Source: a virus. Taken from it: a stretch of 35,514 bases of DNA. Position 1 is the stretch's first letter. Every line of letters starts with the position of its first letter. Under the pieces are notes generated by a model. It worked only from the letters and a program-made list of their open reading frames with translations. It made no database searches and was not told the origin of the DNA. The translations under genes were made by a program, and so were the position numbers. The DNA is taken from IMG/VR virus record IMGVR_UViG_3300021365_002693, positions 1 to 35,514 of that record. One strand, written 5' to 3'. Below, piece after piece: positions 1 through 35,514 of this stretch.

Positions 1-1011
1 ATATCCTCCTGTTATATTAGTGTTGTTGTCGTATAGCGTTAACTTCGAGCCGGATGGCCGGGTGTCTAATGCGGAGCCCGAATACAGACTTACTAGTATT
101 TCGCCCGTACCAACTCTGGGTAGGTTAGTTAACTTACCTCTTACGTAATTATAAAAATAAATCGTATTCAAGTTATCTGCCGCTGGGGCGCGCGAGCTAC
201 TAAAGTAAAAGTTGCCGCGATCATCTTTAATTGAGTCATCCCAGCGCGCTTCTAATGTTGGGCGCCTAAAAAAGTATTGTGTGCCTCTTGCAAAAAATCT
301 TTTGGTGTAAAATGATTCTTGGGCGCCGCTCAAATTTATAAGTACGCTGCCACTGGCAGGGTTCATTAAAACCCCGTCGTTTGAAGCAGAAAAATAAGAC
401 TCGTAACTTTGCGACAATCTTACTCCAATTCCGTAATTGCCCTGAGTACCACCTATCCATTTTTCAACTAATTGGGTAATATTTAATTCTAGATCTTCTA
501 AACCACTTTTAAAAGTATATTGATAGTCATTGCCCGAACCACTTAAGTAATCACCGCCGACAGTGCTCCAATTTGTTCCTTTCTTTGCTTGAATCCAATT
601 TGAGCCTGAATTATTTTTGACTAGATCCAGGTAATTTGTCATATCGAGACCATACCCTTCTTGCCAAGATTGTGACACTGCAGCTACTGTTACCTTAAAA
701 TTCTTTGGTGTGGTGCGTGAGTGCGGGGCACTATATAACTTAAGGTAAAAATCTACAGAACCTGATCCTGGAAGTTTTCCGCTTAGGCGATCTGAGCTAA
801 CTGTAGCAATTGGAAACTGCATCAAGAATCGTGATAATTCTGTGCTAGCTGGAGATAACGAGGATGTTGGTGTTTGACGGCCATATATTGAATATACCTC
901 TACAATATCTGATTCCCCCGTGTTGGATCCAGTGGCCCGAGTCGTTAAGTTTGATTGATATGTGTTTACGATAGTGTTATCGGCCGAAGCTGTGTATCTA
1001 ATAAATGCCAT
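1..1011 (-). CDS. Virion structural protein, partial (3' end outside window)
   Basis: The minus frame is open from the ATG at 1011-1009 to the window edge (337 codons without a stop), so the C-terminus is missing. The start codon overlaps the gp6 stop as TAATG, which fixes the start and implies coupled translation. The N-terminus reads MAFIRYTASADNTI, followed by a Ser/Thr/Gly-rich beta-type sequence and SRFLMQFPI near residue 60. That layout resembles DNRLRE-like beta-sandwich modules of surface and fibre proteins, but this is only a resemblance by eye. Its place just after gp6 is where T4-like phages keep further wedge and fibre genes (gp7, gp8 and others), though it does not visibly match those. 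Role inferred: baseplate or fibre component. The name is uncertain; that it is a real gene is nearly certain. Confidence 0.75.
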   Translation of the reverse strand, partial: MAFIRYTASADNTIVNTYQSNLTTRATGSNTGESDIVEVYSIYGRQTPTSSLSPASTELSRFLMQFPIATVSSDRLSGKLPGSGSVDFYLKLYSAPHSRTTPKNFKVTVAAVSQSWQEGYGLDMTNYLDLVKNNSGSNWIQAKKGTNWSTVGGDYLSGSGNDYQYTFKSGLEDLELNITQLVEKWIGGTQGNYGIGVRLSQSYESYFSASNDGVLMNPASGSVLINLSGAQESFYTKRFFARGTQYFFRRPTLEARWDDSIKDDRGNFYFSSSRAPAADNLNTIYFYNYVRGKLTNLPRVGTGEILVSLYSGSALDTRPSGSKLTLYDNNTNITGGY

Positions 1012-2810
1012 TATCTAATTTTTCCTTTGACATCGGTTTCAAAAAACTTGATTTCAAATATTGCGTTCTTCGGACATACGAGCATATCTCCAGCTGGCGA
1101 TAAATTCTTGTTGATATCGTAGTTAACTTGGGAATAGTTGCCGCCAAATTTATTGTTTAATTTTACTTTTACAACGTCCAATACATCATCTACATCTTTT
1201 AAGACCGCATATACATCACTAATCGACATATGTTCTCCAATAAAATATCCCTCATTAGAATATTTGTTCTTAATCGCATCCAAACATTGTGCCATTACTC
1301 TTGTTTTATCAACCGTTGCTACTGTCTTAACTACAAAATCGATACCCACATTAATTACATAAGGATCTAAAATATCAATAGTGTCGTTTATCATTCTATA
1401 ACTGTTTAGCCAAGTTTTTAAATTCTTTTTTACAGTATCGTTAGTTTTAGTCAATTTGCCAAATTCATTCTCAGAAATAACATACATATTTAAGTTTCTC
1501 TTAACTGAAGATGGATCCTTTTGTACGCTCACTCTTTTAATGGAGCCAAACTTTGGATGCATCCTATATGCCAAGTTTTCATAGTCTGCCTGTGTGACAG
1601 CTCGATTTTGAGTTGGGAATGTATCTAAAATTCTTCTCTTAATTTCTCCCTTTGAAGGGTTTGAATTGTCACCCGTTATTGGCTGTTCGTTGCTTACCTC
1701 GATTGAAGACCGAACTTGTGCTACCTTGGTGTTATCTAATTGTCTCAAACCTCCAAACTCTAAAATTGCATTTGATACGATATTAAGTGCACCAGCAGAA
1801 ATATTAGAATTAGTAGGGTTGTTCTCCCGGTACACAATTGTCAATTCTGTATTAGACGGACTAACTCCCAATGATCTGTTTTTTGATAATGTTGTTGGAT
1901 CAAAAGTAGTATCTGTAACATATGATTTTCCGAAGGTATCTATCGCAACTGTTTGCGGGGTTGCCACGACATTTGAGGCGCCTGCTTGACCGCCGCCAAA
2001 TTGGAGAGTTATTCCTCTTTGGGCGCGGTCAACTACAAACTTATTTGTAACCACCATCGGTTTAATTACAGAAGGTACATTATCGTTTTTGTAATTATTG
2101 TTGGGTATTTCTTTAAATACCACATCTTGTGCTAAGTATTCAACCTCAAAGTATTCGTTACCTTGTGTGTCTACTACTTTGAGTATTTCGGTAATATTTG
2201 TGTTAGAAATTTGTATTCTTCTATATTTTGTATATGCGCCCACAGATATAACTTCATTGTTAAGCCTTCCTGACACTACATTTCCGTATGCTTTGACTGC
2301 ATAGTGGGACGGTGCACCGGTTGCGTTATCAACTCGTGCAACTACTATTGGATTTTTTGGATCAGAAAAGTCAATATTATCTGTGAGTATGTAACTGAGT
2401 CCAGTTTGGGATGAAAGTCGAGAGCCTTTCTTGAGAACAGGCATATATCTAGCGTCCGGTCCAATACCAACCGCTTCTGCGGGTATCATAACATATAGTG
2501 CCACAGTTCCATAGGTGGAGGGCCGGCCTTGTTCTTTATAGCCGAGCGCACGTCCGTGACGTAAAATATTTGTTCGCTGGAAGGATGTATCTAAAAACGA
2601 TTCATTTACACTATAATCCAAATACAACGATAATTGATCGCCGACATATGCCGCTGCATCTATCATCATGGCGCCGAATGAAGAGTCACTAAAATCTTGA
2701 AAATTATTGGGGTAAAACCTTTCTGCCATTTCAAGCAGATCTTCTCTGATCGACCCAAATTCTCTATGGGTATATCTTATTGGTATAAATTTTTTATCGT
2801 CTCTGGACAA
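1011..2810 (-). CDS. 6: Baseplate wedge protein gp6-like (Baseplate_J family)
   Basis: This 599-residue protein matches T4 gp6-type wedge subunits, which form the inner ring of the baseplate and share the gpJ fold. The N-terminus carries the typical block FIPIRYTHREFGSIREDL, followed by SFGAMMIDAAAYVGDQLSLY and the FLDTSFQRTNILRHGRALGY stretch. The middle holds the NRAVTQADYENLAYR segment (about residue 400) that is characteristic of Baseplate_J proteins. The C-terminal part has the IDFVVK...NKYSNEGYFIGEHMSISD pattern seen in gp6 and gpJ relatives. Length is close to T4 gp6. It lies directly after gp25, the usual T4-like order, and its TAA overlaps the next ATG. No defects are visible. Confidence 0.93.
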   Translation of the reverse strand: MSRDDKKFIPIRYTHREFGSIREDLLEMAERFYPNNFQDFSDSSFGAMMIDAAAYVGDQLSLYLDYSVNESFLDTSFQRTNILRHGRALGYKEQGRPSTYGTVALYVMIPAEAVGIGPDARYMPVLKKGSRLSSQTGLSYILTDNIDFSDPKNPIVVARVDNATGAPSHYAVKAYGNVVSGRLNNEVISVGAYTKYRRIQISNTNITEILKVVDTQGNEYFEVEYLAQDVVFKEIPNNNYKNDNVPSVIKPMVVTNKFVVDRAQRGITLQFGGGQAGASNVVATPQTVAIDTFGKSYVTDTTFDPTTLSKNRSLGVSPSNTELTIVYRENNPTNSNISAGALNIVSNAILEFGGLRQLDNTKVAQVRSSIEVSNEQPITGDNSNPSKGEIKRRILDTFPTQNRAVTQADYENLAYRMHPKFGSIKRVSVQKDPSSVKRNLNMYVISENEFGKLTKTNDTVKKNLKTWLNSYRMINDTIDILDPYVINVGIDFVVKTVATVDKTRVMAQCLDAIKNKYSNEGYFIGEHMSISDVYAVLKDVDDVLDVVKVKLNNKFGGNYSQVNYDINKNLSPAGDMLVCPKNAIFEIKFFETDVKGKIR

Positions 2811-2823
2811 TTTCTATGGCCCC

Positions 2824-3189
2824 TTATAGTGCAAAAGTTAGGATATCTTTTGTGTTAAGATCTGGAATTCTATATATTATGGACATTGCTAGAGTATTTC
2901 TTTCTAATTGTTCTTTAAAATCAATTTCTAGTATCGTGATTACTGGCATATAAGTTTTGACTTGTTCTTTAATCTTTGCTTCTATTTCTGATTTAAGTTG
3001 ATGTGGTTGGCTTGAAAATAAATACGAATTAATCCCAACGCCATAGTTCACATCCATAACTTTTTCGCCTGGATTCGTTAGAATTAACATTTTAAGATTT
3101 TGACTCAATGTGTGTTTTATTGTTTTTAATACAGTGAACCCATCCGCAGAATCTCTCGTTAACGGTAATTTTACTCCAAAAGAAGACAT
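2824..3189 (-). CDS. 25: Baseplate wedge protein gp25-like (GPW/gp25 lysozyme-like family)
   Basis: At 121 residues it has the size of gp25/gpW proteins, which join the sheath to the baseplate wedge and are related to the T6SS protein TssE. The diagnostic core is present: NLKMLILTNPGEKVMDVNYG (residues about 31-50), then VGINSYLF and a helix running to EQVKTYMP. In the family the NPGER/K-x2-x-D-x-x-YG motif is the hallmark. The start is supported by GGAG seven bases upstream of the ATG. It lies 13 bases before gp6 and 61 bases after the giant structural gene, with a hairpin between. It is the most conserved short baseplate gene here and anchors the T4-like assignment. Confidence 0.95.
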   Translation of the reverse strand: MSSFGVKLPLTRDSADGFTVLKTIKHTLSQNLKMLILTNPGEKVMDVNYGVGINSYLFSSQPHQLKSEIEAKIKEQVKTYMPVITILEIDFKEQLERNTLAMSIIYRIPDLNTKDILTFAL

Positions 3190-3213
3190 TTAAAACTCCA
3201 CTAATAATTATAA

Positions 3214-3257
3214 GGATTAGTCATTTTTGGTCATTTTTAACTTAAAATGTCTAATCC
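3214..3257 (-). other. Intercistronic hairpin at the end of the 2177-residue gene
   Basis: GGATTAG (3214-3220) pairs with CTAATCC (3251-3257). The pairing continues through CATTTT/AAAATG with one T-T mismatch, giving a stem of about 14 positions around a 16-base loop. The right arm includes the TAG stop of the giant gene. Inside, AAAATGAC is repeated directly on the transcribed strand. There is no run of T after it, so a classic Rho-independent terminator is unlikely. A processing site, an mRNA stabiliser or a weak attenuator between the giant gene and gp25 is possible. Confidence 0.45.
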
Positions 3258-6200
3258 TTTCCGACAGGTGAACAGAGGTTGCCATTTTTATCAAATGGAT
3301 TTGGACGAAGTTTGCCTTTTTTCCACCACGGTAAAAACATTGCGCCCGGGCTGGGCATTAATTGTGACATGGCGTCTTTAACGGCTTGTGAAGCTGCATC
3401 TGTTCCATCAGATGAACCTCCGGTGAGGTCAAAGTCGCGATCATTATATGCTTTTCTAAAAATCTTTTTAATTCTTGACTTGGTATTTCTAAGCAATTCT
3501 TTATCCCAATTATCCCAATGGTTGAACAATATTGATTCAAACCAATTTGGTTGTCGATCCTTATAACTTGTCCAGCCTTCTTTTCCGCTATATGAATAAT
3601 TTGTAGTTAATATGCCGGCAGACTCTGTGACTGTTCTTGCTGAAATTTTCACTCCAGGCTTATCATCAAAGGTTGGTTCAATTATAGAAAATGCAGAGGC
3701 ATATGAATTGCCATCAGCCACCGTCTTCTCTCCAATTGATGGTAAAAAGCCCATATCATTGTAGATAGCGATTGTCGAAATAACATTTTTTATCGGAAAC
3801 ACATAGTCTGTTAAAAGCTTAAACTTGTCTTCATCCATTAAGTTTACAAGGAGACAGTAAAGCAATTTTGTGCTCCCTTGTAATGGAGCTAGTTCAGTAC
3901 ACTTTGTATCTAACGCACTGATTTCGGTTTCTGCTATTTTTACTTTTTGGCCTCCAACAATTAAACTAATCTGTAAGCCATATGTTACTCCTAAATTACC
4001 CGAAACGCCAACTGGTTCTGCATCCTGATCGGATTCACCCTCTGGTGTTGGGGGGTATACTAGTCTCATATCACCCGGATAAATGTCGGATATGTTTTTC
4101 TCGGGCCCACCTGAAGCTACCATAGATATTGCTGTCGAAGTATTCATCTTGACTCCATTGATTGCCATATATTTTTCAATCAAGAAAGGGCGCGCAGGAT
4201 CATCAACATACGATGTTTCGCTAGTAAATTCTTGGAAATCTCCAAATGGCAACCCAGTTCTACTCAGCAAAGGTATAATTGTTTCGTGTGCCTCTTCAGT
4301 GTGGTATTCACCCTCCATATAAATCATTTCTTCATCTTCATCATAGTGTATATGATAGTAACCAGTATATGGTTCACCGGTTGATAGCACACTAAATTCA
4401 CCGCCGGTAGTGTATCCCGATCCTTCTGTTGGGAGTCCGATCACTTCTTCTTTTAATTCTTTATGCAAATCTAAATCAATTCCACCATTTGTGTAGTTTG
4501 TGATAAAATATTTCCTAGCATCTGTATATTTTGGCTTAAGATCCAGAGACTCGATATTATCTACCATCTTTTTACCAACAATGTTTAGTTCGCCGATAAC
4601 CATTTCGCGTAAAATCATTTTAGCCAACTCTTCGGATGATTGAACAATCTCAAGGTTCTTTTGACTTCTGTATTTCTTTAAACTAAAGGATTGCATAAAT
4701 TTAGGCCTTACAGGCAAATCAGTTTCGCCCACCGAGTGTGCAATTTTTAATTCTTTCTTAAAGGGGTATTTATACCCTTCTTGAACATCGTTAAGTTCTA
4801 TCAACATATCTATAATATGTTCGGGAGGATTAATTTCTCCAGAATCTACCAGTCTGCCATATGTTTGTACTACTTGTTCTAAAAATGAATACCAAAACTC
4901 ATCATCACTAAATGGATTGAAAAATTCCCAAAACGGACCTTGAGCATCTCTAAAGCTTTTTTCCATATGCTCTACGATGTATGATGCATATATGCCACCA
5001 TAAACATTATCAAAATCTGGATAGAATGTTGTAAATGAAGCTAAAGATTTAATCATGTGTGTCGATGCAAATATACGGCAGGATGATTTTATAATTCCTT
5101 GTATGGTTGCTATAGCTGGACGATTTAGGATGCGGTTGTATGGCCTCTCGATAACACAATCTTTATCCTCTTTTAGTCTTGGATCAAGAGGAATTTGATT
5201 GTATGCTTCGTCTACCTCATCACGGATAGATTTGAAATCAATCAATTCGCTTTTTCTAGGTTTACAAACTGTGTATTCTGGAAATAGTACGCTCAAGAAA
5301 CCCATCCACCCTTCTTGGGTAACCGGCTTCACATATACTGGTGGGTTTGTATAGGTGCCTCCATATTTGGTGGGAGAGAGATAATGCACACGAATTTTCT
5401 TGGGTTCACTTTTGTTATTATATGCATCTCTACTTAATCCTAATTCCATATCATCGTTAGACAGATCATCGCCGTCATCGTTCTTCGCATCCTCATATAA
5501 CACAAAACTCCCACCTCTCTCAACTCCATAATCCATATCTGAGGCGTTTAAAGTGTCATTAACGGCGCCGTAAGAGAATGCATTTTCATTAGACGCAATC
5601 TCGCTTGTAACACCTTGATACATAGCATTCATAAAAGTATTATAAGTTCCCTTAAGAGTATCTAGGCCCGGGCCAGTGGGACTATCTTCATCGATCATTT
5701 CTTTCAGAAGTACTATCTGAGGAGTATATCTAGATTCATTCGCGAAGCAGTTTCTAAATGCTGGATATTGGTTTGGCGCAATTGATTCTAGCGTGTTTTC
5801 TACCGAAATAAATTCAACAAATCTATCGCTAAGAACGCGGCCTGTTTTAGTTTTCATTAGTCTTTCATAATCTGCTTCAGATAAAGACTGTAAATCCATC
5901 TCCTGCAGTTTACCTGCAGTATTAAATTTGTGGAATATTGAAACTCGGGTTACATCTTTCGGTTCTGCTCTTGTGCCTATGTTGGAGTTATCTTCCATAT
6001 CTGAATTGAATACATTGATCCTAAACCCATATGACCAGGGTTTTGTTTCGCCGGCGGCAATTTTAGAGTCCACGCCTGTATTATTATCTCTGAAATCTAA
6101 CTGTATATCTGGATCCTTTTTTCTTCCATACCTTGTTATTTCCAACATTTCACTTTCATAATTTGCGACGTATTTAGAATTATAACCAAAGTCGGGCACA

Positions 6201-9200
6201 CTAATAATACTAAAGTCAGGATTGCCGAACGTCGATGTCCATCCTAATTTTTCAAATGACCTTTTAAACTTTTTATCTTCTTTATAATTGTTATTTGATG
6301 AATATGTTAGCGACAGTGATGTCATTTCTTCTTTGAGGTGAGTTGCAACTTCTGTTGGGAATTGTCCTCGCTGAGGGCCTGACCAGCCTGCAGGATATAG
6401 GGCCCCAAACACGCCGGCTTCCAAGGATTCTGGCTCTTTTGTGACAAAATCAGTGTAATTTCTATTTTGAGCTTTATTCCAATGAACAGAAAGTGGGTTA
6501 CCCATTGTGTCCGACATAATCATATTCATCATGCCCCATTTTGAATCTTTGCGGCCCATAAACAGCCCGTTGCTTAAGGGACCAATCATATCTTTTGTAA
6601 AGTCTATTTTAAGTTGTTTAAAGTTGCCACCCATTGCAACGCTTGCCGCTTGAAGCATCTCATCTGATTCAAATGGTATGAGTCCGTTGTCGCAACCTGG
6701 ATCGCTAACAATAGGAGGCAATGCATCCATTAATACCTCTTGAGGGTTTTGCAGTACGTCTGAGAGAGATTCTAAATCATCGAGTAGATCTAATTTTCTA
6801 CTATCAAACATAGCTCTACATTGTTCCGATGTGGCTCGGCCTTCTAACATAGCACAGCGGAGATCTTGGAATTCTTTTACATCATCTTCATTCAAGCATA
6901 AGCTCGGATTTGCAGGCAGTTCATCATCATCCGGTAAGTCTTTTAATAACTGTTTCATTTGATCTTTCACTGCGGCAGGCAATAAGTTACCCATATTACC
7001 AAAAAAGTCTGCTACAGAAGCGGCATCTGGTAATCCATCTCTAAACTGAGGGTATTCGTACTCTAATAGATTATCTACCACATTGCCCATCGCAGAGGAA
7101 GTATCACCCAAGAGACTATTGAATAATTCCTCGCGAGTAACAGAGTTTGACACATCGCTAAAAAAGTTTTCCACATCTTCTTTGTTGGATAAGGCTGCAC
7201 CACCGGTACCGAGTTTTTCCATCATCTCTGTTAGTGTGTCTTGTACCTGTTGGGGGCTGGCTTCAGGGCCGCAGATTGATTCTTTAATGATATCTGACAG
7301 GCTGGCACCGCCGGTCACAAGGCTTGCTGCCGCCTTACCTAGAATCTCAAGCGCTTTACAGATTGCATCACCAATAAGTTCACAAAGTTTCATTATTATT
7401 CTCATAATAACCATCATGAGAATAGTCTGAATGGCCCATACAATAAGCATAAAGACTAATTTTGCAATATCTTCTAAGGCTGGTAACCAACCAAACGGGT
7501 TTATAAGCTTTGGCAACACTAACTCGTTCGGAAACTTACAAATTGGTATTTCTATGCTGTTTATAAAGTCTAAAAAGTTTGGGTCAAATAGCGGTGGACG
7601 TGGACAATCTAATGTTGCGAAAATCTTGGCAATGATGGGGGCTCCAGGAAAATCATTCAACTTATCTACTAAGCCCAATAAGTTATCGCCCCACACCTCT
7701 ATTAATGCTAATGCATATGCTTCCATAATAACGTCTGGACTTAATTCATTAGACGCATTTTGTTGTATCTGGTTAACATCAAACTGTTGTGCTAAGGTTC
7801 TTTTATTCGAAGGGTTATATTCTTGTAGCTGTTTTGAACTCATACCCTCGTATGGTGCATCTGGTCTGTTCGAACGTTTTTCTCTTTCTCGATCAATAAG
7901 TTCAGAGCTATCCCAAGGGCGACCGACTGGCTTTTTGCCATCAATAGCATCACTTAATTGTTGGCCTTGCGAGCCATCTTGGAAGATATCTCCCTCATTT
8001 AATTTCTTTTTGACAAGAGCATCTAATTCAGCTTGCTTTTCAGGTGGTAGACCGACAAAAAGTTTCCCAAAATCCTCTATAGACATTGCTTTTAATGCTG
8101 ATTTTATGGCCCGGGCCAATGCTTCTTCTAAAGTAAGGCCACCTAATAAACATCTTATTGCTTCTAATAGAAAGTCGAATAAACCACATATCTTCATTCT
8201 ATCAAAACCGTGCTTATAAACGTCATCTAAGAAGGCTTGGGCTGACCCAGCATTCGTCGGACTAAAACCAGTAAAAGCTGGCCAGCCTTTGTTAGTGCGG
8301 CCGACGGCGGAACCCAATACTCTAGTGCAAATTGTAGTAAATAATTGTTCATCCGCTTCAATATTAGCAAAGGCTTGTTCAATCGCCATATTACCGATAG
8401 TTTTCTCAGCTTCTTTTTGTTCTTTTGTTGTCGCATCAACTATCTGTGTACCGCCTGGGGGGAAATAATTCGGGTTATATGCTAGGCCTTTTATGAAATC
8501 TTCATCAAGTTTTTCACCCATTGATAGTTTACAGACGGACTCGTGAAACATTGATGCTAATGCATCACCTATACTCATAACATCATCTAAAATATCTTGC
8601 CCTAATTCTTTAAATTCGCCCTTGAGGCTATCAGCCACACAACTTGATAGGGTACTGTCCTGATTGACAGAATCAGTGCTCTCTTCCTTACCATAGTTTT
8701 TAACTGTTTTAAGTTTAGGGTAGGTAACTTCTTCCATTACTTCGACCCAGGGTCGTTCAGCCCTTGCAGAAGCAGCTTGGATCAAGTTTTCTAAATTCAT
8801 AAAATAATTGCAAGCTGTTCTATCTTTCCAGCCAGATCTATTGTTCAAACTCTTTAATTGTTTACCTTTGTATACTTTTGGCTTGTTTCTGCATTTGTGT
8901 GTCCAGACTCTAACCTCTTTAAGTTTTCTGTTTCCAGAAAATACAAGTTCGATATCTTTAACATTTTTTGTAGCAACCATTTCAGCCCAGTCAAAGCCCT
9001 CTAATATATTATATCCTTTAGAATTTAGCCAGTTATCTAATTGGTGGAACATGTTAACCATAGCGCCACCGCCGCCCTGGGCCTGAGATCTGTTAATTCC
9101 ATATCTGTCTAATTGTTTTACTGAATATAATTTACCATTTTCAAACACTAAGGAATTCTTGTGTACATAAGAGTACACACGGTATAACCTAGAATAATAC

Positions 9201-9784
9201 CTAAATATCTTTCCAGCCTTAATGGTCTTAGATTTTAAAGAGCGAGCGTTGTATTTGACTGTTATGTCATCTTCTTGCGTACTACTTGAATCTTCTTCAT
9301 CGTCTGATTCATCAGCGCTATCTAGAGGTGCTATATAATCATAATTTATAGAGTATAATAATTTAACTCTAGAAAAGGCCCGGGGGTCGAGATCAAATTT
9401 TTCTAAGGTCATATGCTGAATTAAGTTTTCCCTAATTTCAGGTGTATTTTCCTTTTCATAGGACAAGAGGATTGCATCAATTGCAGTTTCTGCATACTCT
9501 AAACTCATTTCTGCCATAAACGCTGCGGCGTCGGCGCCTGTCGCGTCAGCGCTAGGTGTAACCTTATCGTAACTTGTTTTAATGGTTACTTTGTATTTAC
9601 AATTTTTCTCGTCAAACCAGGGATCATCTTCAGTTTGATTTAGCCAGTTTGGACCAACATATGTTGGATTAGGAACACATTCGGGACATTTATTAGGATG
9701 AGAAACTGGAACAACATCTTTACATTCTTCCTGTAATCCATCGCCGTCAGTATCCTGAAATTTTAAATATGGTGAGTCTGCCAT
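3251..9784 (-). CDS. Giant virion structural protein (2177 residues)
   Basis: A single uninterrupted 6.5-kb gene inside the baseplate module, so most likely a large tail or baseplate component. Visible parts: a short N-terminal DTDGDG (residues 11-16), like a calcium-binding thrombospondin type 3 or EF-hand loop; CPEC at 33-36; a very acidic Asp/Glu/Ser patch at about 153-173; Pro- and Cys-containing linkers; and a strongly hydrophobic block at about residues 771-801 (AKLVFMLIVWAIQTILMMV and on), long enough for one or two membrane spans. The rest looks like many mixed alpha/beta domains. Marine T4-like phages carry giant structural genes (VrlC-like and others) near gp25, but I cannot match this one by eye. 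It ends with TAG inside a hairpin. It begins 12 bases after the stop of the preceding gene. Confidence 0.8.
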   Translation of the reverse strand: MADSPYLKFQDTDGDGLQEECKDVVPVSHPNKCPECVPNPTYVGPNWLNQTEDDPWFDEKNCKYKVTIKTSYDKVTPSADATGADAAAFMAEMSLEYAETAIDAILLSYEKENTPEIRENLIQHMTLEKFDLDPRAFSRVKLLYSINYDYIAPLDSADESDDEEDSSSTQEDDITVKYNARSLKSKTIKAGKIFRYYSRLYRVYSYVHKNSLVFENGKLYSVKQLDRYGINRSQAQGGGGAMVNMFHQLDNWLNSKGYNILEGFDWAEMVATKNVKDIELVFSGNRKLKEVRVWTHKCRNKPKVYKGKQLKSLNNRSGWKDRTACNYFMNLENLIQAASARAERPWVEVMEEVTYPKLKTVKNYGKEESTDSVNQDSTLSSCVADSLKGEFKELGQDILDDVMSIGDALASMFHESVCKLSMGEKLDEDFIKGLAYNPNYFPPGGTQIVDATTKEQKEAEKTIGNMAIEQAFANIEADEQLFTTICTRVLGSAVGRTNKGWPAFTGFSPTNAGSAQAFLDDVYKHGFDRMKICGLFDFLLEAIRCLLGGLTLEEALARAIKSALKAMSIEDFGKLFVGLPPEKQAELDALVKKKLNEGDIFQDGSQGQQLSDAIDGKKPVGRPWDSSELIDREREKRSNRPDAPYEGMSSKQLQEYNPSNKRTLAQQFDVNQIQQNASNELSPDVIMEAYALALIEVWGDNLLGLVDKLNDFPGAPIIAKIFATLDCPRPPLFDPNFLDFINSIEIPICKFPNELVLPKLINPFGWLPALEDIAKLVFMLIVWAIQTILMMVIMRIIMKLCELIGDAICKALEILGKAAASLVTGGASLSDIIKESICGPEASPQQVQDTLTEMMEKLGTGGAALSNKEDVENFFSDVSNSVTREELFNSLLGDTSSAMGNVVDNLLEYEYPQFRDGLPDAASVADFFGNMGNLLPAAVKDQMKQLLKDLPDDDELPANPSLCLNEDDVKEFQDLRCAMLEGRATSEQCRAMFDSRKLDLLDDLESLSDVLQNPQEVLMDALPPIVSDPGCDNGLIPFESDEMLQAASVAMGGNFKQLKIDFTKDMIGPLSNGLFMGRKDSKWGMMNMIMSDTMGNPLSVHWNKAQNRNYTDFVTKEPESLEAGVFGALYPAGWSGPQRGQFPTEVATHLKEEMTSLSLTYSSNNNYKEDKKFKRSFEKLGWTSTFGNPDFSIISVPDFGYNSKYVANYESEMLEITRYGRKKDPDIQLDFRDNNTGVDSKIAAGETKPWSYGFRINVFNSDMEDNSNIGTRAEPKDVTRVSIFHKFNTAGKLQEMDLQSLSEADYERLMKTKTGRVLSDRFVEFISVENTLESIAPNQYPAFRNCFANESRYTPQIVLLKEMIDEDSPTGPGLDTLKGTYNTFMNAMYQGVTSEIASNENAFSYGAVNDTLNASDMDYGVERGGSFVLYEDAKNDDGDDLSNDDMELGLSRDAYNNKSEPKKIRVHYLSPTKYGGTYTNPPVYVKPVTQEGWMGFLSVLFPEYTVCKPRKSELIDFKSIRDEVDEAYNQIPLDPRLKEDKDCVIERPYNRILNRPAIATIQGIIKSSCRIFASTHMIKSLASFTTFYPDFDNVYGGIYASYIVEHMEKSFRDAQGPFWEFFNPFSDDEFWYSFLEQVVQTYGRLVDSGEINPPEHIIDMLIELNDVQEGYKYPFKKELKIAHSVGETDLPVRPKFMQSFSLKKYRSQKNLEIVQSSEELAKMILREMVIGELNIVGKKMVDNIESLDLKPKYTDARKYFITNYTNGGIDLDLHKELKEEVIGLPTEGSGYTTGGEFSVLSTGEPYTGYYHIHYDEDEEMIYMEGEYHTEEAHETIIPLLSRTGLPFGDFQEFTSETSYVDDPARPFLIEKYMAINGVKMNTSTAISMVASGGPEKNISDIYPGDMRLVYPPTPEGESDQDAEPVGVSGNLGVTYGLQISLIVGGQKVKIAETEISALDTKCTELAPLQGSTKLLYCLLVNLMDEDKFKLLTDYVFPIKNVISTIAIYNDMGFLPSIGEKTVADGNSYASAFSIIEPTFDDKPGVKISARTVTESAGILTTNYSYSGKEGWTSYKDRQPNWFESILFNHWDNWDKELLRNTKSRIKKIFRKAYNDRDFDLTGGSSDGTDAASQAVKDAMSQLMPSPGAMFLPWWKKGKLRPNPFDKNGNLCSPVGKD

Positions 9785-9798
9785 AACTTTTTAACCTG

Positions 9799-10812
9799 CT
9801 AGTTTGTAAAGACGTTTTTGCTTACGATTGATAAGCCGCCAAATGGCTGTAAATAGTTTAAATCAAAAACTTTCTTGCTTGCTCTTGAGATCCAAATTAC
9901 CAAAATGATTTTTGTTATAAACGAAAAAGCAACCGCCGGAAAAGCGGCTGGGCGCCAAGGCTCAAAAATACTTATTCCCATTGCTGCATCATACACCAGT
10001 TGTGATAACGCCATCGCAAATACTGCGGAATATAATTCTTCAATCTGTTCCCCTAATTGTCTTATAGCTTTCAGAGTGCTCTCACCTTTGGCCACACCTT
10101 GTAGGTATTTGTCGTCATTGCCAGCTATTAATTCGATAGGTGGTGCAGGCTGCTTTATTTTTCCGCCGGTGGATAATAATTCGCCGCTCATCCCAATACC
10201 GCTGAACGCGTGAGAGCGACCTGATACAATTTTGACACCTTCACGGCCGATAATTCTTACGCCGTCAGCTTTTATAGCAACAGTGGAGCGGCCATCTTTT
10301 TTGCCTATCATGCCTTCTGCCAAACCAAAGTTTTTATCAACGTCCGTCATTCGACTAATATATATTCGTGCTGCATCGGCAGCAAAGGAATTTTCCACCA
10401 CTGCTACAGGATCACCCACAGTATATCCATATTCAAGACCAGCAGCATCTTTATCATCGATAGTCAAGCTAGCGGCTGGGCCAGCACCATCTCTCGCTGA
10501 TGACATACGACCAACAACAATATCAATAGTTTGTGATTTATTGCTGCCTTTTCCTCCGTAACCAGAACTTGAGTCGATTGGACGGTCTTGATATAATATG
10601 ATTGGCGCTTGCGCCATATCACCTACAATATAATCAGACTTCTGTCTGTTATACCATATTTTTGACCGCGGTACTCCTTGTGAAAGAATACCTTGGCCGG
10701 CTTTTACGGTGTTGACTACAATACCTAGAGCAGTTAATTCATTTACGGTAGGGTTTTGCTTGGCAACATTTTCGCTCTGCAATTCTTTGTCGTATATTGG
10801 TGATTCAGCCAT
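9799..10812 (-). CDS. Baseplate/virion structural protein of marine T4-like type
   Basis: At 337 residues, its core reads AARIYISRMTDVDKNFGLAE, then IKADGVRIIGREGVKIVSGR (about residues 184-203), PPIELIAGNDDKYLQGVAKG and a C-terminal FDLNYLQPFG...NVFTN block. From memory, this arrangement is shared with structural proteins near the hub of marine T4-like phages; the stretch 'IAGND..LQ..VKG' followed by 'NYL.P.G' is the recognisable part. Between these blocks lies an unusually hydrophobic stretch (about 283-309, AAFPAVAFSFITKIILVIW), where I would expect a His/Pro-rich loop. The start is set by GAGG four bases upstream. Expected function: baseplate hub or wedge-associated part; exact role unknown. 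Confidence 0.7.
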   Translation of the reverse strand: MAESPIYDKELQSENVAKQNPTVNELTALGIVVNTVKAGQGILSQGVPRSKIWYNRQKSDYIVGDMAQAPIILYQDRPIDSSSGYGGKGSNKSQTIDIVVGRMSSARDGAGPAASLTIDDKDAAGLEYGYTVGDPVAVVENSFAADAARIYISRMTDVDKNFGLAEGMIGKKDGRSTVAIKADGVRIIGREGVKIVSGRSHAFSGIGMSGELLSTGGKIKQPAPPIELIAGNDDKYLQGVAKGESTLKAIRQLGEQIEELYSAVFAMALSQLVYDAAMGISIFEPWRPAAFPAVAFSFITKIILVIWISRASKKVFDLNYLQPFGGLSIVSKNVFTN

Positions 10813-10891
10813 TTCGCCTCTTAAGGTATCTCAATGTAATTGTTATATAAATAGTTGTCTAAAAAGTTCTGCATACGTGTTTAGTTATACT

Positions 10892-12052
10892 TTAGGTTGT
10901 TGTTGATGGCAACACAGTAGGAAGTTTTGCATTCCTGTTCGCTAACGTCGTATAGTCACCTTTGTAAATGATCCCTGGATTTTGACGTCGGTATGTATTT
11001 GCAAAATCCGGCTTATTTTTAACATACCAATCATAAATGTTGAAGTCATCTCCGTAGTTCATAGAAATCGGAAAAAACACTCTTGCATATACATCTTGTA
11101 TCGTCTTATACTTTCCTTTAGCTTTAAGAAAATACTTCTCCACATACTTCATCTGTGCAATCGGGCCATTGTTTAAAAAATAGTCGGGCGGTCTTTCGCC
11201 GGCTTTCCAAATAACTCCCACCTCTTCGGCGCCGGAGGTGCGGCAAAATTGAATAAGTCCCCAACAATCACTGCCGCGCTCGTTTTGTTTGGTCTCGTCG
11301 AATCCGCTCTCAAAGTTAATCAAGTTAGCTAACCAGCCAGGATCTGGAATACCTACATTGTTTGCCACTTGGACAATTTTCTCCGCAAAGCCAGGGACTG
11401 CAGCGACAGCCGAATAAGCTGCGTTTATATCGGCAACCGTAGAAGGTCCCCCTACAATGCCAGCTGTGGGGGCTACAAAGGAGTTAACCGATGGTAAATT
11501 TTCCCAGTCAAGTTCCGACATTGAATTACAAGAAGTTATTTCTTCTAAACTGCCCGGGCCTGCGGAATCCATAGCCGGCGCATCAGCGAATGCAAATTGC
11601 AAATCGAATTGGTATGGGTTACCTTTCTGGAAATTTACCAACACAGTAGAGCCTTCCATAGGAATGGTGAGCGCAGAAGTTTTTACGATAAATTGTGTAT
11701 GGAGACCTAAGAATTGTGCAGTGCGGCCGCGTGCAGCGACCGGTGCAGTACTTAAATCACAAGGATTTTGATAAAAAACGTGCGGAGAAGGGCGCCCTTT
11801 ATCTGAGTCTATGATACGTCCATTAAATATATAATTCAGTGGAGAGGAGTCCGATCTTTCTGAGTCTCCCGGGGACTGCACTAACATCTTAACTGCCTCG
11901 GTTGAAGTAGGAACAGCATCCGCCAGAACCCGCACTCTAAAGGACATATCGGGCCCAAAAACGTTTTGTTGAATTGCTTTACGTAGTGCTTCGTTTTTAA
12001 CATCAACTAATTCGTATTGAGTTGTTGGTACTGATTTTGATTGAACTGTCAT
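10892..12052 (-). CDS. Baseplate hub tail lysin: OB-like domain plus SLT lytic transglycosylase
   Basis: A 386-residue two-part protein. The N-terminal 160 residues contain beta strands such as LHTQFIVKTSALTIPMEGST and VLVNFQKGNPYQ, like the OB domain of gp5-type hub proteins. Residues about 220-370 look like a soluble lytic transglycosylase domain: NLINFESGFDETKQNERGSD with candidate catalytic Glu248, then WGLIQF (the GLxQ motif) at 264-269. Such enzymes cleave the glycan strand of peptidoglycan during DNA entry; T4 uses a lysozyme domain in gp5 instead. The gene sits between the possible small terminase and the structural protein. No strong ribosome binding site precedes the ATG. Catalytic function is inferred from motifs only. 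Confidence 0.75.
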   Translation of the reverse strand: MTVQSKSVPTTQYELVDVKNEALRKAIQQNVFGPDMSFRVRVLADAVPTSTEAVKMLVQSPGDSERSDSSPLNYIFNGRIIDSDKGRPSPHVFYQNPCDLSTAPVAARGRTAQFLGLHTQFIVKTSALTIPMEGSTVLVNFQKGNPYQFDLQFAFADAPAMDSAGPGSLEEITSCNSMSELDWENLPSVNSFVAPTAGIVGGPSTVADINAAYSAVAAVPGFAEKIVQVANNVGIPDPGWLANLINFESGFDETKQNERGSDCWGLIQFCRTSGAEEVGVIWKAGERPPDYFLNNGPIAQMKYVEKYFLKAKGKYKTIQDVYARVFFPISMNYGDDFNIYDWYVKNKPDFANTYRRQNPGIIYKGDYTTLANRNAKLPTVLPSTTT

Positions 12053-12071
12053 GACTACTGGTAAATATTAA

Positions 12072-12362
12072 TCAATTACTTTTTTGAAGCATATCGAATA
12101 AACTATCCTTTTCGCTCTCTGAGAGTTCATAAGTTTGGTTGTCGCCTTTTTGTTTTAAACCAATTATTTTAACTAATTGCTCATTTGACCTTTGTAAGGT
12201 CTCAATGTGTTTTGCTGCAACAGGGCTCAAGTGCCTGTTTTCTTCAGTATTGTTGGCGATTAAGTTAGCGATTTCGTTGAGAAATTCGCGGGCAGCTTTT
12301 CTATCGTCTCTAATATTTTTTAGAGCTTCGTCGACTAAGGTATCTAAATCATTGTTTTTCAT
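12072..12362 (-). CDS. Small helical protein, possible terminase small subunit (gp16-like)
   Basis: The start is placed at 12362, where ATGA overlaps the gp55 stop and GGGAG lies about 10 bases upstream; an in-frame ATG at 12380 is less likely. The 96-residue protein is predicted to be all helix: DLDTLVDEALKNIRDDRKAA, then NRHLSPVAAKHIETLQRSNE, then QLVKIIGLKQK. The 'RH...A...ETLQRSNEQLVKI' pattern recalls the central helices of T4 gp16-type small terminase subunits, which form a ring that helps start packaging. The match is by general pattern and size only, so the name is tentative. Location between late sigma and baseplate genes fits a late function. Confidence 0.6.
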   Translation of the reverse strand: MKNNDLDTLVDEALKNIRDDRKAAREFLNEIANLIANNTEENRHLSPVAAKHIETLQRSNEQLVKIIGLKQKGDNQTYELSESEKDSLFDMLQKSN

Positions 12363-13084
12363 AAATTGCCATTCTCCCAATCGGTCTTGAACGAATAATA
12401 TCTTTTTCGGAACTTCTTAAGAGAATTTACAATTTGTTTTGTATTAAGCCCAGTAATCTCTCTAAGGTATAGGTAAATAGCTTTTTTATTAAAAATTTCT
12501 ATATCTTCTTTTGATTCAAAAAGTATTTTTATAGCTTCATAAACTTTAAGATCGTTATCTTTCATACAGCTTTGATCCCAACTTTTTAACTCATTATAAA
12601 AATTGTTCCAAAATTCATAGTCTTCTCTTTCGGTAATATATGAATCGTTTGTGGAGAGATATTCCTCTTCATATGATTTAGAAATATTTTCGTAATCAAC
12701 TTCTCTTTTGTTTCTTTTTTGTTGACGTTTAACTTTATGTATAAACCAGTTCTTCGTGATCACTGAAAAATATGAAAATGCTTTGGAACCTTTAGACGGG
12801 TCATATTTATCTAATATTGTCATCAACCATATTTTACATTCATCTCTTAGGTAATCAATATTAGGCAAATTTGTAAATTTGTATGTAAATACAATCTTAT
12901 CTACCATCTCATTAAATGCCGGCTCGATCCATTTAATATATAATTCAGTTCTTTCTCTCATCGAATTAGTGTTGCTATATCTAATAATAGCGTTTTCGTG
13001 GTCTTTGGTGAAATAGTGATTTTTATTTGAACCCCTCTTTCTTCTAGTTTTACGTTTTGCCTTTGGCTTATTGTTCAGCGTCAT
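12359..13084 (-). CDS. 55: Late-transcription sigma factor, gp55-like
   Basis: A 241-residue sigma70 region-2-like protein that directs host RNA polymerase to phage late promoters. A basic N-terminus (KPKAKRKTRRKRGSNKN) is followed by ELYIKWIEPAFNEMVDKIVF, a DECKIWLMTILDKYDPSKGS helix pair, and KAFSYFSVITKNWFIHKVKR. This last segment corresponds to the core-binding and -10 recognition helices and is the hallmark of T4 gp55 and its marine relatives. The C-terminal half is helical and acidic, ending KTDWENGNL. Its start lies 17 bases inside the preceding gene and its stop overlaps the next start, so it is the middle of a coupled operon that begins in the sugar island. Confidence 0.92.
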   Translation of the reverse strand: MTLNNKPKAKRKTRRKRGSNKNHYFTKDHENAIIRYSNTNSMRERTELYIKWIEPAFNEMVDKIVFTYKFTNLPNIDYLRDECKIWLMTILDKYDPSKGSKAFSYFSVITKNWFIHKVKRQQKRNKREVDYENISKSYEEEYLSTNDSYITEREDYEFWNNFYNELKSWDQSCMKDNDLKVYEAIKILFESKEDIEIFNKKAIYLYLREITGLNTKQIVNSLKKFRKRYYSFKTDWENGNL

Positions 13085-13406
13085 TATCTTCTTCTTTTAT
13101 TTCATTTATATTATCAGTATTAACCTCTGTAAGAGTGTAAATGTATTCAAACGTGTCAAGTTGTTCGGCCAGTGAACGTGTGTGTTCCACTAAGAAACCT
13201 AATGTCTCATCACCATAAAACATTTCCATCTGATATATTGATACCAGGTGGTTGTAGAATGTGTCGATCATAGTCTTCATATCACCCATTTCTTCTGATA
13301 CCGATAATAGTTTAACAACTACATTTCTGGCGTATGTGAAGACTCCGATATTCAGTGCCATTGAGATGAATAGGGAGATGGATAATATTATTTCTAGTTT
13401 ACTCAT
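13068..13406 (-). CDS. Small membrane protein conserved near gp55
   Basis: A 112-residue protein with a clear N-terminal membrane anchor at about residues 5-27 (EIILSISLFISMALNIGVFT), then a helical cytoplasmic or periplasmic part containing FYNHLVSIYQMEMFYGDETL. The tail is strongly acidic (NEIKEEDNDAEQ). From memory this looks like a small membrane protein family found beside the late sigma gene of marine T4-like phages; function unknown. Its start overlaps the zinc-ribbon gene by 8 bases and its end overlaps gp55 by 17 bases, so its expression should follow gp55. A role in late gene control or in membrane attachment cannot be told apart. Confidence 0.72.
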   Translation of the reverse strand: MSKLEIILSISLFISMALNIGVFTYARNVVVKLLSVSEEMGDMKTMIDTFYNHLVSIYQMEMFYGDETLGFLVEHTRSLAEQLDTFEYIYTLTEVNTDNINEIKEEDNDAEQ

Positions 13407-13653
13407 AAGTCTCTTTTAGGATCTCTTTTTTTTGTTGTTCTAAGACCTCTTTATTTTTTTCAATATACTCTTTTGTGATTTGACCAATTTTGTTTTTTTT
13501 ATCTTTTGTCATACTTGTTGTAAAGCGGTTCGTGATATTTTTTGTCATGATTGTTTCACACTTATCGCAATAAGGCTCAATGACTTCTTCCATTAAATGA
13601 AAAACAATCTTAGTTTCACTACAATTTTCACAGCCATACTTATACCTTGGCAT
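13399..13653 (-). CDS. FmdB-like zinc-ribbon protein
   Basis: This 84-residue protein opens with MPRYKYGCENCSET and has CENC (Cys8, Cys11) and CDKC (Cys29, Cys32), a four-cysteine zinc ribbon of the FmdB/Zinc_ribbon_8 kind. The rest is a lysine-rich helix (KKNKIGQITKEYIEKNKEVL) that could bind nucleic acid or a protein partner. It starts with a TAATG overlap on the previous stop. FmdB-type proteins are described as putative regulators, but evidence is thin. Being two genes ahead of gp55, a role in late transcription is a fair guess and no more. Confidence 0.75.
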   Translation of the reverse strand: MPRYKYGCENCSETKIVFHLMEEVIEPYCDKCETIMTKNITNRFTTSMTKDKKNKIGQITKEYIEKNKEVLEQQKKEILKETYE

Positions 13654-13871
13654 TATTTTACCATATTTTCTAAATCTTCTTCAGTTATTTCTTCATTATT
13701 AGAAATTCTTACAGTGGGCGGGTTTTGCACTACAAGTCCGTCGGCGCCGTCAGCTAGCTCAAAACCTTTCAGAATCGGAACAATATCCAATTCGTTTAAT
13801 AATGATTCCTGGAGCGCCATCATTACAGCGCCCAAGGCTTGGTTTGATAATTTATATGTTTTTAAACTCAT
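13653..13871 (-). CDS. Small conserved phage protein of unknown function
   Basis: It encodes 72 or 73 residues: LSNQALGAVMMALQESLLNE, then DIVPILKGFELADGADGLVV and QNPPTVRI, ending in an acidic helix. I remember a similar small protein in marine T4-like phages, with the same 'ALQ.SL....DIVP.L' and 'VQNPP' blocks, but have no function for it. Two ATG codons stand in a row; the second (13871) sits six bases from GGAG and is preferred over 13874. The start lies inside the end of the epimerase gene, which ties the sugar island to the gp55 block. Its stop overlaps the zinc-ribbon start (TAATG). Confidence 0.7.
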   Translation of the reverse strand: MSLKTYKLSNQALGAVMMALQESLLNELDIVPILKGFELADGADGLVVQNPPTVRISNNEEITEEDLENMVK

Positions 13872-14862
13872 CATTTTCTCCTTTGATTAAGATGTTATAA
13901 ATTCTTTTTGATGCATTTCCATCACCATATGGACTACATTCATTGATAATATATCCGTTTTCAATATCATCAAATAGTCCGAAAATTTCAGCGGGTGTTT
14001 TACACAAATAACTATGCTTTTGTAAACTCTCGGTTCTTTCTGTAAACTTACGACAGACAATAACTTTTTTGTTTAGAAAGGAAGCTTCTTCTTGTATACC
14101 ACCGCTATCTGAAATAATAAACCTACACTCTGAAATCTTCCTGATCATCTCATCATATTCCAGCGGTGCTATTACATTTAAACTTGTTAATAAATGTTTA
14201 TATTTTTGAACATTTGGGTTAGGGTGCAGTGGAATCGTGAATCTTAAATGCGGATTCATAGTTGCTAATTTATTAATATTGTTGAACCATTGATCTAATA
14301 TCTCATGATTCTCTCTTCTGTGCATTGTTACTAGTATCTCATTGTTATAGGACGATTCATATCCTTTAAGATTATCCAATACTGTGTTCCCAACAACATA
14401 TTTCTGACCAGGATTCTTTTCGTCTATTAAATTCTGTTTGTTATTTGCCGTTGCACATAGATGTATTTCTGTTATTCTTGAGATCATTTGTCTATAAGCT
14501 TCTTCGGGATAAGGATTCTCAAGATCGTAAGTTCTGAGGCCGGCCTCAAGATGAATAACTTTTACTTTGTGATTAAAAGCAGTGAGTGCTACCGCATAGG
14601 TAGATGCTGTATCTCCTTGCACTAGCACATATTCGATCCCTTCAAATATTTTTGAACTAGAGTTCAACACTGCAGATATTATTTCGTTAAGCCTGTTATC
14701 ACACTTCTTGACATCTAGAGTATAGTCATAGTCATAGTTTGCTAACTGAGTATGCTGGCCTGTAAATAATACTTTAAAGGGGGTTCTGTTTTCTTTTAAA
14801 ATATCAATGATTGGTTTTATTTTAATCCATTCTGGCCTTGTGCCGTAAGATATCAGTATCAT
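13852..14862 (-). CDS. wecB: UDP-N-acetylglucosamine 2-epimerase
   Basis: A GT-B-fold epimerase that converts UDP-GlcNAc to UDP-ManNAc. Family motifs are all visible: GTRPEWIKIKP at residues 7-17, FTGQHTQL, VLVQGDTAST, the HLEAGLRT block with PYPEEAYR, MHRREN, and SDSGGIQEEASFLNKKVIVC followed by RKFTERTE near the end. The 336 residues are somewhat shorter than the usual 370-380, with the loss spread over loops rather than one domain. Start ATGA overlaps the stop of the dehydrogenase, which would be the next enzyme of the same pathway (ManNAc to ManNAcA). This pairing suggests production of an N-acetylmannosamine-type nucleotide sugar. It is the last sugar gene before the gp55 block. Confidence 0.93.
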   Translation of the reverse strand: MILISYGTRPEWIKIKPIIDILKENRTPFKVLFTGQHTQLANYDYDYTLDVKKCDNRLNEIISAVLNSSSKIFEGIEYVLVQGDTASTYAVALTAFNHKVKVIHLEAGLRTYDLENPYPEEAYRQMISRITEIHLCATANNKQNLIDEKNPGQKYVVGNTVLDNLKGYESSYNNEILVTMHRRENHEILDQWFNNINKLATMNPHLRFTIPLHPNPNVQKYKHLLTSLNVIAPLEYDEMIRKISECRFIISDSGGIQEEASFLNKKVIVCRKFTERTESLQKHSYLCKTPAEIFGLFDDIENGYIINECSPYGDGNASKRIYNILIKGENDEFKNI

Positions 14863-15707
14863 TCTTCAGCCTTTGATACAGCACCTTCTATTTCAGCCCA
14901 GTCTTTATGTGTTCTGACTGATTGGTTCCTTTGCCAGGCGGATTTAAGCACGTATGGTTCGACGCCCTGCTCATTAAAAAATTCGATGAAGGCATTAAGG
15001 TCTTTAGGAAAACATTTACCCCCAAAGCCTAAATCACCGTCGTGACCAGGTACCTCTATATGCGAATTACCAATACGGCCGTCGGTTATGAATCCATCCA
15101 TAATGCTATCCCAATTGGTATCTAACTTTTGTGACATTAAGTACATTTCATTCATAAATGAAATTTTTGTAGCAAAGAAACAATTGCACATATATTTAAT
15201 CATTTCCGCGGAGGTTGGGTCAGTCTCAATAATTTTTGTATATGGAAATCTGTCTCGGTATAACTCAGTAACCTTTTGGGTATATTCAGGAGGACCACCC
15301 AAGATAATCCTAGAGGTGTTGATAAAGTCTAAGTTTGCTGATCTTTCAGTGAGAAACTCAGGGTTGAAGACTATTTTTAAACTTGGATATTTTTCTTGAA
15401 ACATTTTAGTGGTGCCAGGAATAACAGTAGATTTAATAATAAAAATAGTATCCGGATTCTTGCTGACTCTTACTATATCATCGAATACAGAGTGCATAAT
15501 CGACAAATCAATTTTGCCACCGTCTACAAATTCCATAGGAGTTGGCACCCCTACGAATACATAATCAGAATTATTTAATGTTTCTTCAATTGTATGGAGA
15601 GTTTTTCTCTTATCTTTATCATAAATCCTAACATTTGCGTGCAACCCAAAGCCTGCAGCAATAGCCGAACCTACAAATCCATTACCAATAATTCCAATAT
15701 TTTTCAT
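14859..15707 (-). CDS. Nucleotide-sugar (UDP-Glc/GDP-Man type) 6-dehydrogenase, short form
   Basis: The start is placed at 15707 (MKNIGIIGNGFVGSA), with GGAG eight bases upstream; an ATG at 15731 lies inside the preceding gene. Of 282 residues, the first part is a Rossmann NAD domain with GNGFVG. It is followed by KSTVIPGTT, FNPEFLTERSANLDF (the NPEFLxEG/R motif) and the catalytic-cysteine block GFGGKCFPKDL (Cys232). These are the marks of UDP-glucose/GDP-mannose dehydrogenases. Most family members have about 390-440 residues because of a C-terminal nucleotide-sugar binding domain; here the protein stops right after the central helical domain. It may act as a short form or be inactive. Substrate probably UDP-ManNAc, judging from the neighbouring epimerase. 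Confidence 0.85.
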   Translation of the reverse strand: MKNIGIIGNGFVGSAIAAGFGLHANVRIYDKDKRKTLHTIEETLNNSDYVFVGVPTPMEFVDGGKIDLSIMHSVFDDIVRVSKNPDTIFIIKSTVIPGTTKMFQEKYPSLKIVFNPEFLTERSANLDFINTSRIILGGPPEYTQKVTELYRDRFPYTKIIETDPTSAEMIKYMCNCFFATKISFMNEMYLMSQKLDTNWDSIMDGFITDGRIGNSHIEVPGHDGDLGFGGKCFPKDLNAFIEFFNEQGVEPYVLKSAWQRNQSVRTHKDWAEIEGAVSKAEE

Positions 15708-15711
15708 TTTT

Positions 15712-16506
15712 TTATCTCCACAATTCTTCATTTAAAAATTTACAAACATTTTTGTCCCACAAATCATTTTTATAAAAATGCCACTTATACAAACAATGAT
15801 TATTTAAACAATAATGTTCAGGGTATACCATTGGGTGGCCGCTTTTGGAATCCAATAAGAACTCATTTGAGAACTCTCTGTTTGCATTAGAATCAATCCA
15901 GCCATTCATCATTATTTTACAGTATTCGCTGTCTTTTTTTAAGTAATCTATAACATTATTTCTTAATTCGCACACAGTATCAATGTTTTTGGAATTACTA
16001 TAAAACCAATGATCTGACAAACCAGCATTCATTTGATTCCAATATGCGCTGTATACACAATCAATGTCATTATCAATATCAAAATTTAGGTAGCTAGTTT
16101 TGTTGTTTCCGTAGTTGTGGTATCCTACATCGAATCGAGAAGTAACGACACAATCATAAACAAAACCATTTTCTTTTTCAAATTGTTTCTTCATTTCATT
16201 GCTTGCATTTCTTGTATGTAAAAAGCTCAAAGTTTTGAAGATATCACCTCTGCTGCCGGCAAAACGGGACATATCTAATTGTGATATTTCGTCATCAAAC
16301 TGGATTTGTTCTTCAAATAAATAAGATTTCGGACTGAACAACTCAACAATTTCATCTTCAAGTGATGTGTCCCAGCAATGTATAAATACATCGGGCTCAT
16401 GTACCATTACTTGTTCAAACAAGTGTTTAAAATTTTGCTCATAGGCACCACCGGCGTATATTGTGCTACCTTTTGGGTATCCAAAAAGACATAATGCTGT
16501 TTTCAA
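15712..16506 (-). CDS. Putative glycosyltransferase of capsule/LPS type
   Basis: The N-terminus reads KLKTALCLFGYPKGSTIYAG, followed by EQVMVHEPDVFIHCWDTSLE and later YDCVVTSRFDVGYHNYG. The 'DVFIHCWD' and 'VVTSRFDVG' blocks occur together in a poorly described group of surface-polysaccharide glycosyltransferase-like proteins; I recognise the pattern but not a named family. I prefer a TTG start at 16506, right after the FkbM stop and nine bases from GAGG. An in-frame ATG at 16554 would need a 47-base overlap and adds an unnatural basic peptide. The acceptor and donor are unknown. About 264 residues with no membrane segment, so a cytoplasmic enzyme. Confidence 0.68.
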   Translation of the reverse strand: MKTALCLFGYPKGSTIYAGGAYEQNFKHLFEQVMVHEPDVFIHCWDTSLEDEIVELFSPKSYLFEEQIQFDDEISQLDMSRFAGSRGDIFKTLSFLHTRNASNEMKKQFEKENGFVYDCVVTSRFDVGYHNYGNNKTSYLNFDIDNDIDCVYSAYWNQMNAGLSDHWFYSNSKNIDTVCELRNNVIDYLKKDSEYCKIMMNGWIDSNANREFSNEFLLDSKSGHPMVYPEHYCLNNHCLYKWHFYKNDLWDKNVCKFLNEELWR

Positions 16507-16507
16507 T

Positions 16508-17140
16508 TTACAATGCCTCTTTTCTGACAAAAGTGATAATTTGATGCCCGCCACCTTTTTCGTGGTATATGTCGTGTGTAATTAATATTTTGTTTTTCAA
16601 CTTTGGCAACTCATCTGTGAGACCTTCCCAACTGTGTAGCTCCATACAAATAATTTTTATATTGCTCAGATCTGCGTCCCCTAAAGCTAAATATTCGCAC
16701 CCTTCGCAATCCATTTTAAGTAAGTCAATTTCTTCAATCTGTAAGAATTCAAATATATCATTAAATTTTATTGTGTAAACATTTTGACTCAGACCGTTGT
16801 GGGTGCTCCCTCCAATTATCGAGTTCGAGCCGGCATCACCAGAATCAGCTTTTTTTAAACTAACAATATCCCCTGTTTTGTCTGAAACTGCTAAATTAAA
16901 GACGGCGCAATTTTCCCAGTTTTCTTCATAAATTCTTTTATTAATCAGTGATACGTTTTCATATGACGCTTCAAATGCAAAACATTCAGCAAATTTATCT
17001 TTATGTAAAGCTAAAAAGTCGCCGCGGCAGCTGCCAATATCTACTAATATTGCATTATCTTCTGGATTATCAGAAATTGAGAACTTATAAGTATCTACTT
17101 TGGGGTATGTTGAATTTTCTAGGTAAAATCTATTTTTCAT
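16508..17140 (-). CDS. FkbM-family SAM-dependent methyltransferase
   Basis: This 210-residue protein carries the SAM-binding motif I as ILVDIGSCRGDFLALHKDKF, then an acidic strand end (CFAFEAS), and the FkbM-typical block EIDLLKMDCEGCEYLALG. FkbM enzymes methylate hydroxyl groups, often on sugars. In the sugar island it probably caps or decorates a glycan by O-methylation. It starts 11 bases after the carbamoyltransferase stop. The motif CEGCE (usually xEGxE) is intact. Substrate cannot be read from the sequence. Confidence 0.88.
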   Translation of the reverse strand: MKNRFYLENSTYPKVDTYKFSISDNPEDNAILVDIGSCRGDFLALHKDKFAECFAFEASYENVSLINKRIYEENWENCAVFNLAVSDKTGDIVSLKKADSGDAGSNSIIGGSTHNGLSQNVYTIKFNDIFEFLQIEEIDLLKMDCEGCEYLALGDADLSNIKIICMELHSWEGLTDELPKLKNKILITHDIYHEKGGGHQIITFVRKEAL

Positions 17141-17151
17141 TGTGTTTATTA

Positions 17152-18372
17152 TTATGCCTTTTTCACCAACAAACCGTAATCATAGTAATATAAATAATCA
17201 ATGTTTGTGCCAAGAAAACAGTTCATTGCATGTGTCGGATTTTCTACTATTGGTTCGCGATCATTGAAGCTAGTATTTAATACAATTGGTACACCATATA
17301 GTTCATTCCATCTGCTGATAAATCCGTGATACCAGGGATTATCTTCAGCCGTTACCGTCTGTAGTCTCCCTGATGCGTCGGCGTGCAGAACTGCGGGTAC
17401 TTTATCTTTCATATCTTCTTTGAAGTTTAATACAAACCCCATATATGGCGCAGGCACATCTTTTTCAAACCATTCACTAACTTTTTCTCTTAATATAGAG
17501 GGGGCAAAGGGTCTAAACCAAGCACGATGTTTGACTCTCTCATTTAGAATATCTTTCATATCCTGGTGTGTAGGGTCAGCTAAGATCGATCTATTGCCTA
17601 AAGCTCGGCGCCCAGACTCTGAGCCTCCTCCGAATACAGCAATAATCTTTTTATCTTTAAGTTTCTGTAGGACATCATCGTCCGTGACTTTAGTAACTGT
17701 GATCTTCTCATTGTTTTCTTCAATTGCTAATTCAACATCTTCTATTGGATACTTTTTGCCTAAATACGGAGTAAAGTTCTTATTGGTAAATTGTCGGGGC
17801 TGGTCCTCTATACAGTGCCAGATATATTGTGCACAACCAATTGCTAGGCCGGCGTCATAGGGCACTGGGCAGACATAAATATTGTTGAATTGCTTGTCAT
17901 ACCAATCGAACATTCGGCCTGTCATAACACTATTAAGTGCAACTCCTCCTGCTAGACAAAGATTATTTGTGCCAATCTTGTCTGCATATGGTTTGATGAG
18001 TTCCTTCACATATGCCTCTGTAGCTGTCTGTAGGGCTGCTGCTATGTTTAATTTTTCATCAAAGTCTAAAGGGGCCCACTCAGAAAATTTAGAGTAGTCA
18101 GAGGCTCTGAGAGCTTTAGTCATAACCTCTAAATATTTATCGGGCTCTTTAGCATACGCTGACATTGCCATAACAGTTCCACATTGATTACCGATGGGTG
18201 GACCTGATGAATATCCATATGTATGCTTTGTGATATTACTCCAAAAGCCTCCGATATTAACCTTAAAGGGGAACCTTTTGAGAAGTTTAATATTATTACC
18301 TTGGCCCTCATAAATTGTAAAGCAAGTTGTAGTATAATCTTCGTTTTCAAGTTCTTCACCACCGCCGTCCAT
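17152..18372 (-). CDS. Carbamoyltransferase (NodU/CmcH/TobZ type), C-terminal part of a frameshifted gene
   Basis: This part begins MDGGGEELENEDYTTTC, which in intact relatives lies inside the protein, directly after the IVT/ITMD strand. It carries NLCLAGGVALNSVMTGRMFD, PVPYDAGLAIG, and the YrdC-like C-terminal block FGGGSESGRRALGNRSILAD and HRAWFRPFAPSIL. These enzymes transfer a carbamoyl group from carbamoyl phosphate, via carbamoyl-AMP, to a sugar hydroxyl. Its N-terminal half is encoded in another frame (18129-18725), so as sequenced neither part alone should be active. The true gene would run 17152-18725. A one-base loss, a sequencing error or frameshifting are all possible. Its stop is followed closely by the FkbM gene. 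Confidence 0.9.
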   Translation of the reverse strand: MDGGGEELENEDYTTTCFTIYEGQGNNIKLLKRFPFKVNIGGFWSNITKHTYGYSSGPPIGNQCGTVMAMSAYAKEPDKYLEVMTKALRASDYSKFSEWAPLDFDEKLNIAAALQTATEAYVKELIKPYADKIGTNNLCLAGGVALNSVMTGRMFDWYDKQFNNIYVCPVPYDAGLAIGCAQYIWHCIEDQPRQFTNKNFTPYLGKKYPIEDVELAIEENNEKITVTKVTDDDVLQKLKDKKIIAVFGGGSESGRRALGNRSILADPTHQDMKDILNERVKHRAWFRPFAPSILREKVSEWFEKDVPAPYMGFVLNFKEDMKDKVPAVLHADASGRLQTVTAEDNPWYHGFISRWNELYGVPIVLNTSFNDREPIVENPTHAMNCFLGTNIDYLYYYDYGLLVKKA

Positions 18373-18725
18373 AGTAACAATAAAGCTTTATCAAAATTTG
18401 AAGAAAAGAAAGCATTCGCAGCATGTGCTTTATGGTGAGAAATTTCAATATATTTGCCGCCGTGAGAATCAATATGTTCCCTCATCTTCTGGAAAGATTC
18501 TGGGTATTGATTTGCGAGGCCTCCGCGCCACCTCATAACAAAGTGTGTAAAATAATCAACTTTGCCAATATCTGGATTTTGTTCAAAGAAAAACTTTAGA
18601 ATATCACCTTGCTGTTCTTTGACTCTCGAAAAACGCTCATACTCTTCGTGAATGTTGGTAATCCCATCTTCCATAATACAATATGCAGTGTCGTGCGCAC
18701 CACAAGCTAAACCTACAATCTTCAT
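18129..18725 (-). CDS. Carbamoyltransferase, N-terminal part of the frameshifted gene
   Basis: It starts MKIVGLACGAHDTAYCIMED with AGGAAG before the ATG, and runs in frame through the metal-binding motif ISHHKAHAANAFFSSNFDKA (His97, His98, His102). At 18382-18388 (AAAGCTTTA on the + strand) the reading shifts. The frame continues LLLWTAVVKN, which is unlike the family, whereas a -1 shift gives F-I-V-T-M-D-G-G-G, exactly what is expected. The final 80 or so residues to the stop at 18129 are therefore out-of-frame junk. No canonical X-XXY-YYZ slippery heptamer is seen in the zero frame, so a lost T in a T-run is the simplest cause. See the C-terminal part for function. Confidence 0.85.
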   Translation of the reverse strand: MKIVGLACGAHDTAYCIMEDGITNIHEEYERFSRVKEQQGDILKFFFEQNPDIGKVDYFTHFVMRWRGGLANQYPESFQKMREHIDSHGGKYIEISHHKAHAANAFFSSNFDKALLLLWTAVVKNLKTKIILQLALQFMRAKVIILNFSKGSPLRLISEAFGVISQSIHMDIHQVHPSVINVELLWQCQRMLKSPINI

Positions 18726-18735
18726 ATTATTCTTC

Positions 18736-19422
18736 CTATTCTTTTATAAACATGTTGGCGCCATCGTTGAAAAAATCAACTGAGGTGCGTACTGAAAAAT
18801 TATGAATATCGTTTCCGATTCTCACCATTTTCTTAAGCGGGCCCTCTGGAACTGTAATAATGTCTGTACCACATTCATCCGCATCAATAATATCGCGTGT
18901 TCGCTGACAACCAGCCCACAATGTCTCTACGTTTGGGTTATCAGAATATGTCTCGTTTGCGTATCTCATTATATCAATTGCGTTGACTCCTGTATCGTTG
19001 ATTCTACCGCAAAAAACAGATACAATAGATGTATAATCAAGTTCTGCCCGAGCAATTTCATCAATTTGCTCTTTTGTGTAGACACAGGTTACATTAATGT
19101 TGAGCTTTTCATCCGATAGTCTCTTAATCAGAGGCACAGCGGACTCACCAGTTGGATATACAACAGGAATTTTCACGTATACGTTTTCTCCCCAAGAGGT
19201 AATTTCTCTTGCTTGTCTCTCAACACCCTCTGGTGAAGGATCAAATACCTGAAAGGAGATTGGACGACCACCCATTAGTGGAATTGTGCTCATTGCAAAA
19301 CTCTTGTAGTCTCTGATCCCAGCTTGTTTCAAAAAGGATATATTTGTAGTTACACCCACAACATTAGCGTAATTACAATATTCGGCTACGCTTGAGCCAT
19401 CATAGAATACTTTAATATTCAT
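18736..19422 (-). CDS. talC: Transaldolase/fructose-6-phosphate aldolase-like enzyme
   Basis: A 228-residue single TIM barrel of the TalC/FSA class. It has VVGVTTNISFLKQAGI at 21-36 (usual TTNPSL, here TTNISF), then GENVYVKIPVVYPTGESAVP with the Schiff-base lysine expected at Lys84, LNINVTCVYTKEQI, and IVSVFCGRINDTG. Such enzymes move a dihydroxyacetone unit between sugar phosphates. TalC-like proteins are well known in marine T4-like phages, usually next to photosynthesis or pentose-phosphate genes. Here the gene is inside the sugar island, two bases after the tri-domain gene and just before the carbamoyltransferase. A role in making an unusual (for example heptose or ketose) glycan precursor is inferred. 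Confidence 0.85.
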   Translation of the reverse strand: MNIKVFYDGSSVAEYCNYANVVGVTTNISFLKQAGIRDYKSFAMSTIPLMGGRPISFQVFDPSPEGVERQAREITSWGENVYVKIPVVYPTGESAVPLIKRLSDEKLNINVTCVYTKEQIDEIARAELDYTSIVSVFCGRINDTGVNAIDIMRYANETYSDNPNVETLWAGCQRTRDIIDADECGTDIITVPEGPLKKMVRIGNDIHNFSVRTSVDFFNDGANMFIKE

Positions 19423-19423
19423 T

Positions 19424-21514
19424 TTATTTTCCTTGTATTTTTAGTAGTTTATTCAGCCAAACTGTGGCCATCAGTAATGCAAAGACACCGTGGTCTTTGT
19501 CGATTTGCATCCGAAAGGGCACAAATCTAATAAAATATGTTGACATATAGAAATAAATTTTCTTTCGTATTATATCTTCCGATTGCATTAAAATTGGTTG
19601 CCAATACTGTATCAAGTTAGAGGGCATCACTGCTTCGCTAATATCAAAAAACGAAGCATTGGCATCAAAACTTTTTTCTTTAATATTAAAGTTACTTACC
19701 AATTGATTGCTATCCATATTTTTCCACAAATTATACCTTGCATATATTGATTGTGAAAGTTTACCTAAATCTAATTCTTTTGCGTCAAACAATCTTGAAC
19801 CGTCCATATCGATAAGTTTAGCAGATAAATCATCTGGATTGTACATAATATTTTCGTATGTTAAATCACCATGTACCACACTAATGCTATTTGGATATAA
19901 TTCACTCATTGGAAGCATTTTAAGTAATTGTCGAAGACCAACATATTTTTGTTTATTAATAAAAAATTCTTTACTCTCTATTATAACATCGAATTCTTGA
20001 CCTTGCAACTTAAAATTATCAAATTTAGCATAAATTTTTTCATTTAAAAATTGTTCCATCCATTCAGGGCCATTTATTTTCTTTGAAAACGAATAAACAT
20101 TGTCATTTAATGTCTTCAAGACATCAGATAATACTCTTACTTTGGTGTTGTAACAATCGGCTTCTGACAGCATTTTATATTTTGGCAGATATTCCATATC
20201 ATAGTAATAATCAAGATTGCTCTCTCGCTCTTCATATGTAACAGGGCATATACCGTTAACTAAAAAATTAAAACGTTCAAGATCTCTTTTCTGTCTTTTT
20301 AGTATGTCGATATGTTTTTGGCCAGCGTCTTTGAGCACTTGTTTTCTTACAAATTTATTACCATCTTTTTCAATCAAATAAGTTTTAGCAAAGGAGTTTG
20401 CAGACAAATCTTTAATTACTTTAATCTTATTATCAGATACTATTTTTTCAATATCAAAACCATCTAGGCCTCTATTTCTTACGACTTCGTATGAATTTGC
20501 TTGGATTGTAAAGGGTTTTGACGGTTTATGATCGTTGATTAGCACACGAGGGCCAGACGGTAAACTCATTATTAGTTCATCATAATAGATATTTTTAGCT
20601 TTTAATAAGCTCTGAACTTCGTTCCTGTATTTTTCGTTCCTTGCAGTCGTAAGAATTATCTTATGATTGTTGGCATTTAATTCTTTTAATGTCTTGTATC
20701 CCTGTAGGCATATGTTGGTGTCAATATTGCTATTTGAGTGATCATTATGTTTTAAGAGAACACCGTCAATGTCACAAAAAATAGAGCACTCATTTCTTCT
20801 TTTTTCAACACAATCAGATAGCATTGTTGGATCACCAAAAAAGTATGCGTTTGGTGCGTCAGATAAAGTTATTTTCGCGCCTTTTCTAAATTGTTCAGAT
20901 ATAATCTCATAAAAATTATGGTATTCATTATTTATATCAGTAAAAATGTGAGCGCTATCGAAATATATACATCCAATAATTCCTTTTACTGTGTACTCAT
21001 TAAAGTCCACGTCTTCTTTGTTTACAAACTTTTCAATTTTCTTATTTTTTAAAAGTATCTTAGACCAATTATGTTGGATTTCTTCAGTTATGTTCCAAGT
21101 CGGAATTATAATTTGTGAAGCGTTTTTATTTAATATTTGTTCAAATAGCTCATCGACATTGATAGAATGATCACAATCGCACACTATAAACGGAGCAGAT
21201 AGATTATGATTATTTTTTATAAATCCATCAGTAAATGTTTGAAGGGGACCTTCAGTTTCTTTTTCTAAGATTGATACTTTTACAGTTGTTTTTGGAAATA
21301 AGGTTTGTAATCTTTCAGTAACATTATGATCTTGCTCTTGTTGTTTCGTGATTATAATTCTTACTGCTTCAATCATACTTTCCCATTTTCTGAATGGTTC
21401 ATATGCTTTTTCTATAAAAGTGAGATCACCTATCCGCAGAAAAGGTTTAAAAGTATTGCCAAACCTTTCGGCTCGGCCTCCACAGGGAAATACAACAGTT
21501 ATCTTAGGGTTCAT
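19424..21514 (-). CDS. Tri-domain nucleotidyltransferase-HAD-small-molecule kinase
   Basis: A 696-residue fusion. Residues 1-235 are a RmlA-like nucleotidyltransferase (VVFPCGGRAERFGNTFKPFL; DxD-like VCDCDH at 111-116). Residues about 243-365 are a HAD module (IFCDIDGVLL, DxD at 248-250; ILTTARN; LINDHKP). Residues about 366-690 resemble a choline/aminoglycoside kinase: FVRKQVL (Lys391), SVVHGDLTYENIMYN (HGD 548-550, Asn555) and LIDMDGSRLFD (Asp569). The parts suggest phosphorylation of a small alcohol or sugar, then nucleotidyl transfer, with a phosphatase step. LicA/LicC (CDP-choline) and AmgK/MurU (UDP-MurNAc) use kinase plus nucleotidyltransferase in that way. Substrate unknown. Start ATGA overlaps the preceding stop. 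Many Asn/Lys/Ile codons, as in its neighbours. Confidence 0.85.
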   Translation of the reverse strand: MNPKITVVFPCGGRAERFGNTFKPFLRIGDLTFIEKAYEPFRKWESMIEAVRIIITKQQEQDHNVTERLQTLFPKTTVKVSILEKETEGPLQTFTDGFIKNNHNLSAPFIVCDCDHSINVDELFEQILNKNASQIIIPTWNITEEIQHNWSKILLKNKKIEKFVNKEDVDFNEYTVKGIIGCIYFDSAHIFTDINNEYHNFYEIISEQFRKGAKITLSDAPNAYFFGDPTMLSDCVEKRRNECSIFCDIDGVLLKHNDHSNSNIDTNICLQGYKTLKELNANNHKIILTTARNEKYRNEVQSLLKAKNIYYDELIMSLPSGPRVLINDHKPSKPFTIQANSYEVVRNRGLDGFDIEKIVSDNKIKVIKDLSANSFAKTYLIEKDGNKFVRKQVLKDAGQKHIDILKRQKRDLERFNFLVNGICPVTYEERESNLDYYYDMEYLPKYKMLSEADCYNTKVRVLSDVLKTLNDNVYSFSKKINGPEWMEQFLNEKIYAKFDNFKLQGQEFDVIIESKEFFINKQKYVGLRQLLKMLPMSELYPNSISVVHGDLTYENIMYNPDDLSAKLIDMDGSRLFDAKELDLGKLSQSIYARYNLWKNMDSNQLVSNFNIKEKSFDANASFFDISEAVMPSNLIQYWQPILMQSEDIIRKKIYFYMSTYFIRFVPFRMQIDKDHGVFALLMATVWLNKLLKIQGK

Positions 21515-22230
21515 TTTTTACTCTTTTCAAGAAAATACCGAAGATCTTCGGGTGTACCAATTCCCCACATCGAGTGAACATAGAAAGGTATGAGTGCTTT
21601 CCCATCTTGAATTAATTCATTATATACTGGTGCTATATAGAATTCGTTATTTACTCGAATATCTTTCTCTATCATTTGCTTGGCGTATTTCACGAAATCG
21701 CTGCCATGGCGGTACCAATAGATGCCGCATGTAGCAATATTTGATATAGGTTTCTTTTCAGCAACCTCAACTGCATATCCCCTAGAATTAGTTTTTACAA
21801 ACGACCACTTTGGATGTACTGCATTAAATGTATATACAATAGCGTCGGCAGAAGTAAGATTCTTCAGCATTAAAAAGTTTTGTGGTGAGTACTCGATGTA
21901 TTGATCAGAATTTGCAATTAGCAAATCTTCATCATTATCAATATATTCTTCCGCTAGCAAAGCAGTACAAGCGGCGCCTTCAGTCAAACCATCAACAACT
22001 ACGTACTCAAATTTTCCATTTGTGATTCTATCGAGTGTATTGATGAGTCCTGAATATTTTTCAATATGTTCCTTTCTGACTAAAAATATGTACTCGCAAT
22101 CAAAATCCAAATTTTCAACAACTGTTTGAATCATTGGCTTTCCATTTACATCAATCAATGGTTTTGGAAAGGTATACCCCTCTTTTGTAAATCTACTGCC
22201 GGCGCCTGCCATTGGAATTAAAACTTTCAC
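21511..22230 (-). CDS. Sugar-phosphate nucleotidyltransferase
   Basis: At 239 residues, it opens with the nucleotide-binding motif VLIPMAGAGSRFTKEGYTFP and KPLIDVNGKPMI, and has the metal-binding ANSDQYIEY strand (about residues 106-114). That is the NTP_transferase/RmlA fold, which makes NDP-sugars from NTP and sugar-1-phosphate. It uses a GTG start that overlaps the HAD stop as GTGA. It lies directly between a separate HAD phosphatase and the tri-domain enzyme, so the island holds two nucleotidyltransferases and two HAD modules side by side. The length (239) fits short forms such as HddC or MurU. The base and sugar cannot be chosen from the sequence. Confidence 0.88.
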   Translation of the reverse strand: MKVLIPMAGAGSRFTKEGYTFPKPLIDVNGKPMIQTVVENLDFDCEYIFLVRKEHIEKYSGLINTLDRITNGKFEYVVVDGLTEGAACTALLAEEYIDNDEDLLIANSDQYIEYSPQNFLMLKNLTSADAIVYTFNAVHPKWSFVKTNSRGYAVEVAEKKPISNIATCGIYWYRHGSDFVKYAKQMIEKDIRVNNEFYIAPVYNELIQDGKALIPFYVHSMWGIGTPEDLRYFLEKSKK

Positions 22231-22841
22231 TGTATAATCTCCTGAAATAAGTCACAGTTTACCTCTTGGGGGTTCTTTACTTTAAACACTTTACAGCCAG
22301 AAGCTTCTGCAGCTGCAATCCCTTTCGGTGAATCTTCAACAATTATAACAGATTTTTTTTCAACATTAAAATGCTTAATCGTCTTTAAATACCCTTCGGG
22401 ATTAGGTTTTGGGTTTTCTACATCTTGATTAGTAATCACCAACTCAAACATATCTAAGATACCTGTCTTCCTTAGCATAAGTGTTGTTGTTTCTCGAATA
22501 CTATTTGTAAAGCAAGCTACGTGGATCTTTTTATTCTTAAGTTGTTCAATGAGTTCAATTTTTTCATCTCTAACCCTTGCATTTTTATTTATAATCTCAA
22601 GCGTTTTAGATTGTTTTAAATCATAAATCTCTTTATGATGATGTTCTTCTATAATTCCCATCTCAGTCAGTTTGTCTAATTTAACTTGAGTTGGAATACC
22701 ATTAAATGTTTTATAGTGATCATCAAGTGAAATTTCATAATCACTCACTTCTTTGAGTGCTTCGTTTAATGCTAAGCGATGCCACTCACAAGCATCAACG
22801 AGTACACCATCTAGATCAAATATAACTAATTTAACCTCCAT
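22227..22841 (-). CDS. HAD-superfamily phosphatase (subfamily IA type)
   Basis: A 204-residue enzyme with all four HAD motifs: FDLDGVLVDACEWH (nucleophile Asp9, Asp11), a CFTNS motif II, a lysine in NPKPNPEGY, and IVEDSPKGIAAAEASG. The cap is a helical insertion after motif I (C1 cap), as in beta-phosphoglucomutase and phosphoglycolate phosphatase relatives. Likely action: dephosphorylating or isomerising a sugar phosphate for the nucleotidyltransferase that overlaps it. Whether it is a mutase or a phosphatase cannot be told. The gene overlaps the preceding glycosyltransferase by 11 bases. Confidence 0.9.
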   Translation of the reverse strand: MEVKLVIFDLDGVLVDACEWHRLALNEALKEVSDYEISLDDHYKTFNGIPTQVKLDKLTEMGIIEEHHHKEIYDLKQSKTLEIINKNARVRDEKIELIEQLKNKKIHVACFTNSIRETTTLMLRKTGILDMFELVITNQDVENPKPNPEGYLKTIKHFNVEKKSVIIVEDSPKGIAAAEASGCKVFKVKNPQEVNCDLFQEIIQ

Positions 22842-23553
22842 ATAAGCCCCTTATTGTATGATCAACTTGATATTCTTCTAAAGCCTCTTTCAATATTTTT
22901 GGATATTGTGATAGGTTCCACTGGCCCTTACAAACGGCAGTTGCAACATAAGGAAAAATTGATGAGTCGTAATGTAGACTGCCGCGTTGTGGTTCGTTAT
23001 TATAATAGTAACAGCTTTTTAATCTTGCATATCGCATAGCTGTCGAACCAAAAGCCTCGACATCGCGATAAGTGTTTGGTTTGTAAAGCTCAAAAAGTTT
23101 TAATAAATCGGCTCGTTTCCATATTGCACTTTGTTGCGAGAAAGAATATGTTGAATTTTTAGGTATCTCATATAAATTTTCAGCTATTTGTGGGCCGCCA
23201 AGTTCTCCACTTTTTATAAGCCTAACGCAACTATAATCGTTATTTTTTAGAAATTCAAAGACTCTGTCTAATTCATGCTCTTGGCAATCATCGTAAAATA
23301 TATGATCTTCTTGAAGGTACAAAACATATTCTTCATCTATCTGATTTAAACAATCCATAAATCTTTTATAAAACGGCTCCTTGTCATTATTGACAAGCTG
23401 AATATGTTTGTCTTCTATTTTGTCCGACTGTTCATCTAAAAAAATATAACTTTTCTGATAGTTGACGTGTTTATCTAAGCGTCCAAAGTACAGTGGCCAG
23501 ATATCTGAGTACTCGTTGTGTGTCCAAGTAATCAGAGCGATTTGATTATTCAT
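22831..23553 (-). CDS. Glycosyltransferase, GT-A-like
   Basis: At 240 residues, its N-terminus ALITWTHNEYSDIWPLYFGR is followed by DEEYVLYLQEDHIFYDD; the EDH part is probably the DxD-like metal and donor site. Later parts include SCVRLIKSGELGGPQIAENL and a short C-terminal acceptor-side region with YNNEPQRGSLHYDSS. The pattern is of small GT-A enzymes used for surface polysaccharides, not of a well-defined family that I can name. Its start overlaps the GDPD-like gene by 8 bases, with AGAGG upstream. Function as a sugar transferase is inferred from fold-like motifs and from the neighbours. Confidence 0.7.
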   Translation of the reverse strand: MNNQIALITWTHNEYSDIWPLYFGRLDKHVNYQKSYIFLDEQSDKIEDKHIQLVNNDKEPFYKRFMDCLNQIDEEYVLYLQEDHIFYDDCQEHELDRVFEFLKNNDYSCVRLIKSGELGGPQIAENLYEIPKNSTYSFSQQSAIWKRADLLKLFELYKPNTYRDVEAFGSTAMRYARLKSCYYYNNEPQRGSLHYDSSIFPYVATAVCKGQWNLSQYPKILKEALEEYQVDHTIRGLYGG

Positions 23554-24001
23554 TATTTTTTACCTCTACAAAATATTTTTGAATGTTGTCTGAGCATATG
23601 CCAATCGCAGTTATTATTTGCTCGGGTGTATAATTTGAGTATTCGGGCATTACACATATAGATTTCTTGGTTAACTTTATCCCAGGGTAAGTCCACATAT
23701 ATTTTTTTGATGTTAGGGTAATGTCATCATTTTCGTGCCAAAAATAGTGAGCGTCCAGCTCTTCTAGTTTTACAATTGCTTCTAAATTCTTACCGTGGCA
23801 CCATAACTTTTTTTCCAAAAAAAAATCAGATTCTACCTGATACTGTGGCTCATCATGGCCTAAAAACATTTTATCTCGTATACACCAAACATCAACTTCA
23901 ACATCATATCCCTTCTGTAATGCTTCATTGATATATTCAGGCTTGTTTTCCATTGCAGGTATTGAGCCATTGACATTGCCTCTGTGTGCTATAAAATACA
24001 T
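23546..24001 (-). CDS. Short glycerophosphodiester-phosphodiesterase-like protein
   Basis: The ATG at 24001 overlaps the previous stop (TGATG). The first residues are MYFIAHRGN (HRG at 6-8), followed by GYDVEVDVWCIRDK (ExD at 35/37) and MFLGHDEPQYQV (HD at 49-50). These are the metal and catalytic residues of the GDPD/PI-PLC-like barrel. However, the protein has only about 151 residues, where full GDPD barrels have about 240. Next come LWCHGKNLEAI, AHYFWHENDDITLTSKKYMW and TYPGIKL. A recognisable short GDPD-like form exists in phages and in surface-glycan loci. It may act on a phosphodiester-linked substituent or bind a phosphate sugar; activity is unproven. Confidence 0.78.
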   Translation of the reverse strand: MYFIAHRGNVNGSIPAMENKPEYINEALQKGYDVEVDVWCIRDKMFLGHDEPQYQVESDFFLEKKLWCHGKNLEAIVKLEELDAHYFWHENDDITLTSKKYMWTYPGIKLTKKSICVMPEYSNYTPEQIITAIGICSDNIQKYFVEVKNNE

Positions 24002-24738
24002 CAGTCTTTCCAAGTACAGAACTTAGTAACACTTTCATTTCCGCGTAAGTAACCACGATTAAGACCTGCATCACCCAATAATAATGGATTTAATGTTGAG
24101 CCAATATCAATGTAGGTGTTATCTTGGTTGTGTTCAAATAATTGATGTGTCAAGATATTACCAAACGGGCCCGCACAAAATAAAAACAGATTATTTTTTA
24201 AATTGTTATCTGTTATGTATTGTTTGACTTCATCAATAAGTTGGTGATTATCAACCCAGGCATTTTTTCCTATTACAAAATGTTTTTTAATTTCAAAAGG
24301 TAAATTCTCTAGATTAGAATCAGAATTAGAAATTAAAATAACTTCTCTGCTGCTATATTCTGGCACCATATTATTAAGATAATACTTGTAATTTGCATTA
24401 ACGAATATGTTAGCCCAAGTTAAGTGATTTAATTCTTGGCCTGATTGATTTTTCATCCAATCGTGAACTGTATCACCACCGATACAACAAGGACAAGAAA
24501 CGCCAACAAAATATAGTTCGTGCTTAAACTTAAATGAATCAACCATCTCTTGTCGGTTCGAGGCGTGTTCAGAGGGTATAAACCAAAACTCTCCGTTGTT
24601 AATTGGTTTGTTCGCTAATATGTGAAGTTCCCCATCAGCGTATTTAGAAAAAGCAAAATTCTTTTTACTTTTTAACAACTCTACGATACTTCTCAGATCT
24701 TCTCTAAAATCTTTTTTATCAGCTTCTATACCAAACAT
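24001..24738 (-). CDS. Putative GT-D-type glycosyltransferase
   Basis: A 245-residue protein with FAFSKYADGELHIL near residue 35, close to the (F/R)xGDGE motif of the GT-D fold (DUF1792), which adds glucose in some streptococcal glycans. Other stretches are YFVGVSCPCCIGGDTVHDWM, ILISNSDSNLENLPF and LFLFCAGPFGNILTHQLF; the last looks like the typical 'sGP....l...L' end of this family, followed by YIDIGSTLNPLL. The start overlaps the preceding stop (TAATG) with AAGGAA before it. The family call is by motif only. It sits with three other transferases. Confidence 0.65.
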   Translation of the reverse strand: MFGIEADKKDFREDLRSIVELLKSKKNFAFSKYADGELHILANKPINNGEFWFIPSEHASNRQEMVDSFKFKHELYFVGVSCPCCIGGDTVHDWMKNQSGQELNHLTWANIFVNANYKYYLNNMVPEYSSREVILISNSDSNLENLPFEIKKHFVIGKNAWVDNHQLIDEVKQYITDNNLKNNLFLFCAGPFGNILTHQLFEHNQDNTYIDIGSTLNPLLLGDAGLNRGYLRGNESVTKFCTWKD

Positions 24739-26309
24739 TATTTATTCCTTTTGTAAACAGGCTTCCAGCCATTAATAATTGCATTTTTGACGCAAGCATC
24801 TCGCTGCGCATAAAAAACTTCGTGATTTCTGCTATTTGATGTTGCTTTTGAGTCCACTCCTAATTCATATCCCTGAAGCGAACTGTGTAATTCCTTATTG
24901 GAACTTGGGTGTGGTGGGCAGTACGTTTTTATATTCCCATACTTCTGAGCAGTATAGGAAAACTGAATATCTTCTCCGTTATTCCAAGTAAATGGTTTTT
25001 CCATCCATAGATATTTTAACCACTCCTTTTCAAAAAACCAAGCGTGTCCAACTAAATCAACTTCAGTAGTTTTTTCGTTTAAAGCAGACCAGCCAGTCCT
25101 TGAATGGCCATAATATCTTTCATCTTTCAGCAATACGCCGGCGCCTCCCAAAATGCCTGGGGTAACTTTCATTGTGTTGACGCAGTTTTCGAACCAATTA
25201 GTACCGGGTATGGTATCATCGTCAAAAAGGGCAATATATTTAGTATCAGCTAACATCGCGCCGGCAAACCTTCCGTAGAACTTCCAATTGTAATCATTTT
25301 TAATCACTCTATCAACATTAAATTGAGTAAAGTCTATATTTTCATTATCACTATGATGGTTCACCCAAATCCATATTTGCTTTGGTTGTACAGTCTGTTT
25401 CCGAATGGAATCAATTTGGTGCTGCAAATATTCTGGACGTCTGTAACAATTAAGGATCACTGTAATATCTTTATCCTCGGATAGTATTTCAACAAACATT
25501 TGCAGCGCTGAATTAACTTTATTGCGAATCGCTGAAATCAACTCATCGCCGGACAATTTGAACCACTCCTCTGATGCTGCTCCGAGCATATGACTCTTTG
25601 TCATCACCTTGCAGTTTAACATCTTAGCTTCAACAGTTATTCTTGATAATGTCTCTAACACTTGCGGTAAGAAAACAAAATATTTATATTTTGATAATTC
25701 TACAAGTAATTCTTTTTCTGGTAACGATCGGATTAGATCGTATTCCAGATTTTTTGATTCACATAGGTTAATGGCGGGTTGCGTACCTTTAATTGGATTA
25801 TCACCAGCCAAAATGCAGTATTTGTCTATTTTATCTGCTTTATTTATTGATTCTATAAAGTCTAACTTCTTGGTCGACCAAAGTGAGCATCCAATATTTA
25901 TAACATTATCAATATTTAAATTTTTTTCAATTATCTCTTTACAAATACTGCTAAGAACCACTACTTTGTGAGCATTAGCATAAAATTCTTTATTTATTAT
26001 TTCTTTTTCTGGGGCCCTAAAGTCAGGATATATTGATGGATTCCTGCTTCTAATATATTTATGGTCGTGTTCATAGATAATGTATTTTTTAAGCATTATC
26101 ATTTGTTTGGTTCTTTCTGACAATTGTGTGAAATTGCTTATCAGAAACAGTTCATTGTTGAGTATTATATCTTCAGTAATATTGACAGAAGCGACTTTGA
26201 TTACATCAAAGCCGCTCTTTGTCAAATGTTCAATTAGAACCGAGTCGTTTAATTCAGCGCCGCCTATTAAGTTTTCTTTAAATAGGTCTGCTATGAAGAC
26301 CACTTTCAT
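24738..26309 (-). CDS. Bifunctional glycosyltransferase: GT-B (GT4-like) plus GT2 domain
   Basis: A 523-residue fusion. Residues 1-275 look like a shortened GT-B enzyme: VVFIADLFKENLIGGAELN, a second half with YCILAGDNPIKGTQPAI, and VLETLSRITVEAKMLN, which contains the EX7E motif. Residues about 285-523 are a GT2 GT-A domain: ITVILNCYRRPEYLQHQIDS, KYIALFDDDTIPGTNWFENC with the DDD metal site, and a WNNGEDIQFSYTAQKYG block late in the domain. The two halves could add successive sugars. Start and stop both overlap neighbours (TAATG). No membrane segment is visible. Confidence 0.85.
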   Translation of the reverse strand: MKVVFIADLFKENLIGGAELNDSVLIEHLTKSGFDVIKVASVNITEDIILNNELFLISNFTQLSERTKQMIMLKKYIIYEHDHKYIRSRNPSIYPDFRAPEKEIINKEFYANAHKVVVLSSICKEIIEKNLNIDNVINIGCSLWSTKKLDFIESINKADKIDKYCILAGDNPIKGTQPAINLCESKNLEYDLIRSLPEKELLVELSKYKYFVFLPQVLETLSRITVEAKMLNCKVMTKSHMLGAASEEWFKLSGDELISAIRNKVNSALQMFVEILSEDKDITVILNCYRRPEYLQHQIDSIRKQTVQPKQIWIWVNHHSDNENIDFTQFNVDRVIKNDYNWKFYGRFAGAMLADTKYIALFDDDTIPGTNWFENCVNTMKVTPGILGGAGVLLKDERYYGHSRTGWSALNEKTTEVDLVGHAWFFEKEWLKYLWMEKPFTWNNGEDIQFSYTAQKYGNIKTYCPPHPSSNKELHSSLQGYELGVDSKATSNSRNHEVFYAQRDACVKNAIINGWKPVYKRNK

Positions 26310-27547
26310 TAGACTAACTCAACTTCAGATAAAGTCTTGTCCCATTCAAGTTGCTCTTCACTAAAGAGACTATCGCAGAAGTTTTTATACATTTTTTCAG
26401 CCGAGAAGTTTTCGTTTAAGTAGTTTGAATACTCTTCGCTTTTTGCAGCATGGCCAGTATTATTAATAACATCATTGTAACATTCTCTTAATTTTTCTTT
26501 GGCCGCGGACTCTCTTGCATACGACCACATTGAATCGGCCATAATAACAGTATCCCATACTGCCTCTTTCGGCACAGGTTGAAGGTCGAATGCTACGTCA
26601 TAGAACATTTCTTTATTATTTTTATCGAATAAGAAATCACATTGACCAGACCACCCAACAGCCACCACTGGGGTACCTGAATACAGTGATTCAAAGAATG
26701 GTAATCCATAACCTTCCCCATGGGAAAGGCACACAAAGGCCTTAATTTTGTCAGCTTTGTATAAAGAGTGCATCTCTTGGTCCGTTAAATCACCGTGTAA
26801 CAAATGCACTGAGCATTTTCTATCAGGAAAGTGATTGAGTAAGTTCTTAAGACTTACAAGTGTTGCATTTCTATCCATTAGCGAGTTTTTAGACATATTT
26901 GTCTTAACAACTAATCCGACTTCTTCATCGTGAAATTCTTCTACAAAGTATTTGATGGTGTTGCCTAAATTCTTTCGTGGGCCCAATTGGGCTACACACA
27001 AGAAATTAAAGTCGTATTTCAATTCCAAACCCATATCGACTGTTTCATAATTTTTAACTGGATAATTGACCACGTTAATTGGTACTGTTGTCTTTAATTC
27101 AACTTTTTCTTTAGTACCTTCTACCTCACCAATATATTGAGTCGCTTCGAACACATCTTTTGCGTGATTAGACACCACCAGTAGTTTGTTCATTTTATTG
27201 CATTGTTGGATCCATTCTGGTGACACCTTGGTGGTTTCAATACCAGCAGTATATCCTATGTTTATCGGAGCCAGCTGTTCAAATTCGTTAGGAATAGTGA
27301 CTTGGATTGACACATCAAATGTTCCACCAGTTCTAGTGTACGCCATTGTTTTTTCAATTGTTTCATCGATCCAATTTTTTTCTTCATCATATTCAGAAAC
27401 CCAGCTAGTTTGGCCCCAATTTATAGGAATTAAATAAATATCATAAAGATCTTGCTTGCTTTGCAAACTCCTTAGTGCGAATCTTGCTTGCTCTCCATAT
27501 CCAGAGCGAGTTAAAAACGGGCCCCTAAGTAGTACTTTCTTTTTCAC
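26309..27547 (-). CDS. Family 4 glycosyltransferase
   Basis: A 412-residue GT-B enzyme. The N-terminal domain starts VLLRGPFLTRSGYGEQARFA, with a glycine-rich loop; the C-terminal domain has LCVAQLGPRKNLGNTIKYFV and FVCLSHGEGYGLPFFESLYS, carrying the EX7E donor-site motif, then GTPVVAVGWSGQCDFLF. The start is GTG at 27547, overlapping the previous stop as GTGA, with TGGAGG upstream. It is one of two neighbouring full-length GT4 enzymes (see 27544-28833) that differ clearly in sequence, so they probably make different linkages. Donor unknown. Confidence 0.92.
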   Translation of the reverse strand: MKKKVLLRGPFLTRSGYGEQARFALRSLQSKQDLYDIYLIPINWGQTSWVSEYDEEKNWIDETIEKTMAYTRTGGTFDVSIQVTIPNEFEQLAPINIGYTAGIETTKVSPEWIQQCNKMNKLLVVSNHAKDVFEATQYIGEVEGTKEKVELKTTVPINVVNYPVKNYETVDMGLELKYDFNFLCVAQLGPRKNLGNTIKYFVEEFHDEEVGLVVKTNMSKNSLMDRNATLVSLKNLLNHFPDRKCSVHLLHGDLTDQEMHSLYKADKIKAFVCLSHGEGYGLPFFESLYSGTPVVAVGWSGQCDFLFDKNNKEMFYDVAFDLQPVPKEAVWDTVIMADSMWSYARESAAKEKLRECYNDVINNTGHAAKSEEYSNYLNENFSAEKMYKNFCDSLFSEEQLEWDKTLSEVELV

Positions 27548-28833
27548 GCAACCTCCAATAAATGCCAGCGTTTATAATTTTTTCTATTTTCCCAAGAACC
27601 TTCGCGTTCTATTATTTCGTCCATTGTATTGACCCACGCTTTTTCATAATTATTAAAATTATAATTTTCCTTTACGTGTTGGCGGCCGGCAGAAGACATA
27701 CTTTTATATGCCTTTGAACTCACTGAAATTGCCTTTTTTAAAGTATTGATAAAGTCTTTTTGATTAATTCTATCTTCATAAATATATGGCACCTGGAGTG
27801 AGCCAATCACCGCCTTTGAGGAAGGTTGGATACCCCAACCAAACCAATCTTTACCGTTAGTTACTTGTTCTTGTAAGCCACCTGTCATATTAACTATAAT
27901 TGGTGTGCCACAAGATAACGACTCCAGCGTAGCTAACCCAAACCCTTCAGCATCTGATATGTTGATTGTAAAATCCGACAAATTATACATCACTGCTAAG
28001 TCTTCCGGTGGCACCTTATTGGTCGACAATAATACTTGGCCTTGGTTTACGCCCAAATGTTCTATAATGTGCGGTAAATCTTGTCCGTGGGGGTCACGGG
28101 CATCTGTATGCATAATCAATGTTGCCTTATCGTGCCCTACTTCATCTAAGAACTCCTTAAACCACCATATGAGTGTTCCTGATTGTTTTCTTCTAGCATT
28201 TCTATTGTTCCAGAAGAAGACCGTTTTCTTATTTTTAGATTTTGTATCATTATTTTCTAACCCAGGAAGCTGACTCAGGATATGTTTAACTTTTTCTTTG
28301 TCTTCTTTGGCAGTAAATTTTTTAAATATTTCACTATTAACAGCATGCGGTAAGTACCTCGAAGGGGTATCTGGTGCCACATCTTGTAGAATCTTGTGAG
28401 TAACCTTAGAAATACATACCACTTCGTCATTTGACTGATAGAAGCTTCTATTATATGAGGGTGACGGAAAATTATCCCACACATGATAATAAATCATTGG
28501 ACAGACGGCTCTAATCTCATTTTCAATTTCCCACAGCCATCCATAAAATCTAGGGTCAGTCATAAACCAAAGAGCATCAGGTCGCTCTTTTTGTAGTATA
28601 GAGCGCACTACCTCTTGACTTCCATAGCCATCTACGGGGTAAATTCTCCAATCATCTCCATACGGATCAACCCTTTGGGGGGTATAGTCATTATGCTTAA
28701 TAGCACCACCTAAACAAACAAATTCATATCTGCCTGTCTTGAGAAGCGCTTCAATCATATATCTTGTTTGGGTACCCACGCCAGAAGGCGAAAGTGGATG
28801 GTCTGAAAGAACCAGTATTTTTTTCTTATTCAT
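27544..28833 (-). CDS. Family 4 glycosyltransferase
   Basis: At 429 residues it has the N-terminal KILVLSDHPLSPSGVGTQTR. The linker IMHTDARDPHGQDLPH is followed by the donor domain: NLSDFTINISDAEGFGLATL and ESLSCGTPIIVNMTGG, holding the EX7E motif. Full-length GT-B fold, no membrane segment. GAGGAATAA precedes the ATG, eight bases after the nuclease stop. It is the first glycosyltransferase of the island in transcription order. Target and donor are unknown. The W-rich stretch FYGWLWEIENE is unusual but not diagnostic. Confidence 0.92.
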   Translation of the reverse strand: MNKKKILVLSDHPLSPSGVGTQTRYMIEALLKTGRYEFVCLGGAIKHNDYTPQRVDPYGDDWRIYPVDGYGSQEVVRSILQKERPDALWFMTDPRFYGWLWEIENEIRAVCPMIYYHVWDNFPSPSYNRSFYQSNDEVVCISKVTHKILQDVAPDTPSRYLPHAVNSEIFKKFTAKEDKEKVKHILSQLPGLENNDTKSKNKKTVFFWNNRNARRKQSGTLIWWFKEFLDEVGHDKATLIMHTDARDPHGQDLPHIIEHLGVNQGQVLLSTNKVPPEDLAVMYNLSDFTINISDAEGFGLATLESLSCGTPIIVNMTGGLQEQVTNGKDWFGWGIQPSSKAVIGSLQVPYIYEDRINQKDFINTLKKAISVSSKAYKSMSSAGRQHVKENYNFNNYEKAWVNTMDEIIEREGSWENRKNYKRWHLLEVA

Positions 28834-28840
28834 TTATTCC

Positions 28841-29611
28841 TCATTGACAGTGTTCTGTCTTATAAAATTTACAACCGTAACCACCAGTACACGACAATTT
28901 GTTTTTGATGTAACGCTTGTTTTTAATATTGTACAATGCTGTTGTTAAAAGTTTAAGCGCATTTTCAGTCTTTTTATTTCCACTGGTAACTCTAAAAAAT
29001 TCTACATTGTTTTTCTTTGCCGTTCTCTTGAGTAATGCAAAGTGTGTTTCTACATCCTTGGGGTCGATATTCATTCTTTGACAAAAGAAATGCTTATATA
29101 ACGTTAATTGGTACGTAATGATTTTATCATTCTTCTTTCGAGCGTCCCAGCCCCAAGAACAAGTCTTCCAATCAAAAATGTGTACTTTTCCATCAGGTGT
29201 TGCAACCACTGCGTCGATATAACCTTTAAACTGATAATCATCTTCACCTTCGATTGGTTCATATAAGGGCATCTCTACGGCCAATACTTCGTACTCTTCA
29301 AAATATTCGTTCAGAGCATCTTCGATTTCTGGAATGATTTTTGCTCCCTGTTCTATCATGTCTGAAACCATTTTTTTATTTACTTCCACATCGTCAGGAA
29401 GTTCAACGATATTCTTTTTAAATTCTTGTACAAAGAAATCTTCACTTATTTCTTCTTGAAGTAATTTCTTTTCGCATACTGAGTGAATCGCTGATCCAAA
29501 AGCTGTGTATGCATTGCCCTTGAAACCATCGATTCCATCGACACGCGTTAGTTTATGATAGTGTGCACAAAACTTCCAATCTTTCAGTTCGGAATAAGAT
29601 ATATGTGGCAT
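28841..29611 (-). CDS. Cas4/RecB-like PD-(D/E)XK nuclease with Fe-S cysteines
   Basis: A 256-residue nuclease of the PDDEXK_1 (Cas4/AddB) class. Residues in order: GSAIHSVCEK (His43), VEMPL (Glu113), FKGYIDAVV (Asp133), FDWKT (Asp147, Lys149), and YQLTLYKHFF (Gln168, Tyr172), the usual QxxxY. One cysteine near the N-terminus (Cys15) and three near the C-terminus (Cys241, Cys247, Cys255) match the layout of a Cas4-type iron-sulphur cluster, though spacing is looser. No CRISPR array or cas gene is near; phages use such nucleases in DNA processing and recombination. GGAGG precedes the ATG, and a sigma70-like promoter lies just upstream. Confidence 0.88.
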   Translation of the reverse strand: MPHISYSELKDWKFCAHYHKLTRVDGIDGFKGNAYTAFGSAIHSVCEKKLLQEEISEDFFVQEFKKNIVELPDDVEVNKKMVSDMIEQGAKIIPEIEDALNEYFEEYEVLAVEMPLYEPIEGEDDYQFKGYIDAVVATPDGKVHIFDWKTCSWGWDARKKNDKIITYQLTLYKHFFCQRMNIDPKDVETHFALLKRTAKKNNVEFFRVTSGNKKTENALKLLTTALYNIKNKRYIKNKLSCTGGYGCKFYKTEHCQ

Positions 29612-29629
29612 TTTTCCTCCAGATTATAT

Positions 29630-29658
29630 ATTATAACCTGTTATGTACTAAACGTCAA
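29630..29658 (-). promoter_or_regulatory. Sigma70-like promoter ahead of the nuclease gene and sugar island
   Basis: On the minus strand, TTGACG (29658-29653), a 17-base spacer, and TATAAT (29635-29630). The start point would be near 29623, about 12 bases before the start codon at 29611, leaving GGAGG in a short leader. The -35 box overlaps the end of the metallopeptidase gene. It is the last good promoter before the sugar island, so it may drive the nuclease, the island and the gp55 block. Seen by sequence only. Confidence 0.7.
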
Positions 29659-30343
29659 GGTTTTCTTCGGAATATAATTGAAATATTTTTTTATACAGTT
29701 GTGGGCTCACCCTTTTTAAGTACGTCTGTTCATTGGGGTACATAAAAAATTCTGTATAGCCAGTAGCAAAATATTCTTTAAGAGAGGTGGGTGCATAAGC
29801 CGATATAAAAACACCAACACAAAGCCGGCTTAATTTTTCATATCCAACTTTTTTATAGAGAAATTCATCTAATTCAGGATCATAGTCAATGTTGTTAAAA
29901 AAACTTTTTGGGATTTTGTAACCAGCTTTCCACAAAATATCATGAAGTATCATTCTTTTCTCTAAAAATTCATTTTTTATCTTAGAATCGCCATAAATAA
30001 AATAGCCGAATGGTTCTTCTACAGAATGCGCGAACTCATGGATAATATCATCAACCATATCTGATTCGTTATCTTGTATATTGGTAACATAGATTGTGCC
30101 GCCTTCATACATTGCATTAAAGTCTTTCTTTATAAAGTCTTCAATCTGGCCAACGATGACCATTTCTACTTCTGTTCTCAAGTGTTGGGGAAGCATCTCT
30201 TCAGCTTTTGATATTACTTTTTCTACATTTACTCCGTTGGTGACTGTATCTTTGAAATATACGTGTAACCCTGACGGAGTGTAGAAATTACTCACTTGTT
30301 TCTGTATCTGTTTCTGTTTCTCTTTTAGTTGTTTTATATGCAT
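29648..30343 (-). CDS. Zincin-type metallopeptidase-like protein (HEFAH)
   Basis: At 231 residues, it contains DDIIHEFAHSVEEPFGYFI with the zinc-binding HExxH at residues 102-106. Downstream, TSLKEYFATGYTEFF provides Glu190 as the likely third zinc ligand. The later part (NEQTYLKRVSPQLYKKIFQL) resembles the end of anthrax lethal factor-type (ATLF) zincin domains. No signal peptide or membrane helix is visible, so it would act in the cell. Target unknown; possibly a host protein or a virion precursor. The annotated ATG at 30343 overlaps the previous gene by 56 bases without a clear ribosome site; a GTG at 30295 is an alternative. It ends under the -35 box of the next promoter. Confidence 0.75.
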   Translation of the reverse strand: MHIKQLKEKQKQIQKQVSNFYTPSGLHVYFKDTVTNGVNVEKVISKAEEMLPQHLRTEVEMVIVGQIEDFIKKDFNAMYEGGTIYVTNIQDNESDMVDDIIHEFAHSVEEPFGYFIYGDSKIKNEFLEKRMILHDILWKAGYKIPKSFFNNIDYDPELDEFLYKKVGYEKLSRLCVGVFISAYAPTSLKEYFATGYTEFFMYPNEQTYLKRVSPQLYKKIFQLYSEENLDV

Positions 30344-30596
30344 CGTCTAAACCCAGTTGGTATCCTCTTAAAAAATTTTCTTCAGCATAAGCAAAAGCAA
30401 ACTCTGGGAATTCATCCGCAATCACTTCAGCAATCATATTAACTGTTACTTCTTCATTATCAAATTTAGTGCCGGCGTACTCAACTAGATAATTTTTTAA
30501 TTCTGAATCTGTGCCGGGCTCTATTGTTAAAGCTAGAAGTGGGTTAATATGTACCTCATCTTCTTGTTTAATAATCTCGTTTGTATTTTCACTCAT
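30288..30596 (-). CDS. Small acidic phage protein of unknown function
   Basis: It has 102 residues: an acidic start (SENTNEIIKQEDEV), NPLLALTIEPGTDSELKNYL, then VTVNMIAEVIADEFPEFAFA and AEENFLRGYQLGLDDA. The helical second half ('EFPE...A.AEEN..RGY...L.D') resembles, from memory, a conserved protein of marine T4-like phages without known role. The end is a simple Thr/Glu tail (ETETDTETSE) written by a TCTGT-type repeat. GGGAG lies before the ATG. A weak -10-like TATAAT at 30613-30618 is present without a good -35, so I do not list it as a promoter. Confidence 0.68.
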   Translation of the reverse strand: MSENTNEIIKQEDEVHINPLLALTIEPGTDSELKNYLVEYAGTKFDNEEVTVNMIAEVIADEFPEFAFAYAEENFLRGYQLGLDDAYKTTKRETETDTETSE

Positions 30597-30638
30597 AATA
30601 ATTCTCCCTGATATTATAGTCTAAGTTTTCTTGTTAGT

Positions 30639-31979
30639 TTAAAGAACTTTAGAAGCTAACGTTGCTACTTCCGATCTTTCACCCTTCTTGAAGGTCATAT
30701 GTCCAGCTAAATGATACTCTTTAAAGCTTTCCACAGCGTGTGCTAAGCCGTTCGATGTTTCATTTACGTAAACATTATCAATCTGTTCAACGTCACCGGT
30801 TAATATTATTTTTGTTCCTTCGCCGATACGTGTGATAATGGTCTTAATTTCGTGTTTTGATAAATTTTGCGCTTCATCAATAATAATAAAAGCATTAGAA
30901 ATTGAACGACCCCTAATGTAAGTTAAAGCCTCGATCTCAATCTTACCTTTTTCCATATACATTTCTAATGAAGTCCGATCCCCCATTAGAAATTTTAAAT
31001 TATCTTGGATTGGCATTAACCAAGGTAGCATTTTTTCTTCCATAGTCCCAGGAAGAAATCCAATATCTTTGCCTAATGGTTGAACAGGTCGAGAAACAAT
31101 TAACCGTGAGTAGTGATTGTTCTCAGAGCGTAACCCAATTGTTTGTTGAAGGCCGGCGGCGATCGCCAGAAGTGTCTTTCCCGATCCGGCGCGGCCCACT
31201 AAAGAAACAATTTTTATATCCGGGTCCATTAGCATATCAATTGCAAAGGCCTGCTCCTTGTTTCTCGCCTCAATTTTCCAATCAGGTAAGGATTTATGTA
31301 TTATCTTTTTTAACGGCTCGTGGGGCGCTTTAAACCTCGCTAATGCCGATTTCTTTTCATTGGCATTGGATACCATCATAACATATTGGTTAGGATGGTG
31401 ATTTACGCCCATTTCTTCTGTAAAATTATGTGGCATTATCTCGTCGCCGGCATAAAATCGATCTATGACTTCATCGTCAAAATTAATTACAACAAATCCG
31501 TTATATAACTCTTCAGAGGAGGTAACTGCTTTTTCTGATGTGTAATCTTCTGCTGGGATCCCAATTGAGTCGCATATAACACGCATATTAATATCTCGTG
31601 AAACAAGAATTGTTTTACGATTTTCTTTATTTGCTTGAATAGTTTTAGCTGTGGCTATAATAACGTGATCAGGATGCCTAAGATCTAAGTCTGCTGGGAA
31701 TATAACCTGGTTTAGTTCTGTGAATGATACTATCTTAAGGATCCCTTTTCCTTTTTCAATCCTTATCCCCTTTTCTAAAGAGCCTCTGGAACGGAATTCA
31801 TCAAGTGTACGAATAATCTTCCGTGCATTAGAGCCTACAGAGTCTTGCCTCTTTTTGTGACCATCGATTTCCTCAAGAACTTTTAAAGGTAGATAAATAT
31901 CGTGATTATCAAATTTAAAGAGTGCGTCGGCGTCAGTTAAGCAAACGCTCGTATCGAGTACATAATTTTTTTTAGCCAT
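30639..31979 (-). CDS. phoH: PhoH-like ATPase with N-terminal PIN domain
   Basis: A 446-residue protein with two modules. Residues 1-140 are a PIN ribonuclease-type domain (YVLDTSVCLTDADAL with Asp9; LEEIDGHKKRQDSVG; ILVSRDINMRV). Residues about 215-446 are a PhoH ATPase: SLVGRAGSGKTLLA (Walker A 262-269), RPVQPLGKDIGFLPGTMEEK, FIIIDEAQNLSKHE (Walker B 368-371), and ILTGDVEQID. This PIN-PhoH order is that of PhoH2/YlaK proteins, described as RNA helicase plus RNase. From memory, typical cyanophage PhoH lacks the PIN part, so this form is longer. It lies 54 bases after tRNA-Thr and may share its promoter. Confidence 0.93.
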   Translation of the reverse strand: MAKKNYVLDTSVCLTDADALFKFDNHDIYLPLKVLEEIDGHKKRQDSVGSNARKIIRTLDEFRSRGSLEKGIRIEKGKGILKIVSFTELNQVIFPADLDLRHPDHVIIATAKTIQANKENRKTILVSRDINMRVICDSIGIPAEDYTSEKAVTSSEELYNGFVVINFDDEVIDRFYAGDEIMPHNFTEEMGVNHHPNQYVMMVSNANEKKSALARFKAPHEPLKKIIHKSLPDWKIEARNKEQAFAIDMLMDPDIKIVSLVGRAGSGKTLLAIAAGLQQTIGLRSENNHYSRLIVSRPVQPLGKDIGFLPGTMEEKMLPWLMPIQDNLKFLMGDRTSLEMYMEKGKIEIEALTYIRGRSISNAFIIIDEAQNLSKHEIKTIITRIGEGTKIILTGDVEQIDNVYVNETSNGLAHAVESFKEYHLAGHMTFKKGERSEVATLASKVL

Positions 31980-32033
31980 AGATTTCTCTAGTATACCTTA
32001 TATAGTATGTTTTAGAATTCAAAATCAATAAAA

Positions 32034-32109
32034 TGGAGCCGAGAACAGGATTTGAACCTGCGACCATCTGATTACAAATCAGAAGCTCTACCAACTGAGC
32101 TATCTCGGC
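32034..32109 (-). tRNA. tRNA-Thr (anticodon UGU)
   Basis: The minus strand folds as a full cloverleaf of 76 bases: acceptor GCCGAGA/TCTCGGC, D stem GCTC/GAGC, anticodon stem TCTGA/TCAGA around TTTGTAA (anticodon TGT), T stem GCAGG/CCTGT with loop TTCAAAT. The CCA end is encoded. It reads ACA and related threonine codons, common in this AT-rich DNA. A sigma70-like promoter ends 15 bases upstream, so it may be made on its own or with phoH. Confidence 0.97.
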
Positions 32110-32252
32110 GATTCTTCTTTTATAGTATATTCTGTTTCTGATATTTTGTCAAGTTCTATTATAGACATACCAGCCGGCATTATACAAGAACTCAAAAACC
32201 ACAAGTATACTAATGCGCTGCACAATACACAAAGTAATAAATGCAACACCAT
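32100..32252 (-). CDS. Possible 50-residue small lipoprotein or membrane peptide
   Basis: The frame starts with ATG at 32252 just after GCAGGAGAA. The N-terminus is very hydrophobic (residues about 2-22, LHLLLCVLCSALVYLWFL) and ends LSSC, a possible lipobox with Cys23, then a polar tail (DKISETEYTIKEESPR). Its TAG stop falls in the D arm of tRNA-Thr. Support: a ribosome site and a sensible signal-like start. Against: a strong promoter lies inside it and there is no homologue I know of. I keep it as a possible gene only. Confidence 0.35.
   Translation of the reverse strand: MVLHLLLCVLCSALVYLWFLSSCIMPAGMSIIELDKISETEYTIKEESPR
32124..32152 (-). promoter_or_regulatory. Consensus sigma70-like promoter before tRNA-Thr
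   Basis: On the minus strand: TTGACA (32152-32147), a 17-base spacer, TATACT (32129-32124). The predicted start lies near 32117, about 8 bases before the tRNA. It has a consensus -35 box and a near-consensus -10 box. It should serve tRNA-Thr and probably phoH, using host RNA polymerase early in infection. Confidence 0.75.
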
Positions 32253-32294
32253 TTCTCCTGCGTCCATATAGTACGTAGGTCTTATATGTTAAAA

Positions 32295-32370
32295 TGGCTG
32301 GGGCGACTGGATTTGAACCAATAACCTCCTGGTTAACAGCCAGGCGTTCTGCCAATTGAACTACACCCCA
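32295..32370 (-). tRNA. tRNA-Asn (anticodon GUU), first copy
   Basis: A 76-base cloverleaf on the minus strand: acceptor TGGGGTG/CGCCCCA with one G-T pair, anticodon stem CCTGG/CCAGG around CTGTTAA (anticodon GTT), T loop TTCAAAT, encoded CCA. It differs in many places from the second tRNA-Asn at 32968-33044, so it is not a recent duplicate. It lies directly after the structured GC-rich stretch. Confidence 0.97.
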
Positions 32371-32470
32371 ATGTGCGACTTTTCTGCATATGACTAGGCA
32401 AGTCGCCAGCCTTCGCCTGCGTGACCACCGGCGACCGCGTCCCGCTTATAAAGCGAGCAGGACAGCGCTA
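32371..32470 (-). ncRNA. GC-rich structured RNA element upstream of tRNA-Asn
   Basis: About 100 bases, much richer in G+C than the rest, between the stop at 32468 and the tRNA. On the minus strand GTCCTGC (32463-32457) pairs with GCGGGAC (32445-32439). GTCGCCGG (32435-32428) pairs with CTGGCGAC (32409-32402). GCGACTT (32406-32400) pairs perfectly with AAGTCGC (32381-32375). The last two share the same GGCGAC arm, so they exclude each other, as in a switch or attenuator. The 7-base loop TTTATAA in CTCGC/GCGGG resembles an anticodon arm, but no other tRNA arms fit. No gene or terminator is visible. Confidence 0.4.
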
Positions 32471-32944
32471 AGCGTCAAAAGTAAGAGTGCCGTTTTCTGT
32501 TTCAACAGAAACCTTCCAACCGCTAAGAAAAGGAGCTTCCTGTACTAAACTACTAAATGGAACTTGGACCTCGGCGGTTAATGTTGTAAACCCTCGTTTA
32601 TGATCATACTTTTCAGTAGTATATTCTACCAAATCAACATCATAAAAATTTTCTGTGATTGTTTCGGCAAGATAATCTTCGAAGCCATAACTGCCTCTTT
32701 CATAGCTTTCCAAATAATCGTTATCTCGCAAGTGCTGCAGAATATTACCACACCATCGATGGCTAGCATTTAAACGCGAATTTGCGACTAGTGTGGCAAA
32801 TTCACTAATAACTGATGTTTCTGAGATTGCTGTTTCGATCTCGGTTTCATTAAAATGAAATACATCGGCACCCTCTTCGTATGTAAGGTTGACGAGTGTG
32901 TCATCCTGTAGGTCTAATGATTGTAGTCTTTTTATAACAGACAT
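32468..32944 (-). CDS. Phage protein of unknown function
   Basis: An acidic 158-residue protein: VIKRLQSLDLQDDTLVNLTY, then ISEFATLVANSRLNASHRWC, then GNILQHLRDNDYLESYERGS and a beta-rich end (GWKVSVETENGTLTFDA). The middle suggests a helical, DNA- or protein-binding unit; no catalytic motif is seen. It may belong to an unnamed marine T4-like phage group; recognition is weak. GGAG lies before the ATG. It stands between two tRNA-Asn genes, and its TAG stop is followed at once by the structured RNA stretch. Confidence 0.72.
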   Translation of the reverse strand: MSVIKRLQSLDLQDDTLVNLTYEEGADVFHFNETEIETAISETSVISEFATLVANSRLNASHRWCGNILQHLRDNDYLESYERGSYGFEDYLAETITENFYDVDLVEYTTEKYDHKRGFTTLTAEVQVPFSSLVQEAPFLSGWKVSVETENGTLTFDA

Positions 32945-32967
32945 GTTATTCTCCTATGTTGGTTTAA

Positions 32968-33044
32968 TGGCTGCCTCTCTCGGACTCGAACCGAGGACAC
33001 ATGGATTAACAGTCCAATGCTCTAACCAGCTGAGCTAAGAGGCA
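32968..33044 (-). tRNA. tRNA-Asn (anticodon GUU), second copy
   Basis: A 77-base cloverleaf on the minus strand: acceptor TGCCTCT/AGAGGCA, D stem GCTC/GAGC, anticodon loop CTGTTAA (anticodon GTT) on TTGGA/TCCAT with a T-T mismatch at the stem base, T arm CTCGG-TTCGAGT-CCGAG, encoded CCA. Its 5' end overlaps the last codons of the preceding small gene, whose stop lies in the D arm. Confidence 0.97.
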
Positions 33045-33315
33045 AAATTGTTTTTTCTATCCAGATTACTGAAAAGTTTTCGCTATTTTCTATATTTTTT
33101 TCTATGTTTGCTGTGTAAAGAATGAATTTGTTTTTTACTTTTACAGCTTGTAATTTTTTTGAACTTGAGATCCAAGGGAGTTGCTCAATTGCGGCATTTT
33201 CTTTTAGAATAACTTTAGTTTTTGTTGGATAATAAAAATTTTTGTGTCCGATTTCAGACATATAACATATTATATTTTTTTTCATAATGTGAGTTACCAT
33301 AAATAATTTTGCCAC
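33022..33315 (-). CDS. Small protein of unknown function, 3' end inside tRNA-Asn
   Basis: As listed it starts with a GTG at 33315 inside the end of the HNH gene; ATG codons at 33300 and 33285 are alternatives, and none has a clear ribosome site. The protein is basic and rich in Lys/Ile: MKKNIICYMSEIGHKNFYYP, then KTKVILKENAAIEQLPWISS and KLQAVKVKNKFILYTANI. The last residues (ILPLSSAG, TAG) are written by the tRNA-Asn acceptor and D arm. No family recognised. The gene looks real because of its codon use and because it fills the gap, but may be decaying. Confidence 0.5.
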   Translation of the reverse strand: MAKLFMVTHIMKKNIICYMSEIGHKNFYYPTKTKVILKENAAIEQLPWISSSKKLQAVKVKNKFILYTANIEKNIENSENFSVIWIEKTILPLSSAG

Positions 33316-33785
33316 AATTCACTAATTTGATTTTTGCTTATTGTTCTAAGGATATTAGCTTTTGGCCTATAAGGCTTCCTTAATGGTATCATCCCAGACT
33401 CAATTGTTGTTCGAGAGCCCTTTTTCTGATTACACCTTTTACAGGCAGCTACCAAGTTGTTCCAAGTATTTTTCCCACCACGTGATTTTGGCAATACGTG
33501 ATCCATTGTTAATTTATCTAAAGGGTAATAGTTGGCACAATATTGACATTGATTGTTATCGCGCCAAACAATATTTTGTCTATTGCAAGCAATCGTAGTA
33601 AATCGAAACTTAACTACAGTTTTTAATACTATAACTGCCGGCAATTCAAAAGACTTTGATGGAGAATTTATTTTTGTATTATACGTCTCAACCGGTGTCG
33701 CTTTACCTATAATACACATAACTAATGCTTCTAATGCATCTATTACTTCAATTGGTCTGTACGACGCGTCTAATTTTAGTGCCAT
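33294..33785 (-). CDS. HNH endonuclease
   Basis: I start at the ATG at 33785 (MALKLDASYRPIEVIDALEA), since the -10 box at 33797-33802 would place the first base near 33790, past the ATG at 33794. From that start there are about 163 residues. The HNH motif is complete: NQCQYCANYYPLDKLTMDHV with a CxxC pair and DH, then LPKSRGGKNTWNNLVAACKR and CNQKKG with the second CxxC. The C-terminal PYRPKANILRTISK and ELWQNYLW match the end of a common marine-phage HNH group, as I remember it. Role: DNA nicking or cutting, perhaps homing or host DNA damage; no intron is seen. Confidence 0.9.
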   Translation of the reverse strand: MALKLDASYRPIEVIDALEALVMCIIGKATPVETYNTKINSPSKSFELPAVIVLKTVVKFRFTTIACNRQNIVWRDNNQCQYCANYYPLDKLTMDHVLPKSRGGKNTWNNLVAACKRCNQKKGSRTTIESGMIPLRKPYRPKANILRTISKNQISELWQNYLW

Positions 33786-33796
33786 CATATCCATCT

Positions 33797-33825
33797 ATTT
33801 TAACTAGATTGAACAAGTTTGTCAA
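33797..33825 (-). promoter_or_regulatory. Consensus sigma70-like promoter before the HNH gene
   Basis: On the minus strand TTGACA (33825-33820), a 17-base spacer, TAAAAT (33802-33797). The predicted start at about 33790 leaves almost no leader before the ATG at 33785, so the HNH message may be leaderless. It begins four bases before the stop of the cytidylyltransferase gene. Third promoter of the same design in this window. Confidence 0.7.
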
Positions 33826-33828
33826 GTA

Positions 33829-34293
33829 TTATCTTTCTGAAACCTTTGAATTTGTTCTATTGGGTGGTAACTCAAAATCGCGTGCTTTCTTAGCCAAATC
33901 GGAAGAACTTTGTAGTTTTTCTTCTCCGCCAATGCCCCATAAAAGTTTTACACCCAGTTCTTCGCAAACAGTTTGTTCTGGTGTATTAGCTTTCCCACGA
34001 TCGCCGCCGTTAGCAAAGTATGTCGGTTTAAGACGACGAATTGCTTCGCATACAGTTCCATCGGAATCATCAACGGAATCAACTAATATCACTCCCTTTA
34101 TTGCATTTAATATTTCTATACGGCGCTCATATTCCATAAATACAAAGCCCTTTTTCTGCCATAACCAGTCGTCAGAATTAGCTATTACTATTACGGAACC
34201 GTACTGAGCAGCATCCCTAATCATTCTTATGTGACCGGCGTGGACCGGATCAAAGCCTCCGGATACCATAACGGTAGGTCTATCATCAGCCAT
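33829..34293 (-). CDS. Cytidylyltransferase-like nucleotidyltransferase (HIGH motif)
   Basis: A 154-residue enzyme of the TagD/RfaE-C group: TVMVSGGFDPVHAGHIRMIR (HAGH at 18-21), VIVIANSDDWLWQKKGFVFM, YERRIEILNAIKGVILVDSV and PTYFANGGDR, the last close to the usual 'GGD' site. These enzymes attach CMP or AMP to glycerol-3-phosphate, heptose-1-phosphate or similar. Its substrate might feed the sugar island, but the gene is 5 kb away and in a different block. AAGGAAA precedes the ATG. Catalytic residues look intact. Confidence 0.87.
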   Translation of the reverse strand: MADDRPTVMVSGGFDPVHAGHIRMIRDAAQYGSVIVIANSDDWLWQKKGFVFMEYERRIEILNAIKGVILVDSVDDSDGTVCEAIRRLKPTYFANGGDRGKANTPEQTVCEELGVKLLWGIGGEEKLQSSSDLAKKARDFELPPNRTNSKVSER

Positions 34294-34302
34294 AATATTT
34301 CC

Positions 34303-34497
34303 TTATTTTTTAGTTTTTGTTGGTGGGCGATATGTTTTAACTTTAAACTGTGTTTGGCCCGGGCCGCATCTTCTAATTTTAATTTCTAAATCTTCATTTC
34401 CAAGTTCAGTCTTTAATTTACTTCTTAGTTCTTCGGCTTCTTCATAAGTATTAAAAACCTTAACTTTATGCCACGTTTTAGTGGTTTTTTCAGTCAT
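34303..34497 (-). CDS. Small basic protein of unknown function
   Basis: It has 64 residues: TWHKVKVFNTYEEAEELRSK, LKTELGNEDLEIKIRRCGPG and QTQFKVKTYRPPTKTKK. The alpha/beta pattern with 'Y.EA..L..KL' is like small dimeric or RNA/DNA-binding phage proteins, but no family is recognised. GGAG from the end of the previous gene serves as ribosome site. It lies between a membrane protein and the cytidylyltransferase. Confidence 0.65.
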   Translation of the reverse strand: MTEKTTKTWHKVKVFNTYEEAEELRSKLKTELGNEDLEIKIRRCGPGQTQFKVKTYRPPTKTKK

Positions 34498-34499
34498 TT

Positions 34500-34733
34500 T
34501 TACTCCATTTTTTTAATATAAGTATTTGTTTTTTCGTCCCAAACTAAATTATTTTGAGATACCTTGTGGATATAGAGTTCGCGTGGACTCATATTATCTA
34601 TCATACATTGTATCTCATTATTGATATTTTGTGTTTCATTATTTTGTTTTTTTGTAAAATCTAAAAACAATATATAAAAAGCCAGTATCGTACCAACACA
34701 TATACCAAATACTAGCGCCGCCCATACGCCCAT
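34500..34733 (-). CDS. Small single-span membrane protein
   Basis: The start is placed at 34733 (MGVWAALVFGICVGTILAFY), after AGAGGGCGGAACA. An ATG at 34802 would lie inside the vWA-like gene and has a hydrophilic extension. Of 77 residues, the first 26 form a membrane helix (GVWAALVFGICVGTILAFYI); the rest is Asn-rich and charged (TKKQNNETQNINNEIQCMID). Unknown function; membrane-anchored helper or early host-takeover protein possible. Confidence 0.65.
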   Translation of the reverse strand: MGVWAALVFGICVGTILAFYILFLDFTKKQNNETQNINNEIQCMIDNMSPRELYIHKVSQNNLVWDEKTNTYIKKME

Positions 34734-34752
34734 TGTTCCGCCCTCTTTCTCT

Positions 34753-35469
34753 TTACTGTCCAGTATCTCCAGTGTCAGCAGATTCATAATAGAGGTATCC
34801 AATCTCTACTAAATCGCCGGCGCTTGGTATTACAGTGAAATAAATAGTATTGTCTGAAGAATTGAAATACCAATCATGATTGAGGGTGCCATTTATGAAT
34901 ACTCTTATCGCTGTTAATGGATCTGGAGTATGAGTTAACATCAAGGATTCGTATGGATCAACTGAGTGAGTTGCATCAGTTACACCTGGGGCCCAGTCTT
35001 CGTCGCAGATATCAACGATTGTTCCACCAAGAACACTAGTGGCTTCCATATATCTATCCCCAACATCAATGGGGCTCGGTGAATGTTCACAGAGTGATGT
35101 GGTTGCATCTTGATTAACTACGCTGGCCATAAATACTGAACCCATTCTTTGGGTCTGGTACCAACTCAAGAAATCTGACGGATTAGGATATTCAACATGA
35201 CTCTGTTCTTCTTCATCGGAAACAAATACAACCAGTAAGCCTGCTTCTGGTCGCATCCAGGTTGAAGAATAAGGATTAAGGGTCATATAATCATAAACAG
35301 AATTAAAGCCTTCTTCGTAAGGTGCAGAGATAAGCGTATTTAACATATTTTCTGCGTCGACTATAGTATCACCGGGAACTAGTGGAAATTCATTGCTTAG
35401 AATTGATTTGTTTGGATCGGCACTTATCATAACCAATCTCCAATCAGAAGTCGGCAGTGCCGACAACAT
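34753..35469 (-). CDS. von Willebrand factor A-like protein, 5' part uncertain
   Basis: From the ATG at 35469, 238 residues: LSALPTSDWRLVMISADPNK, GLLVVFVSDEEEQSHVEYP, then YMEATSVLGGTIVDICDEDW, the pattern of a vWA domain after its metal (MIDAS) loop. The end (ADTGDTGQ) is a low-complexity tail. The expected DxSxS is not in this part. Upstream in the same frame, past a TAG at 35493-35491, the reading SMNRYNT-stop-LLNGVQAML fits a vWA domain that continues, so the true gene may start outside the window. vWA proteins usually bind partners with a metal ion; role here unknown. Confidence 0.65.
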   Translation of the reverse strand: MLSALPTSDWRLVMISADPNKSILSNEFPLVPGDTIVDAENMLNTLISAPYEEGFNSVYDYMTLNPYSSTWMRPEAGLLVVFVSDEEEQSHVEYPNPSDFLSWYQTQRMGSVFMASVVNQDATTSLCEHSPSPIDVGDRYMEATSVLGGTIVDICDEDWAPGVTDATHSVDPYESLMLTHTPDPLTAIRVFINGTLNHDWYFNSSDNTIYFTVIPSAGDLVEIGYLYYESADTGDTGQ

Positions 35470-35514
35470 AGCTTGAACTCCATTTAATAACTAAGTATTA
35501 TATCTGTTCATTGA

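Follow-up and report, generated by a model that had tools for sequence, protein, structure and literature searches.

In our estimation there is an even chance that the sugar-gene island found in the window represents one of the alleles that Far-T4 phages have at a hypervariable glycan locus, and that it works as a soluble, swappable system for glycosylating some part of the virion. The window is the whole stretch of viral DNA analysed here (35,514 nucleotides; positions 1 to 35,514 of IMG/VR record IMGVR_UViG_3300021365_002693). The flanks of this locus are fixed, its pair of GT4 glycosyltransferases is ancestral, and its cargo turns over independently of the flanks. The cargo set covers the making of nucleotide sugars, their linking and their decoration, and no gene for export or polymerisation was found.

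Layout and gene content of the island

The first-pass annotation had placed about 15 consecutive sugar genes at positions 13852-28833; 16 were found there, all on the same strand and running into the gp55-like sigma gene. Intergenic gaps between 28833 and 13852 ranged from -23 to +11 nt, the exception being the two halves of a frameshifted carbamoyltransferase gene, which overlap by 244 nt. The tight stop/start junctions and the passage into the gp55 block that had been described were thus recovered, and from 29611 down to 10892 no gap exceeded 19 nt. An absence of internal promoters had also been claimed. This part stood, as the 96 internal promoter-like sites were not clearly above the 82.5 ± 9.4 obtained in shuffled sequences; it has to be completed by a sigma70-like promoter candidate upstream of the nuclease gene (TTGACG-17-TATAAT, 29630-29658, minus strand, 11/12, joint best of the scan), located immediately 5' of this gene and ahead of the nuclease-sugar-gp55 operon. 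A similar box, also 11/12, occupied the same place in relative L140; the other relatives examined had a weak one or none. The late-promoter motif TATAAATA occurred at chance frequency.

The genes that edge the slot, like all the genes of the island, lie on the minus strand. Upstream, a PD-(D/E)XK exonuclease (28841-29611; PF12705, 3.7e-13; PHROG exonuclease) adjoins GT4a in relatives, and is found two genes upstream of it in Flavobacterium phage immuto (NC_055915). It is followed by the GT4 glycosyltransferases GT4a (27544-28833) and GT4b (26309-27547), both recognised by PF00534. At the other edge, three small conserved genes (13653-13874, 13399-13653 and 13068-13406), whose order is kept across the relatives' loci, precede the gp55-like late sigma factor (12359-13084). 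The window copy of the latter matched phrog_234 at 0.0087, and 31 of the 36 members of its family match this profile, the best at 2e-7.

Between these edges, the cargo begins with a two-domain protein carrying a C-terminal GT2 glycosyltransferase (24738-26309; PF00535, 2e-9) and a GT-D-like glycosyltransferase (24001-24738; PF22882 at 0.0023 and TIGR03728 at 0.0014, both below cut-off). Next come a PLC/GDPD-like protein (23546-24013; phrog_34507, 1e-24; weak glycerophosphodiesterase match), a probable glycosyltransferase with 23 homologues in the slots (22831-23553; TIGR04440, 3.7e-5, below cut-off), a HAD phosphatase/mutase-like protein (22227-22841; PF13419, 7.8e-33) and a sugar-1-phosphate nucleotidyltransferase (21511-22230; PF00483, 2e-10; phrog_3980, 9e-71), which has 319 relatives among viral contigs. 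The PLC-like, HAD and nucleotidyltransferase genes form a recurrent trio. A 696-aa protein (19424-21514) combines a nucleotidyltransferase-like N-terminal part and a kinase-like C-terminal part, both assigned by motifs only, with a HAD-like middle (PF18143, 9e-5 over residues 245-320, below cut-off); its motifs are conserved in five homologues, and its structure model was poor (pLDDT 63) and left out of the fold search. The transaldolase gene (18736-19422; TIGR02134, 4.9e-62, below cut-off; PF00923, 1.3e-26) comes after the gene of this protein in relatives as well.

The carbamoyltransferase gene (17152-18725; phrog_1601 on both pieces; PF16861, PF02543) is frameshifted near 18380, possibly by a sequencing error rather than a mutation; in relative L021 it is unbroken and encodes 530 aa. 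After an FkbM methyltransferase (16508-17140; TIGR01444, 1.9e-19) lies a 280-aa protein (15712-16554) to which no Pfam, NCBIfam or PHROG family could be attached. A GT-A fold, hence a glycosyltransferase, is predicted from its model (pLDDT 92), which superimposed on GT-A enzymes with Z 9.3 and an rmsd of 3.5-3.7 Å over 176-183 residues; Foldseek gave no match below 0.001. A PDB sequence search with the 280-aa and 240-aa proteins returned no relevant match. The island ends with a short nucleotide-sugar dehydrogenase devoid of the C-terminal domain (14859-15731; PF03721, PF00984; TIGR03026, 189.5 bits, just below cut-off) and WecB, a non-hydrolysing UDP-GlcNAc 2-epimerase (13852-14862; TIGR00236 above cut-off; PF02350, 1e-65). 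Pfam, NCBIfam or PHROGs profiles therefore back the enzyme families first read from the open frames, namely WecB, dehydrogenase, FkbM, carbamoyltransferase, transaldolase, nucleotidyltransferase, HAD and glycosyltransferases.

A fixed frame around exchanged cargo

The window is assigned to the Far-T4 phages and so comes from a distant relative of phage T4. Since it carries no gene 23, the Gp23 test was run on its relatives. Gp23 was found in 12 of 22 contigs, with immuto, Mel-JY01 and RM378 as best isolates (43-48%; other isolates lower), and in the Far-T4-type contigs its open frame was 601-638 aa long and contained an insert. A divergent Gp23, which among reference phages comes nearest to RM378 and is longer than that of other T4-like phages, marks the Far-T4 phages, and the relatives show it; variable outer insertions have been described in Far-T4 capsid proteins (PMC4360716). 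The proximity of phoH to structural genes, given as another Far-T4 feature (PMC4360716), is found in the window itself, with PhoH at 30639-31979 and baseplate genes at 1011-3189 and 10892-12052; tRNAs lie near PhoH (32034-33044). The hosts of the closest isolates are Flavobacterium (immuto), Microcystis and Rhodothermus. Megablast of 12359-31979 against phages gave no match, the 2177-aa protein had none among phages, and WecB, used as a tracer in phages, gave distant and scattered matches only.

The same slot, a lineage-wide feature of Far-T4 phages, was present in dozens of contigs, all from metagenomes and in places perhaps chimeric. Between the nuclease, GT4a and GT4b at one end and gp55 with its neighbours at the other, the slot holds 7-23 kb of swappable sugar genes. 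A profile search detected GT4a in 18 of 21 other contigs. It was also present in each of the three cultured Far-T4 phages, immuto, Mel-JY01 and RM378. GT4b accompanied it in 26 of 26 complete slots and in immuto and Mel-JY01; in RM378 the GT4b match was weak and partial (4.7e-8). Over the 26 complete slots, the frame genes of the two sides varied together (gp55 versus GT4a/GT4b, rho 0.62, reached in 0 of 500 label permutations), while the cargo did not follow the frame (gp55 versus cargo, rho -0.15). When 11 slots were picked by gp55 alone, their 211 cargo ORFs fell into 142 families, 103 of which were confined to a single slot and none present in all; the median shared cargo was 4%.

The first reading had proposed to search for recurrence of the gene set, and the set does recur: relative L026 has counterparts of 11 of the window's 13 cargo genes, at 40% identity or more and in a partly rearranged order. 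Of the cargo, 82% is common to both although their gp55 identity is only 52%, and phages at 74-83% gp55 identity share 0-19% with the window, the choice of loci by their nucleotidyltransferase inflating such sharing among divergent phages. A chain of making, linking and decorating steps in one operon is supported as well. The idea would have fallen had the genes never co-occurred, which L026 contradicts. Between relatives, cargo genes do get lost and replaced.

This turnover, and the one broken gene, would also suit a loosely selected or non-functional cargo piling up at a recombination-prone site, as suggested for cyanophage LPS clusters, which might be stuffer DNA (PMC3037559). We regard this as very improbable for the present locus. 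Its genes are open, tightly packed and on one strand, the annotated cargo has mostly sugar functions, and L026 has kept most of the set despite its distant gp55. The trio recurs as well, the PLC-like gene in 12 of 14 complete slots and the HAD gene in 13 of 14, in part by construction, since loci found via the nucleotidyltransferase share that gene.

Candidate acceptors of the glycan

The contigs were searched for an initiating transferase (PF02397), a flippase (PF01943) and a polymerase (PF04932). All three were absent and the controls were detected, so the genes that define a Wzx/Wzy-type polysaccharide locus are missing. No ligase was found either, nor any polytopic membrane protein in the 26 slots. 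The cargo of these slots comprised 403 ORFs, all but one (402) on the same strand. By a simple hydropathy scan, none had more than one predicted membrane segment, whereas 23 of 323 ORFs in bacterial loci with the same nucleotidyltransferase carried at least four.

The main rival of virion glycosylation is a change of the host surface, in which the enzymes would add sugars to lipid-linked O-chain or capsule precursors exported by the host, so as to keep out rival phages or prevent re-adsorption to debris. Such a role has been proposed for pelagimyophage glycosyltransferases (PMC7029224); bacterial surface loci typically contain genes for WecB, dehydrogenase, NeuB, DegT, cupin and sulfotransferase proteins, the trio adjoins glycosyltransferase genes in bacteria, and hypervariability would suit a varied host surface too. 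As a phage could use the flippase and ligase of its host, the missing export genes do not exclude this target, but they argue against it. Moreover, the phages with GT4a include ones that infect Rhodothermus, Flavobacterium and Microcystis, and an acceptor common to the surface glycans of all three is improbable. We consider host-surface remodelling unlikely, if still a serious contender; an enzyme common to phages of unrelated hosts favours a phage-encoded acceptor.

Glycosylation of modified bases in phage DNA is known for viral glycosyltransferases, e.g. in T4 (work cited in PMC12619734), and the neighbouring PD-(D/E)XK nuclease would fit it. However, no match to the thymidylate-synthase fold (PF00303), which the T4-type hydroxymethylase route needs, was present in the window, in 21 contigs of which several are fragments, or in RM378 and Mel-JY01; immuto encodes one such enzyme, and other base-modifying enzymes might serve instead. 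Complex sugars with methyl and sulfate groups also exceed the needs of DNA glycosylation, and we judge this explanation quite unlikely.

The earlier annotation had left masking, virion glycosylation and DNA modification side by side. Neither export machinery nor a thymidylate-synthase-fold enzyme was found, and the GT pair is ancestral, all of which tilts the balance towards the virion without proving it. In virion glycosylation, GT4a and GT4b would add the first sugars, in the cytoplasm, to a phage-encoded acceptor, for which a protein of the capsid, its decoration or the tail fibres is the most likely candidate. Activated sugar would be provided by the trio and other cargo, and the rest of the transferases, together with FkbM and any unbroken carbamoyltransferase, would build and cap the outer glycan. 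Being in one operon with gp55, the sugar block would be made before or with the late genes. The product would be a phage-specific virion glycan, its type shifting via cassette exchange through recombination in the flanks. Somewhat more tentatively, the locus might behave like a serotype determinant, the GT4 pair priming a conserved virion protein and flank recombination swapping cassettes, so that close phages would differ in their coats.

Among solved structures, GT4a is most closely related to chlorovirus B736L (1.8e-14), itself biochemically uncharacterised (PMC5408694). GT4 is a huge family, which weakens any inference from this likeness.

Relation to known systems

The initial view, with one or two such genes in a T4-like phage, is outdated. 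Large LPS gene clusters occur in cyanophages P-SSM2 and S-SSM7 (PMC3037559), many LPS/sugar-type genes in pelagimyophages (PMC7029224), and GT4a in 18 of 21 other contigs here. The cyanophage clusters (P-SSM2, S-SSM7, S-SM2; PMC3037559) are likewise large T4-superfamily sugar blocks of unproven function, lying near phoH and tRNAs as in the window; the genome comparison left their function, as opposed to stuffer DNA, open. S-CAM9 has HAD, NTP and PLC genes related to the trio. In contrast, the GT4a profile had no match in P-SSM2 or S-CAM9, which show no homologous frame at the same site, and no nuclease-GT4a-GT4b ... gp55 frame was observed in the cyanophage clusters. Moraphages, whose predicted hosts are mostly Bacteroidota, are likewise large phages of aquatic habitats and have four core groups of glycosyltransferases, but they stand apart from T4 families and Lak phages in their authors' tree (PMC12619734).

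Virus-encoded sugar synthesis with mostly soluble transferases and variable clusters is shared with Megavirinae and chloroviruses (PMC10117803, PMC5408694). As precedents for a virion glycan, Megavirinae have fibril-glycan clusters of 6-33 genes, several lying between conserved genes (PMC10117803), and in chloroviruses cytoplasmic decoration of the capsid is ascribed to soluble, early transferases (PMC5408694). Those viruses infect eukaryotes, and their glycans (in chloroviruses the acceptor too) have been shown chemically. By analogy, the slot may be likened to bacterial O-antigen and capsule loci, with their fixed flanks and variable cargo exchanged independently of the backbone; unlike these, it resides in a phage genome and has no flippase, polymerase or initiating transferase.

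In the literature searched, Far-T4 phages and glycosyltransferases were not found mentioned together. A comparable cultured phage is immuto, grown on Flavobacterium sp. LMO8, whose capsid protein is among the nearest in isolates and whose nuclease, GT4a (gp181) and GT4b (gp180) are followed by a 12-gene sugar block without polytopic protein; its cargo differs, and its gp55 block lies about 20 kb off rather than adjacent. Were the product to coat virions, these phages would have a complex glycan coat that varies like that of bacteria, which would affect adsorption, recognition and phage competition; we know of no phage in which such variation is established. Large sugar clusters were already known in T4-like cyanophages. 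What is new is the fixed-frame, cassette-swapped and export-free architecture: a whole lineage retains a defined slot in which the enzyme pair is ancestral and the cargo is exchanged rapidly, and a cultured relative is arranged in a similar way.

Gene content of the sugar island

In the window, a virus record of 35,514 bases, sixteen consecutive genes run on the minus strand from 28833 down to 13852, with intergenic gaps of at most 11 nt. For this island, family searches support two GT4 glycosyltransferases (GT4a, 27544-28833; GT4b, 26309-27547), one GT2, a GT-D-like protein, a PLC-like protein, a further probable transferase, a HAD protein, a nucleotidyltransferase, a 696-aa three-part protein, a transaldolase, a carbamoyltransferase, an FkbM methyltransferase, a short-form nucleotide-sugar dehydrogenase (14859-15731) and WecB. 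A frameshift near 18380 breaks the carbamoyltransferase ORF in two, and intact copies occur in relatives. Members of the dehydrogenase family (about 282 aa in 25 loci) lack the usual C-terminal domain and keep the GFGGKCFPKD motif.

The 280-aa protein at 15712-16554 had no match in sequence family searches. Its model (pLDDT 92) aligned to GT-A glycosyltransferases with Z 9.3 and an rmsd of 3.5-3.7 Å over 176-183 residues; Foldseek returned weak values only. In Synechococcus phage S-CAM9 and in a Flavobacteriaceae MAG contig, HAD and nucleotidyltransferase apparently form a single fused protein, and a 468-aa ORF of locus L148 overlaps both matches (apparent fusions at L195:14341-15726, L172:1100-2476 and L148:2396-3802), which ties the two to one pathway.

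A fixed frame and a changing cargo

When the nucleotidyltransferase or gp55 was used as bait, dozens of contigs were found with one order: PhoH, metallopeptidase, nuclease (28841-29611 in the window), GT4a, GT4b, sugar genes, three small genes and gp55 (12359-13084). The 26 complete slots are 7-23 kb long, and 402 of their 403 ORFs lie on one strand. Across these slots, gp55 correlated with GT4a/GT4b (rho 0.62, a value reached in 0 of 500 label permutations); the frame genes from the two sides agree with each other. The cargo, i.e. the genes between GT4b and the three small genes, tracks neither side (rho -0.15 and -0.14). In other slots it includes SDR epimerases, aminotransferases, cupins, NeuB, sulfotransferases, C-methyltransferases and cytidylyltransferases.

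Since every locus baited by the nucleotidyltransferase necessarily contains that gene, and the adjacent HAD and PLC genes are favoured along with it, the 11 slots chosen by gp55 alone give a cleaner measure of sharing. Their 211 cargo ORFs formed 142 families, 103 seen once and none in all slots; median cargo sharing was 4%, with a weak positive trend still present (rho 0.27). Locus L026 has 82% of the window's cargo in common at only 52% gp55 identity, and apart from the bait and its favoured neighbours this sharing is not by construction; phages with gp55 74-83% identical to the window's have just 0-19% of it.

Outside the island, an HldE-like cytidylyltransferase (33829-34293; PF01467, 2e-11; phrog_7878) has relatives inside other phages' slots. 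The metallopeptidase-like protein between PhoH and the nuclease (29648-30343), with weak M90 and ATLF matches, is conserved in relatives, as is a 2177-aa protein amid baseplate genes (3251-9784) without match in phage records.

Far-T4 placement and the GT4a/GT4b pair

The T4 late sigma family matched 31 of the 36 members of the gp55-like family, and T4-type Gp23 is present in relatives. The Gp23 of these relatives is nearest to that of Flavobacterium phage immuto, Microcystis phage Mel-JY01 and Rhodothermus phage RM378. This assigns the group to the Far-T4 phages described by Roux et al., in which phoH likewise lies near structural genes (PMC4360716). As the window itself has no gene 23, its placement comes from these relatives. 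Between model positions 62 and 124, their Gp23 (L194:505-2304) has a long insert that may be an exposed acceptor region. In G005 (L157; 187393 bases), GT4a (4335-5615) and gp55 (near 174305) share a strand, suggesting a circularly permuted, near-complete genome.

Of 21 other contigs, the GT4a profile matched 18; it also matched all three of the cultured relatives, and gave no match in either cyanophage searched (P-SSM2, S-CAM9). The misses were G016, which has an ordinary Gp23, and G006 and G015, which may be fragments with the locus cut off. In immuto, nuclease, GT4a and GT4b precede a sugar block of 12 genes; Mel-JY01 has the same arrangement with a shorter block; in RM378, GT4a and a weak match to GT4b are present, and no sugar block is annotated after them. 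By this distribution, GT4a/GT4b appear to be the ancestral pair of the Far-T4 locus.

Proposed role and known systems

Searches of the contigs for flippase, polymerase and initiating transferase families turned up none, with the controls detected. In the complete slots, every cargo ORF has at most one predicted membrane segment; in bacterial loci with the same nucleotidyltransferase, 23 of 323 ORFs have four or more. The main rival reading is that the island's enzymes change the host surface, for which a host flippase could be borrowed. Most likely, we infer, the island's soluble enzymes act in the cytoplasm and attach sugars to a virion component encoded by the phage, which GT4a and GT4b would prime and whose glycan type the cargo would set. 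In the window and in L140, an early-type promoter box precedes the nuclease gene, which is compatible with virion glycosylation. The window and 21 contigs yielded no enzyme with the thymidylate-synthase fold.

T4-like phages with large sugar clusters have already been described (PMC7029224, PMC3037559). The novel part, of which our literature search found no account, is a Far-T4 locus with a fixed frame, swapped cassettes, no export genes and an ancestral GT pair. Among solved structures, the nearest relative of GT4a is chlorovirus B736L, and chlorovirus capsid glycosylation is described as cytoplasmic, with mostly soluble, early-expressed viral transferases (PMC5408694). Megavirinae carry glycan clusters of 6-33 genes, several of them between conserved genes (PMC10117803).
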